NCBI RefSeq assembly: GCF_005930475.1
Contig: NZ_SJEW01000023.1
Location: 1-64,000 of the forward strand
Length of the DNA stretch: 64,000 bases
Origin: Modestobacter altitudinis
Lineage (GTDB): Bacteria > Actinomycetota > Actinomycetes > Mycobacteriales > Geodermatophilaceae
Direction of reading: 5' to 3'
A program made the translations under genes and the position numbers. Shown piece by piece: positions 1 to 64,000 of the stretch; within the stretch, counting starts at the first letter, position 1; each line of letters begins with the position of its first letter. The notes under the pieces were generated by a model, which worked only from the letters and a program-made list of their open reading frames with translations, ran no database searches and had not been told where the DNA came from.

Positions 1-110
1 CCCGACCGGAGCGGGCGCCCGACGACAGCGACGTCGGCTGGGGTGAGCGGCTGACCGACCCGGACGACGACGACCGCCGCTACCTGGAGGACCGCCCCCC
101 GCACTGGTGA
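1..110 (+). CDS. C-terminal end of a small conserved hypothetical protein (partial)
   Basis: Only the last 35 codons are inside the window, in the frame starting at base 3 and ending with TGA at 108-110. The visible tail is acidic, with DDSDVGWGE near its start and DDDDRRYLEDRPPHW at the end. The ending with RPPHW is familiar from small actinobacterial proteins of unknown function, but I cannot name a family. No function can be assigned. Confidence 0.6.
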   Translation, partial: RPERAPDDSDVGWGERLTDPDDDDRRYLEDRPPHW

Positions 111-151
111 AGGACCCGCTCCCTCCCCGCGGGCTGCCGAGCGGTGCCAGT

Positions 152-169
152 GGCCCCTCTGCAGGGGCC
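152..169. terminator. Short GC-rich hairpin between convergent genes
   Basis: Inverted repeat with arms GGCCCCT and AGGGGCC and loop CTGC. It lies between the partial gene on the left and mscL, whose 3' ends face each other. There is no T-tract, as is usual in this group, so it may act in both directions. Confidence 0.5.
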
Positions 170-210
170 CGCGCCGAGCCTGCGAGGCGTGGGGACAGAG
201 GGGTCCTTCC

Positions 211-669
211 TCAGACCGGGCGGGGGAACTCGCCGGTGTGGGCGTGCCGGCCGGCTTCCTCCGCGGTCGCCGGCGGCAGGCCCTGCTGGGCCCGCAGCAG
301 GTCACGGATCTCGGCCAGCAGCTCCAGCTGGGTGGGCGCGGCCGGACCGGCCTCCTCGCCCCGCCGGCGCCGGTCGGCGACCACCTTCAGCGGCAGCACG
401 ACGACGAAGTAGATGACCGCGGCGGTCAGCACGAACGTGATGAGCTGGTTGACGAAGTCGCCCCAGGCGAACACCTGGTCGTCGATGACGGTGCTGCCGC
501 CGGTCACGCCGCCACCGCCCACCAGGCCGATCAGCGGCTGCAGGAACGACTCGGTGAACGAGCTGACGACCGCCGTGAACGCGGCGCCGATGACCACCGC
601 GACGGCGAGTTCGACGACGTTCCCGCGCAACAGGAAGTCCTTGAACCCCTGGAGGACGTTCTTGAGCAA
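211..669 (-). CDS. mscL: Large-conductance mechanosensitive channel MscL
   Basis: Encodes 152 residues, the normal MscL length. MscL is a homopentameric membrane channel that opens under membrane tension to release solutes during hypo-osmotic shock. The N-terminus (MLKNVLQGFKDFLLRGNVVEL) and the following AVAVVIGAAF pore-lining helix match the conserved TM1 signature. A second hydrophobic helix (FVLTAAVIYFVVVLPL) is followed by a charged cytoplasmic helix with LLAEIRDLLRAQ, the usual C-terminal bundle. The gene reads left and stands alone. The mscL position near the SAF and FmdB genes is common in actinobacteria. Assignment is secure. Confidence 0.95.
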   Translation of the reverse strand: MLKNVLQGFKDFLLRGNVVELAVAVVIGAAFTAVVSSFTESFLQPLIGLVGGGGVTGGSTVIDDQVFAWGDFVNQLITFVLTAAVIYFVVVLPLKVVADRRRRGEEAGPAAPTQLELLAEIRDLLRAQQGLPPATAEEAGRHAHTGEFPRPV

Positions 670-714
670 CTGCGCACCCCTCGGTCGTGGGGGCGACGCG
701 GGGTGGCCCCATGA

Positions 715-1365
715 TCACGGCCGGCCGAGCGTAACGGTGAGCATGCCGCCCGCCCCGGCGGCTGCCAGCCGCCGGGCGGTGTCCGGCGGGACGGCGAGCA
801 CGAGCAGGCCGCTGTCGGTGCCCGCGCCCACCCCGGCACCAGGGTCCGCGGCCGCCGGCGCGCTGAGCACCAGGGCGCCGCGCGCGACGAGCTCGACGGT
901 CGGCGCGCCGCCGCCCCCGTCGCCGCCGGTGGTCCCGAGCACGTCGACCCGGTCACCGGCGCGCAGCAGGGTGGCCACCGCCAGGTCGGCCAGCCGGACG
1001 GGTGCGGCCACCTCGCCCGCCGGCACCTGTGACCACAACCCCGGTCCGACGACCCGGACGTCGGTCACCGCCTCCCCGGCCCGCAGCGGTGACGCGAGCA
1101 CCCGGCCGACGAGCTCGCCGGGGTCGGCGACCGAGCCGACCGGGGCCAGGTCGACGGGGACGGCGACCGCGGCCAGGTCGCCGGCCGCGAGCACCGTGCC
1201 CGGCGGCAGGTCCTCGGCGGCGGTGACGACCCGGGTCGTCGCGGGCACCGCCGCGGGGGCCGGGGGCGGACGCAGCGCGAGCGCGAGGGCCAGGCAGGCC
1301 AGGCACCCGGCGGTGAGCTGCCGCAGCAGGCGCACGGGCGAACGGGGACGGCGGAGGCGGGGCAC
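715..1365 (-). CDS. SAF-domain protein, CpaB/RcpC-like
   Basis: A 216-residue protein with an N-terminal signal anchor (LTAGCLACLALALALR, residues about 16-31) followed by a SAF domain. The segment DLPPGTVLAAGDLAAVAVP and the later RAGEAVTDVRVVGPG are typical of SAF/CpaB proteins. CpaB homologues act in Flp-pilus assembly outside the membrane, but many actinobacteria have a lone copy beside mscL and fmdB with no pilus genes, as here, so a pilus role is uncertain. The start taken is GTG at 1365. A GAGGG run sits almost on top of it, so the true start could be slightly downstream. Confidence 0.75.
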   Translation of the reverse strand: MPRLRRPRSPVRLLRQLTAGCLACLALALALRPPPAPAAVPATTRVVTAAEDLPPGTVLAAGDLAAVAVPVDLAPVGSVADPGELVGRVLASPLRAGEAVTDVRVVGPGLWSQVPAGEVAAPVRLADLAVATLLRAGDRVDVLGTTGGDGGGGAPTVELVARGALVLSAPAAADPGAGVGAGTDSGLLVLAVPPDTARRLAAAGAGGMLTVTLGRP

Positions 1366-1474
1366 CCCTCGATGCTGGGCGCCGGCGCGGCCGGCCGGTC
1401 CGGTCAGCGGCGAGCTGTGGACCCGGTGCCCGGCTGTGGACGGCCGGCAGCGGGCCGGCGTCGGTCGTGCTGGG

Positions 1475-1810
1475 TCAGTCAGCGGCCTTGCTGGCGGTGC
1501 CCTTCGAGGCGGCCGGCGTCGGCGAGGACGTCGAGGAGGAGGTCGAGGAGCTGCCTGAGGACTCCTTGCTGCTGCTGCTGCTGCCGGAGGACTCCTTGGC
1601 GGCCACCGGGGTGCCGGCGCTGTCGGCCTTGCGGCTGTCGGTGCGGTAGAAGCCCGAGCCCTTGAAGACGACGCCGACCGAGCCGTAGACCTTGCGCACC
1701 GGGGAACCGCACTCCGGGCAGGTGGTCACGGCGGCATCGCTGAACGACTGCACGACCTCGAACTCGTGCTTGCCCTCGGGGTTGGTGCAGACGTACTGAT
1801 AGGTGGGCAC
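1475..1810 (-). CDS. FmdB-family zinc-ribbon regulatory protein
   Basis: The 111-residue protein starts with the FmdB signature PTYQYVC and has the zinc-ribbon pair CPECG around residue 38. The last third is almost entirely Ser, Lys, Thr and Gly and includes a repeated KESSG unit, a low-complexity tail common in actinobacterial FmdB proteins. FmdB family members are putative regulators; the target is unknown. The GTG at 1810 is chosen over an upstream ATG because PTYQY is the family's N-terminus and GAGGAG lies 11 bases upstream. The 260 bases between this start and the next gene show no convincing coding region. Confidence 0.85.
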   Translation of the reverse strand: MPTYQYVCTNPEGKHEFEVVQSFSDAAVTTCPECGSPVRKVYGSVGVVFKGSGFYRTDSRKADSAGTPVAAKESSGSSSSSKESSGSSSTSSSTSSPTPAASKGTASKAAD

Positions 1811-2071
1811 AGTGCTGCGAACTCCTCGTCGGTGACCGGGCCGGGCTGGCACTCATCCCCGGCGACTGCCAATGATGCGCCGTCCGGCCGCCCGGCGTCC
1901 ACGTGTGTCGGCGAGTGTCACGTCTGCGGAGGACGAGGAACCGATCGCGGCGGCCCGCGAGGGCGGACGTGCGCAGCCGTGGTCAGGCTCTGCGGTCGTG
2001 GGAGCGGGATCGCGGTGGCCGGCTCCGACGACGGACCGGGCTACCAGCCGCGACCGGACGGGTGCCGCACG

Positions 2072-2728
2072 ATGGGTGACGCGCGAGCCGCCGTGCCGAC
2101 CCCGGATCCCGACCGGTACGCCGAGCAGCTGCTGTCCCACCTGCGCCAGCGGACGGCGTGGACCACCGACGGGGACATCTCCACCGCCATCGCCGGCGGC
2201 ACCGGACGGGTGGTGGTCGGCGACGGGATGCTCACTCTGATCGCTGAGGCCCCGGACGCCGAGGCGCTGGCTCAGGTGCAGCACGTGCTCGGAAGCCATC
2301 TGGAGCGCTGTGGTCAGCGGAGCGAGCTGGCCGTCATCTGGCGCAGCGACGCTGGCGGTGGCGCTGTGCCGACTCCATCGGCGCCGGTGGACCACCAGCG
2401 GCCTGGCCACCATGGACCCGGCTTCGGATGGCGGAGCCCCCGAGCTGCGAAGCCGGAGCCGACGAGTGGGCATACCCCTGGGGGGTATAGTGTTGGCGTC
2501 GGTGCAGGTTCCGGCAGCGCCCGTCAGCCGCAGGGGTGGGTGCCAGTGCGGCGGAGGCGCTCGAGGCAGGGGGTGGAAGGCCATGCCAGATCCCACGCGG
2601 TCAGACCTCACGAGGTCAGGACCCACGAGTCGTTCGGGCTCCCATGCCGGGGAGCACTCCGGCGCGGCCGGGTCCGCACCCGACCACGGTCACGGGCCAA
2701 CCCACGGGCAGGGGATGCCGGCCGGTGA
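2072..2728 (+). CDS. DUF2218 domain protein with an unusual C-terminal extension
   Basis: The first ~95 residues match DUF2218: DPDRYAEQLLSHLRQR, then DGMLTLIAEAPDAEALAQVQ and HLERCGQRSELAVIWR. DUF2218 proteins are usually about 100 residues and often lie near metal-uptake or metal-resistance genes; their biochemical role is unknown. Here the frame stays open about 120 codons beyond the domain, reading through a copper operator and promoter at 2472-2491 and overlapping the ATPase start at 2583 in another frame. The tail is Arg/Pro-rich and looks like non-native reading. The normal stop codon may have been lost, or a frameshift removed it near base 2345. GTG at 2093 is an alternative start. 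Confidence 0.6.
   Translation: MGDARAAVPTPDPDRYAEQLLSHLRQRTAWTTDGDISTAIAGGTGRVVVGDGMLTLIAEAPDAEALAQVQHVLGSHLERCGQRSELAVIWRSDAGGGAVPTPSAPVDHQRPGHHGPGFGWRSPRAAKPEPTSGHTPGGYSVGVGAGSGSARQPQGWVPVRRRRSRQGVEGHARSHAVRPHEVRTHESFGLPCRGALRRGRVRTRPRSRANPRAGDAGR
2472..2491 (+). promoter_or_regulatory. CsoR-type copper operator overlapping a -10 box
   Basis: A perfect 7-3-7 inverted repeat, ATACCCC-TGG-GGGGTAT, occupies 2472-2488. Its right arm overlaps TATAGT (2486-2491), a near-ideal -10 box. CsoR-family copper sensors bind this kind of GC-rich dyad (known biology), and an operator on the -10 box would block transcription until copper releases the repressor. The controlled unit is the CopB-type ATPase and the genes after it. 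No csoR gene is in the window. Confidence 0.8.
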
Positions 2729-4865
2729 CGGCGCGGGCGATGCGCGTCCTGCCGTCGAGGACCCGATCCGCGCGGCGGCCCCCGCCGGACACGCGGGTCA
2801 CGACGCGCACGACGCGCACCACGCACACGACGCACACGCCGGGCACGGGATGGGCCACGGTGGCGGTGACCACGTGGCGATGTTCCGGCGACTGTTCTGG
2901 CTGATGCTGTCACTGGCCGTGCCGACGGTGCTGCTCAGCAGCATGTTCGCCGACATCGTCGGCTATGCACTGCCCGACACCCCCGGCCTGTCGTGGGTCT
3001 CCCCGGTGCTCGGCACGGTCATCTACATCTGGGGCGGGCGGCCGTTCCTCACCGGTGCAGTCGGTGAGATCGCTGCCCGCAAGCCCGGGATGATGCTGCT
3101 CATCGGCATGGCCATCACCGTGGCGTTCCTGGCCTCGTGGGGCTCCACCGTCGGGGTGCTCGCCCACGGGCTGGACTTCTGGTGGGAACTGGCGCTGTTG
3201 ATCGTGATCATGCTGCTCGGGCACTGGCTGGAGATGCGCTCGCTGGCCCAGACGTCCTCGGCGCTGGACTCGCTGGCCGCGTTGCTGCCCGACGAGGCGG
3301 AGAAGGTCGTCGGCGACCAGGTCGTCGCCGTACCCCCGGCCGAGCTGGCCGTCGGTGACGTGGTCATCGTCCGCCCCGGCGGGCGGGTGCCCGCCGACGG
3401 GCAGGTCGTCGACGGCACCGCCGACGTGGACGAGTCGATGATCACCGGCGAGTCCCGGCCGGTGCGCCGCAGCCCCGGGGACACCGTGGTGGCCGGCACC
3501 GTGGCCACCGACACCGCGATCCGAGTGCGGGTCGCCGCGGTCGGTGAGGACACCGCACTGGCCGGCATCCAGCGGCTGGTCGCCGAGGCGCAGTCCTCCA
3601 CCACCCGTGCGCAGCTGCTGGCCGACCGGGCCGCCGGCTGGCTGTTCTGGTTCGCCGTGGGCGCCGCGGCGGTCACCGCGGTCGTCTGGACCGTCTACGG
3701 CGCGCCGGAGTCCGCGCTGACCCGTGTCGTCACCGTGCTGGTCATCGCGTGCCCGCACGCACTGGGCCTGGCGATCCCGCTGGTCGTGTCGATCTCCACC
3801 GAGCGGGCTGCGCGCGCTGGCGTGCTGGTCAAGGACCGCGGCGCGCTGGAGCGGATGCGCACCGTCGACACCGTCCTGTTCGACAAGACCGGCACGCTCA
3901 CCCGCGGCGAGCCCGCCGTCGACCACATCGCCGGTGTCGGCCTCGCCGACGACGAGGTGCTGGCCCTGGCCGCGGCCGCGGAGGCCGACAGCGAGCACCC
4001 GCTGGCCCGCGCGATCGTCGCCGCCGCACGCCAGCGCGACCTGACCGTCGCGCCGGCCACCGGCTTCCGCGCCTCGGCCGCCGTCGGGGTCACCGCGACC
4101 CTCGGCGGGCGCACCGTCGCCGTCGGCGGGCCGCACCTGCTCACCGAGCACGACCTGAGCCCGCTGCCCGCCGCCCGGTCGTGGGCAGAGCAAGGCGCGA
4201 CGGTGCTGCACGTGCTGGTCGACGGGCGCATCGTGGGTGCGCTCGCGCTGGCCGATGAGATCCGGCCGGAGTCCCGTGAGGCGGTTCAGGCGCTGCACGC
4301 CCTGGGCGTCGACGTCGTCATGATCACCGGTGACGCCGAGCCGGTCGCCCGCGGGGTCGCCGACCAGCTCGGCATCGACCAGGTGTTCGCCGGGGTCCGC
4401 CCGGAGGACAAGGCCGAGAAGGTCGCCGCGCTGCAGCGCCAGGGCCGGTCGGTCGCCTTCACCGGGGACGGCGTGAACGACGCCCCCGCACTCGCCCAGG
4501 CCGACGTGGGCATCGCGATCGGCGCCGGCACCGACGTGGCGATCGCCTCGGCGGGGGTCATCCTCGCCTCCTCCGACCCGCGCGCGGTGCTGTCGGTCAT
4601 CCGGCTGTCCCGGGCCGGGTACCGCAAGATGAAGCAGAACCTGTGGGCCGGCGCCGGTTACAACCTGGTCGCGGTCCCGCTGGCCGCCGGGGTGCTCGCA
4701 CCGATCGGCTTCATCCTGCCGATGGAGGTCGGCGCGCTGCTGATGTCGCTGTCCACCGTCGTCGTGGCCTCCAACGCCCAACTGCTGCGGCGGCTGGACC
4801 TGCGCCCGGAGGCCAGCGTGGCCGCGGCCACCTCCCGCGGGCCGACCGCCCGCACAGCGGGCTGA
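2583..4865 (+). CDS. copB: Copper-translocating P-type ATPase, CopB (P1B-3) type
   Basis: A 760-residue P1B ATPase that exports copper at the cost of ATP. The metal-site motif in the sixth membrane helix is CPH (ACPHALGLAIP, about residue 389), the mark of the CopB/P1B-3 group rather than CPC of CopA. Other landmarks are TGES (about 287), phosphorylated DKTGT (about 434), SEHP in the nucleotide domain and GDGVNDAP (about 627). There is no CXXC heavy-metal domain; the N-terminus instead carries a dense run of His, Asp, Ala and Gly residues (about 60-105), a plausible metal-binding tail. ATG at 2583 follows a purine-rich GGTGGAAGG. It is preceded by a CsoR-type operator and followed by two copper-associated genes. 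Confidence 0.93.
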   Translation: MPDPTRSDLTRSGPTSRSGSHAGEHSGAAGSAPDHGHGPTHGQGMPAGDGAGDARPAVEDPIRAAAPAGHAGHDAHDAHHAHDAHAGHGMGHGGGDHVAMFRRLFWLMLSLAVPTVLLSSMFADIVGYALPDTPGLSWVSPVLGTVIYIWGGRPFLTGAVGEIAARKPGMMLLIGMAITVAFLASWGSTVGVLAHGLDFWWELALLIVIMLLGHWLEMRSLAQTSSALDSLAALLPDEAEKVVGDQVVAVPPAELAVGDVVIVRPGGRVPADGQVVDGTADVDESMITGESRPVRRSPGDTVVAGTVATDTAIRVRVAAVGEDTALAGIQRLVAEAQSSTTRAQLLADRAAGWLFWFAVGAAAVTAVVWTVYGAPESALTRVVTVLVIACPHALGLAIPLVVSISTERAARAGVLVKDRGALERMRTVDTVLFDKTGTLTRGEPAVDHIAGVGLADDEVLALAAAAEADSEHPLARAIVAAARQRDLTVAPATGFRASAAVGVTATLGGRTVAVGGPHLLTEHDLSPLPAARSWAEQGATVLHVLVDGRIVGALALADEIRPESREAVQALHALGVDVVMITGDAEPVARGVADQLGIDQVFAGVRPEDKAEKVAALQRQGRSVAFTGDGVNDAPALAQADVGIAIGAGTDVAIASAGVILASSDPRAVLSVIRLSRAGYRKMKQNLWAGAGYNLVAVPLAAGVLAPIGFILPMEVGALLMSLSTVVVASNAQLLRRLDLRPEASVAAATSRGPTARTAG

Positions 4866-4930
4866 CGCACCGTGGGTCCAGGGCGGAGGGCATCCACCGG
4901 CCTCGTGACCGGGGCAGGCAAGGGGGTGCA

Positions 4931-5383
4931 GTGCACGCGCGACTGTGGACGGCGCTGGTGCTGCTGGCCGGCGTGTTCGCGCTGCACGGCGTGCAGTGCG
5001 CCGGCGCCGCCACCACCGCACACGCCGGCGTGGCGTCGATGACCGCGGCGGCCGCGGCGGCGTCCGGCGGCGCTGCCCCGTGGGCCGCCACGGCCGCTGA
5101 CGGTGACGGCCTCCATGCCGGCGATCACCCCGCCACGCTGGTCAGCGCCGCCGGTGCGGCAGATCCGAACCACGGCAGCGCGCCGCACGATGCCGGCGGC
5201 CACCTGTGGACCATCTGCCTGGCCGTCCTCGCCACCGGGCTGGCCGTGCTGCTCGTGCTCGCCGGTCACCGACCCGTCCGTCGCGGCCCCGCCGCGCTGC
5301 CGCGATCCCTCGCCCGCGTCATCGGGGCGCTGGTGCCACCGCACCCGCCGGACCTGCACGTCCTCTGCGTGCTGCGGACGTAG
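4931..5383 (+). CDS. Small exported/membrane protein resembling DUF6153, copper cluster
   Basis: A 150-residue protein starting at GTG 4931 after an AGGGGG ribosome site. It has an N-terminal hydrophobic segment (LWTALVLLAGVFALHGVQC), a central stretch rich in Ala, His and Gly, a second membrane helix (ICLAVLATGLAVLLVLA) and a C-terminal DLHVLCVLRT. The two-helix layout, His-rich loop and LCVLRT-like ending resemble DUF6153, a family found in actinobacterial copper clusters; I give the family name with moderate confidence. It lies between copB and the DUF305 gene on the same strand and probably shares their promoter. Function unknown; a metal-related role is inference from position. Confidence 0.7.
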   Translation: MHARLWTALVLLAGVFALHGVQCAGAATTAHAGVASMTAAAAAASGGAAPWAATAADGDGLHAGDHPATLVSAAGAADPNHGSAPHDAGGHLWTICLAVLATGLAVLLVLAGHRPVRRGPAALPRSLARVIGALVPPHPPDLHVLCVLRT

Positions 5384-5478
5384 GCCGCCCCGCCCGACCG
5401 CCCCGCCTCCCATTCCCGGGACCCGGTGGTGGTCGCGCACGTCCACCTACGCCCTTCACCACCACGCAGGAGACTCTC

Positions 5479-6159
5479 ATGACCCGCACCACCGCACGTA
5501 CGACCGGACTGGCCGGCGCGCTGCTCGCCGGCGCGCTCGTCCTCACCGCCTGCTCCGACGACAGCAGTGACGCAGGGATGTCCGGGATGTCCGGGATGTC
5601 CGACAGCTCCTCGGCCAGCTCCTCCGCCGAGGCGTCCACCGAGGCGTCGTTCAACGACGCCGACGTCGCCTTCGCGCAGGGCATGGTGCCCCACCACGAG
5701 GGCGCGATCGACATGGCCCAGCTGGCCGACGACCGCGCCGACGACCCGCGGGTGCTCGACCTGGCCACCCGCATCGAGGCCGCGCAGACCCCGGAGATCG
5801 ACACCCTGAACAGCTGGCTGGACCAGTGGGGAGCCACCTCGAGCAGTCCGGCCGGCTCGACCAGCACCGGGATGGAGGGCATGGACCAGGGTGGGCACGA
5901 CATGGGCGACATGGGCGGCGACATGGGCGGCGACATGGGCTTGGACCTCGACGCCCTCACTGCCGCGTCCGGACCGGACTTCGACCGGCTGTTCCTCACC
6001 CAGATGACCACCCACCACCAGGGTGCGGTGGCGATGGCTGAGACCGAGATCGCCGACGGGGAGAACCCGGACGCGATCGCGATGGCCGAGTCGATCCGCA
6101 CCAGCCAGAACGCCGAGATCGCCGAGATGCGCGACCTGCTCGGCCAGCTCGGCGGCTGA
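5479..6159 (+). CDS. DUF305 lipoprotein, Met/His-rich, copper cluster
   Basis: A 226-residue lipoprotein. The signal peptide ends in the lipobox LTAC (Cys about residue 25). After it comes a Met-rich repeat (MSGMSGMSD), then a DUF305 unit with MVPHHEGAIDMAQ (about 70), a second Met/Asp/Gly-rich linker (DMGGDMGGDMG) and another HH motif, TTHHQGAVAMAE (about 178). DUF305 proteins are ferritin-like helical bundles often linked to copper handling; the Met and His clusters fit extracytoplasmic copper binding (inference). AGGAG lies 7 bases before the ATG. It probably ends the operon begun by copB. Confidence 0.88.
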   Translation: MTRTTARTTGLAGALLAGALVLTACSDDSSDAGMSGMSGMSDSSSASSSAEASTEASFNDADVAFAQGMVPHHEGAIDMAQLADDRADDPRVLDLATRIEAAQTPEIDTLNSWLDQWGATSSSPAGSTSTGMEGMDQGGHDMGDMGGDMGGDMGLDLDALTAASGPDFDRLFLTQMTTHHQGAVAMAETEIADGENPDAIAMAESIRTSQNAEIAEMRDLLGQLGG

Positions 6160-6180
6160 TCGTGCGTCACGGCGGGGCCG

Positions 6181-6330
6181 GCCGACCTCTCGGTGCACCG
6201 ACGCGGAGGCCACACCGGTTCGGGTGGCGAGCTCGTTGAGGTCGAGCTCCTCGGCGCCGGGCGGGAAGAGCTCGGCGAGCAGCCGCGCCTGGCCGTCGGA
6301 CCGGAACAGCGGCGCGGTCGGCGGCGGGGC
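6181..6330 (-). pseudogene. Remnant of a winged-helix transcription regulator
   Basis: Reading left from about 6330, one frame gives LFRSDGQARLLAELF, then DLNELATRTGVASASVHREV followed by GR. This is the N-terminal half of a winged HTH domain of the ArsR/nucleotidyltransferase-associated kind, normally continued by a leucine-rich wing. Here homology stops near 6181 and the frame runs on as antisense of the DUF305 gene. No ATG or GTG with a ribosome site is visible upstream. It appears to be a truncated leftover, perhaps of a regulator lost when the copper block was inserted. The rest of 6160-6464 shows no intact gene. Confidence 0.55.
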
Positions 6331-6464
6331 GTCCTCACACTGGCGGACACTGCTGTCCCGTTGTGCGACAGCGAACGTAGGGCGCCGGTCGTCGTCACCG
6401 CTCGCGGCGCGGACGGCTCCCCGCGTGGCCGTGTCGGGCGGCTCCCGGCGAGCAGCTGGCCGGC

Positions 6465-6875
6465 TCAGCCCACCTGGTTGATCCGCACCAGGTTGCCCGC
6501 CGGATCGCGGAAGGCGCAGTCGCGGATCCCGTACGGCTGCTCGATCGGCTCCTGGACCACCTCGGCCCCGCGGGACTGCAGGGCGGTGAAGGCGCCGTCG
6601 AGGTCCTTCGTGGCCAGCACGATGATCCCGTAGGTGCCCTTGGCCATCATCTCGGCGATGGTCCGGCGCTCGTCGTCGGTGACACCGGGGTCGGCCTCGG
6701 GCGGGTACAGCACGATCGACGGGCCGTCGGTCCCGGCGGGCGCGACGGTGATCCAGCGCATCCGGCCGGATCCGACGTCGTTGCGGACCGCGAAGCCGAG
6801 GACGTCCCGGTAGAACGTCAGCGAGGCCTCCGCGTCCTCGTGCGGGAGGAAGGTCGAGTGGAGGGTGATGTCCAT
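6465..6875 (-). CDS. VOC (glyoxalase/bleomycin-resistance) superfamily protein
   Basis: A 136-residue single-domain VOC protein: MDITLHSTFLPHEDAEASL, a fold-typical TFYRDVLGFAVRND, then YGIIVLATKDLDGAFTAL and the C-terminal FRDPAGNLVRINQ. These are the usual beta-alpha-beta-beta-beta landmarks. The substrate is not deducible; family members include dioxygenases, isomerases and antibiotic-binding proteins. It starts 5 bases after the stop of the AraC-type gene and is clearly in the same operon, an arrangement often seen for AraC/VOC pairs. Start taken at ATG 6875, which begins the domain. Confidence 0.88.
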   Translation of the reverse strand: MDITLHSTFLPHEDAEASLTFYRDVLGFAVRNDVGSGRMRWITVAPAGTDGPSIVLYPPEADPGVTDDERRTIAEMMAKGTYGIIVLATKDLDGAFTALQSRGAEVVQEPIEQPYGIRDCAFRDPAGNLVRINQVG

Positions 6876-6880
6876 GGCCG

Positions 6881-7407
6881 TCACGCTAGGGGCGACCCGA
6901 TGACCTGCGCTTCTCTGTTCCTGACCGGTCTGGTGACCTGTTTCGCCACGCACGAGGGCATCCCTGCCGCCGCGTGCGCCGCCCGCCGGTAGCTGCTGGG
7001 CGGCACGCCCACGAGCTCGGTGAACCGGGTGCTGAAGGTGCCCAGCGACGAGCAGCCCACCGCCAGGCAGACCTCCGTGACGCTCAGGTCACCCACTCGG
7101 AGCAGCGCCATCGCCCGCTCGATGCGGCGCGTCATCAGGTAGGCGTAGGGCGACTCGCCGTAGGCCCGCCGGAACTCGCGGCTGAAGTGGCCGGCCGACA
7201 TGTGCGCCCACCGGGCGAGCGCCTCGACGTCCAGCGGCTGGGCGTACTCCCGGTCGATCCGGTCGCGGACCCGCCGCAGCAGCGCCAGGTCGCGCAGGCG
7301 CTGCGGGTCCACGACGGGCCCCGGTGTCGGGGGAGGGGGCGGCACGTCCGCATCCTCCCGAGCCAGGCCCCGGCTCGTCCACCACCCCGGGCGCGCGGGG
7401 GACGGGC

Positions 7408-7411
<4 letters not shown>
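6881..7411 (-). CDS. AraC-family transcriptional regulator
   Basis: A 176-residue protein consisting almost entirely of an AraC double helix-turn-helix (residues about 42-140): YAQPLDVEALARWAHMSAGH, FSREFRRAYGESPYAYL, and a second HTH ending LGTFSTRFTELVGVPPSSYR. No separate ligand-binding domain is present. Its ATG (7411) overlaps the TGA of the UvrA-like gene by four bases (ATGA), so translation is probably coupled, and the VOC gene follows 5 bases after its stop. The three genes form one operon. Targets unknown. Confidence 0.88.
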
Positions 7412-9801
<2,390 letters not shown>

Positions 9802-9928
9802 CGTCTCTCCCTCTCTCCGGCGGGCCGTCCCCGCTCCGCCCACCCGAGCGGAGGTCCGGCGTCCCTCGATCGGCGGTGGTCCGCTGTCTACCGGATCAGG
9901 ACGCCGAGCGGGCGGATAACGTCGGCCC

Positions 9929-10411
9929 GTGGACACGCCGTGGCTCGACGAACAGCAGCAGCGCACCTGGCGTGCCTGGCTGGCGGTGACCGAGCTGCTG
10001 CCCCGGGCCCTGGACGCGCAGCTGCAGCGGGACGCCGGGCTCACCCACGCCGCCTACGTCGTGCTCGCCATGCTCTCCGAGGCGCCGGACCGCAGTCGCC
10101 GGATGAGCGACCTGGCCCGGACCGCCAACCAGTCGCAGAGCCGGCTCTCGCACACCGTGGCGCGGCTGGAGGAGCGCGGCTGGGTGCGCCGGGTCCGGGC
10201 CACCGAGGACCGGCGGGGCAACGTCGCCGTCCTCACCGACGCCGGCTGGGAGGTCGTCTCGCGGGTCGCCCCGGGCCACGTGGCCGCGGTGCGCGACAGC
10301 CTGTTCGCCGCACTCGACCCGGCGCAGACCGAGGCCCTGGAGCTGGCGCTGGGTGCGGTCCTGGAGCGGCTGGACCCCGACCACACCCTGCGGGTGCCCG
10401 AGGCCGGCTGA
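9929..10411 (+). CDS. MarR-family transcriptional regulator
   Basis: A 160-residue MarR protein: YVVLAMLSEAPDRSRRMSDLA, recognition helix SQSRLSHTVARLEERGWV and the wing RRVRATEDRRGNVAVLTDAG. These proteins are dimeric repressors relieved by small phenolic or drug ligands. GTG at 9929 is the only good start. It is divergent from the UvrA-like operon, the usual layout for a MarR protein that controls its neighbour and itself, but I see no clear palindromic operator in the 127-base spacer, so the target is inference. Confidence 0.9.
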   Translation: MDTPWLDEQQQRTWRAWLAVTELLPRALDAQLQRDAGLTHAAYVVLAMLSEAPDRSRRMSDLARTANQSQSRLSHTVARLEERGWVRRVRATEDRRGNVAVLTDAGWEVVSRVAPGHVAAVRDSLFAALDPAQTEALELALGAVLERLDPDHTLRVPEAG

Positions 10412-10454
10412 CCGCCCGGGAAGCCCGCCCGCCGGGACGGCGTTGACGTCGGTG

Positions 10455-11474
10455 ATGTCCGAGACCCCGCTGCCCCTGTCCGTCCTCGAGCTGGCCACCG
10501 TCGGGTCCGGCCAGTCGACCGCCGACGCGCTGGCGAACACGGTTCGTGTCGCGCAGGCCGCCGACCGGTTGGGCTACCGGCGGATCTGGGTCGCCGAGCA
10601 CCACAACATGCCGGCCGTGGCCAGCACCAACCCGCCGGTGCTCATCGCCCACCTCGCGGCGGTGACCCAGCGGATCGCGGTGGGCTCGGGCGGGGTGATG
10701 CTGCCCAACCACGCCCCGCTCGTGGTCGCCGAGCAGTTCGCCCTGCTCGAGGCGCTGCACCCGGGCCGGATCGACCTGGGCATCGGCCGGGCGCCGGGCA
10801 CCGACCAGCACACCGCCCTCGCGCTGCGCCGGGACCCGAAGGCGCTGTCCGCCGAGGACTTCCCGACCAACCTGCTGGACCTGCTCGGGCTCTTCGGCGA
10901 CGAGCGGGTGGAGGGTGGCCTGGCCGAGCGGTTCAGCGCCACGCCGGCGGCGGTCACCGCGCCGCAGGTGGTGCTGCTGGGCTCCAGCGGGTTCTCCGCG
11001 CAGCTGGCCGGCCAGCTCGGCCTGCCGTTCACCTTCGCCCACCACTTCGGCAGCCCGAACACGGTCGCGGCGCTCGACCTGTACCGCGAGGCGTTCGTTC
11101 CCTCCGCCGTCCTCGACCGGCCGTACGCGATCGTCACCGCGAACACACTGGTCGCCGACTCCGACGAGGAGGCCCGCAGGCTCGCGCTGCCCGGCCAGCT
11201 GATGCGGCTGTCCATCCGCACCAACCGGCTGCGGCCGGTGCCCAGCCTGGAGGAGGCCGTCGCCGACCCCGAGCGCGCGGCGGCCGAGGCGATGCCGAGC
11301 AACGCGGTCATCGGCGGCCCGGGGTCCGCGGTCGCCGCACTGCGGCAGCTGGCCGCGGACACCGGCGCGGACGAGCTGATGGTCACCGCCTCGACGCACG
11401 GGGTCGCCGAGCGGCTGCACAGCCTGGAGCTGCTCGCCGGAGCCTGGGGCCTCCCCGGCGAGCGCGCCGCCTAA
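10455..11474 (+). CDS. LLM-class flavin-dependent oxidoreductase
   Basis: A 339-residue luciferase-like monooxygenase of the MsnO8/YhbW-like group. Landmarks are LSVLELATVGSGQS at the N-terminus, YRRIWVAEHHNMP near residue 40, VGSGGVMLPNHAPLVVAEQF and GRIDLGIGRAPG. These enzymes use reduced FMN or F420 to oxidise small molecules; the substrate is unknown. ATG at 10455 comes 43 bases after the MarR stop on the same strand, so the two may be co-transcribed. Its stop overlaps that of the convergent membrane-protein gene by three bases. Confidence 0.9.
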   Translation: MSETPLPLSVLELATVGSGQSTADALANTVRVAQAADRLGYRRIWVAEHHNMPAVASTNPPVLIAHLAAVTQRIAVGSGGVMLPNHAPLVVAEQFALLEALHPGRIDLGIGRAPGTDQHTALALRRDPKALSAEDFPTNLLDLLGLFGDERVEGGLAERFSATPAAVTAPQVVLLGSSGFSAQLAGQLGLPFTFAHHFGSPNTVAALDLYREAFVPSAVLDRPYAIVTANTLVADSDEEARRLALPGQLMRLSIRTNRLRPVPSLEEAVADPERAAAEAMPSNAVIGGPGSAVAALRQLAADTGADELMVTASTHGVAERLHSLELLAGAWGLPGERAA

Positions 11475-12055
11475 GCAGCCCGCAGGACGGCGGCCTTCAG
11501 GCTGGTCAACCCGGCACCGAGCGCGCCGCGCACGGTGGAGCTGGTGCGCTGCTGCTCGCTCTGCTGGGCCGCCAGCACGATGAGCACCCCGGTCAGCGCC
11601 GGGTTCACCCACTGCAGCGGCTTCTGGCCCTTCTGCGCCGCCGCGACGTCCGGCGGGGTGGCGGCGTTCGGCTCGGTCGCGGTCGCACTGGGGGTCGGCG
11701 CCTGGGCCCCGATCCTGGCGCCCAGCACGCCGCTGGCCACCGACGTCCCGATGGCGGCGACGGTGAGGACGCTCTTGACCACCGTGTTCGCCGTCGCGCC
11801 GGAGTCGGTGGCCACCCGGCCGCGGTCGGCGCGCAGCATGCCGACCGAGCCGACCAGGTGAGCGGCCATGGCCGCACCCTGCACCGGCCACCACGCCGCC
11901 CAGCCGATCGAGGACAGCCGGGTGCGCTCGGTGCTGTCGTGCGCGGCCGCCGCGGCCTTGTTCAGGCCGACGGCGCCCATCAGGTTGCCGCCGAACCAGG
12001 TGGCCAGGCCGAGGTCGTGCATCGAACGGAGGACGGTGTGCTGGTCGTGGGACAT
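11471..12055 (-). CDS. Conserved actinobacterial membrane protein, function unknown
   Basis: A 194-residue protein with four predicted membrane helices (about residues 14-30, 53-72, 95-112 and 147-161) and a Pro/Thr/Ala-rich loop between the third and fourth. The opening MSHDQHTVLRSMHDLGLATWFGGNLMG-type pattern recurs in unnamed actinobacterial proteins, but I recognise no functional family. The strand and the overlap of its stop with the LLM gene stop show a convergent pair. The 275 bases upstream of its start hold one hairpin and no gene. Confidence 0.7.
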   Translation of the reverse strand: MSHDQHTVLRSMHDLGLATWFGGNLMGAVGLNKAAAAAHDSTERTRLSSIGWAAWWPVQGAAMAAHLVGSVGMLRADRGRVATDSGATANTVVKSVLTVAAIGTSVASGVLGARIGAQAPTPSATATEPNAATPPDVAAAQKGQKPLQWVNPALTGVLIVLAAQQSEQQRTSSTVRGALGAGLTSLKAAVLRAA

Positions 12056-12255
12056 CAGGTCTCCTGGGGGTTGCGGGCGTCAGCCGCGAGAGGGCCGGAC
12101 GGTCTCACCGGCTCCTCCCCGACCGTGCCCGCTCCTCGGCGCAGCAACCCTGTTGCGAGCCACCGAGCTCACCCCAGGTGCCGGAGGAAGGTCGCCGGGT
12201 CGCCGAGGAACTGCTGCCGTACGACGGTCGGGGCGACGTCCTGGCTCACTCCTCC

Positions 12256-12291
12256 TGCTCCTGGCTCACCGCACGACGTGAGCCAGGAGCA
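12256..12291 (-). terminator. 14-bp hairpin downstream of the carboxyltransferase gene
   Basis: Perfect inverted repeat with arms TGCTCCTGGCTCAC and GTGAGCCAGGAGCA and an 8-base loop. It lies 40 bases past the stop of the leftward carboxyltransferase/CoA-transferase operon. No T-run follows, as is typical for this group. The left arm is preceded by a second partial copy, CTGGCTCAC, at 12241. Confidence 0.65.
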
Positions 12292-12330
12292 ACGACGACC
12301 AGGTCAGCTGATCCCGGGGTGGAACGGGGA

Positions 12331-13857
12331 TCAGCGGGCGGCGTGGCCCAGGTGACGCCAGCGGCGGGCGCGGCTGCGCTTCCGCTCGACGTCGTCGCGG
12401 CCGAGCAGCCCGGCCAGCTCCTCGGCGAGCACCCGGCCCAGGCGCATGCAGAACTCGACCGGCTCGTCGGCGGCGTCGGGCCGCTCGGGCACGACCCGGT
12501 CGACGATGCCGGCCCGCCACAGGTCGGTGGCCCGCACCCCCTGCGAGGCCGCCATCTCCCCGGCCCGGTCGACGGTGCGGTGCACGATCGCCGAGGCGCC
12601 CTCCGGCGGCAGCGGACCCAACCACCCGTTGGCCGTGGCCAGCACGCGGTCGGCGGGCACCAGCGCCAGCGCCCCGCCGCCGGTGCCCTGACCCAGCAGC
12701 ACGGCCAGGGTCGGTGCCTCCAGCACCACCAGGTCCTGCAGGCAGCGGGCGATCTCCCCGGCCAGCCCGCCCTCCTCGGCCGCCACCGACAGCGCGGCGC
12801 CCGGGGTGTCGATCAGGGTGAGCAGCGGCAGTCGCAGCTCGGCGGCCAGCCGCATGCCCCGCCGGGCCTCGCGCAGGGCACCAGGGCCCAGCGGTGCCGA
12901 CAGCGACTGCCCGCGCCGGTCCTGGCCCAGCAGCACGCAGGGCGCGCCGCCGAAGCGGGCCAGCGCCAGCAGCAGGCCAGGGTCGGACTCGCCGGCACCG
13001 GTGCCGTTCAGGGTGACGACGTCGGTCGCCGCCGTGCGCAGCAGCTGCCGCACCCCGGGACGGTCCGGACGTCGTGAGGCGCTGACGACCTGCCACGCGG
13101 TGCGGCCGTCCTCCGGGTCGTCGGCGTCGGTGCCGTCTCCCTCGACCGGCCCCTCCACCGCTGCCTCGCGGTGCCAGGTCTCCCGGGCGGCCAGCACCCG
13201 CAGCGCCTTGTCCGCGACGTCGGCGATCTCGTCCGGGGGGACGACGCCGTCGATCAGCCCGCGCGAGGCCAGGTTCTCCGAGGTCTGCACGCCGGCCGGG
13301 AACGGCTCCCCGTACAACGCCTCGTAGACCCGGGGGCCGAGGAAGCCGATCGCGGCACCGGGCTCGGCGATCGTCACGTGACCCAGCGAGCCCCAGGACG
13401 CCAGCACCCCGCCGAACGTCGGGCCGCGCAGGTAGACGAGGTAGGGCAGCCCCGCCTCCTTGTGCCGGGCGATCGCGGCGGTGATGCCGATCATCTGCAG
13501 GAACGCGACGGTGCCCTCCTGCATCCGGGTCCCCCCGGAGACCGGCGCGGCCAGCAGCGGCAGCCCCTCGGCGGTGGCCCGTTCGATCGCCGTCATCAGC
13601 CGCTCGGCGCTGGCCACCCCGATCGAGCCGGCGAGGAAGCCGAACTCCCCGGCGACGACGGCGACCGGCCGGCCGCGCAGCGTCCCCGCGCCGGTGACCA
13701 CCGCCTCGTCCTGCTGCGTCTTCTCCGCAGCCCGGGCCAGCTCGTGCGCGTAGTCGTCGTCCGCCGTGCGGGGCGGCACGGGGGTGTCCCACGACCGCCA
13801 CGACCCGGGGTCGAGCACCAGGTCCCGCAGGCCGCGGGCGTCCAGCCGGGAGCTCAC
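12331..13857 (-). CDS. Acyl-CoA carboxylase carboxyltransferase, fused beta/alpha (AccD3-like)
   Basis: A 508-residue carboxyltransferase with both halves of the crotonase-like fold in one chain. The first half has AVVAGEFGFLAGSIGVASAE and PVSGGTRMQEGTVAF, as in the AccD side. The second has PLLTLIDTPGAALS and LAVLLGQGTGGGALAL, as in the AccA side. No N-terminal zinc finger is present. The size and layout resemble actinobacterial AccD3. Such proteins move a carboxyl group from biotin to acyl-CoA; the substrate is not deducible. The GTG start at 13857 overlaps the stop of the upstream CoA-transferase gene (GTGA), so the two are translationally coupled. Confidence 0.85.
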   Translation of the reverse strand: MSSRLDARGLRDLVLDPGSWRSWDTPVPPRTADDDYAHELARAAEKTQQDEAVVTGAGTLRGRPVAVVAGEFGFLAGSIGVASAERLMTAIERATAEGLPLLAAPVSGGTRMQEGTVAFLQMIGITAAIARHKEAGLPYLVYLRGPTFGGVLASWGSLGHVTIAEPGAAIGFLGPRVYEALYGEPFPAGVQTSENLASRGLIDGVVPPDEIADVADKALRVLAARETWHREAAVEGPVEGDGTDADDPEDGRTAWQVVSASRRPDRPGVRQLLRTAATDVVTLNGTGAGESDPGLLLALARFGGAPCVLLGQDRRGQSLSAPLGPGALREARRGMRLAAELRLPLLTLIDTPGAALSVAAEEGGLAGEIARCLQDLVVLEAPTLAVLLGQGTGGGALALVPADRVLATANGWLGPLPPEGASAIVHRTVDRAGEMAASQGVRATDLWRAGIVDRVVPERPDAADEPVEFCMRLGRVLAEELAGLLGRDDVERKRSRARRWRHLGHAAR

Positions 13858-15101
13858 GTGGCGTGCCCGTCCTCGACGTCGTCCCCCGCGGGCTGCGGCA
13901 CCCCGTCGGCTCCGCTCGGCTCTCCGCCCGACAGCCAGGCCCGGATCGCCGCCCCGTCGGCGCCCAGCACCGGCGGTGGGGTGTGGTCCCGGCGGGTCGT
14001 CTCCTGCTCGCCGTCCGCGCCCGGCGCGAAGAACCGCAGCGGCGGGCCGGGCAGCGTCAGCGGCCCGGCGGTGGGGTGCTCGACGCTGATCGTCAACCCC
14101 TGGGACTCGACCTGGTCCCAGGAGTAGACCTCGTCGAGGGTCCGCACCTTGCCGGCCGGCACGCCGGCCGCCGCCAGCCGGGCCAGCAGCTCGGGGGCCT
14201 CGATGTCGGCGAAGACGCCCTCCAGCAGCTCGATGACCTCCTCGCGGCGGGCGACCCGCTCGCCGTTCGTGGCGAACCCGGGGGCGTCGGCGTCCAGGCC
14301 GAACTCGGTGCACAGCCGGCGCCACAGCCCCTCGCTGCCGCAGGACAGCTGCACGCTGCCGCCGGCGCAGTGGAAGAGGCCGTAGGGGGAGATGGAGGGG
14401 TGGTGGTTGCCCTGCCCGCGGGGCACCTTCCCGCCCACGGTGTGCGCGGTCCCCTGGTAGGCGTGCACCCCGACGACGGCGGCCAGCAGCGAGGTGCGCA
14501 CCACCTGACCGCGGCCGGTCCGCTCCCGCTCGAGCAGTGCGGCCAGCACGCCGTAGGCGCCGTACATGCCGGCCAGCAGGTCGCTGATCGGGACGCCGAC
14601 CTTCTGCGGGTCCTCGGGCCCGGACCCGGTCATCGACATCAGCCCGGCCTCGCCCTGCGCGATCTGGTCGTAGCCGGCGCGGCCGCCCTCCGGGCCGTCG
14701 TGGCCGAAGCCGCTGATCGCCAGGGTGATCAACCGGGGGTTCAGCTCGGCCAGCACGTCGGTGCCGAAGCCGAGCTTGGCCAGCGTGCCGGGCCGGAAGT
14801 TCTCCAGCAGCACGTCGGCGCGGCGCACCAGCTCGGTGAGCACGGCCTTGTCCGCCTCGTCCTTGAGGTCGAGGGCGATCGACTCCTTGTTGCGGTTGGC
14901 GGAAAAGAAGTAGGTGGACTCCCGCCCGCCGTCGGGGGTGTCGACGAAGGGCGGGCCCCAGCCGCGGCTGTCGTCCCCGCCGCCGGGGGTCTCGACCTTG
15001 ATCACGCGGGCGCCGAGGTCGCCGAGCATCATCCCGGCGTGCGGGCCGGCCAGGGCGCGGGTGAGGTCGACGACGAGGACGCCGTCCAGGGGGCCACTCA
15101 C
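13854..15101 (-). CDS. CoA-transferase family III (CaiB/BaiF) protein
   Basis: A 415-residue family III CoA-transferase. It opens with GPLDGVLVVDLTRALAGPHAG and has GDLGARVIKVETPGGGD, then NRNKESIALDLKD and DVLLENFRPGTLAKLGFG, all conserved in the family. These enzymes transfer CoA between organic acids through a glutamyl- or aspartyl-CoA intermediate. The GTG start at 15101 has AAAGGA 11 bases upstream. It forms a two-gene operon with the carboxyltransferase, so a shared pathway for a carboxylated acyl-CoA is likely, but the acid is unknown. Confidence 0.9.
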   Translation of the reverse strand: MSGPLDGVLVVDLTRALAGPHAGMMLGDLGARVIKVETPGGGDDSRGWGPPFVDTPDGGRESTYFFSANRNKESIALDLKDEADKAVLTELVRRADVLLENFRPGTLAKLGFGTDVLAELNPRLITLAISGFGHDGPEGGRAGYDQIAQGEAGLMSMTGSGPEDPQKVGVPISDLLAGMYGAYGVLAALLERERTGRGQVVRTSLLAAVVGVHAYQGTAHTVGGKVPRGQGNHHPSISPYGLFHCAGGSVQLSCGSEGLWRRLCTEFGLDADAPGFATNGERVARREEVIELLEGVFADIEAPELLARLAAAGVPAGKVRTLDEVYSWDQVESQGLTISVEHPTAGPLTLPGPPLRFFAPGADGEQETTRRDHTPPPVLGADGAAIRAWLSGGEPSGADGVPQPAGDDVEDGHAT

Positions 15102-15280
15102 GAGGGGGAGGTCCTTTCAGCAAGACGACGGAGACGTCTGCCAGCCTCTCAGAGGGCCGGCTCGCCCGTCCGACCCGTTGCCACCGAGCGGCAGACGGCG
15201 TCACCCCGGCAGCGGCACTGGGCTCAGCGTCGCCTCCGCGCTCACCCCGTCGAGGGAGTCGTCCGTGGCGGCGGCCTGGT

Positions 15281-15286
15281 TAGGCT
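15281..15286 (+). promoter_or_regulatory. -10 box of galU, probable leaderless transcript
   Basis: TAGGCT lies 8 bases before the galU ATG at 15294, so transcription would begin at or within a base or two of the start codon. No ribosome site precedes the ATG, which fits leaderless translation. No convincing -35 box is seen. Confidence 0.5.
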
Positions 15287-15293
15287 GCCCGCC

Positions 15294-16238
15294 ATGTCGA
15301 GTCCGTCCGCCCCGAGCCAGCGCCCGGCCACCAAGGCCGTCATCCCCGTTGCCGGGATGGGCACCCGGTTCCTCCCCGCCACCAAGGCGGTGCCCAAGGA
15401 GCTGCTCCCGGTCGTCGACCGGCCGGCGCTGCAGTACATCGTGGAGGAGGCGGCGCGCGCCGGACTGCCCGAGGTGCTCATGGTCACCGGCCGCAACAAG
15501 GGCAGCATCGAGGACTTCTTCGACCGCACCCCGGAGTTGGAGACGGCGCTGGAGGCCAAGGGCGACCAGTCGCGGCTGGACGCGGTGCACGCGTCCACCG
15601 ACGTCGCCCAGGTGCACTTCGTCCGCCAGGGCCAGGCCAAGGGGCTGGGCCACGCGGTGCTGCAGGCCGCGGCGTTCGTGGGCGACGAGCCGTTCGCGGT
15701 GCTGCTCGGCGACGACATCATCGACGCGCGCGACCTGCTGCTGGAGCAGATGCTCGCCGTCCAGGCCGAGCACGGCGGCGCCGTCGTGGCGCTGCTGGAC
15801 GTGGGGGCTGCGAACATCTCCAAGTACGGCGCGGTCGCGGTGGAGGAGGCCAAGGTCTCCGGCGAGACCGGGCAGGACGAGGTGTTCCGGATCACCGGCA
15901 TGGTCGAGAAGCCCCCGGTCGACGAGGCCCCCAGCTCGCTGGCGATCATCGGCCGCTACGTGCTCCCCCCGGAGGTCTTCGCCGCGATCCGGGAGACCCC
16001 GCCCGGCCGCGGCGGGGAGATCCAGCTGACCGACGCGATGCTCAAGCTCGTCGAGGACGGCGTGCCGGTGCACGGCGTCGTCTTCTCCGGCCGCCGCTAC
16101 GACACCGGCGACAAGCTGGACTACCTCAAGGCCGTCGTCCAGCTCGCCGTCGAGCGGGAGGACCTGGGCCCCGCGTTCGGCCCCTGGCTGAGGGACTTCG
16201 TCGCAGACCTGCCCGCCGAGGGCGCGTCGCCGGCCTGA
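15294..16238 (+). CDS. galU: UTP-glucose-1-phosphate uridylyltransferase
   Basis: A 314-residue nucleotidyltransferase that makes UDP-glucose from UTP and glucose-1-phosphate. The signature AVIPVAGMGTRFLPATKAVPKE is near the N-terminus, followed by VDRPALQYIVEEA, RQGQAKGLGHAVL, LLGDDIID and MVEKPPVDEAPSS. UDP-glucose feeds cell-envelope sugars and probably the exopolysaccharide cluster further right. It starts the galU-glp-rimJ-sepX run found across actinobacteria. ATG at 15294 sits just after a -10 box, with no Shine-Dalgarno. Confidence 0.95.
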   Translation: MSSPSAPSQRPATKAVIPVAGMGTRFLPATKAVPKELLPVVDRPALQYIVEEAARAGLPEVLMVTGRNKGSIEDFFDRTPELETALEAKGDQSRLDAVHASTDVAQVHFVRQGQAKGLGHAVLQAAAFVGDEPFAVLLGDDIIDARDLLLEQMLAVQAEHGGAVVALLDVGAANISKYGAVAVEEAKVSGETGQDEVFRITGMVEKPPVDEAPSSLAIIGRYVLPPEVFAAIRETPPGRGGEIQLTDAMLKLVEDGVPVHGVVFSGRRYDTGDKLDYLKAVVQLAVEREDLGPAFGPWLRDFVADLPAEGASPA

Positions 16239-16351
16239 CCGGGGTCCGGAGAGGGCACCATCGGCAGGCGCAGGTCCGTCGATCGGCGGCCGTGGTCGCG
16301 ACTCGACCACGGGGGACAGGCCCGACGGCGCGAAGGACGACGGTGGTGGGG

Positions 16352-17842
16352 ATGAACGACGACAGCACACGCGGGTGGTTCTCCGGGGGTGGCCGGGACA
16401 CCAGCCAGCTCGACCTCGGGCAGGGGCAGCTGGTCACGCCGCGGCGGGAGACCCAGCTGGTCACCGCCGAGCGCCCGGCGGCCGTCAGCTCCGACACGGT
16501 GCAGGTCGACCGGGAGATGTTCGCCTCCGACCGGGTCCCCTCACCGGCCATCGCCACCGGTGACCGCACCCCCGACCCGCTGGCCGACACCGGCTCGGTG
16601 GACGTCTCCGGGGTGCGGCTGCGCTCGGTCGAGCAGCACCTGGACGACATCCTGGGCGCCGTGCCGCAGCCGGCTCCGATCGAGCTCGCCGTCCTGGACG
16701 CCCAGGGCCTGCTCTGCGCCGAGCTGGTCACCAGCTCCCGCGCGCTGCCGGCCTTCGACCAGGCCGGCCTGGACGGGTACGCCGTCCGCGCGGCCGACAT
16801 CACCACCGCCACGGTCGAGGTGCCGACCGTGCTGGCCGTCGTGGGGGAGACCTCCGCGGGGTCGGCCGAGACCACCGCCATCGGCCCCCGGCTGGCGCAG
16901 AAGGTCGCCGTCGGCGCGATGCTGCCGGCCGGGGCCGACGTCGTCGTCCCCGCCGCCTGGACCGACCAGGGCCTCGCCCGGGTGCAGGTCTACGCCGCGC
17001 TGGCGCCGGGCAGCTACGTCCGCCGGATGGGGGACGACGTGAGCCCCGGCGACACCGCCGTGCAGATCGGCACCCCGATCGGCCCGGCCCAGATCAGCCT
17101 GCTGGCCGCCGTCGGACGCGAGCGGGTCGCGGTGCGCCCGCGCCCGCGGATCGCCGTGCTCTGCGCCGGGGACGAGCTGGTCGACGTCGGCGCCACCGTC
17201 GGCCCCGGGCAGCAGGTCGACGTCAACAGCTATGCGCTGGCCGCCGCGGCCCGCGACGCCGGGGCCGAGGCCTACCGCGGCGGCATCCTGCCCAACGACA
17301 AGCGCCGGATGGTGGAGCTGATCGAGGGGCAGTCGCTGCGCAGCGACGTCGTCCTCATCGCCGGCACCTTCGCCACCGGCGCACCGGACGTGCTGCAGGA
17401 GGCCCTCGACGAGCTCGGTGGGCTGTCGTTCACCCAGGTCGCGATGCACCCGGGCCCGGTGCACGCCTTCGGCACGCTCGGCCCGACCGGCGTCCCGGTC
17501 ATCTGCGTGCCCGGCGAGCCGGTCGCCGCGCTGGTGGCCTTCGAGGTCTTCGTCCGCCCGGCGATCCGGCTGATGCTGGGCAAGCGGCAGCTGTTCCGCC
17601 GCACGGTGCAGGCCGTGTCGGCCCAGCAGCTGCTCTCCCCGCTCGGGTACCGGCAGTACCTGCACGGCCAGGTCATGCGGCACCCCGACGGCGGGTACGT
17701 CGTGGAGCCGATCGGCGACGGCGACCAGGCGATGCTGGCCCGGATGGCGCGCGCGAACTGCCTGATCGTGGTCGACGAGGACGTCACCGAGGTGTCCGCC
17801 GGCGGGCTGGTGACGGTCATGCCGATGCTCCTCGGGGGCTGA
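16352..17842 (+). CDS. glp: Gephyrin-like protein Glp (MoeA homologue)
   Basis: A 496-residue MoeA-fold protein with an extra N-terminal arm of about 95 residues. In enzymatic MoeA the molybdopterin site reads like SAMDGYAV, a Gly-Gly-x-Ser loop and PGNPVS. Here these are QAGLDGYAV (about 134), AGTFATG (about 336) and PGEPVAA (about 386), so key catalytic residues are altered. Its place before a rimJ-type gene and sepX/glpR matches the gephyrin-like Glp described in Corynebacterium, which binds FtsZ and the membrane receptor GlpR during division. I therefore favour a division role over cofactor synthesis (inference). An in-frame GTG at 16343 is an alternative start. Confidence 0.85.
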   Translation: MNDDSTRGWFSGGGRDTSQLDLGQGQLVTPRRETQLVTAERPAAVSSDTVQVDREMFASDRVPSPAIATGDRTPDPLADTGSVDVSGVRLRSVEQHLDDILGAVPQPAPIELAVLDAQGLLCAELVTSSRALPAFDQAGLDGYAVRAADITTATVEVPTVLAVVGETSAGSAETTAIGPRLAQKVAVGAMLPAGADVVVPAAWTDQGLARVQVYAALAPGSYVRRMGDDVSPGDTAVQIGTPIGPAQISLLAAVGRERVAVRPRPRIAVLCAGDELVDVGATVGPGQQVDVNSYALAAAARDAGAEAYRGGILPNDKRRMVELIEGQSLRSDVVLIAGTFATGAPDVLQEALDELGGLSFTQVAMHPGPVHAFGTLGPTGVPVICVPGEPVAALVAFEVFVRPAIRLMLGKRQLFRRTVQAVSAQQLLSPLGYRQYLHGQVMRHPDGGYVVEPIGDGDQAMLARMARANCLIVVDEDVTEVSAGGLVTVMPMLLGG

Positions 17843-17843
17843 G

Positions 17844-18461
17844 CTGGACCCGGCCCTGCACCCCGGCTGGCCGGCGCAGCTGGGCTGGGGACCGGTCACG
17901 CTCGAGCCGCTGCGCCGCGCCGACGCCCGGGAGTGGGCCCGGGTGCGGACGGCGAACGAGACGTGGCTGACGCCCTGGGAGCCGTCCTCGCCGGCGCCCT
18001 GGCGCGACCGGCACACCCCGGCCGCCTACCGCGCGATGCGGCGGGCCGCCGGGCGGCGGGCCCGGGTCGGGATGTCGCTGCCGTTCGCCCTCCTCGTCGA
18101 CGGCCGGCTGGCCGGTCAGGTGACGGTGGACAACGTCGTCCGGGGGGCGCTGCGGTCCGGGCACCTCGGCTACTGGGTGGACTCCGCGGTCGCCGGCCGG
18201 GGGATCGCCTCGCTGGCGGTGGCGCTGGTCTGCGACCACGCCTTCGGCCCGGTCGGGTTGCACCGGCTGCAGGCCGACATCCGGCCGGAGAACGGCCCCA
18301 GCCGCCGGCTGGTCGAGCGGCTGGGCTTCCGCCAGGAGGGCCTGTTCCGCAGCTACCTGGACATCGACGGCGCCTGGCGGGACCACCTCGCGTACGCGCT
18401 GCTGGCCGAGGACACCCACGGGAGCCTGCTCGCCCGGTGGCGTTCGCAGGCGCCGCGCTGA
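17844..18461 (+). CDS. RimJ/RimL-type GNAT acetyltransferase, probable CTG start
   Basis: A GNAT N-acetyltransferase of about 205 residues. The family opening HPGWPAQLGWGPVTLEPLRRADA is followed by LGYWVDSAVAGRGIASLAVAL, the acetyl-CoA-binding loop, and HRLQADIRPENGPSRRLVERLGFRQEG. Homologues start with a Met-Asp-Pro-type N-terminus. In this sequence no ATG, GTG or TTG occurs in frame between the in-frame stop at 17811 and the conserved part, and the only fitting codon is CTG at 17844, one base after the glp stop with GGGGG upstream. GTG at 17943 would cut the domain. Substrate unknown; the gene is conserved between glp and sepX. Confidence 0.85.
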   Translation: MDPALHPGWPAQLGWGPVTLEPLRRADAREWARVRTANETWLTPWEPSSPAPWRDRHTPAAYRAMRRAAGRRARVGMSLPFALLVDGRLAGQVTVDNVVRGALRSGHLGYWVDSAVAGRGIASLAVALVCDHAFGPVGLHRLQADIRPENGPSRRLVERLGFRQEGLFRSYLDIDGAWRDHLAYALLAEDTHGSLLARWRSQAPR

Positions 18462-18683
18462 GCCGCTCGGGGTGGGCGATCGCTGACTGTCCGTTACCGC
18501 TTCGAGACGCACAGCGGACCCCGACACGCCGACACGTCGAACACAACACGCCGACACACCGCAGGACGTCCCGCGTATCGGCAGTCCAGGCGCTTACGTT
18601 GACCTTCGAGTGACTGATGTGACTCGAGTGGCCCCAGGGATGGGGCCGTCACGGTGTGCCACGGATGGATCGGGGTGGAAGTG

Positions 18684-19388
18684 ATGGGATCGGGCGTTCT
18701 GCTTGCCGCTCTCGTCGTGCTGTGGTTCGTGGTCCTGGTGCCGATGGTGGTCACCCGGGGCGACGCGCGCACGGGGACCGGCGTGGCCGATTCGGGTCGC
18801 ACCCTGCAACGGCGTCGTCCGGTGGACCCGGTGGTCCACGCCGAGACGGAGCGGGTGACGATCGACCGGGCCACGCTGGTGAGCAGCGGCGAGCTCCGGG
18901 TCGACGTGCACGCGGTGCGCCGCCGCACGCTGGCCGGGCTGGTCGCCCTGGCCGTCCTGGCGCTGGTCGGCGCGCTGACCTACCGCTCCTGGTTGTGGGC
19001 GCCGCAGGTGCTCCTCGACGTCGCCGTGGTCGGCTACCTCATGGTGATCCGGGCTGCGGCGCAGCGCGAGCGGCGGGCCGCGGCCCGCCGCCGGGCCCGT
19101 GCCGCGCAGCGGCCGCGCAGCCGTGCCCCGGAGGTCCGGCCGATGCCGCAGCGGCCCGCCGCCCAGCGGCCCGCCGGCCGGCCGGGACCCGTGGTCACCG
19201 CCGAGACCGGTCCGGTCCACCCCAGCCTGCCGCTGGCCCCCGTGCACCCGCTGCGTCCCGGCCGGGTGGTCGCCGCCCGCACGCCGGTCTCGGCCGGCTG
19301 GCAGCAGAGCGCCGTGGTCGGGCTGGACGACGAGGACATCGGCTTCGCCGACATCGACGTCTACCAGCCGCGGGCGGCCAACGGCTGA
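18684..19388 (+). CDS. sepX: SepX/GlpR, actinobacterial division membrane protein
   Basis: A 234-residue protein with an N-terminal membrane helix (VLLAALVVLWFVVLVPMVV), a basic linker, two central helices (residues about 79-93 and 101-120), an Arg/Ala/Pro-rich segment and an acidic C-terminal tail ending DDEDIGFADIDVYQP. The order of helices and linker, and the position after glp and the GNAT gene, match SepX of Streptomyces and GlpR of Corynebacterium, which help place or stabilise the division ring. ATG at 18684 follows GGTGGAAG. The 222 bases upstream hold an imperfect dyad (CGAGTGAC-N4-GTGACTCG) of unknown meaning. Assignment rests on layout and synteny. Confidence 0.8.
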   Translation: MGSGVLLAALVVLWFVVLVPMVVTRGDARTGTGVADSGRTLQRRRPVDPVVHAETERVTIDRATLVSSGELRVDVHAVRRRTLAGLVALAVLALVGALTYRSWLWAPQVLLDVAVVGYLMVIRAAAQRERRAAARRRARAAQRPRSRAPEVRPMPQRPAAQRPAGRPGPVVTAETGPVHPSLPLAPVHPLRPGRVVAARTPVSAGWQQSAVVGLDDEDIGFADIDVYQPRAANG

Positions 19389-19463
19389 CGCCGAGGAAGG
19401 GACCCACCGGCTGCCGACCCCGCGTCGGCGCCGGGAGGGCCGGACGGTATGGTCTTCGTCCGA

Positions 19464-19537
19464 GGGGCTGTGGCGCAGTCCGGTAGCGCACCTCGTTCGC
19501 ATCGAGGGGGTCAGGGGTTCAATTCCCCTCAGCTCCA
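19464..19537 (+). tRNA. tRNA-Ala, anticodon CGC
   Basis: A complete cloverleaf. The acceptor arms are GGGGCTG and CAGCTCC with the G3-U70 pair that marks alanine tRNAs. The anticodon stem CCTCG/CGAGG encloses TTCGCAT, giving anticodon CGC for GCG codons. The T-arm is AGGGG-TTCAATT-CCCCT. The CCA end is not fully encoded: discriminator A is followed by CCC. Confidence 0.95.
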
Positions 19538-19541
19538 CCCT

Positions 19542-19575
19542 CGTCAGGCCGGGTCCACACGGACCCGGCCTGACG
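19542..19575 (+). terminator. Strong hairpin terminator after tRNA-Ala
   Basis: Perfect 15-bp stem, CGTCAGGCCGGGTCC with its complement GGACCCGGCCTGACG, and a 4-base loop ACAC. It begins 5 bases after the tRNA, as expected for its terminator. The next 157 bases before the dehydrogenase gene show no other feature. Confidence 0.8.
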
Positions 19576-19732
19576 CGTTCCCGGGGCGGTGCCGGCCACC
19601 GTCGAACGACCCTCGGTCGGCCGTCACGTGCTCGCTACCCACCGTGGCGATCGGCGGTGGGTCCGATCTCTCGCGCCTGGCTCGCCGGGAGGCGGGTCGA
19701 TCCGCGGTCCGCACGGCTGGTAGCACTGTTCG

Positions 19733-22546
19733 GTGACCGGAGGAGCACACCGCCAGCCGACCGACGGGACGACTGCCCGCGGCCGGGTCCTGCTGGCCCT
19801 GGTGCTGCTCGTCGCCGCGACGCTGGTCGGGCTGCCCGGCCGGGCGTCCGCGGCACCGTCCCTGCCGGCCGGCTTCGCTGTCCGCGACCTGCCGACCGGG
19901 CAGAGCGAGCTGCTCACCGACTTCGCCTTCGCACCGGACGGCAGCTGGTTCACCGTCGGCAAGAACGGCCGGGTGGCGTGGGTGTCGGCCGACGGCCGAC
20001 CCCGCACCCTGGCCACCCTCCCCGTCGTCACCGTGCAGGACCTCGGGCTGTCCGGAGTGGCCGTCGCCACCGACTACGCCACCAGCCGGCAGGTCTACAC
20101 CGCCCGCACCGTCGACCTGGGCGGGCGGTGGCTGATGCGGTTGAGCGCCTGGACGGTCACCGGCGCCCCCGAGCCGACCGGTCTGGGGGCGGAGCGGGTC
20201 GTCTGGGACCTCCCGGTCGACTCGGACTCGCACGCCATGACCAGCCTGGTGCCCGCGCCGGACGGCACGCTGTGGGTCTCCATCGGCGACGCGGCCGACT
20301 TCCGGTTCGTCGACGCCCGGGCCCTGCGCGCCCTGGACGTGAACGACGGCCGCGGCAAGCTGCTGCACGTCCTCCCCGACGGTCGTGGGGTCGCCACCAA
20401 CCCGTACTACGACCCGGCGGCGCCGGCCTCGTGGCGCAGCCGGGTCTACGCCAGCGGCTTCCGGAGCCCGTTCCGGATGAGCCTGGACCCGGCCAGCGGC
20501 GCGCCGGTCGTGGGCGACGTCGGCTGGAACCTGTGGGAGGAGGTGGACCTCGTCCGGCCGGGCGCCTCCTACGGCTGGCCCTGCTGGGAGGGCGCCGTCC
20601 GGACGCCGGGGTACGCCGACCTGCCCGGCTGTGCGGGGGTCAGCAACATCGCGCCGCTCGTCACCTATCCGCACGGTCCGGCCGGCACCAGCGTCACCGG
20701 CGGCATCGTCTACACCGGGGCCAGCTACCCCGAGGCCTACCGGGGCGCCTACTTCTTCGGCGACTACTCCTCGCAGCGCATCTACACGATGCGCTATGAC
20801 GCCCAGGGCAACGTCGTCCGGGCGCCGGAGGCGGCCGGCTTCGGTGCCGGGAACGGGCTGCCGGTGAAGTTCGCGGCAGCGTCGAACGGCGACGTCGTCT
20901 ACGCCGACATCGGCGGTGCGGTGCTCAAGCGGCTGGTCTACGTGCCCGGCAACCGGCCGCCCAGCGCGCAGATCACGCTGACCAGCACTGCGGCCAGCCG
21001 CACCGTGGTCTTCGACGGCAGCGCCTCCGACGACCTGGACGGCGAGGCGCTCAGCTACCGCTGGGACCTCGGCGACGGCACCAGCGGCACCGGCGCCCAG
21101 GTCTCGCACACCTACGCGGCGCCGGGCACCGCCCCGGTCCAGGTGACCCTGACCGTCACCGACCCGCAGGGCGCCACCGACACGGCCACCGCGACCGTGG
21201 TGCCGGCCAACGGCGCGCCGGTCCTCACGCTCGACGCCCCGCCCGCCGGCCGGCTGTTCGCGGTCGGTGACACGGTGACGGCCGGCGCCACGGCCGTGGA
21301 CGCCGAGGACGGCGCTCTGCAGGTCGCCTGGAACGTGGTGCTGGTGCACTGCAGCGGCGGCTACTGCCACGAGCACCCGGGGGAGACGGTCGACGGGCCC
21401 GCGTTCAGCCGGCCGTTCACCGACCACGGGGACGACACCCGGCTGGAGATCACGGCCAGCGCCCAAGACTCCGCCGGCGTCCGGGTGCAGCAGACGTTCG
21501 AGGCGGCTCCCCTCCTGCGCACCCTGACCGTCGCGGCGAGCACGCCCAGCGCGGTCACCGTCAACGGCGTCGCCCGGGCCAGCAGCCCGGTGACGGTCGG
21601 CGCGACGGTGTCGGTGATCGCCCCGACCGTGGCCACCGACGGCGTCGCCACCTTCGACCGGTGGAGCGACGACACCCAGCGCGCGCGGGTGCTGACCATG
21701 CCCGATCAGGACCTGACGCTGCGCGCCGAGTACCTGACCCCGATCGACCGTCGGTACGAGACGGACGCCGGCGTGCGGGCTCTGCTCGGCGGCGCGACCG
21801 GACCGGAGGGCGGCGACGAAGCGCTCCGGTACCAGGACTTCGTGGGCGGCCGGCTCTACTGGACACCGGCGGCGGGCGTGCACGAGGTGCACGGGGCGAT
21901 CCTGGCCGGCTACCTCGGCCAGGGCGGCCACGTCCGCCTCGGTGCGCCGCTGACCGACGAGCGCACCACGCCGGACGGCGTCGGGAGGTACAACGAGTTC
22001 GCCGCGCTCGGCGCCTCGGTCTACTGGACACCGGCCACCGGTGCCCACGCCGTCTACGGCGACATCAGGACCCGCTGGGGCGCGCTGGGGTGGGAGCGGG
22101 GCGTGCACGGCTACCCGCGCAGCTCGGAGCAGGCCACCCCCAACGGTCGCGGCCGGTACAACGACTTCCAGAACGGCGGCATCTACTGGCTGCCCGGGGT
22201 GGGCGCGCACAGCGTCGTCGGTGCCATCTACGACGCCTGGGCGCGGGCCGGCTGGGAGGGTGGCCGGCTGGGCTTCCCGACCAGCGACGAGACCGTCACG
22301 CCGGGCGGGGCTGGGCGGTTCAACCACTTCGAGCGCGGCTCGGTCTACTGGACGCCGACCACCGGGGCGCACGTCGTCGAGGGCGACATCCTGCTCCGCT
22401 GGGCCACCCTCGGCTGGGAGCGGTCCTACCTCGGCTTCCCGACCAGCGACGAGTACGGGGTCCCGGGCGGACGGCGGACGGACTTCCAGGGTGGGTCCAT
22501 CACCTGGGATGCCGCGACCGGCCGGGTGACCGACCTCCCCCGCTGA
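19733..22546 (+). CDS. Secreted PQQ-type sugar dehydrogenase with PKD and LGFP modules
   Basis: A 937-residue exported protein. A signal peptide (to about residue 41, cleaved after ASA) precedes a beta-propeller of the glucose/sorbosone dehydrogenase kind (residues about 45-405), with YASGFRSPFRMSLDP, NLWEEVDLVRPGASYGWPCWEG and YFFGDYSSQRIYTM. A PKD domain follows (about 410-490), then an unassigned beta-rich part. The last ~230 residues are LGFP repeats (GWERGVHGYPRSSEQ; GGRLGFPTSDET; YLGFPTSDEYG), each with a YWTP or YWLP partner. LGFP repeats are thought to attach proteins to the actinobacterial envelope. It probably oxidises a sugar or acts as a surface binder; GTG start at 19733. Confidence 0.85.
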   Translation: MTGGAHRQPTDGTTARGRVLLALVLLVAATLVGLPGRASAAPSLPAGFAVRDLPTGQSELLTDFAFAPDGSWFTVGKNGRVAWVSADGRPRTLATLPVVTVQDLGLSGVAVATDYATSRQVYTARTVDLGGRWLMRLSAWTVTGAPEPTGLGAERVVWDLPVDSDSHAMTSLVPAPDGTLWVSIGDAADFRFVDARALRALDVNDGRGKLLHVLPDGRGVATNPYYDPAAPASWRSRVYASGFRSPFRMSLDPASGAPVVGDVGWNLWEEVDLVRPGASYGWPCWEGAVRTPGYADLPGCAGVSNIAPLVTYPHGPAGTSVTGGIVYTGASYPEAYRGAYFFGDYSSQRIYTMRYDAQGNVVRAPEAAGFGAGNGLPVKFAAASNGDVVYADIGGAVLKRLVYVPGNRPPSAQITLTSTAASRTVVFDGSASDDLDGEALSYRWDLGDGTSGTGAQVSHTYAAPGTAPVQVTLTVTDPQGATDTATATVVPANGAPVLTLDAPPAGRLFAVGDTVTAGATAVDAEDGALQVAWNVVLVHCSGGYCHEHPGETVDGPAFSRPFTDHGDDTRLEITASAQDSAGVRVQQTFEAAPLLRTLTVAASTPSAVTVNGVARASSPVTVGATVSVIAPTVATDGVATFDRWSDDTQRARVLTMPDQDLTLRAEYLTPIDRRYETDAGVRALLGGATGPEGGDEALRYQDFVGGRLYWTPAAGVHEVHGAILAGYLGQGGHVRLGAPLTDERTTPDGVGRYNEFAALGASVYWTPATGAHAVYGDIRTRWGALGWERGVHGYPRSSEQATPNGRGRYNDFQNGGIYWLPGVGAHSVVGAIYDAWARAGWEGGRLGFPTSDETVTPGGAGRFNHFERGSVYWTPTTGAHVVEGDILLRWATLGWERSYLGFPTSDEYGVPGGRRTDFQGGSITWDAATGRVTDLPR

Positions 22547-22553
22547 CCCGGGG

Positions 22554-23342
22554 TCAGTGGGCGGCGCGGAAGTCCGGTGGGCGGCGGTCCAGGAACGCGG
22601 CCACGCCCTCGCGGCTCTCCGGGTCGGCGGCCGACTCCCGGATCACCCGCTCCTCGTCCTCGAGCTGCTCCTCCAGCGAGCGGATGGCCGCCCGGCGCAC
22701 GAGCCCGCGGGTGCGCACCATCGCCCGCACCGGGCCGGCGGCGACCGACCGGGCCAGCGCGAGGCTGTCCTCGACCAGCGTCTCGTCGTCGACCAGCCGG
22801 GCGACCAGCCCGAAGGTGTGCGCGTCCGCGGCGTGCAGCATCCCGTCGGTGAGCAGCAGCTCCAGTGCTCGCGGCGCCCCCAGCGCCCGGGTGAGTGCCC
22901 ACGACGTGCCGCCGTCGGGGGACAGGCCGAGGGAGCCGTAGGCCGGGCGCAGTTTGGTCGACCGGCCGCAGACGACGAGGTCGCACGCGCCGAGCAGGCC
23001 GATCCCCGCGCCCGCCACCGCGCCGTGGACCCCGGCGACCACCGGGACGTCGCAGTACAGGACGGTGCGGATCGTCGCGTGCCAGCTGGCGGCGAGCTGC
23101 GCGACGAGCGCGGGCATGTCCGGCGCGGCGGCGAAGGCCCCCACGTCCCCGCCGACGCAGAAGCGGGGTCCGGCGGCGGTCAGCAGCACCGCGCGGGCAG
23201 CCGCCGGCCGGGCGGTGAACGCAGCGGCCAACTGCTCGGCCATCGCCAGGTCGACCACGTTGCCGGCCGAGGGGTTGTCGAGGGTGATGTGCCAGACGTC
23301 GCCGTCCTGCGCCGTCCGCACCCGTGCTGCCGGCTCGCCCAC
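22554..23342 (-). CDS. Enoyl-CoA hydratase/isomerase family protein
   Basis: A 262-residue crotonase-fold protein. VWHITLDNPSAGNVVDLAMAE, GPRFCVGGDVGAF (oxyanion-hole loop) and DVPVVAGVHGAVAGAGIGL are clear. The region that carries the second catalytic glutamate in typical hydratases reads LGLSPDGGTSWALTR, with Asp in that area, so the reaction may be isomerase-like or different. No metabolic partner lies next to it; the convergent dehydrogenase ends 7 bases away. GTG start at 23342. Confidence 0.88.
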   Translation of the reverse strand: MGEPAARVRTAQDGDVWHITLDNPSAGNVVDLAMAEQLAAAFTARPAAARAVLLTAAGPRFCVGGDVGAFAAAPDMPALVAQLAASWHATIRTVLYCDVPVVAGVHGAVAGAGIGLLGACDLVVCGRSTKLRPAYGSLGLSPDGGTSWALTRALGAPRALELLLTDGMLHAADAHTFGLVARLVDDETLVEDSLALARSVAAGPVRAMVRTRGLVRRAAIRSLEEQLEDEERVIRESAADPESREGVAAFLDRRPPDFRAAH

Positions 23343-23408
23343 CGTCGTGCTCCCTCCGTCGACGTCCCCACGCTAGGGGGGCGGCCGGTGGCCGGGCCAG
23401 CCGACGAC

Positions 23409-23438
23409 GACGCCCCGGTCGCCGGTGACCGGGGCGTC
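23409..23438 (-). terminator. Hairpin after the MFS transporter gene
   Basis: Arms GACGCCCCGGTC and GACCGGGGCGTC with a 6-base loop, 18 bases past the stop of the leftward MFS gene. It lies between that gene and the start of the enoyl-CoA hydratase gene on the same strand. Confidence 0.7.
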
Positions 23439-23455
23439 GCGTGTGCAGGAGGTCC

Positions 23456-24772
23456 TCAGGAGCGGGTGGCGGACTCCCTCCGGGCCACCAGCTCCGGCTC
23501 GACCTCCTGGTCGATGGCGCCGGGCGCGCCGCCGAACTCGTCGGCGACCTCCCCGGCGACGTCGTCGGGCTCCCCGTGGCCGGCGGCCATCTCCGCGTCG
23601 GCGGCGGAGAGCATCCGGTGACCGGTGGCCAGCACCGCGATGGCCAGCACGACGGCGACCGCACCCACGAGGAACGGCACGTGCAGGTCGAACCGCTCGG
23701 CCAGCTTGCCGGCGGCGTAGGGCGCCAGGCCGCCACCCAGGAACCGGACGAAGCCGTAGGCCGCCGAGGCGACCGGGCGGGGCACCGGGGAGACGAGCAT
23801 GACCGCCTGGGTGGTCAGCGTGTTGTTGATCCCGACCACGATGCCGGAGGCGATCACGCAGGTGATCAGCGCCCAGCGGACGTCGGTGAACAGGCCGATC
23901 AGCAGCAGCAGGACGGCGAACAAGCCCAGGGCGCCGTACAGCGAGGGCGCGGTGCCGAACCGGGCCTGCAGCCGGGGGGCGCCGATGACGGCGAAGAAGG
24001 CGACCAGCAGGCCCCAGCCGAAGAACACGAACCCGAGCTGGATCGCGGACAGCTCCATCGGGTAGGGCGCGTAGCCCAGCATCGTGAAGAAGCCCCAGTT
24101 GTAGAACAGGGCGGTCAGGCTCATGGTCAGCAGGCTGCGGTGCCGCAGCGCCTTGAGCGGCGCGGACAGCGGCGTGGGCTCGGCCGGCTTGGGCGTGGCG
24201 TCGAGCAGGACGACGGTGGCCAGCAGGGCGATCGCCATGAGCACGGCCACGCCGAAGAACGGTCCCCGCCAGCTGATGTCGCCCAGCAGGCCGCCGACCA
24301 GCGGACCGGCCGCGATGCCGAGGCCGAGCGCGGCCTCGTAGAGCACGATCGCGCCGGCGAAGCCGCCGGACGCCGAGGCGACGATCACCGCCAGCGAGGT
24401 GGCGATGAACAGTGCGTTGCCCAAGCCCCAGCCCGCCCGGAAGCCGACGATGCCGTTGATCGAACCGGACAGCCCGGCGAGGGCGGAGAACACCACGATG
24501 ACCGCCAGGCCGGTGATCAGCGTCTTCTTGGCGCCGATCCGGCTGGAGACCCAGTTGGTGCCCAGCATCGCGACGGCGGTGACCACCAGGTAGCTGGTGA
24601 ACAGCAGGCTGACCTGGCTGGGGGTGGCATCCAGCTGCGTGGACAACGCCGGCAGGATCGGGTCGACCAGGCCGATGCCCATGAAGCTGACGACGCAGGC
24701 GAAGGCGACGGCGAAGACGGCCTTCGGTTGCTCGAACATGCTGGTGGTGCTGGCGCCGCCGGGTGCGGACAC
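23456..24772 (-). CDS. MFS transporter, probable drug efflux
   Basis: A 438-residue major facilitator transporter with about 12 membrane helices. The first loop has SSRIGAKKTLITG in the place of the MFS loop signature, and FRAGWGLGNALFIATSLAVI matches helix 4 of drug/proton antiporters. The C-terminal tail is acidic and Glu/Asp-rich. It directly follows a MarR-type gene (13 bases between stop and start) and would be co-transcribed with it. Exporting a toxic compound under MarR control is the usual role; the compound is unknown. Confidence 0.88.
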   Translation of the reverse strand: MSAPGGASTTSMFEQPKAVFAVAFACVVSFMGIGLVDPILPALSTQLDATPSQVSLLFTSYLVVTAVAMLGTNWVSSRIGAKKTLITGLAVIVVFSALAGLSGSINGIVGFRAGWGLGNALFIATSLAVIVASASGGFAGAIVLYEAALGLGIAAGPLVGGLLGDISWRGPFFGVAVLMAIALLATVVLLDATPKPAEPTPLSAPLKALRHRSLLTMSLTALFYNWGFFTMLGYAPYPMELSAIQLGFVFFGWGLLVAFFAVIGAPRLQARFGTAPSLYGALGLFAVLLLLIGLFTDVRWALITCVIASGIVVGINNTLTTQAVMLVSPVPRPVASAAYGFVRFLGGGLAPYAAGKLAERFDLHVPFLVGAVAVVLAIAVLATGHRMLSAADAEMAAGHGEPDDVAGEVADEFGGAPGAIDQEVEPELVARRESATRS

Positions 24773-24785
24773 GGGTTCCTCCGGT

Positions 24786-25214
24786 TCAGGGGTGGGGAAG
24801 GGCGCCGGCCAGCCGGGCCAGCGCGGGGAGTGCTGCGGTGACCGCGCGGACGTCGTCCGCGGTGAGGCGGGCGAGCGGGCCGGCCAGCCGGGCTGCGCGG
24901 TCCTCGCGTCGCCGGTCCAGGAGCTCCGCGCCGGCCGGGGTGAGCGTGAGGAGCACCGCCCGGCCGTCGCCGGGGTCGGTGCGCCGCTGCACCAGCCCGG
25001 CCTCGGCCAGCCGCCCGACGAGCGCGGTCATCGAGGGCTGGCTGACGCCCTCGCCGGCTGCCAGCTCGGTGAGCCGGGCCGGCCCGGAGCGGCGGAGCGT
25101 GGTCAGCGTGGCGGCCGCGGTGAGGCTCAGCCCCTGGCGGTCCAGGGTGAGCCGGCGCAGTCCGATGACCACGTCGTCCAGCTGCTCGGCGAGCTGGCTC
25201 CGGTCGACGTCCAC
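24786..25214 (-). CDS. MarR-family repressor of the MFS operon
   Basis: A 142-residue MarR protein: LSLTAAATLTTLRRSGPARLTELA, recognition helix SQPSMTALVGRLAEAGLVQ and wing RRTDPGDGRAVLLTLTPAG. The GTG at 25214 is taken because a TTG five codons upstream would lie at the predicted transcript start, inside a 10-bp palindrome. It heads the operon with the MFS gene and probably represses itself and the transporter by binding that palindrome. Ligand unknown. Confidence 0.9.
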   Translation of the reverse strand: MDVDRSQLAEQLDDVVIGLRRLTLDRQGLSLTAAATLTTLRRSGPARLTELAAGEGVSQPSMTALVGRLAEAGLVQRRTDPGDGRAVLLTLTPAGAELLDRRREDRAARLAGPLARLTADDVRAVTAALPALARLAGALPHP

Positions 25215-25220
25215 CGCTCT

Positions 25221-25239
25221 GTTGTACAACCCAACTATA
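25221..25239 (-). promoter_or_regulatory. Promoter and probable MarR operator
   Basis: On the minus strand TATAGT (25234-25239) is a near-ideal -10 box. Six bases further comes the perfect palindrome GTTGTACAAC (25221-25230), which would cover the transcript start. Autorepression by the MarR protein is the natural reading. Confidence 0.65.
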
Positions 25240-25290
25240 TGTCTCCGCCAGTCCGGGTGACCGAGCAGACAGTGCGGCCGCCCGAACGTC

Positions 25291-26814
25291 TCAGAACCAG
25301 GAGGGGAACCACATCCGCTGGGCCCACTCCGCGTGCGACAGCGGCTGCCCGGTGAGGATCGGGTAGAAGAAGACGAACGTCATCGCCACCGCGGCGAGGT
25401 ACAGGCAGACCGCGGCGAGCCCGATCCGCCGGCGCAGCGCGCTGGCCCGGGCGGCACCGAGCACGTCCTGCAGCACCAGGGTCACCGCCAGCACGAAGAA
25501 CGGCAGCACCGGTGCCATGTAGAAGATGAACATGGTCCGGTCGAGGTTGACGAACCAGGTGAGCCAGCCTGCGGCGATGCCGACGCCGACGGTCAGCGCC
25601 GTGGGGTCCCGACGGGCGACGAGCCGCCAGACCAGCCACACCAGCGCCGGGGCGAACGCGAACCACAGCGTCGGCGTCCCGAGCATCAGGATGTAGCGGA
25701 TCACCTGGTCGCCGTCGGCGTCGGTGAGCCCCTGCGGGTTCCACAACAGGATGGGGCGGCCGTCGACCAGCCACGACCAGGGCTCGGACTGCCACGGGTG
25801 CGGCGTCGACAGCCCGTTGTGGAACCGCAGCCACTCCGCGTGCATGTGCCACAGCGAGCGCAGGGCGCCCGGGACGAACGGGAACGCGGTGTCCGGGTGC
25901 TGCTCGGCCCAGTGCCGGCCCTGCGAGTTCTCGCCGCGGAACCAGCCGGTGAACGTCGCCAGGTAGGCCAGCACGGGCAGCACGCCGAGGGCCCAGGCGG
26001 CGCCCGGCAGGCCGCGGCGCAGCGCCACGGCCGTCGGTCGGGCCACGCCGGCCTCGCGCCAGGCCGACCGGTCCCACCACAGCGAGAGCACGGCGAAGGC
26101 GGCCAGGAAGTAGACGCCGCTCCACTTGGTGGCGCAGGCGCAGCCGAACAGCACGCCGGCGGCCAGCCGCCAGGTCCGCGGCCCGAGCGCGAACCCGCTC
26201 TGCGTCACCCGGTCCGCGCCCGCGCGCACCCGGGCCCGCACCTGGTCGCGGTCGACCACCAGGCAGCTGACGGCGCACACCACGAACATCTGCAGGAAGA
26301 CGTCGAGCAGCCCGATCCGGCCGAGGCTGAACGACAGCCCGTCCAGCGCCAGCAGCAGCCCGGCCACCAGGCCCAGCAGCGTCGAGCCGGTCAGCCGGCG
26401 TGCCAGCCGGGTGAGGACGACGACGGCGATGGTGCCGGCCAGCGCGCTGGGCAGCCGCCAACCGAACGAGTCGTAGCCGAACAGCTGCTCGCCGACCGCG
26501 ATGAGCAGCTTGCCCAGCGGCGGGTGGACGATGAACGTGTAACCGCGGTTGTACTCGTACCCGAGCTCCAGGACCTCCCGGGCCTCGGGCGGGTAGTAGG
26601 CCTCGTCGAAGACCAGGTCCGCCGGGTAGCTGATGTCCCACAGCCGGGTCACCAGGGTGGCCAGCCCGAGCAGCGCGGTGAGCACGGCGGCCAGCCGGCG
26701 GTCCCGGGGGAGCGACGGGGTGGGCTGGCGGCGCGGCCGGGGCGCGGACGGGAAACGGCGCCGGGAGGGTTTCTCGGGAGCCGACTCCGTCCGCTCGGGG
26801 GTCAGCACCGCCAT
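25291..26814 (-). CDS. pmt: Polyprenol-phosphate-mannose protein O-mannosyltransferase
   Basis: A 507-residue GT39 integral membrane enzyme, homologue of M. tuberculosis Rv1002c. It moves mannose from polyprenol-phosphate mannose to Ser/Thr of exported proteins outside the membrane. The luminal catalytic motif DLVFDEAYYPPEA is near residue 70, after the first membrane helix; HPPLGKLLIAVGE, RLPSALAGTIAVV and a C-terminal set of helices follow. ATG at 26814 starts right after a -10 box; an in-frame ATG at 26832 would place the start upstream of it. It is divergent from rsmI, exactly as in mycobacteria. Confidence 0.93.
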   Translation of the reverse strand: MAVLTPERTESAPEKPSRRRFPSAPRPRRQPTPSLPRDRRLAAVLTALLGLATLVTRLWDISYPADLVFDEAYYPPEAREVLELGYEYNRGYTFIVHPPLGKLLIAVGEQLFGYDSFGWRLPSALAGTIAVVVLTRLARRLTGSTLLGLVAGLLLALDGLSFSLGRIGLLDVFLQMFVVCAVSCLVVDRDQVRARVRAGADRVTQSGFALGPRTWRLAAGVLFGCACATKWSGVYFLAAFAVLSLWWDRSAWREAGVARPTAVALRRGLPGAAWALGVLPVLAYLATFTGWFRGENSQGRHWAEQHPDTAFPFVPGALRSLWHMHAEWLRFHNGLSTPHPWQSEPWSWLVDGRPILLWNPQGLTDADGDQVIRYILMLGTPTLWFAFAPALVWLVWRLVARRDPTALTVGVGIAAGWLTWFVNLDRTMFIFYMAPVLPFFVLAVTLVLQDVLGAARASALRRRIGLAAVCLYLAAVAMTFVFFYPILTGQPLSHAEWAQRMWFPSWF

Positions 26815-26821
26815 GGCCGCC

Positions 26822-26827
26822 AGGGTA
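26822..26827 (-). promoter_or_regulatory. -10 box of pmt, probable leaderless transcript
   Basis: TACCCT on the minus strand ends 7 bases before the pmt ATG at 26814, with no ribosome site between, so the mRNA probably starts at the ATG. Confidence 0.5.
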
Positions 26828-26918
26828 GACAAAGGACCTGCCTGCCCCCCGGCACTCGCAGGCTCGCGCCGGGCCCCTGCAGGCAGGCCGCGAGCGACCG
26901 GCGTGTCAGGCTCGGGGC

Positions 26919-27758
26919 ATGACGGGACGGCTCGTGCTCGGTGGTGCGCCGCTCGGGCAGCCCGGTGACGTCGGGCCGCGGTTGCGTGAGGTGCTGGCCA
27001 CCGCCGACGTGCTCGCCGTCGAGGACACCCGGCGGCTGCACCGGCTGGCCGCCGACCTCGGGGTGACGTTCACCGGGCGGCTGGTCAGCTTCTACGAGTC
27101 GGTGGAGCAGGCCCGGCTGCCCGGGCTGGTGGCCGCGATGCGGGAGGGCGCCACGGTGCTGCTGCTCACCGACGCTGGCATGCCCTCGGTCTCCGACCCC
27201 GGGTACACGCTGGTGCGGGCCGCGATCGAGGCGGACATCGCCGTCACCTCGGTGCCGGGCCCGTCCGCCGTCGTCACCGCGCTGGCCGTGTCCGGGCTGC
27301 CCACCGACCGGTTCTGCTTCGAGGGCTTCCTGCCGCGCAAGGGCGGTGAGCGCCGGGCGGCGCTGACCGCGCTGGCCGGGGAGCTGCGCACGATGGTGTT
27401 CTACGAGTCGCCGCACCGGCTCGCCGAGGCGCTGGCCGACGCGGCCGGCGCCTTCGGTGCCGACCGGCCCGCCGCCGTCTGCCGCGAGCTGACCAAGACC
27501 CACGAGGAGGTCCGCCGCGGGCCGCTGGGCGAGCTGGCGGGCTGGGCCGCCGAGGGCGTGCGCGGGGAGATCACCCTGGTCGTCGCGGGCGCCGTCGCCG
27601 GGCCGGTGTCGATGTCGGCGGCCGAGCTCGCCGCGGAGGTCGCCGCGGAGGAGGCCTCCGGTGCCGACCGCAAGGAGGCCATCCGCACCGTCGTGGGCCG
27701 CACCGGCCTGTCCCGCCGCGTCGTCTACGACGCCGTCGTCGCCGCGAAAGCCCCCTGA
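26919..27758 (+). CDS. rsmI: 16S rRNA (cytidine-1402 2'-O)-methyltransferase
   Basis: A 279-residue RsmI of the tetrapyrrole-methylase fold. It methylates the ribose of C1402 in the 16S rRNA decoding centre using S-adenosylmethionine. Conserved parts are GDVGPRLREVLATADVLAVED, LLTDAGMPSVSDPG, VTSVPGPSAVVTALAVSGLP, FEGFLPRKGGER and YESPHRL. ATG at 26919; divergent from pmt with 104 bases between, as in other actinobacteria. Confidence 0.95.
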   Translation: MTGRLVLGGAPLGQPGDVGPRLREVLATADVLAVEDTRRLHRLAADLGVTFTGRLVSFYESVEQARLPGLVAAMREGATVLLLTDAGMPSVSDPGYTLVRAAIEADIAVTSVPGPSAVVTALAVSGLPTDRFCFEGFLPRKGGERRAALTALAGELRTMVFYESPHRLAEALADAAGAFGADRPAAVCRELTKTHEEVRRGPLGELAGWAAEGVRGEITLVVAGAVAGPVSMSAAELAAEVAAEEASGADRKEAIRTVVGRTGLSRRVVYDAVVAAKAP

Positions 27759-27763
27759 CCCCC

Positions 27764-27826
27764 CGCCGAGAGTGCGCTCGTCGTCGCTGCCCGGGCCCTG
27801 GCGCGACGCTCAGCGCACTCTCGCCG
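27764..27826. repeat. 63-bp palindromic element, copy A
   Basis: A 63-base imperfect palindrome with inner arms GAGAGTGCGCT (27768-27778) and AGCGCACTCTC (27812-27822) and a GC-rich centre. It has 51 of 63 positions identical to copy B at 28746-28808, counted by eye. It lies between the convergent ends of rsmI and the DUF559 gene, whose stop codon begins at the next base. It could be a bidirectional terminator or one copy of a dispersed repeat family. Confidence 0.75.
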
Positions 27827-28693
27827 TCACCGGCCGAGCGCCGCGCCCAGCCTCGCCAGCAGGTCGGCCGGGTGGTGCAAGTCGGCCGCGGTCACGAAGA
27901 ACACCCGCCAACCGGCCGCCTGGATGCGGTTGAGGCGCCGTCGGTCCTCGCCGAACTGGCGCGGCTCCGCGTGCCACAGCCCGTCGTACTCGACGGCCAG
28001 CCGCTGGTCCGGCCAGCCGAAGTCGACCTTCGCCACGAACACCGTGCCGCGGCGCACCCGGAACTGCGCGACGGGGTCGGGGAGGTCGCTGCGGACCAGG
28101 AGCAACCGGAGCCGGGTCTCCTGCGGCGACTCGGCGAGCCCGTCGGCCAGGGCGCACGCCTCCCGGACGCGGCGGCACCCCCGCCCGGTGAGCTCCCGGG
28201 CGGCGGCGCGGACCGGCTCCAGGTCCACCTTCCCCGACGCGACCATCTGGTCGACCACGACGACGCCGTCGTCCAGGGGGAGGTGGCGGGCGACGGAGAC
28301 GGTGGCGGCCTCGGGGGTGGTCGTGGGGATGCCGCGGCGGCGCCACAGCCAGTGGTCGGGGAGAGGTTCCCGCCGCACCCGCAGCCCGCCGACCCGGACC
28401 GGATGGCTCCCGGGCGGCAGGGTGATCTCCACGTCGTCCTCCGGACCGGCCAGGTCGACGCCCCACAGGACGGCGGCGCTGGCGCCGGTGACGACGGCGT
28501 CGGGCCGGAAGACCACGGCGGCCCGGGCGCGCAGTTCGTGGGTCACCGGGACGTCGCAGTGCACGTACACGTCGGGGAACAGCCGCCGCCACGACCGGTG
28601 CCGCAGCTGGCGGGCGCTCAGCAGCCCGCGCTGGACCGCTTCGGTACCGCGGAACGGGCCGTCGAGAAGCGCCGGCGGTGGGGGCAGGGACAC
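27827..28693 (-). CDS. DUF559 (Vsr-like nuclease fold) protein with AbiEi-like N-terminus
   Basis: A 288-residue protein. The first ~90 residues (RGLLSARQLRHRSWRRLFPDV and VVTGASAAVLWGVDL) resemble the AbiEi/transcription-regulator-type N-terminal domain common in actinobacteria. The last ~110 carry DUF559, a PD-(D/E)XK nuclease-like fold: ESPQETRLRLLL, VDFGWPDQRLAVEYDGLWH and FVTAADLHHP, with D and E-D residues that could form the active site. Such genes occur in many copies in soil actinobacteria; function is unknown. It is framed by two 63-bp palindromes. GTG start at 28693. Confidence 0.8.
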   Translation of the reverse strand: MSLPPPPALLDGPFRGTEAVQRGLLSARQLRHRSWRRLFPDVYVHCDVPVTHELRARAAVVFRPDAVVTGASAAVLWGVDLAGPEDDVEITLPPGSHPVRVGGLRVRREPLPDHWLWRRRGIPTTTPEAATVSVARHLPLDDGVVVVDQMVASGKVDLEPVRAAARELTGRGCRRVREACALADGLAESPQETRLRLLLVRSDLPDPVAQFRVRRGTVFVAKVDFGWPDQRLAVEYDGLWHAEPRQFGEDRRRLNRIQAAGWRVFFVTAADLHHPADLLARLGAALGR

Positions 28694-28745
28694 CCGCGCA
28701 CCGTGCCCGACCAGCGCCTAGTCGCGCAGGCGTCGTCCACAGGCC

Positions 28746-28808
28746 CGCCGAGTGTGCGCTGGTCGTCGTCCCCCGGGCCGTGGGGCGACGACGAGTGCAC
28801 TCTCGGCG
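28746..28808. repeat. 63-bp palindromic element, copy B
   Basis: Same length and orientation as copy A, 81% identical by eye. It begins 53 bases upstream of the DUF559 start and ends 3 bases before the stop codon of corA, so it could serve as the corA terminator. Outer arms CGCCGAG and CTCGGCG pair perfectly. Confidence 0.75.
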
Positions 28809-28811
28809 TCG

Positions 28812-29912
28812 CTAGAGCCAGCCGTTGCGCTTGAAGCCGCGGTAGAGCAGGTAGCAGAGGGTGGCCATCAGCAGCAGTGCGAACGGGTAGCCGAAGGTCC
28901 AGTCCAGCTCCGGCATGTGCTCGAAGTTCATCCCGTAGACCCCGGCGATGAGGGTCGGCGCGGCGATCAGGCCGGCGTAGGAGGAGATCCTGCGCATGTC
29001 GTCGTTCTGCGCCACCGACGTCCGGGCCAGGGCGGCCTGCAGGATGCTCGACAGCAGCTCGTCGAGGCTGCCGACCTGGTCCCGGACCCGCAGGGCGTGG
29101 TCCTGGACGTCGCGGAAGTAGGAGCGCATCGTGTCCGGCACCAGGTCGTTGGGCCGCTCCGCCAGGGTGGACAGCGGGATCTCCAGCGGCTGCACCGCCC
29201 GGCGCAGCTGCATCAGCTCCCGCTTGAGCTGGTAGATGCGCGAGGTGTCGTCGGTGCGGGTCGGGCTGAACACCGAGACCTCGAGCTCCTCCACGTCGTC
29301 CTCCACCGCCTCGGCGACCTCGACGAAGTGGTCGACGACCAGGTCGGTGACGGCGTAGAGCACCGAGGACGGCCCCTGCTGCAGCAGGTCGGTCTGCCCC
29401 TCGAGGCTGTTCCGCAGGTCCTTGAGACCGCCGTGGTCGCCGTGCCGGACGGTGATCACGTAGTGGCTGCCGAGGAAGACCATGACCTCGCCGGTGTTGA
29501 CCACCTCGCTGGTGGCGGTGAGGGTGGTGTGCGGGACGTAGCGCGCGGTCTTCAGCACCATGAACAGGCTGTCGTCGTAGCTGTCCAGCTTCGGGCGCTG
29601 GTGGGCCTCGACGGCGTCCTCGACCGCCAGCGGGTGCAGCCCGTACACGGCGGCGATCCCCGCCAGCTCCGCCTCGGTCGGCTCGTGCAGCCCCAGCCAC
29701 ACGAAGCCGTCCCCCTCCACAGCCGCCCGCAGCGCCTCGTCGTAGGCGACCGGCGCCTGGCGCCGGCCCTCGACGTACACCGCGCAGTCGACGACGAAGT
29801 CGGTGCCCGAGCGCTCGGTCGGGGGAGTGCTCGGCGCGCCGGCCGGGCCGGGTGTGCGGCGCACCTGGGGCAGCCGCGACCGCGTCCCGGACGAGCTGTC
29901 GGTGCTGGTCAC
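28812..29912 (-). CDS. corA: CorA-family magnesium/cobalt channel
   Basis: A 366-residue CorA protein. The C-terminal signature YGMNFEHMPEL contains the GMN selectivity motif between the two membrane helices, and the basic ending KRNGWL is typical. The large N-terminal cytoplasmic domain (GDGFVWLGLHEPTEAEL, HPLAVEDAVEAHQRPKLD) is conserved. GTG at 29912 is chosen because AGGAG lies 6 bases upstream. A -10 box at 29968-29973 gives a leader of about 50 bases. It takes up Mg2+ driven by membrane potential. Confidence 0.92.
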   Translation of the reverse strand: MTSTDSSSGTRSRLPQVRRTPGPAGAPSTPPTERSGTDFVVDCAVYVEGRRQAPVAYDEALRAAVEGDGFVWLGLHEPTEAELAGIAAVYGLHPLAVEDAVEAHQRPKLDSYDDSLFMVLKTARYVPHTTLTATSEVVNTGEVMVFLGSHYVITVRHGDHGGLKDLRNSLEGQTDLLQQGPSSVLYAVTDLVVDHFVEVAEAVEDDVEELEVSVFSPTRTDDTSRIYQLKRELMQLRRAVQPLEIPLSTLAERPNDLVPDTMRSYFRDVQDHALRVRDQVGSLDELLSSILQAALARTSVAQNDDMRRISSYAGLIAAPTLIAGVYGMNFEHMPELDWTFGYPFALLLMATLCYLLYRGFKRNGWL

Positions 29913-29967
29913 CAGGTCTCCTGGTCTCTCGTGCGCCTGCTCGGTCGACCGGGCGCGTGACCCTCTG

Positions 29968-29973
29968 AGCGTA
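29968..29973 (-). promoter_or_regulatory. -10 box of corA
   Basis: TACGCT on the minus strand, about 55 bases before the GTG start. No clear -35 box. No RNA structure resembling a magnesium riboswitch is visible in the short leader. Confidence 0.4.
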
Positions 29974-30069
29974 GGCATGCGAGATGTGCGCGCCCGTGGG
30001 ACGCTCCCCCCACCGATGATCACCAGCCGGCCGGCGCACCGGAGCGCCGGTCGCTCGAGGGGGGTTCCA

Positions 30070-31578
30070 GTGGCCACCAACCGGGCTCGGGTCAAGAGCG
30101 TCGAGGAGTCCATCCGCGACACCGAGGAACCCGATCACCAGCTCAAGAAGAACCTCTCCGCCCTGGACCTGACCGTCTTCGGCGTCGGGGTGATCATCGG
30201 CACGGGCATCTTCGTGCTGACCGGTGAGGTCGCCAAGACCGACTCCGGGCCGGCCGTCGCCATCAGCTTCGTGATCGCCGGCATCGTCTGCGGGCTGGCC
30301 GCGCTCTGCTACGCGGAGTTCGCCTCCACGGTGCCGGTGGCCGGCTCGGCCTACACGTTCTCCTACGCCACCATGGGTGAGCTGGTCGCCTGGATCATCG
30401 GCTGGGACCTGGTCCTGGAACTGGCCCTGGGTGCCGCGACGGTAGCGGTCGGCTGGTCCGGCTACCTCAACCAGCTGCTCGGCGACCTGGGCATCCCGCT
30501 GCCCACGTCGATCGCGGGTGAGGAGGCGAACTTCAACATCCCGGCGATGTTCATCGTCGCGGTGATGACGGCCGTGCTGATCCTGGGCATCAAGCTCTCC
30601 TCCCGGGTCACCTCGGTGATCGTGGCGATCAAGGTCGCGATCGTGCTGATGGTGATCGGTGTGGGGATCTTCTACGTCAAGGCGGCGAACTACACGCCCT
30701 TCATCCCGCCGGCGCAGCCCAGCGAGACCGGCAGCGGGCTCACCGCGCCGCTCATCCAGACCCTGTTCGGTTTCGCGCCCAGCACCTTCGGCGTGGGCGG
30801 CATCCTGGCCGGCGCGGCGATCGTCTTCTTCGCCTTCATCGGGTTCGACATCGTCGCGACGGCGGCCGAGGAGACCAACGACCCCAAGCGGGACCTGCCG
30901 CGCGGGATCATCGGCTCCCTGGTGATCTGCACCGTGCTCTACGTGGCGGTGTCGCTGGTCGTGGTGGGCATGCAGGAGTACACCGAGCTGTCCACGTCGG
31001 CGCCCCTGGCCGACGCGTTCCGGAGCGTGGGTCTGCCGTTCTTCTCCGGGCTGATCTCCGTGGGGGCGCTGGCCGGGCTGACCTCGGTGGTCATGATCCT
31101 CATGCTCGGCCAGTCCCGGGTGCTCTTCGCGATGAGCCGGGACCACCTGCTCCCGCCGACGCTGGGCGCCGTGCACCCGAAGTACGGCACGCCGTACAAG
31201 ATCACGATCATCACCGGCATCGTCGTGGCGGTGCTGGCCGGGCTCATCCCGCTGAGCACCCTCGCCGAGCTGGTCAACATCGGCACGCTCTTCGCGTTCG
31301 TGCTGGTGTCCTACGCCGTGATCCGGCTGCGCAAGACCCGCCCGGATCTGCACCGGTCCTTCCGCGTGCCCCTGGTGCCGCTGCTCCCGTGGCTGTCGAT
31401 CCTGGCGAGCCTCTACCTGATGCTGAACCTGCCCGGCGAGACCTGGCTGCGGTTCGGGATCTGGATGGTGCTCGGGGTCGTCGTCTACTTCCTCTACGGC
31501 CGGCGGAACTCCCGGTTCTCCGTGAAGGGCGCGGCCGAGCGCAAGGCAGCGGGACAGCAGGCCGGCGGGGAGCGCTGA
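30070..31578 (+). CDS. APC-superfamily cationic amino acid permease
   Basis: A 502-residue transporter with 12 or more membrane helices. After a hydrophilic N-terminus ([18 protein letters not shown]) comes [21 protein letters not shown], the conserved first helix with the GTGIF substrate-site motif. [20 protein letters not shown] and [16 protein letters not shown] also match the cationic amino acid transporter group (YfnA-like). It probably imports a basic or small amino acid. GTG at 30070 follows GAGGGGGG. Confidence 0.92.
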
Positions 31579-31596
31579 CTCACCCCCCGGGGTGAG
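31579..31596 (+). terminator. Hairpin immediately after the permease
   Basis: CTCACCCC-CC-GGGGTGAG, a perfect 8-bp inverted repeat that begins at the base after the permease stop codon. Confidence 0.65.
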
Positions 31597-31676
31597 GCCC
31601 GGCCGTCCTCCCCTCCGGGGGGAGCGCGCGGCGCCCGACCTGATCAGGGACACCCGTCCCCGGTCAGGAGGTCCCC

Positions 31677-32333
31677 GTGCCGAGCGCCCTCGTCGACGCC
31701 CGCACCGATCCGCTCGTCGTGGTGGCCCGGTCGCCGCGCCGGGCCGGTCGGTTGCCCACCACGGTCGCCGCGGCCGCGGCACTGGCGGTGCTCCAGTCGC
31801 TCGGCCTGCTCGCGCTGGGCCTGACCAGCCTGGACGGCGTCTTCGGCACCGGCGTGCGGCCCGACGGCCTGCTGGTCGCCGTCACGCTCGTGCTGCTCGC
31901 CGGCTGGGTGGTGCTGTGTGCCGGGGGCGGGGCCAGCCTGGTCGACGGCGCCGGCCGGCAGCTGCTCGTCGCGGTCGCCTGCGGGGAGATCGTGCTGCTG
32001 CTCGTCCTCGCCGTCGCCGGCGTGCTCGGCGGCGACGGGGTCTGGCTGGTCGCGCTCGGCCCGCTGCAGGCCCTGCCCGTCCCGGCCCTGGCGCTGCTGA
32101 CCCTCGGGGTGCCGACCGCGAAGCTGCTGCTGGCCACCGCCCCGGCGTCCGTGGCGTGGGTGGCCGAGGGCGGCCGGCCACGGGCCGTCCGCCCGGCGGG
32201 GGGCGGGGAGCGCCGCGTGCTGCGCGGGGTCACCGTGTCCTGCATCGGGCTCGCCCTGACCGGCGTCGCCCTGCTCGGCGGCCCGGCCGCCACCCCCACC
32301 CCGCCGACCACGGCGTCCGTCGTCGCCCCCTGA
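31677..32333 (+). CDS. Hypothetical membrane protein, four helices
   Basis: A 218-residue protein starting at GTG 31677 with a strong AGGAGGT ribosome site. It has hydrophobic segments at about residues 30-50, 65-85, 96-118 and 126-150, and a fifth short one near 195-205 before a Thr/Pro-rich tail. Many positions are Leu, Val, Ala or Gly and no catalytic motif is seen. I do not recognise a family. It lies alone upstream of metG, whose own promoter begins after it. Confidence 0.65.
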
Positions 32334-32359
32334 GCCGGAGGCGACTGGACGGCGATCAT

Positions 32360-32365
32360 TACGCT
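32360..32365 (+). promoter_or_regulatory. -10 box of metG, leaderless
   Basis: TACGCT ends 6 bases before the metG GTG at 32372. No ribosome site exists in front of the GTG. Leaderless transcription excludes a T-box or other leader control for this aminoacyl-tRNA synthetase. Confidence 0.55.
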
Positions 32366-32371
32366 CGTCCC

Positions 32372-34195
32372 GTGACAGATCGGCACATCCTCACCGCGGT
32401 CGCCTGGCCCTACGCCAACGGCCCGCGGCACATCGGCCACGTCTCGGGCTTCGGCGTCCCCTCCGACGTCTTCAGCCGCTACCACCGGATGGCCGGTGAC
32501 CAGGTGCTGATGGTCAGCGGCACCGACGAGCACGGGACGCCGATCACCGTCGCCGCCGACGCCGAGGGCATCACCCCGCGGGAGATCGCCGACCGGAACA
32601 ACCGGGTGATCGTCGACGACCTGCAGAGCCTCGGGCTCAGCTACGACCTGTTCACCCGGACGACGACGGCCAACCACGCCGCGATCAGCCAGGAGATCTT
32701 CCTGGGGCTGCTGAAGAACGGCTACGTCTTCCCGCAGACGACGCTGGGCGCGATCAGCCCCTCGACCGGGCGCACGCTGCCCGACCGCTACATCGAGGGC
32801 ACCTGCCCGATCTGCGGCTACGACGGCGCCCGCGGCGACCAGTGCGACAACTGCGGCAACCAGCTGGACCCGGTGGACCTGATCAACCCGGTCAGCCGGA
32901 TCAACGGCGAGACGCCGAGGTTCGTGGAGAGCGAGCACTACTTCCTCGACCTGCCGGCGTTCGCGAGGGCACTGGGCGACTGGCTGGCCACCCGCAAGAG
33001 CTGGCGGCCCAACGTCCTGAACTTCAGCGTCAACCTGCTCGAGGACCTCAAGCCGCGCAGCTACACCCGGGACATCGACTGGGGGGTGCGGGTGCCGCTG
33101 GAGGGCTGGGTCGACCGGTCGGACAAGCGCATCTACGTCTGGTTCGACGCCGTCGTGGGCTACCTGTCGGCGTCGATCGAGTGGGCCCGCCGGTCCGGTG
33201 ACCCGGAGGCCTGGCGGCAGTGGTGGCAGTCCCCGGACGCCGACGCCTACTACTTCATGGGCAAGGACAACATCGTCTTCCACTCCGAGATCTGGCCGGC
33301 CCAGCTGCTCGGTTACAACGGTGCAGGGGACAAGGGCGGGACGCCGGGGTCGCTGGGCGCGCTGAACCTGCCCACCGAGGTCGTCTCGAGTGAGTTCCTG
33401 ACCATGGAGGGCCGCAAGTTCTCCTCCTCGCGGAACGTCGTCATCTACGTCCGCGACTTCCTGTCCCGCTACGACGCCGACGCGCTGCGCTACTTCATCG
33501 CCGTCGCCGGCCCGGAGAACCAGGACACCGACTTCACCTGGGCGGAGTTCCTGCGCCGCAACAACGACGAGCTGGTCGCCGGCTGGGGCAACCTGGTCAA
33601 CCGCTCGGTGTCGATGGCGGCCAAGAACGTCGGCGCGGTCCCGACGCCGGGGGAGCTGACCGACGCCGACCGCGCGCTGCTGGCCACCACGTCGGGGGCC
33701 TTCGGGCCGATCGGTGACCTGCTGGCCCGCAACCGGCAGAAGGCCGCGGCCACCGAGGCGATGCGGGTGGTGGGCGAGGCGAACAAGTACCTGTCCGACC
33801 AGGCGCCGTGGAAGCTCAAGGAGGACCCGGCCCGCCGGGACACCGTGCTGCACACCGCGCTGCAGGCGATCAAGGACTGCAACACGCTGCTCACCCCGTT
33901 CCTCCCGCACTCCTCGCAGCAGGTGCACGAGCTGCTCGGCGGCACCGGCACCTGGTCGGTGGCCCCGCGCATCGACGAGGTCACCGACCTCGACGACGGC
34001 TCCCCGTACCCGATCATCACCGGGTCCTACGGCGAGGCGCAGGCGACCTGGGCGTCCACGCCGCTGCCCCCGCCCGGGACGCCGCTGGCCGCGCCGAAGC
34101 CGGTCTTCACCAAGCTCGACCCCTCGATCGTGGAGGACGAGCTCCGGCGCCTGGAGGGCGGCGAGGGCACCAGCGGCACGGACGGCGAGGCGTGA
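32372..34195 (+). CDS. metG: Methionyl-tRNA synthetase
   Basis: A 607-residue class I synthetase that charges tRNA-Met. The HIGH-type motif is [13 protein letters not shown] at the N-terminus, a zinc site CPICG...CDNCG lies near residue 150 and the KMSKS-type loop reads GRKFSSSRN. The anticodon-binding helices include [11 protein letters not shown] upstream and [23 protein letters not shown] downstream. There is no C-terminal Trbp111-like tRNA-binding domain. tatD follows 91 bases later, as in many bacteria. Confidence 0.96.
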
Positions 34196-34206
34196 CCCCC
34201 GTCCGG

Positions 34207-34226
34207 GCCATGTTGGCCGACATGGC
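34207..34226. repeat. 20-bp palindrome, copy 1
   Basis: GCCATGTTGGCCGACATGGC; arms GCCATGT and ACATGGC pair perfectly and only one central base pair is mismatched. It lies in the short metG-tatD spacer. Confidence 0.7.
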
Positions 34227-34260
34227 CCTGGGGACCGGACCGTCGCGTCCGTCGGGACGG

Positions 34261-34280
34261 GCCATGTTGGCCGACATGGC
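34261..34280. repeat. 20-bp palindrome, copy 2
   Basis: Identical 20 bases to copy 1, 54 bases further and 6 bases before the tatD start codon, where it would also affect ribosome access. Confidence 0.7.
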
Positions 34281-34286
34281 TGCCCG

Positions 34287-35192
34287 GTGAGCCGGTCGGC
34301 GTCGTCGCGGGCGAACAAGCGGGGGGAGCCGCCGCCGTCGCCGGAGCCGCTCCCGTCGCCGGCCGTCGACAGCCACACGCACTTCGACATCGCCGTCGGC
34401 GGCGAGGACCGCCGGCCGACCGAGGCCGAGGTCGACGAGGCGATCGCCGCCGCGGTCGCGGTGAACGTGCCGCGGCTGGTCCAGGTGGGGGTGGACGTCG
34501 CCTCCTCGCGCTGGTCGGCGGAGCTGGCCGCCCGGCACCCCGACGTGCTGGCGGCCGTGGCGCTGCACCCCAACGAGGCCGGCGCGGGCGCAGCGACCGA
34601 GGGCGCGCTCGGTGAGATCGACCGGCTGGCGGTCCAGCCCCGGGTGCGGGCGGTGGGGGAGACCGGGCTGGACCGCTACCGGACCGGCGAGGACGGCTGG
34701 GCGGCGCAGGAGGCGTCCTTCCGGGCGCACATCGACATCGCCAAGCGGCACGGGATCGCGCTGGTCATCCACGACCGGGACGCCCACGACGAGGTCCTGC
34801 GGGTGCTCGACGAGGAGGGCGCCCCGGAGCACACCGTGCTGCACTGCTTCTCCGGTGACGCCGGCTTCGCCCGTGCCTGCATCGAGCGGGGCCACGTGCT
34901 GTCCTTCGCCGGGACGCTGACCTTCGGCAACGCCGGCCAGCTGCGCGAGGCGGCGGCGATCACCCCGCTGGAGCAGCTCCTGGTGGAGACCGACGCGCCG
35001 TTCCTCACCCCTGCTCCGCTGCGCGGTCGACCGAACTCCGCCCGGCTGGTGCCGCACACCGTGCGCGCCCTCGCCGAGGTCACCGGCACCGACCTCGAGC
35101 AGCTCTGCGCCTCCCTCACCGCCACCGCCGAACGGGTCTTCGGGAGCTGGCAGCGCGAGGACCCACCGGCAGCCTCGGGCGGTACCGCCTAG
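34287..35192 (+). CDS. tatD: TatD-family metal-dependent hydrolase
   Basis: A 301-residue TatD DNase/phosphoesterase of the amidohydrolase superfamily. The metal site HxH is in AVDSHTHFD near residue 30; GETGLD, VIHDRDAHDEVL, LHCFSGDAGFA and VETDAPFLTP supply the other ligands. TatD proteins are 3'-5' nucleases involved in DNA or RNA quality control. A Pro/Ser-rich N-terminal arm of about 25 residues precedes the barrel. GTG at 34287 has no clear ribosome site; a palindromic repeat lies just before it. Standard neighbour of metG and rpfB. Confidence 0.92.
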   Translation: MSRSASSRANKRGEPPPSPEPLPSPAVDSHTHFDIAVGGEDRRPTEAEVDEAIAAAVAVNVPRLVQVGVDVASSRWSAELAARHPDVLAAVALHPNEAGAGAATEGALGEIDRLAVQPRVRAVGETGLDRYRTGEDGWAAQEASFRAHIDIAKRHGIALVIHDRDAHDEVLRVLDEEGAPEHTVLHCFSGDAGFARACIERGHVLSFAGTLTFGNAGQLREAAAITPLEQLLVETDAPFLTPAPLRGRPNSARLVPHTVRALAEVTGTDLEQLCASLTATAERVFGSWQREDPPAASGGTA

Positions 35193-35212
35193 CCGGGGAT
35201 CCGGGGCACACT

Positions 35213-36052
35213 GTGGGCGTGGGCCGCCTCATCGCCGTCGTGCTCTTCATCGCCCTGCTCGCCCCGGCCGGGCTGCTGGCGCGGGCCTGGTCGCACGCCG
35301 CCGAACGCCGGGCGGTCGCGTCGGCGGCCGTCGAGTTCGTCCCGACCACGCCCTCGGCGACGGCCCAGCTGACCCGCCAGGCCGCCCACGGCCGCCGGGT
35401 CCGCAAGCTGGGCTTCGCTCTCGGGGTGGCCCTGGTCGTGCTGTCGGTCGTCCTGTTCGCCGAGGCGTCGGTGTTCCTCTGGGTGCCGGCGCTGGCCGTC
35501 GGTCTGCTGGCCGGCGTCCTGCTGGCCGAGGCCACCCGCCCCCGTGCGCGCTGGGCGCTCAGCGACCCGCCCCGCCGGCCGCGCCGCGGTGAGCAGGTCT
35601 CGCCCTGGCTGCTCTGGACCATGCGCGGCATCGTCGCCGCGGACGTCGTGGCGGCGGTGTGGCTGGCCGACGACCTCGGTCCCGCGCCGACGGCGATCGC
35701 CCTGTCGGTGCCGCTGGCCGGATGGCTGCTGGCGGAGGCCGCGCTGCTGCGGGTGCTGGTGCGCCCGCTGCCCGCGGAGGGCGCCGACGTGCCGATCGAC
35801 GAGGCCCTGCGCACCTGGACCGCCCACCTGGTGGTGGCCGCGGCGACGGTGCTGGCGGTCCTGCCGCTCGGTGCGCTGCTGCTGCGTGCGGCGATCGACC
35901 TCGACGACCGGGTGGCCGGCGACGGGGCCGGGCTGCTGCCGGTCGCGCTGGTGGCGGGCGGCTTCACCGCGATCCTGGCCGGGCTGGTGGTGGCCGGGTT
36001 CCTGGTGACCTGGCTGCGCCCGGTCCAGCAGACCTCGCACGCCCTGGCCTGA
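35213..36052 (+). CDS. Hypothetical membrane protein, about seven helices
   Basis: A 279-residue protein starting at GTG 35213 or, two codons later, GTG 35219. Hydrophobic segments occur near residues 7-25, 66-83, 86-103, 136-152, 158-180, 208-228 and 244-268. A basic stretch RRPRRGEQ lies mid-protein. No motif points to a function and I do not know a family. It sits between tatD and the rpfB leader, on the same strand, and may be co-transcribed with tatD (20 bases between). Confidence 0.7.
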   Translation: MGVGRLIAVVLFIALLAPAGLLARAWSHAAERRAVASAAVEFVPTTPSATAQLTRQAAHGRRVRKLGFALGVALVVLSVVLFAEASVFLWVPALAVGLLAGVLLAEATRPRARWALSDPPRRPRRGEQVSPWLLWTMRGIVAADVVAAVWLADDLGPAPTAIALSVPLAGWLLAEAALLRVLVRPLPAEGADVPIDEALRTWTAHLVVAAATVLAVLPLGALLLRAAIDLDDRVAGDGAGLLPVALVAGGFTAILAGLVVAGFLVTWLRPVQQTSHALA

Positions 36053-36073
36053 TCGGCGCCGGTACCCCTCTCG

Positions 36074-36115
36074 CGCCAAGATCAACGTGTGGGCTTCCCC
36101 ACGTGGTCATGGCGG
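36074..36115. repeat. Imperfect 42-bp palindromic intergenic element
   Basis: The left side CGCCAAGATCAACGTG and the right side CACGTGGTCATGGCG are imperfect complements around GGGCTTCCCC. It lies 22 bases after the stop of the membrane-protein gene and may be its terminator or a dispersed repeat. Confidence 0.45.
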
Positions 36116-36230
36116 TCGCTGATCGTCCAGCACGGCGTGGACATCACGGTGCGTGTCGGCGCGCCTGCGTAGCGACTGGTCGACATGTTGGTCCACTGAT
36201 CGGGCACCGTTGTCTTCCGACGGCGTTCGT

Positions 36231-36408
36231 TATCGTGTCGTCACCGACCAGCCGGGGTGGGGAACACCTGGGCGACCAGTCCACGGTCCGGGCAACACCC
36301 GGACCCGGACCGACGTCGGGCCGCGCGATGCCGACCGCCACCTCGGGTGGGTCCCGTTGGCTGCTGCCCTCGTTCCCCTGCCCGGGGCCAGTGACCCGTG
36401 GATGTGTT
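36231..36408 (+). promoter_or_regulatory. rpfB promoter and structured 5' leader
   Basis: TATCGT at 36231-36236 is a plausible -10 box, with TTGTCT 15 bases upstream as a weak -35. The transcript would carry a leader of about 165 bases before rpfB. It contains a strong hairpin, GGTCCGGG-CAACA-CCCGGACC (36285-36305), followed by CCGACGTCGG. In M. tuberculosis the rpfB-ksgA-ispE operon is preceded by an RNA switch; the same operon order here makes a leader switch plausible, but no known riboswitch consensus is evident. The wider gap 36053-36408 holds no other gene. Confidence 0.45.
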
Positions 36409-37509
36409 GTGCGCCGATCGTTGAAGTTCAGTCTCCTCGCCCTGGTCCTGCTGGGCCTGGTGGGTGGCTCCGCCGCCTACTTCCTCGCCCAGAAGACGGT
36501 GACGATCACCGTCGACGGGCAGGCGCGCGAGGTCCGCACCTACGCCGACACGACGGGTGAGGTGCTGGCCGACGAGGGACTGCAGCTCGCGTCGCACGAC
36601 GTTGTCCTGCCCGACCAGGAAGCCGCCGTCGCCGACGGTGACACGATCGTGCTCAACCGGGCCCGGCCCCTGTCGCTGACCGTCGACGGCGTGCGCAGCG
36701 ACGTCTACACGACCGCGCTGTCGGTCGACGGGGCGCTCGACGAGCTCGGCTACCGAGCGGAGAACCTGGTGCTGTCCGTCAGCCGCAGCGAGCGTCTCCC
36801 GCTGGACGGCATGGACCTCTCCATCGCCACCGCCAAGGACGTCACGCTCGTGGCCGACGGCCAGCAGCGGGTGGTCACCACCACCGCGCAGACCGCGGGG
36901 GAGCTGCTGGCCGAGCAGGGCATCACCCTCTCGCCGACCGATCGCAGCTCGCTCTACCCGGCCCAGCCGCTGCTGGACTCGATGGTCCTGTGGGTCACCC
37001 GGGTGCAGGTCGAGGACGTCACCGAGGTCCGCCCGGTGGACTACACCACCGTGGAGACCGAGGACCCCGAGGCCGACGAGGGCGACCGCACGGTCACCCA
37101 GGAGGGCGTCGAGGGCCAGCAGACCATCACCTGGCGGGTCACCCGCACCGACGGCGTCGAGACCGGCCGCGAGCAGGTCGACGCCGCTGTCACCACGCCG
37201 CCGGTCGACGAGCTGGTCAGCGTGGGCACGAAGGAGCCGGTCGCCGCCGCCAGCTCCGCGGTCGTGTCGGCCGACGGCCTGAACTGGGCCGCGCTCGCCC
37301 GGTGCGAGTCCGGTGGGCGGCCGAACGCGGTCAGCGCCAGCGGCACCTACCGCGGCCTGTACCAGTTCTCCCGGGCCACCTGGGCCGGCGTCGGCGGCAG
37401 CGGGGACCCGGCCGCCGCCTCCGTCGCCGAGCAGACGATGCGGGCCCAGATGCTGTACGCCCGCAGCGGTGCGGGACAGTGGGGCTGTGGCTCCCACCTC
37501 TTCGACTGA
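36409..37509 (+). CDS. rpfB: Resuscitation-promoting factor RpfB
   Basis: A 366-residue exported peptidoglycan hydrolase. An N-terminal anchor (FSLLALVLLGLVGGSAAYFL) is followed by three DUF348 repeats (TVTITVDGQARE, LSLTVDGVRSD, VTLVADGQQR), a G5 domain (about 190-275) and the Rpf catalytic domain with LARCESGGRPNAVSASGTYRG, where Glu about 299 is the lytic glutamate. RpfB cuts peptidoglycan glycan strands and helps dormant cells regrow. The domain order is that of mycobacterial RpfB. GTG at 36409 is preferred; GTG 36391 is in frame too. Confidence 0.93.
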   Translation: MRRSLKFSLLALVLLGLVGGSAAYFLAQKTVTITVDGQAREVRTYADTTGEVLADEGLQLASHDVVLPDQEAAVADGDTIVLNRARPLSLTVDGVRSDVYTTALSVDGALDELGYRAENLVLSVSRSERLPLDGMDLSIATAKDVTLVADGQQRVVTTTAQTAGELLAEQGITLSPTDRSSLYPAQPLLDSMVLWVTRVQVEDVTEVRPVDYTTVETEDPEADEGDRTVTQEGVEGQQTITWRVTRTDGVETGREQVDAAVTTPPVDELVSVGTKEPVAAASSAVVSADGLNWAALARCESGGRPNAVSASGTYRGLYQFSRATWAGVGGSGDPAAASVAEQTMRAQMLYARSGAGQWGCGSHLFD

Positions 37510-37534
37510 TGAAGGCAGAAGGGCCCCGTCACCC

Positions 37535-37560
37535 CCCGGACCTCGCGAGCTCGGTCCGGG
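37535..37560 (+). terminator. Hairpin between rpfB and rsmA, possible attenuator
   Basis: CCCGGACC (37535-37542) pairs with GGTCCGGG (37553-37560). The same eight-base arms, in the opposite order, form the hairpin in the rpfB leader. A second small hairpin, GGGGC-CGAA-GCCCC, follows at 37571. They may limit read-through from rpfB into rsmA. Confidence 0.45.
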
Positions 37561-37626
37561 ACCCTGCGATGGGGCCGAAGCCCCACCGCTCGTACCTCGC
37601 GGCGGGCCCCTGCAGCGAGGCCTGAG

Positions 37627-38502
37627 CTGAGCACCACCCCCGAGGCCTCCGACGGGCTGCTGGGCCCGGCCGCGATCCGCGACCTGGCCCAGCAGCTCGA
37701 GCTGCGACCGACCAAGACCCTCGGCCAGAACTTCCTGCACGACGCCAACACGATCCGGCGGATCGTGCGCACCGCCGACCTCACGCCCGACGACGTCGTC
37801 TGCGAGGTCGGCCCGGGGCTGGGGTCGCTGACCCTGGGCCTGCTGTCGGCCTGCGCGCACGTCACCGCCGTCGAGATCGACCCGCGGCTGGCCGAGCAGT
37901 TGCCGCAGACCGTCGCCGAACGGCTGCCCCGGCACGCCGACCGGCTCACCGTGGTGACCGCGGACGCGCTGCGGGTCACCGAGCTGCCCGGACCGCCGCC
38001 CACGGCACTGGTGGCGAACCTGCCGTACAACATCGCCGTCCCGGTGCTGCTGCACCTGCTGGAGCTGCTGCCGTCGCTGCGCAGCGCGCTGGTGCTGGTG
38101 CAGGCCGAGGTGGCCGACCGGCTGGCCGCGCGGCCCGGGACGCCGTCCTACGGCGTGCCGAGCGTGAAGGCGGCCTGGTACGCCGACGTGCGCCGGGCCG
38201 GCAACGTCCCCCGTCCGGTCTTCTGGCCGGTGCCGAACGTCGACTCCGGACTGGTCGCCCTCACCCGGCGGCCCTCGCCCCCGGGCGACCGGGCCGCCAC
38301 CTTCGCCGCCGTGGACGCCGCCTTCGCCACCCGGCGCAAGGGGCTGCGAGCCGCGCTGGCGCGCTGGGCGGGCAGTCCGGCGGCGGCCGAGGTCCGGCTG
38401 CGTGCGGCCGGGATCGACCCCACCACCCGCGGCGAGCAGCTGTCGGTCACCGACTTCGCCCGGTTGGCCGCCACCGAGCCCGTGCCCGACGGGGGGCGGT
38501 AG
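37627..38502 (+). CDS. rsmA: 16S rRNA dimethyladenosine transferase, probable CTG start
   Basis: RsmA/KsgA dimethylates A1518 and A1519 of 16S rRNA late in 30S assembly. The protein, about 291 residues, has [38 protein letters not shown] (SAM motif), [14 protein letters not shown] and the catalytic NLPYNIAVP. The conserved start region ([16 protein letters not shown]) lies upstream of any ATG, GTG or TTG in frame. The only fitting initiator is CTG at 37627, with GAGG 7 bases before it. In homologues the protein begins with Met-Ser/Thr at this place. Its position between rpfB and ispE is standard. Confidence 0.9.
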
Positions 38503-38534
38503 CGCGTGGGTCGACCGGCAGGCAGGGTGGCCGG

Positions 38535-39503
38535 GTGAGGAACGCGACGTCCGGGGGGCCGGGCAGGCTGGCCGGCAACGGCGCCGTGGCCGCGCGGGCA
38601 CCGGCGAAGGTCAACGTGCACCTGGGGGTCGGCCGGCTGCGCCCGGACGGCTACCACGAGCTGCAGACGGTGTACCTGGCCGTCTCGCTGTTCGACACCG
38701 TCACCGTGCGGCGCGCGGAGGGTCTCTCGCTGACCGTCCGCGGGGAGGGCTCGGGCGACGGTCGGGGCCCGTCGGGCGTGCCCGTGGACCGGCGGAACCT
38801 GGTGTGGCAGGCCGCCGAGCTGCTCGCCCGGCACGCGGGCATCTCGGCCGACGCGGACCTGGAGATCGACAAGACCATCCCGGCCGCCGCCGGACTGGCC
38901 GGGGGGAGCGCGGACGCCGCGGCGGCGCTGGTCGCCCTCGACGCGCTCTGGGGCACCCGGGCCACCCGCGGTGACCTCGCCACGCTCGCCGCCGAGCTGG
39001 GCAGCGACGTGCCCTTCAGCCTGCTCGGCGGGGTGGCGCTGGGCACGCACCGGGGTGAGCGGTTGTCCCCGGTGCTGGCCCGCCGCCGGTGGGACTGGGT
39101 GCTGGGCATCGCCGGCGACGGGCTGTCCACGCCGGTCGTCTACGCCGAGCTGGACGAGCTGCGGGCGGCCGGGACGCTGCCCGACGGCGCGGAGCTGGCC
39201 TCGACCGAGCCGGTGATCACGGCGCTGCGCAGTGGACCGGCGCCGGCGCTGGCGGCCGCGCTCAGCAACGACCTGCAGGCGCCGGCTCTCCGGCTGCGCC
39301 CGGAGCTGCGCCGGGCACTGCGGGCCACCACGGACGCTGGCGCCCGGGCCGCGCTGGTCAGCGGCTCGGGGCCGACCGTGGCCGGCCTGGCCGACGACGA
39401 GGACACCGCCGTGCGCTTGGCGGCCGAGCTGGCCGGCGCGGGCGTCTTCCGCACGGTGCGGGCGGTGCACGGACCGGTGCACGGGGCCCGGCTCGTCGGC
39501 TGA
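38535..39503 (+). CDS. ispE: 4-diphosphocytidyl-2-C-methylerythritol kinase
   Basis: A 322-residue GHMP kinase of the MEP isoprenoid pathway. It phosphorylates 4-diphosphocytidyl-methylerythritol. RAPAKVNVHLGVGRLRPDGYHEL is the family N-terminus and IPAAAGLAGGSADAAAAL the ATP-binding glycine loop; VSGSGPTVAGLA closes the fold. GTG start at 38535, 33 bases after rsmA, in the same operon. The next 206 bases hold only a candidate tRNA promoter. Confidence 0.94.
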   Translation: MRNATSGGPGRLAGNGAVAARAPAKVNVHLGVGRLRPDGYHELQTVYLAVSLFDTVTVRRAEGLSLTVRGEGSGDGRGPSGVPVDRRNLVWQAAELLARHAGISADADLEIDKTIPAAAGLAGGSADAAAALVALDALWGTRATRGDLATLAAELGSDVPFSLLGGVALGTHRGERLSPVLARRRWDWVLGIAGDGLSTPVVYAELDELRAAGTLPDGAELASTEPVITALRSGPAPALAAALSNDLQAPALRLRPELRRALRATTDAGARAALVSGSGPTVAGLADDEDTAVRLAAELAGAGVFRTVRAVHGPVHGARLVG

Positions 39504-39620
39504 GGGCCCGGCCCGACGGACCGCCGGCGCTGCCGGGCGCGACCGTGGCCCACGGGGCGCGAGGGGCGGGCCGCGCGGCCCCCGACCGCGGTGCTGGGTG
39601 CCCGGACCGGAGCCCGGCCC

Positions 39621-39626
39621 TAGGCT
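39621..39626 (+). promoter_or_regulatory. Candidate -10 box for tRNA-Gln
   Basis: TAGGCT about 84 bases before the mature tRNA; a precursor leader of this length is plausible. No good -35 is visible. Confidence 0.3.
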
Positions 39627-39709
39627 CACGGGCGGGGCACCGGTCGTCCACCGGCGTCCCGCGCAGTCGCACCGCCGGTGCGCAACCGCTCCGTGCGGCC
39701 GCCCGGCGA

Positions 39710-39785
39710 TGGGGGATGGGGTAATCGGCAGCCCGCCGGCCTTTGGAGCCGGGAAGTCTCGGTTCGAGTCCGAGTCCCCCAGCCA
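39710..39785 (+). tRNA. tRNA-Gln, anticodon TTG
   Basis: Acceptor arms TGGGGGA and TCCCCCA, discriminator G and an encoded CCA end (39783-39785). The anticodon stem CCGGC/GCCGG encloses CTTTGGA, giving anticodon TTG for CAA codons. The T-arm is CTCGG-TTCGAGT-CCGAG. Confidence 0.95.
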
Positions 39786-39867
39786 GTCCGCCCGCCGAGG
39801 CGCCGCGCCGGCCCGCCGTGGCCGGTGTCCCGCCGCGTCCGCACCACCCGCCACCGCGAGGAGAACC

Positions 39868-41418
39868 GTGAGCCTGCCCCAGACCCCGCCCACCGCCAGC
39901 CCCGGCGGCGCCGTCGGCGCCGTCGTCGTCCTCGCCGCCGGCCAGGGCACCCGGATGCGGTCGGCCACCCCCAAGGTGCTGCACCGGCTCGGTGGCCGGT
40001 CGATGCTCGGGCACGTGCTCGCCGCGGCCGCACCGCTGGGGGCCGCCCGCACCGTCGTGGTCGTCGGCTCCGGCCGCGAGGCGGTGACCGAGCACCTGGC
40101 GGACGTCGCGCCGGAGGCCGACGCCGTCGTCCAGGAGGAGCAGCTCGGGTCCGGGCACGCCGCCGCGGTCGCGCTCGACGCGCTCGGCGAGGTGTCCGGC
40201 GCGGTGCTCATCGTCAACGGCGACGCACCGCTGCTGCGCGTGGAGACGCTGACCACGCTGGTCCAGGCGCACCGCGACGCCGGGGCCGTGCTCACCGTGC
40301 TCACCGCCGAGGTGGCCGACCCGACCGGGCTGGGCCGGATCGTCCGCGACGGGACCGGCGGCGTCCGGGCGATCGTCGAGGAACGGGACGCCGACACCGC
40401 CACCCGCGCCATCGCCGAGGTCAACGCCGGCGTCTACGTCGGGGACGCGGCCGCGGTGCGGGAGGCGCTCACCCGGGTCGGCGCCGCGAACGACCAGGGC
40501 GAGATCTACCTGACCGACGTCCTGGGGCTGCTGGTCGCCGACGGGGCTCCGGTGGGCGGCCACCGGGCGGACGACGCCGTGGACACGCTCGGCTGCAACG
40601 ACCAGCGCGAGCTCGCCGACCGGCGCCGGACGCTGAACGACCGGGTGCTCGACCGGCTGATGCGCGCCGGCGTCGTGGTCATCGACCCGATGACCACCTG
40701 GGTCGACGTCACCGCGGACGTCGCGGCGGAGGCCGTGCTGCAGCCGGGCACCCAACTGCTCGGCGCCACGACCGTCGGCGCCGGCGCGGTCGTCGGGCCG
40801 GACACGACGCTGACCGACACCGAGGTCGGCGAGGGTGCCTCGGTCGTCCGCTCGCACGTCACGCTGTCCGTGGTCGGCCCCGCCGCCACCGTCGGCCCGT
40901 TCAGCTACCTCCGCCCGGGCACCGAGCTCGCCCGCGGCGCGAAGGTGGGGGCCTTCGTCGAGACCAAGAACGTGCAGGTCGGCGAGGGCTCCAAGGTGCC
41001 GCACCTGTCCTACGTCGGGGACGCCACCATCGGGCAGGGCTCCAACGTGGGAGCGGCGACGGTGTTCGTGAACTACGACGGCGTCGCCAAGCACCGCACC
41101 GAGATCGGCGACCACGTCCGGATCGGCTCGGACACGATGCTCGTGGCTCCGGTCACCGTGGGCGACGGCGCTTACACCGCCGCCGGATCGGTGATCACCG
41201 AGGACGTGCCGCCCGGGGCGATGGCCGTCGCCCGGGCCCACCAGCGGAATGTGGCAGGCTGGGTGGGCCGACGGCGTCCGGGGACGCGATCGGCTGAGGC
41301 CGCAGCGGCGGCCGGTGGTGCACCGGCCGACGACGCAGCGGACACTCGATCCACACAGTCCGAGGGCGGCCGGGCCACGGCCACCGCGAGGGACGACGAC
41401 CACCAGGGACGGCGATGA
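39868..41418 (+). CDS. glmU: Bifunctional UDP-N-acetylglucosamine pyrophosphorylase / glucosamine-1-phosphate acetyltransferase
   Basis: A 516-residue GlmU that makes UDP-GlcNAc for peptidoglycan and glycopolymers. The N-terminal uridylyltransferase half starts VVVLAAGQGTRMRSATPKVLH and has EEQLGSGHAAAVALD; the C-terminal left-handed beta-helix has FSYLRPGTELARGAKVGAFVE, HLSYVGDATIGQGSNVGAA and NYDG with the catalytic region. A disordered Ala/Asp/Arg-rich tail of about 60 residues is typical in actinobacteria. GTG at 39868 follows GAGGAG. Its stop overlaps the prs start (ATGA). Confidence 0.95.
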   Translation: MSLPQTPPTASPGGAVGAVVVLAAGQGTRMRSATPKVLHRLGGRSMLGHVLAAAAPLGAARTVVVVGSGREAVTEHLADVAPEADAVVQEEQLGSGHAAAVALDALGEVSGAVLIVNGDAPLLRVETLTTLVQAHRDAGAVLTVLTAEVADPTGLGRIVRDGTGGVRAIVEERDADTATRAIAEVNAGVYVGDAAAVREALTRVGAANDQGEIYLTDVLGLLVADGAPVGGHRADDAVDTLGCNDQRELADRRRTLNDRVLDRLMRAGVVVIDPMTTWVDVTADVAAEAVLQPGTQLLGATTVGAGAVVGPDTTLTDTEVGEGASVVRSHVTLSVVGPAATVGPFSYLRPGTELARGAKVGAFVETKNVQVGEGSKVPHLSYVGDATIGQGSNVGAATVFVNYDGVAKHRTEIGDHVRIGSDTMLVAPVTVGDGAYTAAGSVITEDVPPGAMAVARAHQRNVAGWVGRRRPGTRSAEAAAAAGGAPADDAADTRSTQSEGGRATATARDDDHQGRR

Positions 41419-42395
41419 GCGCGATCCGGCAGCCCACCAGCAAGAGCCTGATGCTCTTCTCGGGACGGGCCTATCCCGAGCTGACCACCGAGATCGCCGG
41501 GCACCTGGGGGTGACCCCGACCCCGACCGCCTCCTACGAGTTCGCCAACGGTGAGCTGTTCGTGCGGTTCGAGGAGTCGGTGCGCGGCTGCGACGCCTTC
41601 GTCGTGCAGAGCCACACCGCGCCGATCAACACCTGGCTCATGGAGCAGCTGATCATGGTCGACGCGCTCAAGCGCGCCTCGGCCAAGCGGATCACCGTCG
41701 TCGCGCCGTTCTTCCCCTACGCCCGGCAGGACAAGAAGCACCGCGGCCGGGAGCCGATCTCCGCCCGGCTCGTCGCCGACATGTTCAAGACCGCAGGTGC
41801 CGACCGGCTCATGGCCGTCGACCTGCACACCGCACAGATCCAGGGCTTCTTCGACGGCCCGGTCGACCACCTCTTCGCGATGGACCTGCTCATCGAGGAC
41901 GTCAAGAAGAAGTGGGGCGACCGCGACCTGACCGTCGTCTCGCCGGACTCCGGCCGCGTCCGGGTCTCCGAGCGGTGGAGCGACAAGCTCGGCGGCACGC
42001 CGCTGGCCTTCATCCACAAGACGCGGGACGTGACCCGGCCCAACGAGGTCGTCGCCAACCGCGTCGTCGGTGAGGTCGAGGGCCGGGTGTGCATCCTGGT
42101 CGACGACATGATCGACACCGGCGGCACGATCGTGAAGGCCGCCGACACGCTGTTCGCCGCCGGCGCGGCCGACGTGGTCATCGCCGCCACCCACGGCGTG
42201 CTCTCCGGCCCGGCGATCGACCGGCTGAAGAACAGCCGGGTGAGCGAGGTGCTCGTCACCAACACGCTGCCGATCGAGCCGGCCCGCCAGTTCGACAAGC
42301 TGACCGTGCTCTCCATCGCCCCGCTGCTGGCCCGGGCCATCAAGGCGGTCTTCGAGGACGGCTCGGTCACCAGCTTGTTCGACGGGGCCAGTTGA
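41415..42395 (+). CDS. prs: Ribose-phosphate pyrophosphokinase
   Basis: A 326-residue PRPP synthase, making PRPP from ribose-5-phosphate and ATP. FANGELFVRFEESVRG, FPYARQDKKHRGREPISA (flexible loop with catalytic Lys and Arg), DLHTAQIQGFFD (metal and ATP site) and VDDMIDTGGTI (ribose-phosphate loop) are all present. It overlaps glmU by four bases and is co-translated with it. In related genomes it also supplies decaprenylphosphoryl-arabinose. Confidence 0.96.
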   Translation: MSAIRQPTSKSLMLFSGRAYPELTTEIAGHLGVTPTPTASYEFANGELFVRFEESVRGCDAFVVQSHTAPINTWLMEQLIMVDALKRASAKRITVVAPFFPYARQDKKHRGREPISARLVADMFKTAGADRLMAVDLHTAQIQGFFDGPVDHLFAMDLLIEDVKKKWGDRDLTVVSPDSGRVRVSERWSDKLGGTPLAFIHKTRDVTRPNEVVANRVVGEVEGRVCILVDDMIDTGGTIVKAADTLFAAGAADVVIAATHGVLSGPAIDRLKNSRVSEVLVTNTLPIEPARQFDKLTVLSIAPLLARAIKAVFEDGSVTSLFDGAS

Positions 42396-42460
42396 ACTTG
42401 CGACCCTCCGGGCCGCACCGCGGCCAGGAGCCGTTCCCCGCGTGAGCTGAGCCGCTTCCC

Positions 42461-42502
42461 GCGGCGGGGTCAGGGACCCTTCGGGCCCCGTGACCCCGCC
42501 GC
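42461..42502 (+). terminator. Long hairpin after prs
   Basis: Arms GCGGCGGGGTCA (42461-42472) and TGACCCCGCCGC (42491-42502) pair perfectly, with inner pairs GGG/CCC in the loop. It ends the glmU-prs operon. Confidence 0.75.
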
Positions 42503-42627
42503 CGGACCCGACCTGCGGTCCCGGGCGGGAGCCTCCGGCCCCGCGCCCGGTCCCGCAGACGCCCGTGCGGGCGACGGGTCCGGGTCCCCCGGCCGTCTGC
42601 TTGCCTTCGCGCCTGAACGGCGTGCCC

Positions 42628-42691
42628 TTTCGCGCGCGAAACCGTGTGCGCTTTCGCGCGCGAAAGTGCGCTGGTTCGTCTCGTGTAGCCT
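42628..42691 (+). promoter_or_regulatory. Tandem palindromes and -10 box upstream of rplY
   Basis: The exact palindrome TTTCGCGCGCGAAA occurs twice, at 42628-42641 and 42652-42665, 24 bases apart. TAGCCT at 42686-42691 is a plausible -10 box; the leader to the rplY start would be about 125 bases. Two equal dyads two helical turns apart, upstream of a promoter, look like paired operator sites. The gap 42396-42822 holds this, the prs terminator and no gene. Confidence 0.55.
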
Positions 42692-42822
42692 CGGGTGTGC
42701 TGCCCGGCGAGGGAGGCGGTTCGTCCGCGCTCCGTGATCGACGTGTGTCTGCCCTCCAGGGTGTGCCGCGCTCGTGCGCCGGTCACACAGACCCGATCCA
42801 CCCTGTTGAGGAGCACATCACC

Positions 42823-43515
42823 GTGGCTGACTTCCGCCTCGTCGCCGAGCCCCGTACCGAGTTCGGCAAGGGCAGCGCCCGCCGGACCCGCCGGGCCGGG
42901 CGCGTCCCCGCCGTCATGTACGGGCACGGCCAGGACGTCGTCCACCTGTCCCTGCCGGCCCGCGAGTTCGCCGCCGCGCTGCGCAACGGTGGCACCAACG
43001 TGCTGCTGACCGTCGTCCTGGACGGCGCGGAGCAGCTGGCGCTGACCAAGGCCGTGCAGCGCGACCCGCTGACCCGCGTCCACGAGCACGTCGACCTGCT
43101 CGTCGTCCGCCGCGGCGAGAAGACCACCGTCGACGTCCCGGTGGTCATCGTCGGTGAGCCCGCCCCGGACACGATCAGCAACCACCAGCTGAACACCGTC
43201 TCCCTCGAGGCCGACGCCACCAACCTGCCCGACACCATCGAGGTCGACATCACCGGTCGCACCGCGGGCAACGGCATCACCGCCGGCGACCTGCCGCTGC
43301 CGGCCGGCGCCATCCTGATCACCGACCCCGAGGCGCTCGTCATCGGCTTCCTGGGTGCGCCGACCGCGGCGCAGCTCGAGGAGGAGCTCGCCGAGGCCGA
43401 GGCCGAGGCCGGCATCGAGCGCGACGAGTCCGAGGCCGACGGCGACGTCGTGGGCGAGCCGTCCGACCAGGGCAGCGGCGAGTCCATCGAGGCCGCCGAC
43501 GCCGACGAGTCCTGA
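42823..43515 (+). CDS. rplY: 50S ribosomal protein L25 (Ctc/TL5 form)
   Basis: A 230-residue two-domain L25/Ctc protein that binds 5S rRNA. The N-terminal 5S-binding domain has EFGKGSARRTRRAGRVPAVMYG; the second domain has VDVPVVIVGEPAPD and DTIEVDITGRTAGNGITAGDL. The C-terminal ~45 residues are very acidic (Glu, Asp, Ser), typical of actinobacterial forms. GTG at 42823 has GAGGAG 9 bases upstream. Ctc proteins are often stress-induced. Confidence 0.95.
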   Translation: MADFRLVAEPRTEFGKGSARRTRRAGRVPAVMYGHGQDVVHLSLPAREFAAALRNGGTNVLLTVVLDGAEQLALTKAVQRDPLTRVHEHVDLLVVRRGEKTTVDVPVVIVGEPAPDTISNHQLNTVSLEADATNLPDTIEVDITGRTAGNGITAGDLPLPAGAILITDPEALVIGFLGAPTAAQLEEELAEAEAEAGIERDESEADGDVVGEPSDQGSGESIEAADADES

Positions 43516-43540
43516 GCGGACCGCTGAGCGAGAGCACGGC

Positions 43541-43575
43541 CCGCAGGGGCGCCGGCACTGCCGGCGCCCCTGCGG
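43541..43575 (+). terminator. 17-bp perfect hairpin between rplY and pth
   Basis: Left arm CCGCAGGGGCGCCGGCA and right arm TGCCGGCGCCCCTGCGG around a single base. It ends 14 bases before the pth start, so it probably terminates most rplY transcripts and lets a fraction read into pth. Confidence 0.75.
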
Positions 43576-43589
43576 CGTCTCCCGAGCCG

Positions 43590-44177
43590 GTGTCCGAGGG
43601 CCCCTTCCTGGTCGTCGGCCTGGGCAACCCCGGACCCGGCTACGCCGGCAACCGGCACAACGTCGGCGCGATGGTGCTGGCCGAACTGGCGTCCCGGGCC
43701 GGGGTCCGGCTGTCCGCGGGCAAGGGCCCGCGCTCCCGGTCGCTGGCCGGTGAGGGCCGCCTCGCCGGCCGCCGGGTCGTGCTCGCCCAGCCGCTGACCT
43801 ACATGAACGAGTCCGGTGGGCCGGTGCGCGGGCTGTTGGACTACCACCACCTCCCGGCCACCGACCTGGTCGTCGTGCACGACGAGCTGGACATCCCCTT
43901 CGAGGCGGTCCGGCTCAAGCGCGGTGGGGGAGAGGGCGGGCACAACGGCCTGCGCTCGATCTCGCGGTCCACCGGCACCCGGGACTACCTGCGGGTGCGG
44001 GTCGGCATCGGCCGGCCCCCCGGGCGGCAGGACCCCGCCGACTTCGTGCTCAAGGACTTCTCCGCCACCGAGCGGAAGACCCTCGAACTGCTGGTCGGCG
44101 AGGCCGCCGATGCCACCGAGCTGCTGCTCGAGCGTGGGCTGGAGACGGCCCAGAACGTCGTCCACCCGCGCAGCTGA
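43590..44177 (+). CDS. pth: Peptidyl-tRNA hydrolase
   Basis: A 195-residue enzyme that frees tRNA from stalled peptidyl-tRNA. FLVVGLGNPGPGYAGNRHNVG holds the catalytic His (in RHNVG), and PLTYMNESGGPV, VHDELDIPFE and LKRGGGEGGHNGLRS are all conserved. GTG at 43590 has no good ribosome site; it follows the rplY hairpin closely, which may keep its level low. Conserved neighbour of rplY. Confidence 0.95.
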   Translation: MSEGPFLVVGLGNPGPGYAGNRHNVGAMVLAELASRAGVRLSAGKGPRSRSLAGEGRLAGRRVVLAQPLTYMNESGGPVRGLLDYHHLPATDLVVVHDELDIPFEAVRLKRGGGEGGHNGLRSISRSTGTRDYLRVRVGIGRPPGRQDPADFVLKDFSATERKTLELLVGEAADATELLLERGLETAQNVVHPRS

Positions 44178-44500
44178 CCGGTCACCGGCCGCGACCGCCG
44201 GGGCGGGGGCTGGGGCCGCGACGTCGTCGAGCTGCACGCCTCCCGAGGTCGCCGCGTCCGGGTCCTCGGCCTCGGCCTGCACCGACGATGACCGTGGTGT
44301 GCCACCCAGGTCCACCCCTCGCCCCTTGCCTGCGCACCCGCCTCCGACGCGGAGAGCCGATCGAGGCACCGCTCACCCGGACGTGCGGCTGGTCCGTCCT
44401 CGATCGGGGAGGTGCGGGCCCGCGCAGCCCGATGACGCGGTGCGGACCACCGTCGGAGGGCGCTCCACGTCCGATCGGGTGGTCTGGACCTGGTCGCCCG
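44178..44500. other. Intergenic region at the left edge of the glycopolymer cluster
   Basis: No coding sequence on either strand has a credible start and composition here. There is a GATCGGGTGG sequence at 44474-44483 that partly resembles the shared motif of this cluster. The rest shows nothing recognisable. The wider gap runs to 44647. Confidence 0.5.
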
Positions 44501-44513
44501 CCCCTTCGGGTGA
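44501..44513 (+). promoter_or_regulatory. GGGTGA-type motif upstream of the WbaP-like gene (site 1)
   Basis: CCCCTTCGGGTGA, one base different from the 13-mer CCCCATCGGGTGA found at the other end of the cluster. It lies 134 bases before the ATG. A clear TANNNT box at the 40-base spacing is not visible here, so the promoter is uncertain. Confidence 0.45.
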
Positions 44514-44647
44514 AGACGCGTTGCCCTGGCAGTCACCGGCGGTGATGGTCACTGTGCGTCGTTCCGGGAAGCCGCCAGCACGTCGGGCAGCCCCACCCCG
44601 GCCGACGCGATGACAGTGAGTCGCCGACCTGGTCCTGGGGGGACACG

Positions 44648-46144
44648 ATGCTGCTCGAACGCGCCGAGGCCGTGTCGGTCATCGATCCCGTCGCGGGTGC
44701 ACTCGGCACCGCGGGGTCGGCCGAACGGGCACGTCCGGCCAGCACGACGCGCGACCGCTGGGCCGGTCGGCACCGCCGCCGGCTGGTCGGCGCCGAGGTC
44801 GTCCTCGCGGCCGCCGCGGCGCTCATCGTGCTCGTCGCCCACGACGGCGTGGTCCCCCCGGCGGGCGGCCTCTTCTGGGCCAGCGTCTCCCTCGTCCTCG
44901 CCTGGCCGGTGCTCCTCGCCGTCACCGGGGCCTACGAGGAGCGCACCTTCGGCATCGGCAGCGACGAGTTCCACCGCATCGGCCGGGCCGGCCTGCTGCT
45001 GCTGGCCGGGATGGGCTTCCTCAGCTACGCCGCCGAGCTCGACCTCAGCCGCGGCCTCGTCGTCGTCGGCGTCCCGGCGCTGGCCCTGGCCACCGTCGTC
45101 GAGCGGTACGTCGCCCGCCACCTGCTGCACTGGCAGCGGCTGCAGGGCCGGTGCGTCAAGCGGGTCGTGGTCGTCGGCCGCGGTGGCGCCGTGCTCGAGC
45201 TGGTGGACCGGCTGGCCCGCACCTCGCACGCCGGGCTGCAGGTCGTCGCCGCCTGCGTGACGCCCGACGACCGGACCCGGGTGGCCCGCGCGGTCGACCT
45301 GCCGGTCTCCGGCCTGGACGACGTGGTCGCCACCGCGGCCCGGATGCAGGCCGACACCATCGCCGTGACCTCGGCCAGCGAGACCGCCGCGCAGTACCTG
45401 CGCGCGCTGTCCTGGCAGCTGGAGGGCACCGGCCTGGAGCTGCTCGTGGCGCCCGGCCTGGTCGAGGTCGCCGGCCCGCGGCTGCACATCCGGCCCTTCG
45501 ACGGCCTGCCGCTGCTGGCGGTCGAGCAGCCCCGGTTCGAGGGGTGGCGCCGGGTGGTCAAGACCGCGCTGGACCGTTCGGTCGCCTTCGGCGCGCTGGT
45601 GGTGCTCGCCCCGTTGTTCGGCGCCCTCGCGCTGGCGGTGCGGCTGTCGAGTCCCGGCGGCGTCTTCTACCGGCAGCAGCGGATCGGCCTCAACGGCGAG
45701 CCGTTCACCATGCTGAAGTTCCGCAGCATGGTCTCCGGTGCCGACCAGCAGGTCGCCGGGCTCTCCGACGGCAACGACGCCGACGGCCTGCTGTTCAAGA
45801 TGCGCTCCGACCCGCGGGTGACCCCGGTCGGTCGCTGGCTGCGCCGGCTGTCCCTGGACGAGCTCCCGCAGCTGGTCAACGTGCTCACCGGCACGATGTC
45901 CCTGGTGGGCCCGCGGCCTCCGCTGCCGCAGGAGGTGGCCCGCTACGACAGCTCGGTGAGCCGCCGGCTGCTGGTGAAGCCGGGGCTGACCGGCCTCTGG
46001 CAGATCTCCGGGCGCAGCGACCTCCCGTGGGAGGAGGCGGTCCGGCTGGACCTGCGGTACGTCGAGAACTGGTCGCTCGCCCTCGACCTGCAGATCCTCT
46101 GGAAGACCGCCCGGGCCGTCGCCACCGCCTCCGGGGCCTACTGA
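44648..46144 (+). CDS. Polyprenyl-phosphate sugar-1-phosphate transferase (WbaP/CpsE type)
   Basis: A 498-residue initiating transferase that puts the first sugar phosphate on undecaprenyl phosphate. Four to five membrane helices (about residues 40-160) precede a CoA-binding-like Rossmann domain (RVVVVGRGGAVLELVDR). The catalytic C-terminal sugar transferase domain (about 300-498) shows FYRQQRIGLNGEPFTMLKFRSM, RVTPVGRWLRRLSLDELPQL and GTMSLVGPRPPLPQEV. The sugar is likely glucose, galactose or similar; not deducible. ATG at 44648 after GGGGGG. First gene of the cluster. Confidence 0.92.
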   Translation: MLLERAEAVSVIDPVAGALGTAGSAERARPASTTRDRWAGRHRRRLVGAEVVLAAAAALIVLVAHDGVVPPAGGLFWASVSLVLAWPVLLAVTGAYEERTFGIGSDEFHRIGRAGLLLLAGMGFLSYAAELDLSRGLVVVGVPALALATVVERYVARHLLHWQRLQGRCVKRVVVVGRGGAVLELVDRLARTSHAGLQVVAACVTPDDRTRVARAVDLPVSGLDDVVATAARMQADTIAVTSASETAAQYLRALSWQLEGTGLELLVAPGLVEVAGPRLHIRPFDGLPLLAVEQPRFEGWRRVVKTALDRSVAFGALVVLAPLFGALALAVRLSSPGGVFYRQQRIGLNGEPFTMLKFRSMVSGADQQVAGLSDGNDADGLLFKMRSDPRVTPVGRWLRRLSLDELPQLVNVLTGTMSLVGPRPPLPQEVARYDSSVSRRLLVKPGLTGLWQISGRSDLPWEEAVRLDLRYVENWSLALDLQILWKTARAVATASGAY

Positions 46145-46326
46145 CCGGTGTCCTCCCTCTGAGTGACGAGGTGTGCTGCCTCGGTGACGATGCGGAGCCG
46201 CGGGGCCGATGGTCTCCCCAGCACACGCCGTGGCCCTGGCCTCGCCGTGCCGTCTCCCGCTCCGGGGGCCGGCCGGTCGACCAGACGCCGGGGACGGACA
46301 CACGGGGGAGAAACGGAGCAGCAGAC

Positions 46327-47640
46327 ATGTCACGGAACACGTCGGGGAGGCTGCGCATCGCGCTGGTCGGCACGCGGGGGGTCCCAGCGCGGTACGGCGG
46401 CTTCGAGACCGCGGTCGAGGAGGTCGGCCGCCGGCTGGTCGACGCCGGCCACGAGGTCGTCGTCTACTGCCGGACGGCAGGCGACCAGCCCCGCCCGGGG
46501 ACGCACCTGGGCATGCAGCTGGTGCACCTGCCCGCCATGCACCGCCGGTCGCTGGAGACGCTGAGCCACACCGGCCTGTCGGTGGCCCACCTGCTGGCCC
46601 ACCGCGTCGACGCCGCCATCGTCTTCAACGCGGCCAACGCGCCGTGGCTGCCGCTGCTGCGCGCGGCCCGCATCCCGGTCGCCACCCACGTCGACGGCCT
46701 GGAGTGGAAGCGCGCCAAGTGGGGCGGCGCCGGGAAGCGCTACTACCGGGTGGTCGAGGCGCTGTCGGTCCGCTGGTCCGACGCGCTCATCGCCGACGCC
46801 CAGGGCATCGCCGACTACTACCGCGACGAGTTCGCCGCCCCGACCGAGCAGATCGCCTACGGCGCGCCCAAGATCGCCGGGGGCGCCTCGGACGCGCTGG
46901 CCGGCGTCGGCCTCACCTCGCGCGGGTACCACCTCGTCGTCGCCCGCTTCGAGCCGGAGAACCACGTCCACGTCATCGTCGACGGCTACCGGCGCAGCGG
47001 GGCCACGCTGCCCCTGGTCGTGGTCGGCTCGGCGCCCTACGCCGACGAGTACACCCGGCAGGTGCACGAGCTGGCCGACGACCGGGTCCGCTTCCTCGGC
47101 GGTGTCTGGGACCAGGAGCTGCTCGACCAGCTCTACGCCCACTGCGCGACCTACCTGCACGGGCACTCCGTCGGCGGCACCAACCCCTCGCTGCTGCGGG
47201 CCATCGGGGCGGGAGCCGCGACGATCGCCTTCGACGTGGCGTTCAACCGCGAGGTCCTGCAGACCAGCGGCCGGTACTTCAGCACCCCCGACGACGTCGC
47301 CGTCGAGGTGACGGCGGCCGAGGCCGACCCCGCGGCGGTCCGCCGGGACGGCAACAGCGCTCGGGTGATGGCCGCCCGGTACGACTGGGACGACGTCGCC
47401 GCCCGGTACGAGGCGCTGTGCGCCCGGCTGGCGGCCAGGGACTTCCCGCGCACCCGGCCCAGCGGACGCCGCCGGGACCAGCTGCCGACCGCCCCGGACG
47501 CACCGACCGGGGCGGCCCCGGCACTGCCCGCGGCTCCCCGCCATCGGCTCGCCGGTCCCGCGCCGGCACCCCTGCGGATGGCGGTCGGGGCTGACGTGCT
47601 CCCGGTCGAGGCGCCGGCGGCCCGGGCGGCGCAGGCGTGA
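46327..47640 (+). CDS. GT4-type glycosyltransferase with DUF1972 (rhamnosyltransferase-like)
   Basis: A 437-residue GT-B enzyme. The N-terminus LRIALVGTRGVPARYGGFETAVEE is the DUF1972 signature found in rhamnosyl- and related transferases. HVDGLEWKRAKWGG and YLHGHSVGGTNPSLLRAIGAGA (donor site) follow. The last ~60 residues are a Pro/Ala-rich tail with no domain. It probably adds an early sugar to the lipid-linked unit. Its stop overlaps the next start (GTGA). The 180 bases after the previous gene show no feature. Confidence 0.88.
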   Translation: MSRNTSGRLRIALVGTRGVPARYGGFETAVEEVGRRLVDAGHEVVVYCRTAGDQPRPGTHLGMQLVHLPAMHRRSLETLSHTGLSVAHLLAHRVDAAIVFNAANAPWLPLLRAARIPVATHVDGLEWKRAKWGGAGKRYYRVVEALSVRWSDALIADAQGIADYYRDEFAAPTEQIAYGAPKIAGGASDALAGVGLTSRGYHLVVARFEPENHVHVIVDGYRRSGATLPLVVVGSAPYADEYTRQVHELADDRVRFLGGVWDQELLDQLYAHCATYLHGHSVGGTNPSLLRAIGAGAATIAFDVAFNREVLQTSGRYFSTPDDVAVEVTAAEADPAAVRRDGNSARVMAARYDWDDVAARYEALCARLAARDFPRTRPSGRRRDQLPTAPDAPTGAAPALPAAPRHRLAGPAPAPLRMAVGADVLPVEAPAARAAQA

Positions 47641-48401
47641 GCGCCGTCCTGGAGACCGTGCCCCGGCCGCGTCCGGCGGAGACCTTCGGGCAGACCCTGG
47701 CCCGGCTCGGGGGTGCCCAGAAGGGCGCCCTCGGCGCGCCTGCCTACTCCCGGTTCGTCAACCGCCGGATGGGCCGGTTCCTGGCGGCCGTGGCCTACCA
47801 CGCCGGCCTCACCCCGAACGCGGTCACCGGCATCAGCGCGGCGTTCTCCGCCACCGGCATCGTCCTGCTCGCGCTCGTCGCGCCGTCCAGGCCGATGGGC
47901 GTGGCGGTCGCCGCCTGCCTGGTCGTCGGTTACGCGCTGGACTCCGCGGACGGCCAGCTGGCGCGGCTGCGCGGCGGCGGCTCGCCGGCCGGTGAGTGGC
48001 TGGACCACATGGTCGACGCGGTGAAGGCCTCGAGCCTGCACCTCGCGGTGCTGATCGGGCTCTACCGCTTCGGCGACCTCGACTCCCGGGCCTGGCTGCT
48101 GGTGCCGCTGGGCTACTGCGTGGTCGACGCCGTCCTCTACTTCGCCACCATGCTCAACGACGCGCTCCGGGCCCAGCACGGGGTGCCCATCCGGTCCCAG
48201 CAGCGGGGGGAGCGGGCCGGCGTCCTCCGGTCGCTGCTCGTGCTGCCCACCGACTACGGCCTGCTGTGCTGCGTGTTCGTGCTCTTCGGTGCACCGGCGC
48301 TGTTCCTGCCGGTCTACACCGTCCTCCTCGTCGCGATGACGGCCTTCCTGGCCCTCGCGTCGGTCAAGTGGTTCCGCGAGATGGGCAGGTTGCCGCGATG
48401 A
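47637..48401 (+). CDS. CDP-alcohol phosphatidyltransferase family protein
   Basis: A 254-residue membrane enzyme. The family motif D-x2-D-G-x2-A-R-x8-G-x3-D-x3-D is complete in LDSADGQLARLRGGGSPAGE and WLDHMVD (about residues 100-125). These enzymes transfer an alcohol phosphate from a CDP-alcohol. In a glycopolymer cluster that also encodes a glycerol-3-phosphate-type cytidylyltransferase (60120), a likely job is adding glycerol phosphate or a related polyol phosphate to the polymer or its lipid (inference). Starts and ends in four-base overlaps with its neighbours. Confidence 0.85.
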   Translation: MSAVLETVPRPRPAETFGQTLARLGGAQKGALGAPAYSRFVNRRMGRFLAAVAYHAGLTPNAVTGISAAFSATGIVLLALVAPSRPMGVAVAACLVVGYALDSADGQLARLRGGGSPAGEWLDHMVDAVKASSLHLAVLIGLYRFGDLDSRAWLLVPLGYCVVDAVLYFATMLNDALRAQHGVPIRSQQRGERAGVLRSLLVLPTDYGLLCCVFVLFGAPALFLPVYTVLLVAMTAFLALASVKWFREMGRLPR

Positions 48402-49072
48402 ACGTCCCCTCCGACACCCCGGCGGCGCGCCCGTCACGGCGATGGGCGGCGCTGGCCGCCGTCCTGGCGGTCGTGGCCGCTGCGCTGGTCGTCCTCGCGC
48501 TCACCACCGGCGGGTCCGGCGACGACCCGGCCGGTGCCGCGGCGTCCTCCGGCTCGGCGACGGCGACGGCGACCCCCGCGGCGCCCTCCGCCGCACCGGC
48601 GCCGGTGGCGCTGGCCCCCGCTGCCGACACCCCCGAGCCGACCGGCCCGACCACCGACGCCGACGAGCCGCCGGTCAGCCTCGACCCGGTGCCCCTCGAC
48701 CAGCCGGCCGCGGTCGGCAACGGCGTCACCGCCGAGGTGGTCTCGCTGGACGCCGTCGACGCCACCGGTGTGGGCCCGGGCAACGTGACCGGCCCGGCGC
48801 TTCGGGTCACCGTCGCGCTGACCAACGGCACGGCCGACGAGCTGTCCCTCGGCGGCGTCGCGGTCGACCTGGCCGCCGGGCCCGAGCTGGTGCCTGCCTC
48901 GCCGGTCAACGACCCCGCGGCGGCCCCCTTCAGCGGCACCGTCCCGGCCGGCGGGACGGCGCGGGGCGTCTACGTCTTCAGCATCGCCGCCGCCGACCGC
49001 GCCGACCTGACGCTCTCGGTCGGGTACGAGGCGGGTGCACCGATCCTCGTCTTCACCGGCGCAGCGTCGTGA
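48398..49072 (+). CDS. Hypothetical exported protein, DUF4352-like fold possible
   Basis: A 224-residue protein with a membrane anchor (ALAAVLAVVAAALVVLALTT, about 17-36), a long Ala/Ser/Thr/Pro linker, and an extracytoplasmic beta-rich domain (VGNGVTAEVVSLDAVDATG; PALRVTVALTNGTADELSLGG; GTARGVYVFSI). The pattern of ligand-free beta strands resembles DUF4352-type domains, but I am not sure. Overlaps both neighbours by four bases, so it belongs to the operon. Function unknown. Confidence 0.75.
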   Translation: MNVPSDTPAARPSRRWAALAAVLAVVAAALVVLALTTGGSGDDPAGAAASSGSATATATPAAPSAAPAPVALAPAADTPEPTGPTTDADEPPVSLDPVPLDQPAAVGNGVTAEVVSLDAVDATGVGPGNVTGPALRVTVALTNGTADELSLGGVAVDLAAGPELVPASPVNDPAAAPFSGTVPAGGTARGVYVFSIAAADRADLTLSVGYEAGAPILVFTGAAS

Positions 49073-50295
49073 CCGCGCCGGGATCGCGCCCCCGCGTCCT
49101 GGTGGTCCACCCCGGCGCCGAGCTCTACGGCGCCGACCGGGTGCTGGCCGAGTCGGCGTCGGCGCTGGCCACCCGGTTCGACGTCACCGTCGCGCTGCCC
49201 GGTCCCGGGCCGCTGGTCGCCGAGCTGGAGGCCCGCGGGCTGCGGGTCGTGCTGTGCCGGATGCCGGTGCTGCGCAACTCCGCGCTCCGCCCCCGGGGCG
49301 CAGTGCGGCTGCTGGCCGACACGGTGCTCGGCGCGCTGCCCGCACTGCGCCTGCTGCGCTCGGCCGGCCAGGCCGGGGTCTACGTCAACACGCTCACGCT
49401 GCCCTCCTGGCCGCTGCTCGCCCGGCTGGCCGGACGGCGTTCGGTCTGCCACGTCCACGAGGCCGAGCAGTCCGCGCCGCGGCTGCTGCGGATCGGCATG
49501 GCCGTCTGCCCGGCGCTGGCCGACCGCGTGGTCGCCAACAGCCGGTTCTGCCTGGACGTGCTCACCGAGACGGCCCCGTGGCTGCGCCGCCGCGCGACCG
49601 TCGTCCACAACGCCGTCTCCGCACCCGCCGAGGTCCAGCCGCCCCGCGCGGCGCTGGACGGGCCCGTGCGGCTGCTGTTCGTCGGCCGGCTGTCCCCGCG
49701 CAAGGGACCGCAGGTGGCCGTGGCCACGCTGCAGGAGCTGCTGGCCCGGGGCGTCGACGCCCGGCTGCAGCTGCTCGGTTCGGTGTTCGAGGGCTACGAG
49801 TGGTTCGAGACCGAGCTGCGCGCCACGGTGGCCGCCGCCGGGCTCGATGACCGGGTCGAGTTCCTCGGCTTCCGGTCCGACGTCTGGCCGGTGCTGGCCG
49901 GCAGCGACGTCGTGCTCGTGCCGTCGGTGATGGAGGAGTCCTTCGGGCTCACCGCCGTCGAGGCCGTGCTCGCCGCCCGGCCGCTCGTGGTGAGCGACAG
50001 CAGCGGCCTGCGGGAGGCCGCCGCGGGCTACGCCGGCGCCCAGTCCGTCACCCCGGGCGACCCCGCGCTGTGGGCGGACGCCGTCCAGCGCGTCGTCACC
50101 GGCTGGACCGCCGCCCGGGCGGTCGCCGCCGACGACGCCGCCGAGGCCCGCCGCCGGCACGCGCCGCAGCGCTACGCCGAGCAGCTGGTGGCCGTCCTGG
50201 ACACGCTCGCCGGTGTGCACCCGACCGCTCCTGCCGTCCCGGCACCTCGCCGTCCGGTCGAGGCTCCGGCCACGGTGTCCAGAGCGGCCCGATGA
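49069..50295 (+). CDS. Glycosyltransferase family 4 protein
   Basis: A 408-residue GT-B transferase. VLVVHPGAELYGADRVLAES is the N-terminal acceptor domain start; RLLFVGRLSPRKGPQVAV and LVPSVMEESFGLTAVEAVLAARPLVVSD (E-x7-E type donor site) are typical of GT4. It adds a sugar from a nucleotide donor to the growing repeat unit. GTG start overlaps the previous stop, and its own stop overlaps the next ATG. Confidence 0.9.
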   Translation: MTAPGSRPRVLVVHPGAELYGADRVLAESASALATRFDVTVALPGPGPLVAELEARGLRVVLCRMPVLRNSALRPRGAVRLLADTVLGALPALRLLRSAGQAGVYVNTLTLPSWPLLARLAGRRSVCHVHEAEQSAPRLLRIGMAVCPALADRVVANSRFCLDVLTETAPWLRRRATVVHNAVSAPAEVQPPRAALDGPVRLLFVGRLSPRKGPQVAVATLQELLARGVDARLQLLGSVFEGYEWFETELRATVAAAGLDDRVEFLGFRSDVWPVLAGSDVVLVPSVMEESFGLTAVEAVLAARPLVVSDSSGLREAAAGYAGAQSVTPGDPALWADAVQRVVTGWTAARAVAADDAAEARRRHAPQRYAEQLVAVLDTLAGVHPTAPAVPAPRRPVEAPATVSRAAR

Positions 50296-51026
50296 GCACG
50301 CCCACCACCGCCGCCCGGACGCCGCTGCACGTCCGGCCGGTGCTGATGTACCACTCGATCAGTGCGTCCACCGCACCCGATCCGCACCGGCTGCGGGTGC
50401 ACCCGGACCGGCTGGACCGGCACCTGCGGTGGCTGCGCCGGCTGGGCCTGCGGGGCGTCGGGCTCACCGAGTTGCTCCGCGCGCAGGAGCGCGGGGAGGC
50501 CGGCCGGCTGGTCGCGCTGACCTTCGACGACGGGTACACCGACTTCCTCGAGCACGCGGTGCCGGTGCTCGAGCGGCACGGCATGACCGCCACCCTCTAC
50601 GTCGTCGCCGGCCGCATGGACGGGGCCAACGAGTGGGACTCCGGGCCGCGGCTGCCGATCATGGGCCCGGACCAGGTGCGGGCGGTCGCCGCTGCCGGGC
50701 ACGAGGTGGGCAGCCACACGATGACCCACGCCCGGCTCGCCGGCGCGGACCCGGCCACGCTGACCGCCGAGGTCGCGGGCAGCCGGCGGGTGCTGCAGGA
50801 CGTGCTCCAGGCAGAGGTGGCCGGCTTCTGCTACCCCTACGGCGCCTTCGACACCGCAGCCGCCGACGCGGTGCAGGCCGCCGGGTACGACAACGGTTGC
50901 GTCATCGGCGACTACTCCCCGGGCGACCGGTTCACCGTGCCCCGGTGCTACGTCAGCCCGCAGGACACCGCCGCGCACCTGGTCGCCCGCATGTCCCGCC
51001 ACCAGCTGCTCCAGCGCGGTCGCTGA
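50292..51026 (+). CDS. Polysaccharide deacetylase (NodB/CE4 family)
   Basis: A 244-residue CE4 enzyme. VLMYHSI, LVALTFDDGYTDFLEHAVPV (metal Asp-Asp) and EVGSHTMTHARLAG (His-x3-His) give the metal centre; CYPYGAFD is the third conserved motif. It removes N-acetyl groups from polysaccharide or peptidoglycan sugars. No signal peptide is visible, so it may act inside or be exported by another route. Last gene of the first operon. Confidence 0.92.
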   Translation: MSTPTTAARTPLHVRPVLMYHSISASTAPDPHRLRVHPDRLDRHLRWLRRLGLRGVGLTELLRAQERGEAGRLVALTFDDGYTDFLEHAVPVLERHGMTATLYVVAGRMDGANEWDSGPRLPIMGPDQVRAVAAAGHEVGSHTMTHARLAGADPATLTAEVAGSRRVLQDVLQAEVAGFCYPYGAFDTAAADAVQAAGYDNGCVIGDYSPGDRFTVPRCYVSPQDTAAHLVARMSRHQLLQRGR

Positions 51027-51039
51027 CCTGGTCGCCCAC

Positions 51040-51069
51040 GGCCCGCTCACCCCTCGGGAGGAGCGGGCC
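51040..51069 (+). terminator. Hairpin after the deacetylase gene
   Basis: GGCCCGCTC (51040-51048) pairs with GAGCGGGCC (51061-51069). It closes the five-gene overlapping run from 46327. Confidence 0.7.
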
Positions 51070-51107
51070 CGGCGCGTGTCCCGACGGCGTCTGCAGGCGG
51101 CCCGTAG

Positions 51108-51218
51108 GGGTGACGTTCGGTTACTCCGACCGGGTGACGGTCGGCGCTGAGCTGCGGTTTCGTACCGCATCGGGTGACGCGTTCACCCTGGTCGGGTACG
51201 GACAGTCACGCTTAGTGT
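51108..51218 (+). promoter_or_regulatory. GGGTGA-type motif cluster and -10 box before the large surface protein (site 2)
   Basis: GGGTGACG occurs at 51108, 51132 and 51172. The third copy is in CCGCATCGGGTGA (51165-51177), one base from the cluster 13-mer, and forms GGGTGA-N5-TCACCC (51172-51188), a 6-5-6 dyad. TAGTGT at 51213-51218 is a plausible -10, with 35 bases between it and the motif. The context CGCTTAG around the -10 is repeated before the cytidylyltransferase gene. Confidence 0.55.
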
Positions 51219-51275
51219 TCATCGACTGCGCTGGCCCCGACCGGGTGCCAGGGGGGACGACGAACGGACACGAGC

Positions 51276-54200
51276 ATGAGGGCAAGGACGGCGACCATCG
51301 CCGCACGGACCACCGCGGGTGTGGTGGGACTGGCGCTGGCGATCGGCGTGCTGGGCGCAGCGGCACCGGCGGCACGCGCCGACTCCGCGCCGGTGGACCC
51401 CACCAGCAGCGCGACCCCGAGCACGGTCACCGCGGACGCGCTGCCCACCGTGCAGATCAACGGTGTGGCCTGGGCCCAGGTCGTGGTGGGCAACACCGTC
51501 TACGTCGCCGGCAAGTTCACCTCCGCCCGGCCGGCCGGCGCCGCCGCCGGGACGCAGGAGACCGTCCGCAACAACATGCTCGCGTACGACGTCCGCACCG
51601 GTGCGCTGATCACCTCCTTCGCGCCGGACCTGAACGCCCAGGCGCTGGCCGTCGCGGCCTCGCCCGACGGCAGCCGGGTCTACGTGGCCGGGGACTTCAC
51701 CACGGCCAACGGCCAGACCCGCAAGCGCGTCGCGGCCTACGACACCGCCACCGGCCAGCTCGTCGCCGACTTCAAGCCGAGCGTGACCGGCCAGGTCCGG
51801 GCGCTCGCGGTCACCGGTTCCGCGGTCTACCTGGGCGGCAGCATCAGCGCCGTCGGCTCGACCAGCCGCACGTCGCTGGCTGCCGTCTCGCCGTCCGGTG
51901 CCCTGCTCCCGTGGGCGCCGGTCGCCGGCGCCGCAGCGACCGGCGGCAGCAATGAGGTCCTCGCCCTGGTGGCCACCAACGGCGGCGCGCAGGTCGTGGC
52001 CTCGGGCCGGTTCGCCAGCCTCAACGGCGTCGCGGCCACCGGTGTCGGCGCGCTGGACGCGGCCAGCGGCGCGACGAGGCCGTTCGCGGTCAACAAGATC
52101 GTCACCAACCAGGGGACGAACTCCGCCATCTGGAACCTGTCCACCGACGGGACGACGGTCTTCGGCAGCGGCTACGACTACTCCGGTCCGGGCAACCTCG
52201 AAGGGACCTTCGCCGCGAAGGCCGACGGCGGCTCGCTCGTCTCGGTGGCCTACTGCCGCGGCGACAACTACTCCAGCTACGCCACCGGTGGCGTGGTCTA
52301 CATCGCCTCCCACATGCACGACTGCTCCTACGTCGGTGGCTACGCCGACATCGGGCAGTACAAGCGGGCGACCGCCTTCACCGTGGCCGCCACCCGCACG
52401 GTCACCGGGAACACCTTCCGGAACACCAACTGGAAGGGCCAGCCCGCCAGCTCGCTGCTCGACTGGTTCCCGACCATCCCGGCCGGCACCTACACCGGGC
52501 AGAACCAGGGCTCCTGGAGCGTCGCCGGCAACGGCCAGTACGTCGTCTACGGCGGCGAGTTCCCCTCGGTGAACGGCGCCAAGCAGCAGGGCCTGGTCCG
52601 CTTCGCCACCACCGCGATCGCCCCGAACAAGATCGGCCCGGACGCCGCGCTGCTCAAGCCCACGGCGACCGCCGTCGGTGCCGGCGCGGTGCGGGTCGCC
52701 TGGACGGCCACCGCCGACCAGGACAACGAGAACCTGACCTACCGCGTCTACCGCGACGGTGCGACCACCCCGTTCTACGAGACCACGCAGGCCTCCACCT
52801 GGTGGAACACCCCGGCCATGGCGGTCGGTGACACCGGCCTGTCCGCCGGCACGCACACCTACCGGCTGACGGTCACCGACCCGACCGGGAACGTCGCCAA
52901 GCCCGCGGTGGTCTCCGTCGCCCTCGCCACCGGCGGTGCGGCCCGGCCCTACGCCGACGTCGTCCGGGCCGACGGCGCGACCGACCTCTGGTCGCTGGGG
53001 GAGACCTCGGGCACGACCGCCTTCGACCTCGAGGGCCCGACCGACATGACCACCGGCACCGCGGTCACCCGCGGCGCCGCCGGCGCCCTGACCGGTGACG
53101 CCGACACCGCCTACACCCTGTCCAACAGCACGTCGTCCTTCGCGTCGACGCGCACCGCGGTGCCCGGCCCGCAGACCTTCTCGGTCGAGGCCTGGTTCAA
53201 GACGACCTCCACGACCGGCGGCCGCATCCTCGGCTTCGGCAGCGCCTCGACCGGGTCGAGCGGCTCCTACGACCGGATGGCGTACCTGGACGGCAACGGC
53301 CGGGTGGTCTTCGGCGTCTACGACGGCACGACGAAGACCGTCACCAGCCCCACCGCCTACAACGACGGCCGCTGGCACCAGGTCACCGGCACGCTGAGCT
53401 CCAGCGGTCTGGTCCTGTACGTCGACGGCAAGCAGGTCGCCGCCCGCACCGACGCCGTCTCCGCCGAGGCGTTCACCGGCTACTGGCGGATCGGGTACGA
53501 CAACGTCTGGGCCGGGTCCACCACCTTCACCGGCTCGATCGACGAGGTCGCTGTCTACCCGACCGCGCTGACCGCGGCCCAGGTCGCCAGCCACGTCGCC
53601 GTCGCCACCACGGGCTCCGCCCGCAACCAGGCGCCGAACGCTGCGTTCACCTCGACCGCGACCTTCCTCGACGCCGGCTTCGACGCCCGCGGCTCCAGCG
53701 ACACCGACGGCACCGTCGCCGGCTACGCCTGGGACTTCGGCGACGGCGCCACCGGCACCGGCCCGACCGCGACGCACGGCTACCGGACCGCCGGCACCTT
53801 CGCGGTGACGCTCACCGTGACCGACGACGACGGCGCCACGGCGAGGAAGACCGCGTCGGTCACGGTCGTCGCACCGCCGGCCAACGTCGCGCCGACCGCC
53901 GCCTTCACCGCGGTGTCCGGCGGCGCCACCGGGTCGTTCGACGCCACGGCATCCGCCGACACCGACGGCACGATCACCGGGTACCGCTGGGCCTTCGGCG
54001 ACGGAGCCACCGGCACCGGGGTCACCGCGTCGCACGACTACGCCCAGGACGGCACCTACCCCGTCACCCTGACGGTCACCGACGACGACGGCGCGACCAC
54101 CAGCACCACGCAGCAGGTCACCATCGTGGCCACCGTGCTGGCGGCCGACCGCTTCGGTCGGACGGTGACCGGCGGGCTGGGCACGGCCGACACCGGCGGT

Positions 54201-55775
54201 GCCTGGACCTCCGCAGCGGGTGCTGCCCGCCAGTCGGTGGCCGCGGGCACGGCGACGTTCGCCCTGACCAAGGGCACCAACACCGGCTCCTACCTGGGCA
54301 CGGTGTCGGCCACCAGCTCCGACGTGCAGGCCGCGTTCTCGCTGGCCTCGGTGCCGACCGGCGGTGGCGCGTTCGTCTACGTCACCGCTCGCCAGGTCGC
54401 GCTGAACACCTCCTACTCCGCGCAGGTCCGGGTGCTGGCCGACGGCTCGGTCGGGGTGTCCCTGGTCCGCTTCGCCGGCACCACCGACGCCGTGCTCATC
54501 GGCAAGGAGGTCGTCGTGAAGGGCCTGGCCTACACCGCCGGCACCGTGCTCCGGGTCGACGTCCAGGCCGCCGGCACCGCGCCGACCAGCCTCTCGGCCA
54601 CGGTCTGGGCGGACGGCACGACCCGGCCGACCACTGCGACGGTCACCGCCACGGACACCACCGCGGTGCTGCAGGCGCCCGGTGCGGTGGGTCTGCTCGG
54701 GTACCTCTCCGGCAGTGCGACCAGGCCGGTCGCCGTCCGGCTGACCTCGTTCGACGCCGTCCCGGTCGGCGGCACGCCGGCTCCCACGGCGCCGACCGCC
54801 CCGACGACGCCGACCACCCCGACCGTCCCCGTGCCGCCGGTGACCCCGGCGAACACGGCCCCGACGGCCGCCTTCACCGCCGCCACGGACGCCCTGTCGG
54901 TCACCGTCGACGGCTCGGGCTCCACGGACGCCGACGGCGCCGTGGCCGCCCACGCCTGGGACTTCGGTGACCAGGGCACCGGCACCGGCGCCACCGCGTC
55001 GCACACCTACGCCGCCGCCGGCAGCTACACCGTGACGCTGACGGTGACCGACGACGACGGCGCCACCGCCCGCACCCAGCGGACGGTGACCGTCACCGCC
55101 CCGGTCACCCCGGTCACCCCGGCCGAGCCGGCGGAGGTCATCGCCGCCGACGCCTTCGACCGGACCGTCGCCGGTGGTCTGGGCACGGCGCAGGACGGGA
55201 GCAGCTGGACCGCCAGCGCCGGCGCCGCGCGGCAGTCGGTGTCGGCAGGCACCGCGACGTTCGCGCTGACCAAGGGCACCAACACCGGGTCCTACCTCAG
55301 CGGGGTCGCGGAGAGCAGCGTGGACGTGCAGACGGCGCTCTCGCTGTCCGCCGTGCCGACCGGCGGCGGGGCCACGGTCTACGTGGGTGCCCGCCGGGTG
55401 GACACCAACGTGGCCTACCAGGGCCGGGTGCGCTTCCTCGCCGACGGCACGGTGGGCGTCGCGCTGGTCAAGCAGGCCGGTACCAGCGACGACGTGCTCA
55501 TCGGCAAGGAGGTCGTGCTCAAGGGCCTGACCTACACGCCCGGCACCGTGCTCAACGTGCGGGTCATCGCCACGGGCACCGGCGCCACGCAGCTGTCGGC
55601 GACGGTGTGGGCGGCCGGCACGACCGAGCCGACCACGCCGACGGTGACCGGGGCCGACACGACCGCCACCCTCCAGGCGGCGGGCTCGGTCGGGCTGACC
55701 GCCTACCTGTCGGGCAGCGCCACCTCGTCGGTGGACGTGCGGTTCAGCGAGATCACCGTCACGCCGGTCGCGTGA
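51276..55775 (+). CDS. 1499-residue secreted multidomain protein: beta-propeller, FN3-like, LamG, three PKD and duplicated module
   Basis: A signal peptide (to about residue 36) is followed by a beta-propeller with delta-60-type repeats (SRVYVAGDFTTANGQTRKR) to about 460, an FN3-like segment (TYRVYRDGATTPFYETTQ), a LamG/concanavalin-like domain (about 565-785: FSVEAWFKTTSTTGGRILGF, WHQVTGTLSSSG), PKD domains at about 790-955 (DFGDGATGTG, AFGDGATGTG) and 1195-1285. Two copies of a ~210-residue module follow: about 955-1165 and 1288-1498. No LPXTG or C-terminal helix. Probably an extracellular matrix or adhesion protein made with the polysaccharide. ATG 51276. Confidence 0.88.
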   Translation: MRARTATIAARTTAGVVGLALAIGVLGAAAPAARADSAPVDPTSSATPSTVTADALPTVQINGVAWAQVVVGNTVYVAGKFTSARPAGAAAGTQETVRNNMLAYDVRTGALITSFAPDLNAQALAVAASPDGSRVYVAGDFTTANGQTRKRVAAYDTATGQLVADFKPSVTGQVRALAVTGSAVYLGGSISAVGSTSRTSLAAVSPSGALLPWAPVAGAAATGGSNEVLALVATNGGAQVVASGRFASLNGVAATGVGALDAASGATRPFAVNKIVTNQGTNSAIWNLSTDGTTVFGSGYDYSGPGNLEGTFAAKADGGSLVSVAYCRGDNYSSYATGGVVYIASHMHDCSYVGGYADIGQYKRATAFTVAATRTVTGNTFRNTNWKGQPASSLLDWFPTIPAGTYTGQNQGSWSVAGNGQYVVYGGEFPSVNGAKQQGLVRFATTAIAPNKIGPDAALLKPTATAVGAGAVRVAWTATADQDNENLTYRVYRDGATTPFYETTQASTWWNTPAMAVGDTGLSAGTHTYRLTVTDPTGNVAKPAVVSVALATGGAARPYADVVRADGATDLWSLGETSGTTAFDLEGPTDMTTGTAVTRGAAGALTGDADTAYTLSNSTSSFASTRTAVPGPQTFSVEAWFKTTSTTGGRILGFGSASTGSSGSYDRMAYLDGNGRVVFGVYDGTTKTVTSPTAYNDGRWHQVTGTLSSSGLVLYVDGKQVAARTDAVSAEAFTGYWRIGYDNVWAGSTTFTGSIDEVAVYPTALTAAQVASHVAVATTGSARNQAPNAAFTSTATFLDAGFDARGSSDTDGTVAGYAWDFGDGATGTGPTATHGYRTAGTFAVTLTVTDDDGATARKTASVTVVAPPANVAPTAAFTAVSGGATGSFDATASADTDGTITGYRWAFGDGATGTGVTASHDYAQDGTYPVTLTVTDDDGATTSTTQQVTIVATVLAADRFGRTVTGGLGTADTGGAWTSAAGAARQSVAAGTATFALTKGTNTGSYLGTVSATSSDVQAAFSLASVPTGGGAFVYVTARQVALNTSYSAQVRVLADGSVGVSLVRFAGTTDAVLIGKEVVVKGLAYTAGTVLRVDVQAAGTAPTSLSATVWADGTTRPTTATVTATDTTAVLQAPGAVGLLGYLSGSATRPVAVRLTSFDAVPVGGTPAPTAPTAPTTPTTPTVPVPPVTPANTAPTAAFTAATDALSVTVDGSGSTDADGAVAAHAWDFGDQGTGTGATASHTYAAAGSYTVTLTVTDDDGATARTQRTVTVTAPVTPVTPAEPAEVIAADAFDRTVAGGLGTAQDGSSWTASAGAARQSVSAGTATFALTKGTNTGSYLSGVAESSVDVQTALSLSAVPTGGGATVYVGARRVDTNVAYQGRVRFLADGTVGVALVKQAGTSDDVLIGKEVVLKGLTYTPGTVLNVRVIATGTGATQLSATVWAAGTTEPTTPTVTGADTTATLQAAGSVGLTAYLSGSATSSVDVRFSEITVTPVA
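54140..55772 (+). repeat. Intragenic duplication of a ~630-bp module
   Basis: Copy 1 runs about 54140-54770 and copy 2 about 55138-55772. Both start with (A)AD-x-F-x-RTV-x-GGLGTA, share TATFALTKGTNTGSYL, then PTGGGA-x-VYV and VLIGKEVV-x-KGL-x-YT. The DNA is clearly similar, pointing to a recent tandem duplication with one PKD domain between. Confidence 0.8.
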
Positions 55776-55780
55776 GCCGA

Positions 55781-55811
55781 CCGCGGGGCCGCGCCGGACG
55801 CGGCCCCGCGG
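55781..55811 (+). terminator. 13-bp hairpin after the large surface protein
   Basis: CCGCGGGGCCGCG pairs with CGCGGCCCCGCGG around CCGGA, 5 bases past the stop. Confidence 0.75.
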
Positions 55812-55813
55812 GA

Positions 55814-55858
55814 CCCCATTTCGGGTGACGCCCGGTGTCGCAGCAGCGGCACCGGGCG
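55814..55858 (+). promoter_or_regulatory. GGGTGA-type motif (site 3) and hairpin before the flippase gene
   Basis: CCCCATTTCGGGTGA (55814-55828) equals the cluster 13-mer with two extra T. It is followed at once by CGCCCGGTG (55829-55837), which pairs with CACCGGGCG (55850-55858). No TANNNT box is obvious before the GTG at 55881. Confidence 0.4.
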
Positions 55859-55880
55859 TTCGCGCGGGGAGGATCAGCAC

Positions 55881-57137
55881 GTGACCGGAGTGGTGCGCCT
55901 GCTGCGGCGTCCGGCCACCGGCGCCCTCGCCGGCCAGGTGACGTCCGCCCTGGCCGGCTTCGTGCTGCAGGTCGCCGCGGCCCGGGCGCTGGGCGTCGCA
56001 GGCCTGGCCACCTTCTCCCTCGCCTACGGCGCGATCGTGCTGGCCACCGCCGTGTGCAGCGGCCTGGTCGGCGACTCGCTCACCGTCCTGGACCGCCACG
56101 AACCGCGGGTCCGGGCCGGGCTGCACGTGAGCACGGCGCTGGTCTCCGGCGTCGCCGGGCTGGCCGGCTGCGTGCTGGGCGTGGCCACCGGCGTCCTCCC
56201 GGCCTGGGCCGGGCTGTTGCTCGGTGCCGCGACGGCGGCCTTCGTGCTCGAGGACACCCTGCGCCGGCTGCTGATGGCCGCCGGCCGGTTCTGGTCGTTG
56301 CCCGCCGTCGACGTCACCAGCCTGGTCGTGGCCCTCGGGACCCTGCTGGTCGCCGCCCGCGCCGGGGGGCTGGAGCTCTCGTCGTTCGTCGTCGCCCTGC
56401 TGGCGGGGCAGACCGCTGCCGCCGTCGTCGCCTGGGTGCTGCTGCCCGCGGCCGAGCGGCCGCGGGGTCCGTGGCGGGACCCGGCGCTGGGCACGGTGTT
56501 CGCCTTCGGCAGCTGGCGTGCTGCCGCACAGACGGTCCGGCCGGCGCTGCTGACGGTGCTGCGGCTGCTCGTCGTCGCCGTCGCCGGCGCGGCCGCCTAC
56601 GGCCCGCTCGAGGCCGCGCGGGTCTACACCGCGCCGACCCTGGTGCTCGTCGCCGGCCTGGGCACCTTCCTGCTGCCGCACTTCGTCTCGCTGCGCCCGC
56701 AGGGGCCGGCCGCCGGGCTGCGGGCCGCCGACCGGGCCGCGGCGGGTCTGGCCCTCGCCGTCGGCGTCGTCGGCCTGCTCGCCGTCCTGGCGCTGCCCTG
56801 GGCGGGTCCGCTGCTCACCGGCGGCGACTACCCGGTGCCGGCCGAGGCGGTGGCCGGCTGGTCGGTCTACGCCGTCGCCAGCGCCGTCCTGCTGCCCTAC
56901 TCGGGGCTCGCGTCGGTGCACGGGGCGCAGCGCCGGGTGCTGGTGCTGCGTGCCTTCGAGTTCGCCTCGCTGGCCGCGGTCGCGCTGCTGCTGGCCGTCG
57001 ACGGCGGGGTGCCGTGGACGCCGCTGGCGCTGACGCTCGGGCCGGTGCTGGCCGCCGTGGCCGTCCGGCGCTCGGTGCTGCTGCCGATGGCGCGCAGCAC
57101 GGCCGGGTCGGTCGTCCGTGAGCCGGCCGTCGCGTGA
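55881..57137 (+). CDS. Wzx-like polysaccharide flippase
   Basis: A 418-residue membrane protein with 12-14 predicted helices of the MOP/oligosaccharide-exporter type. The start GALAGQVTSALAGFVLQVAAARALGVAG corresponds to the family's ALGPEGFG region, and FAFGSWRAAAQTVRPALLTVL to the middle helices. It should flip the lipid-linked repeat unit to the outer face. GTG at 55881 follows GGGGAGG. Its stop overlaps the next GTG (GTGA). Confidence 0.82.
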   Translation: MTGVVRLLRRPATGALAGQVTSALAGFVLQVAAARALGVAGLATFSLAYGAIVLATAVCSGLVGDSLTVLDRHEPRVRAGLHVSTALVSGVAGLAGCVLGVATGVLPAWAGLLLGAATAAFVLEDTLRRLLMAAGRFWSLPAVDVTSLVVALGTLLVAARAGGLELSSFVVALLAGQTAAAVVAWVLLPAAERPRGPWRDPALGTVFAFGSWRAAAQTVRPALLTVLRLLVVAVAGAAAYGPLEAARVYTAPTLVLVAGLGTFLLPHFVSLRPQGPAAGLRAADRAAAGLALAVGVVGLLAVLALPWAGPLLTGGDYPVPAEAVAGWSVYAVASAVLLPYSGLASVHGAQRRVLVLRAFEFASLAAVALLLAVDGGVPWTPLALTLGPVLAAVAVRRSVLLPMARSTAGSVVREPAVA

Positions 57138-58363
57138 CCGCGGCACCGGTCGTCGCCACCGGCCGCCCGGCCGGCCGGCGGAGCAGCCCGTGGGTCCTCC
57201 AGCTGGCGACGCTGCTCATGGTGCTCGGGGCGGTCGACTGGCGCCGCGGTGCCTACTTCGCCGGCTCGGTGGACCCGGTCGTGCTCAGCAAGGCACTGGT
57301 CGCCGGGCTCGGACTGCTGCTGGCCTTCGGGCTGGCCTCCGCCCGGCGCAGCCACCGGCTGGGCACGCTGTCGGTGTGGTGGCTGGCGATCGTGCTGGGC
57401 AGCTCCGTCTGGGGTGCGCTGACCGCGGGGAAGCTGCTCGGGGGCGGGGTGATGGCCGTCCGGGTGGCCGTGCTGGGCGCCACCGTGTTCTTCCTGCTCC
57501 GGGCGGCACCCTCGCTGGAGGTGCTGCGCCGGACGGCCTGGGCGTGCGGTGCCATCGCCGTGCTCGCCTCGCTGACCGGCCTGCCCGAGATGACCGACGG
57601 CCGGCTGGCCGGCGGTCTGCCGGCGATGGACCCCAACGCGCTGGCGTTGCTGGCCGGCATCCCGCTGGTCCTCCTGGCCTGGCGGACGGTGCTCGGTGAG
57701 GCGAGCTGGGCGATCGCGGTCGGGGGTTGCTACTTCCTCGCCGTGCTGTGGCTCACCGGGTCGCGCACGGCCCTGCTCATGCTGCTGGTCGGCGTCGCCG
57801 CGATGGCGGTGCAGGTCCGCCGGCCCCGGGTCGGCCTGGTCGTCGGTGCGCTGGTGCTCGGTGCGCTCGGCACGATCGGCGCTGTCGCCACCGGTGTGCT
57901 CTCCGGCTTCGCGGAGCGCGGTGGGGACGGCACCAGCACCCTGGGCTCACGCTTCATCGCCTGGCGGGCCGCCCTGACCTGGGCCGACTCCACCTGGCAG
58001 ACCGTCTTCGGCGGCGGCCTCAACATCAAGATCATCCCCGTGACGGGTCAGTACTGGAAGACCCAGCCGTTGGACAGCAGCTGGGCGTCGCTGCTGGTGC
58101 AGACCGGCGTCCTCGGCCTGCTGGTCGCCGCCGGTTGGGTGTGCTGGGTGGCCCGCGGCGCGCTGCGCGCCCCGTACCCGCACCGGGTCCTCTTCGTCGG
58201 GCTCTGGGTCTTCCTGGTGGGTCGCAGCCTGCTGGAGAGCGGGTTGTTCGACGCCAGCCCGGCCTTCCTGGTCTTCCTCTCCGTGTCGCTGCTGGCCGAG
58301 GGCGCCTCCCGCCAGCGGCTGCGGGACGAGCTCGCCGACGGTTCCCCCGCACCCCAGCGCTGA
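57134..58363 (+). CDS. O-antigen ligase / Wzy-like polymerase
   Basis: A 409-residue polytopic protein with ten or more helices and a large extracytoplasmic loop (about residues 265-315) containing TLGSRFIAWRAALTWADSTW and the Gly-rich FGGGLNIK, as in Wzy_C/O-antigen ligase proteins. MDPNALALLAGIPLVLL is the typical (D/P)N motif helix. It would polymerise the repeat units or attach the polymer. Coupled to the flippase by a four-base overlap. Confidence 0.85.
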   Translation: MTAAPVVATGRPAGRRSSPWVLQLATLLMVLGAVDWRRGAYFAGSVDPVVLSKALVAGLGLLLAFGLASARRSHRLGTLSVWWLAIVLGSSVWGALTAGKLLGGGVMAVRVAVLGATVFFLLRAAPSLEVLRRTAWACGAIAVLASLTGLPEMTDGRLAGGLPAMDPNALALLAGIPLVLLAWRTVLGEASWAIAVGGCYFLAVLWLTGSRTALLMLLVGVAAMAVQVRRPRVGLVVGALVLGALGTIGAVATGVLSGFAERGGDGTSTLGSRFIAWRAALTWADSTWQTVFGGGLNIKIIPVTGQYWKTQPLDSSWASLLVQTGVLGLLVAAGWVCWVARGALRAPYPHRVLFVGLWVFLVGRSLLESGLFDASPAFLVFLSVSLLAEGASRQRLRDELADGSPAPQR

Positions 58364-58387
58364 CCCGTCGGCGTCCGGCCGCGAACG

Positions 58388-58448
58388 GGCACAGGGAACT
58401 CTGCTCCCGGTCCGGAGCGCTGGACCGGGGTGCAGAGCGCCCTGTGCC
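58388..58448. repeat. 61-bp imperfect palindromic element
   Basis: GGCACAGGG (58388-58396) pairs with CCCTGTGCC (58440-58448); inner CTGC/GCAG and CCGGTCC/GGACCGG also pair. It lies just past the ligase gene and differs in sequence from the 27764/28746 family. Confidence 0.6.
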
Positions 58449-58512
58449 TGAGCCGGCTGCGCGGGTCGCGCACCGTCGCCGGGCCCTGTCCCGCACCCCC
58501 TCCCGGACGCAG

Positions 58513-58548
58513 CACAGCCCGGACGGTCAGCGGACCGTCCGGGCTGTG
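58513..58548. terminator. 16-bp hairpin between convergent ligase and Wzz genes
   Basis: CACAGCCCGGACGGTC and GACCGTCCGGGCTGTG with tetraloop AGCG. It can terminate transcription from both sides. Confidence 0.8.
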
Positions 58549-58564
58549 GTGGGGGAGCGGTGGG

Positions 58565-59773
58565 TCAGGGGCGCGAGGTCGGGAGCGGGTCCCGCGGTGC
58601 CGGCGTCCGCGCGCGGAGCAGCTGGGCCGGCATGCTCACCGGAACCGGCTGGGGAGCGGACTGCGGGACCGTCGCGGCTCGACCGGACCGACGCCGCGAG
58701 GCGGACTGCAGCACCACCGAGAGGACCCGGACGCCGGCGGCGTCCAGGATCGAGCGCAGCTCGTGCAGGTCGGCGCGGTCGGTCCGGCCGGGTTCGACGA
58801 CGAGGACGACGCCGGCGTGGTCCTGGGTGGTCCGCCGCCACTCGCGCAGCGAGGCCAGCGGCTGACCGACCCAGAACTGGACGCCCACCCGCCCGGGGGC
58901 GTCGGCGAGCGGCGACGGAGCGGAGCCGAGCACCTCGACCGGCACCTCCCACGCGGTCAGCTCCGCGGCGACCTGGTCGACGACCGTGGCGGCAGCGGCC
59001 GGGTCGTCGTCGGCGGGGGAGAGCGCGACCACCCGGACCAGCTGCTGCTCGGCCATCGGCTCGAGCTGCCGGGCGAGCGAGGTGGTGGGCCGGAGCGCCC
59101 GGAGCGCCCGGCCGGCCGGCGCGGCGTGCACGACCAGCTGCTCGGCGCCGGCGCCCCAGGCGGCCCGGACGTCGTCCACGCCGTGCACCCGGGTGTCCAG
59201 CCGGCTGCGGACGACGGCGGCCGCGGCACCGAGCGCCAGGCCGACGACGAGCCCCAGCGGCAGCAGCAGCGCCGGCAGCGGGGCGACCGGGGAGGTCGGC
59301 ACGGTCGCCGGGTTGGTGACGGTCAGGCTGACCGGGGAGGCGCCGTCCCCGGGCTGCTCCAGCTCCTCCACCGCGGTCCCGAAGCGCTCGGCGACGGCGT
59401 TGGCGATCTGCGCGGCCCGGTCGGCGTCGTGGTCGGTGACGGCGATCTCGATCTGCGAGGTGTCCGCCGGGTTGGTCGCGCTGACCTGCTTGCGGAGGTC
59501 GGAGAAGGAGTCGGACAACCCCAGCTCGTCCATCACCGGGGCGAGGACGGTCCGGCTGTCCGCCACCGGCGGGTAGCTGGTCACCCGCTGGTTCACGAAC
59601 TGCGAGCCACTGGTGCTGTCGTCGACGCTGGCGACGAAGACCTGGGCCGTCGCCTCGTAGGTCGGCGGGGCGACCAGCACGATGCCGAGCGCGACCAGCA
59701 GACCGGCCAGGGCCACCCCCAGCCACGTCGTCCAGTACCGGCGCAGGGCCACCCCGTAGTCCTGCAGTTCCAT
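58565..59773 (-). CDS. Wzz-type chain-length protein with degenerate kinase-like half
   Basis: A 402-residue protein. Residues about 1-215 are a Wzz domain: MELQDYGVALRRYWTTWLGV, first helix, TYEATAQVFVAS, a periplasmic coiled segment, and a second helix (PLPALLLPLGLVVGLALGAA). The next ~150 residues (QLVRVVALSPADDDPAAAAT; VVLVVEPGRTDRADLHELRSILDAAGVRVLSVVL) have the alternation of a BY-kinase/ParA-type P-loop domain but no Gly-Lys-Thr Walker A, so they cannot bind ATP in the usual way. It sets polymer length. ATG 59773 after AGGGAGA. Confidence 0.82.
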   Translation of the reverse strand: MELQDYGVALRRYWTTWLGVALAGLLVALGIVLVAPPTYEATAQVFVASVDDSTSGSQFVNQRVTSYPPVADSRTVLAPVMDELGLSDSFSDLRKQVSATNPADTSQIEIAVTDHDADRAAQIANAVAERFGTAVEELEQPGDGASPVSLTVTNPATVPTSPVAPLPALLLPLGLVVGLALGAAAAVVRSRLDTRVHGVDDVRAAWGAGAEQLVVHAAPAGRALRALRPTTSLARQLEPMAEQQLVRVVALSPADDDPAAAATVVDQVAAELTAWEVPVEVLGSAPSPLADAPGRVGVQFWVGQPLASLREWRRTTQDHAGVVLVVEPGRTDRADLHELRSILDAAGVRVLSVVLQSASRRRSGRAATVPQSAPQPVPVSMPAQLLRARTPAPRDPLPTSRP

Positions 59774-59854
59774 GTCGCCGTCTCCCTGTCCACACCTGTC
59801 GGGCACGAGGCGGCACGCGGGCGCAGCGCCCGCGCGTCCTGGTCCTCTACGTGG

Positions 59855-60040
59855 AGGCTAGGGCCCTGACCAGGCCGGATGCGGGTCCCGACCGGGTGGC
59901 TCACCCGATGGGGAGGGGCCGGTGCCGCCCGCTCGCGGTACCGGTCGGGGCCGTTGCCCACCGATCAGGTCGTGCGTCCCGCCCCATCGGGTGAACGTGC
60001 CCGCTCTGGCTCACGCTCGGTCACCGGATCCGCTTAGCGT
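59855..60040. promoter_or_regulatory. Divergent promoter region with inverted CCCCATCGGGTGA pair (sites 4 and 5)
   Basis: The exact 13-mer CCCCATCGGGTGA is at 59982-59994 (plus) and at 59901-59913 (minus). Facing left, -10 box TAGCCT (plus positions 59855-59860) is 40 bases from its motif; facing right, TAGCGT (60035-60040) is also exactly 40 bases from its motif. The left site also forms CGGGTG-GCT-CACCCG. The arrangement suggests one activator for both the Wzz gene and the cytidylyltransferase gene. The 346-base gap holds no gene. Confidence 0.65.
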
Positions 60041-60119
60041 GGCCCTGCGAGTCCGGCCGGACGGCGATGTCCGCCCGGTCCAGTCACGGAGCGTGTCGGT
60101 CAGTCGAGGAGAGTGCACG

Positions 60120-60605
60120 ATGTCCAGGTCCACCACAGGCAGCGCCGTCCGGCCCGTCGTCGGCTACGCGCCGGGCGCGTACGACCTCTTCCACGTCGGC
60201 CACCTGAACGTCCTCAAGCACGCCGCGGCGCACTGCGACCGGCTGGTCGTCGGGGTGGTCTCCGACGAGGTGCTGCTGCAGACCAAGGGCCGGCTGCCGG
60301 TCGTGCCGCTGGTCGAGCGCATGGAGATCGTCCGCAACCTGCGCTTCGTCGACGACGTGCACGCCGAGGTCGTCCCGGAGAAGATCGACACCTGGCGGGA
60401 GGTCCGGTTCGACGTCCTCTTCAAGGGCGACGACTGGCGGGGCACCGCCAAGGGCGACAAGCTCGAGCGCGACTTCGCCGCCGTTGGCGTGGAGGTCCGG
60501 TACTTCCCGTACACGATGCACACCTCGAGCACGATCCTGCGCAAGGCCCTGGCGGCCATCACCGCCGAGCAGCCCGCTGCCCGGGCCCACGCGCTCAGCT
60601 CCTGA
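60120..60605 (+). CDS. Glycerol-3-phosphate cytidylyltransferase-like nucleotidyltransferase
   Basis: A 161-residue cytidylyltransferase. GYAPGAYDLFHVGHLNVLKHA contains the HxGH motif, FDVLFKGDDWRGTAKGD is the middle motif and YTMHTSSTILRK stands for the ISTTxI-type C-terminal motif. It probably forms a CDP-polyol such as CDP-glycerol from CTP, a donor for the CDP-alcohol phosphotransferase at 47637 (inference). ATG at 60120 has GAGGAG 9 bases upstream. The promoter with site 5 lies about 80 bases before. Confidence 0.88.
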   Translation: MSRSTTGSAVRPVVGYAPGAYDLFHVGHLNVLKHAAAHCDRLVVGVVSDEVLLQTKGRLPVVPLVERMEIVRNLRFVDDVHAEVVPEKIDTWREVRFDVLFKGDDWRGTAKGDKLERDFAAVGVEVRYFPYTMHTSSTILRKALAAITAEQPAARAHALSS

Positions 60606-60672
60606 CCCGACCCCGCTGCAGGGGCCCGCTGCGGGCCGGTGAGCAACGGGGGCACGGGGGTCCGGCGGCGAC

Positions 60673-60678
60673 TAACCT
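60673..60678 (+). promoter_or_regulatory. -10 box of mfd
   Basis: TAACCT about 65 bases before the mfd GTG; leader contains AGGAG next to the start. No -35 box is clear. Confidence 0.45.
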
Positions 60679-60743
60679 GGAGGGGTGGCCCCCGCGCGCA
60701 TCCGGCGCGTCGTGCGTGGCCCCCAGAAGCAGGAGTGACCTCC

Positions 60744-64000
<3,257 letters not shown>

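What the first reader, a model, noticed from the sequence alone, without database searches (positions are those of the whole stretch)
44501..60040. A shared 13-bp motif may define one regulon over the glycopolymer cluster
The sequence CCCCATCGGGTGA is present exactly at 59982 (plus) and 59901 (minus), and with one change at 44501 and 51165; a looser form is at 55814. All five lie in gaps before genes of this cluster. At the two exact sites the distance to a TANNNT -10 box is 40 bases on both strands; at 51165 it is 35. The contexts CATCGGGTGA and CGCTTAG are shared by the 51276 and 60120 promoters. By composition the 10-mer CATCGGGTGA would be expected about 0.1 times in this window on both strands, but I found it three times. 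This fits an activator site; I do not know a regulator with this motif.
Basis: partly seen in the sequence, partly recalled or inferred. Interest (0 to 1): 0.72.

Follow-up and report, generated by a model that had tools for sequence, protein, structure and literature searches.

The report
BldM/BldD-type promoters on envelope cluster
The repeated motif closely matches the known DNA site of the developmental regulator BldM and, at the best-conserved promoter, sits at a nearly fixed distance from a box for the c-di-GMP sensor BldD, suggesting that this soil bacterium and its relatives make a cell-surface polymer under regulators known from Streptomyces sporulation.

Summary
In detail: the five places exist, the -10 distances (40, 40, 35) are right, and CATCGGGTGA occurs 3 times against 0.09-0.14 expected. 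The window is Modestobacter (Geodermatophilaceae). A strict form, CCSNWTCGGGTGA, has 8 places in the 5.2 Mb genome (reversed control 0), four of them in this cluster. The motif equals the conserved half of published BldM sites (Group I TCACcCgnncGgGTGA; Group II TGnnCCGnnCGGGTGA). A likely BldM orthologue is present (best HTH match; synteny in relatives). Before the tagD-like gene (60120) the motif is followed by a BldD box (TNACN5GTNA) and a TANNNT -10: GGGTGA-N11-17-box in 23 of 47 Geodermatophilaceae loci, 0 in 30 shuffles, 0 of 17 Streptomyces. Only five BldD boxes lie in the 64 kb window; three are in this cluster's promoter gaps. A BldD orthologue with the c-di-GMP signature is present. 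Related sites lie beside an NlpC/P60 hydrolase, a GT2-HAD glycosyltransferase, ctaD and bldM genes. Most likely BldM activates and BldD-c-di-GMP represses the cluster; binding, sign and signal are inferred. Conservation is incomplete, the 51165 site is weakly conserved, and the fifth site (55816) sits between two strong hairpins.

The parts
59982..59994 (+). BldM-type half-site, CCCCATCGGGTGA, of the tagD-like promoter
60011..60023 (+). BldD box TCACGCTCGGTCA over the presumed -35 region
   Evidence: consensus TNACN5GTNA from PMC4151990 passages
60035..60040 (+). presumed -10 box TAGCGT, 11 bases after the BldD box
   Evidence: no transcript data
60120..60605 (+). TagD-like cytidylyltransferase gene
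59901..59913 (-). BldM-type half-site of the divergent gene 58527-59816; presumed -10 TAGCCT at 59860-59855
   Evidence: a like site precedes the orthologue in L061, L062, L063
58527..59816 (-). divergent gene of unknown function (429 aa open frame)
   Evidence: no Pfam match
59887..59899 (+). weaker half-site CCCGACCGGGTGG
44501..44513 (+). BldM-type half-site CCCCTTCGGGTGA before the sugar-phosphate transferase gene
   Evidence: CCCCWTCGGGTGA in 5 of 5 regions examined
44467..44482 (+). weaker half-site ACGTCCGATCGGGTGG
44533..44545 (+). BldD box TCACCGGCGGTGA
44648..46144 (+). sugar-phosphate transferase gene (Bac_transf)
51111..51123 (+). BldD box TGACGTTCGGTTA, overlapping the 51122 half-site by two bases
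   Evidence: a box in 10 of 13 PKD-gene regions
51122..51137 (+). TACTCCGACCGGGTGA, one mismatch from the Group II consensus TGnnCCGnnCGGGTGA
51165..51177 (+). BldM-type half-site CCGCATCGGGTGA before the PKD gene
   Evidence: at its place in 3 of 13 regions; like site in L290
51213..51218 (+). presumed -10 box TAGTGT
   Evidence: TTAGTGT at this place in 6 of 13 regions
51233..51248 (+). weaker half-site GGCCCCGACCGGGTGC
51276..55775 (+). 1499-aa PKD/laminin-G protein gene
55816..55828 (+). CCATTTCGGGTGA between two strong hairpins; probably not a promoter element

Best explanation
The 13-mer is the binding half-site of BldM, an orphan NarL/FixJ-type response regulator. In Geodermatophilaceae, promoters of a variable envelope-glycopolymer cluster carry such a site together with a BldD box. 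At the tagD-like promoter the order is CCC[GC]NTCGGGTGA (about -60), about 15 bases, BldD box over the -35 region, about 11 bases, TANNNT. BldM, perhaps with a partner on the degenerate left half, recruits polymerase; BldD dimerised by c-di-GMP would cover the -35 region and shut the promoter while c-di-GMP is high. Shown here: motif, conservation, spacing, presence of both regulator genes and of the c-di-GMP signature. Inferred: binding, sign of regulation, c-di-GMP response, timing.
For: Published BldM sites share CGGGTGA. Full Group I palindromes occur in own and in 17 of 19 other Modestobacter genomes, reversed control 0 in all 33 genomes searched, and lie upstream of bldM in 4 of 5 regions read. 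BldM orthologue P0004: WhiB-like neighbour, IMP dehydrogenase gene near its relatives and the Streptomyces match, best HTH match of the Streptomyces protein by 132 against 80 bits. Composite in 23 of 47 tagD promoters, 0 in 30 shuffles, 2 in the other 876 kb; gap 15 in 15 of 29 pairs. Three of the window's five BldD boxes lie in the cluster gaps. BldD orthologue with RHD-X8-RAED (signature).
Against: No binding or expression data. In full length the Streptomyces protein ranks P0004 only third among the own regulators compared (111 bits; L221 131, L201 116-115). The left half fits neither Group I (TCA missing) nor the TG of Group II. WhiI was not identified. Conservation is incomplete: GGGTGA in 34 of 47, CGGGTGA in 23 of 47 tagD promoters; in the closest relative (L061) the 51165 site is missing. 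The divergent promoter (59901) has no BldD box. Some palindromes elsewhere look like terminators (L257, L261). Streptomyces tagD genes lack the composite (0 of 17).
Confidence: 0.68

Rival explanations
1. Another NarL/FixJ-type regulator with the same half-site (for example the atypical pair L204/L205, or L221) binds the motif, alone or as a heterodimer with BldM.
For: The own genome has 40 LuxR-type HTH matches; L204/L205 are near-identical to each other, lack typical receiver residues and are conserved in the family (79-80% identity in two relatives); the left half-site is degenerate.
Against: The Streptomyces BldM HTH matches P0004 far better than L221 or L204/L205 (132 against 80, 76 and 75 bits), and palindromic sites stand before bldM itself.
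Confidence: 0.18
2. The second element is bound by MtrA or another GTNAC-type regulator and not by BldD.
For: MtrA sites are also built of TRAC/GTKAC-like repeats (PMC5650626 passages).
Against: The published MtrA consensus leaves six bases between AC and GT; the conserved element leaves five, as the BldD box does. It is near-palindromic.
Confidence: 0.08
3. The words are parts of transcription terminators or other RNA hairpins.
For: 55816 lies between two strong hairpins (z -6.2); some TCACCC-N4-GGGTGA palindromes elsewhere have extended arms and look like terminators (L257, L261).
Against: The 59982 and 44501 regions fold no better than shuffles (z -0.2 and 0.5) and 51165 only slightly better (z -1.8); the near-fixed distance to a -10 and the BldD box is not a terminator feature.
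Confidence: 0.05
4. PhoP site: the reverse complement of GGGTGAAC resembles the GTTCACC unit of the PHO box (recalled).
For: A or C often follows GGGTGA in tagD promoters (A in 17 of 25).
Against: A PHO box is a direct repeat (recalled); I saw no second unit in the sites that I read by eye. Not tested by a call.
Confidence: 0.04

Closest known systems
BldM Group I and Group II (BldM-WhiI) promoters of Streptomyces venezuelae (PMC4125116, passages)
   Same: CGGGTGA half-site with CC[CG] before it; a BldM orthologue in the genome; full palindromes elsewhere in the genome
   Different: Left half matches neither TCAC (Group I) nor TG (Group II); the target is an envelope-glycopolymer cluster; the site is phased with a BldD box; no WhiI identified
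BldD regulon and BldD box (PMC4151990, passages)
   Same: 13-bp box TNACN5GTNA, and a BldD orthologue with RXD-X8-RXXD
   Different: Target is an envelope cluster in a non-Streptomyces actinobacterium; the box lies about 15 bases after a BldM-type site at the tagD-like promoter

Membership tests
BldM target promoter | right half-site CGGGTGA | tested here: met
   Exact at 44501, 51165, 59901, 59982 and 55816
BldM target promoter, Group I | palindrome TCACcCgnncGgGTGA | tested here: not met
   The cluster sites lack the left TCA. Full palindromes exist elsewhere, one at 31580 in the window
BldM-WhiI target promoter, Group II | TGnnCCGnnCGGGTGA | tested here: inconclusive
   CCG/CCC and CGGGTGA fit, TG does not; nearest is 51122 with one mismatch
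BldM | orthologue in the genome by synteny and HTH | tested here: met
   that the Streptomyces gene beside the IMP dehydrogenase gene is bldM is recalled
BldM | reciprocal best match in full length | tested here: not met
   P0004 ranks third with the Streptomyces protein as query
WhiI | orthologue as heterodimer partner | tested here: inconclusive
   L204/L205 are atypical, but their best Streptomyces match is only 33% identical and not singled out
BldM target promoter | in vivo or in vitro binding and BldM-dependent transcription | not testable with these tools
   needs EMSA, ChIP, RNA-seq
BldD target promoter | BldD box TNAC(N)5GTNA | tested here: met
   44533, 51111, 60011 in the window; 36 of 47 tagD promoters
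BldD | orthologue with XRE-type HTH, BldD C-terminal domain and RXD-X8-RXXD | tested here: met
   PF21179 and HTH matches, RHD-X8-RAED
BldD target promoter | c-di-GMP-dependent binding and repression | not testable with these tools
   needs EMSA with c-di-GMP or ChIP

The most novel reading that the evidence does not exclude
In Geodermatophilaceae the Streptomyces sporulation regulators BldM and BldD form a c-di-GMP-gated switch on a stereotyped composite promoter that stays in place while the glycopolymer genes beside it are exchanged between species; the circuit would control cell-surface identity in bacteria without aerial hyphae and may be close to its ancestral use.
Probability: 0.4. Interest if true: 0.68.

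Novelty: new variant of a known kind. Interest (0 to 1): 0.52.

Why it matters
It proposes a name for the unknown regulator and turns a sequence curiosity into a testable circuit: c-di-GMP to BldD, BldM, and an envelope polymer. It suggests a role for BldM and BldD outside sporulating Streptomyces that my full-text searches did not find for this family (open-access library only). It may bear on how these rock- and desert-dwelling actinobacteria switch cell form (recalled background, not tested).

Tried and rejected
Loose counts at 3 mismatches gave no signal. The composite CGGGTGA-N24-48-YTAGNNT in the own genome gave 9 places (reversed control 3), 3 of them in this cluster; of the other six, genes were called around five and the gene behind the site was scanned for four: two histidine kinases, a thiazole kinase and one without a match, so it is not a good regulon finder. 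CCGGGTGA-type places were dropped as mostly coding (18 of 22). L204/L205 as WhiI could not be shown. PhoP was considered from memory only. A search for Geodermatophilaceae life-cycle papers and a BldM/glycopolymer search listed nothing to the point; both listings were capped, so they prove no absence.

Rows left out before counts: of 80 loci, 47 were counted as Geodermatophilaceae (two metagenome bins labelled Nocardioides and Frankiales were kept with them), 17 as Streptomyces, 12 as Cellulomonadaceae, and 4 left out (L145, L167, L178, L197). The 47 are related, so they are not 47 independent events. In one search, 2 of 7 transferase rows and 6 of 19 PKD rows were skipped because the gene start was not covered. 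In some searches the own LuxR set came from 30 of the 40 HTH places; of these 30, L226 had no gene called at its centre and L215's centre was the neighbouring kinase. One search covered a chosen set of 21 loci. Coding and non-coding calls rest on my own codon-usage score trained on window genes, not on an annotation; some fetched loci hold masked stretches, which that score counts as non-coding.
Full report
WHAT IS THERE. The window belongs to a Modestobacter (Geodermatophilaceae): its TagD-like protein is 96% identical to that of M. excelsi, and the other best named matches are mostly Modestobacter, Blastococcus and Geodermatophilus. Between a peptidyl-tRNA hydrolase gene (43590) and a Mfd-type helicase gene (60672 on; TRCF, CarD-like and UvrB-interaction domains) lies a glycopolymer cluster: a sugar-phosphate transferase, two glycosyltransferases, a CDP-alcohol phosphatidyltransferase, a polysaccharide deacetylase, a 1499-aa PKD/laminin-G protein, an open frame without a Pfam match (55881), a Wzy-like protein, a divergent gene of unknown function and a TagD-like cytidylyltransferase. 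In 19 relatives fetched, gene content upstream of the TagD-like gene varies strongly.

THE OBSERVATION. CATCGGGTGA is found 3 times, expected 0.09-0.14. At 3 mismatches there is no excess.

BEYOND CHANCE. Upstream of the TagD-like gene the motif recurs in the genus and family. In 47 Geodermatophilaceae loci GGGTGA is present on the coding strand in 34 (shuffle mean 6.9) and CGGGTGA in 23 (shuffle mean 2.6). So conservation is strong but incomplete. Over the cluster regions of 20 genomes TCGGGTGA is the most enriched 8-mer in non-coding DNA, masked letters apart (30 in about 45 kb non-coding, 7 in about 335 kb coding). In the own genome CCSNWTCGGGTGA has 8 places (7 distinct, one palindrome being counted twice), reversed control 0, four of them in this cluster. 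That word was shaped on the window, so other genomes are the cleaner test: 145 places in 19 other Modestobacter genomes against 5 in the reversed control, palindromes counted twice. Of 22 places from that search (one each from 22 genomes, 18 of them Modestobacter) 19 are non-coding. In an own-genome list of 30 places, T-type places are non-coding in 7 of 8 (two of these are one palindrome), C-type in 4 of 22, with a background of 20%.

WHAT BINDS IT. Passages of Al-Bassam et al. 2014 (PMC4125116) give BldM Group I sites as TCACcCgnncGgGTGA and Group II (BldM-WhiI heterodimer) sites as TGnnCCGnnCGGGTGA. The window motif is the shared right half with CCC or CCG before it. Group I palindromes (pattern TCACCCSNNSGGGTGA) occur in the own genome (5) and in 17 of 19 other Modestobacter genomes; the reversed control is 0 in all 33 genomes searched. 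One stands upstream of bldM in 4 of 5 regions read: own, Klenkia, Blastococcus (seen by eye in the printed sequence) and one more Modestobacter, but not Geodermatophilus nigrescens. The own BldM candidate P0004 (G000:C84) has a GerE HTH and a weakly matching receiver and lies beside a WhiB-like gene. Its relatives lie near a WhiB-like gene and, in Geodermatophilus (Pfam) and Blastococcus (by its first residues), within about 1 kb of an IMP dehydrogenase gene. The Streptomyces best match lies beside an ECF-type sigma gene and an IMP dehydrogenase gene. That this Streptomyces gene is bldM rests on recall of the locus. Its HTH matches P0004 far better than any other own HTH compared (132 against 80 bits). 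In full length P0004 ranks only third (111 bits; L221 131), which I attribute to its diverged receiver.

THE SECOND ELEMENT. Aligning the promoters showed a second conserved word that fits the BldD box 5'-TNAC(N)5GTNA-3' (PMC4151990, passages). In the 47 tagD promoters a box is present in 36 (shuffle mean 1.4, maximum 4) and the stricter TNACNCWGNGTNA in 19 (mean 0.0, maximum 1). GGGTGA-N11-17-box occurs in 23 (0 in 30 shuffles; 2 in the other 876 kb), and with TANNNT behind it in 19. The gap is 15 bases in 15 of 29 pairs, and in 11 of these 29 it is 15 with TANNNT 11 further on. Streptomyces: 0 of 17 composites. Cellulomonadaceae: GGGTGA in 7 of 12 on each strand, box in 0 of 12. The whole window has five boxes; three lie in the gaps before 44648, 51276 and 60120. 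The sugar-phosphate-transferase promoter has both elements in 5 of 5 regions examined. The PKD promoter has a box in 10 of 13, but the 51165-type site at its place in only 3 of 13 (not in the closest relative, L061). The genome encodes one BldD-like protein (PF21179, 125 bits) with RHD-X8-RAED, which fits the c-di-GMP signature RXD-X8-RXXD.

HOW IT PROBABLY WORKS. A site centred near -60 suits an activator, and BldM is one in Streptomyces. A box over the -35 region suits a repressor, and BldD with c-di-GMP is one in Streptomyces. The reading is: high c-di-GMP, BldD on, cluster off; low c-di-GMP with BldM present, cluster on. Position and conservation are shown; binding, sign and signal are inferred. 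The left half-site (CCC[GC]) could be a weak BldM half or a partner's half; WhiI could not be identified.

WIDER REGULON. Related sites lie close to the start of an NlpC/P60 hydrolase gene in four Modestobacter genomes (by Pfam in L286 and L297; by sequence likeness in L118/L293 and L119), of a GT2-HAD glycosyltransferase gene in two (own L251, where the site points away from the gene, and L298), of a cytochrome oxidase subunit I gene in two (L011, L283), and of a PKD-protein relative in L290. Other sites lie beside genes that I did not follow. So the cluster is a main but not the only target.

WEAK POINTS. 55816 lies between two hairpins (z -6.2) and has no promoter-like box before the next start. 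Some palindromes elsewhere are terminator-like (L257, L261). The 47 loci are related to each other. No expression or binding data were available.

IN PRINT. Full-text searches: Modestobacter with BldD, no paper; BldM with Geodermatophil-, one, the genome survey PMC4255298, of which I read passages. The MtrA consensus is from passages of PMC5650626. PMC13102240 was read in passages and added nothing decisive. Other papers were seen only as search listings. The library is open-access only.

Noticed in passing
31580-31595: A full Group I-type palindrome TCACCCCCCGGGGTGA directly after an amino-acid permease gene and before a 218-aa gene and a further gene (32372); palindromes of the same kind stand beside the corresponding genes in L255, L256 and L258 and after a permease relative in L260. 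It could be a BldM site or a terminator hairpin.
   Followed up: partly
L204 and L205 (own genome C161, C96): Two near-identical atypical NarL-type regulators; the family is conserved in Geodermatophilus and Blastococcus (79-80%) without a clear Streptomyces counterpart.
   Followed up: partly
window 43590-60605 and L061-L079: The glycopolymer cluster behaves like an exchangeable cassette: gene content varies among relatives while the TagD-like gene and its promoter stay.
   Followed up: partly
L061-L079, non-coding parts: Other non-coding words are enriched too: CCAGGTTAG (12 non-coding, 0 coding) and GAGTGACC (16 non-coding, 5 coding); not explained.
   Followed up: no
L163, L170, L175-L177, L179, L182, L183, L187, L196, L198, L199: Cellulomonadaceae tagD-like genes also have GGGTGA words upstream (7 of 12 on each strand) but no BldD box (0 of 12).
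   Followed up: no
L008 (own genome C55:42313): CCACATCGGGTGA stands about 165 bases before a 66-aa cold-shock-like open frame and upstream of a chaperonin gene.
   Followed up: no
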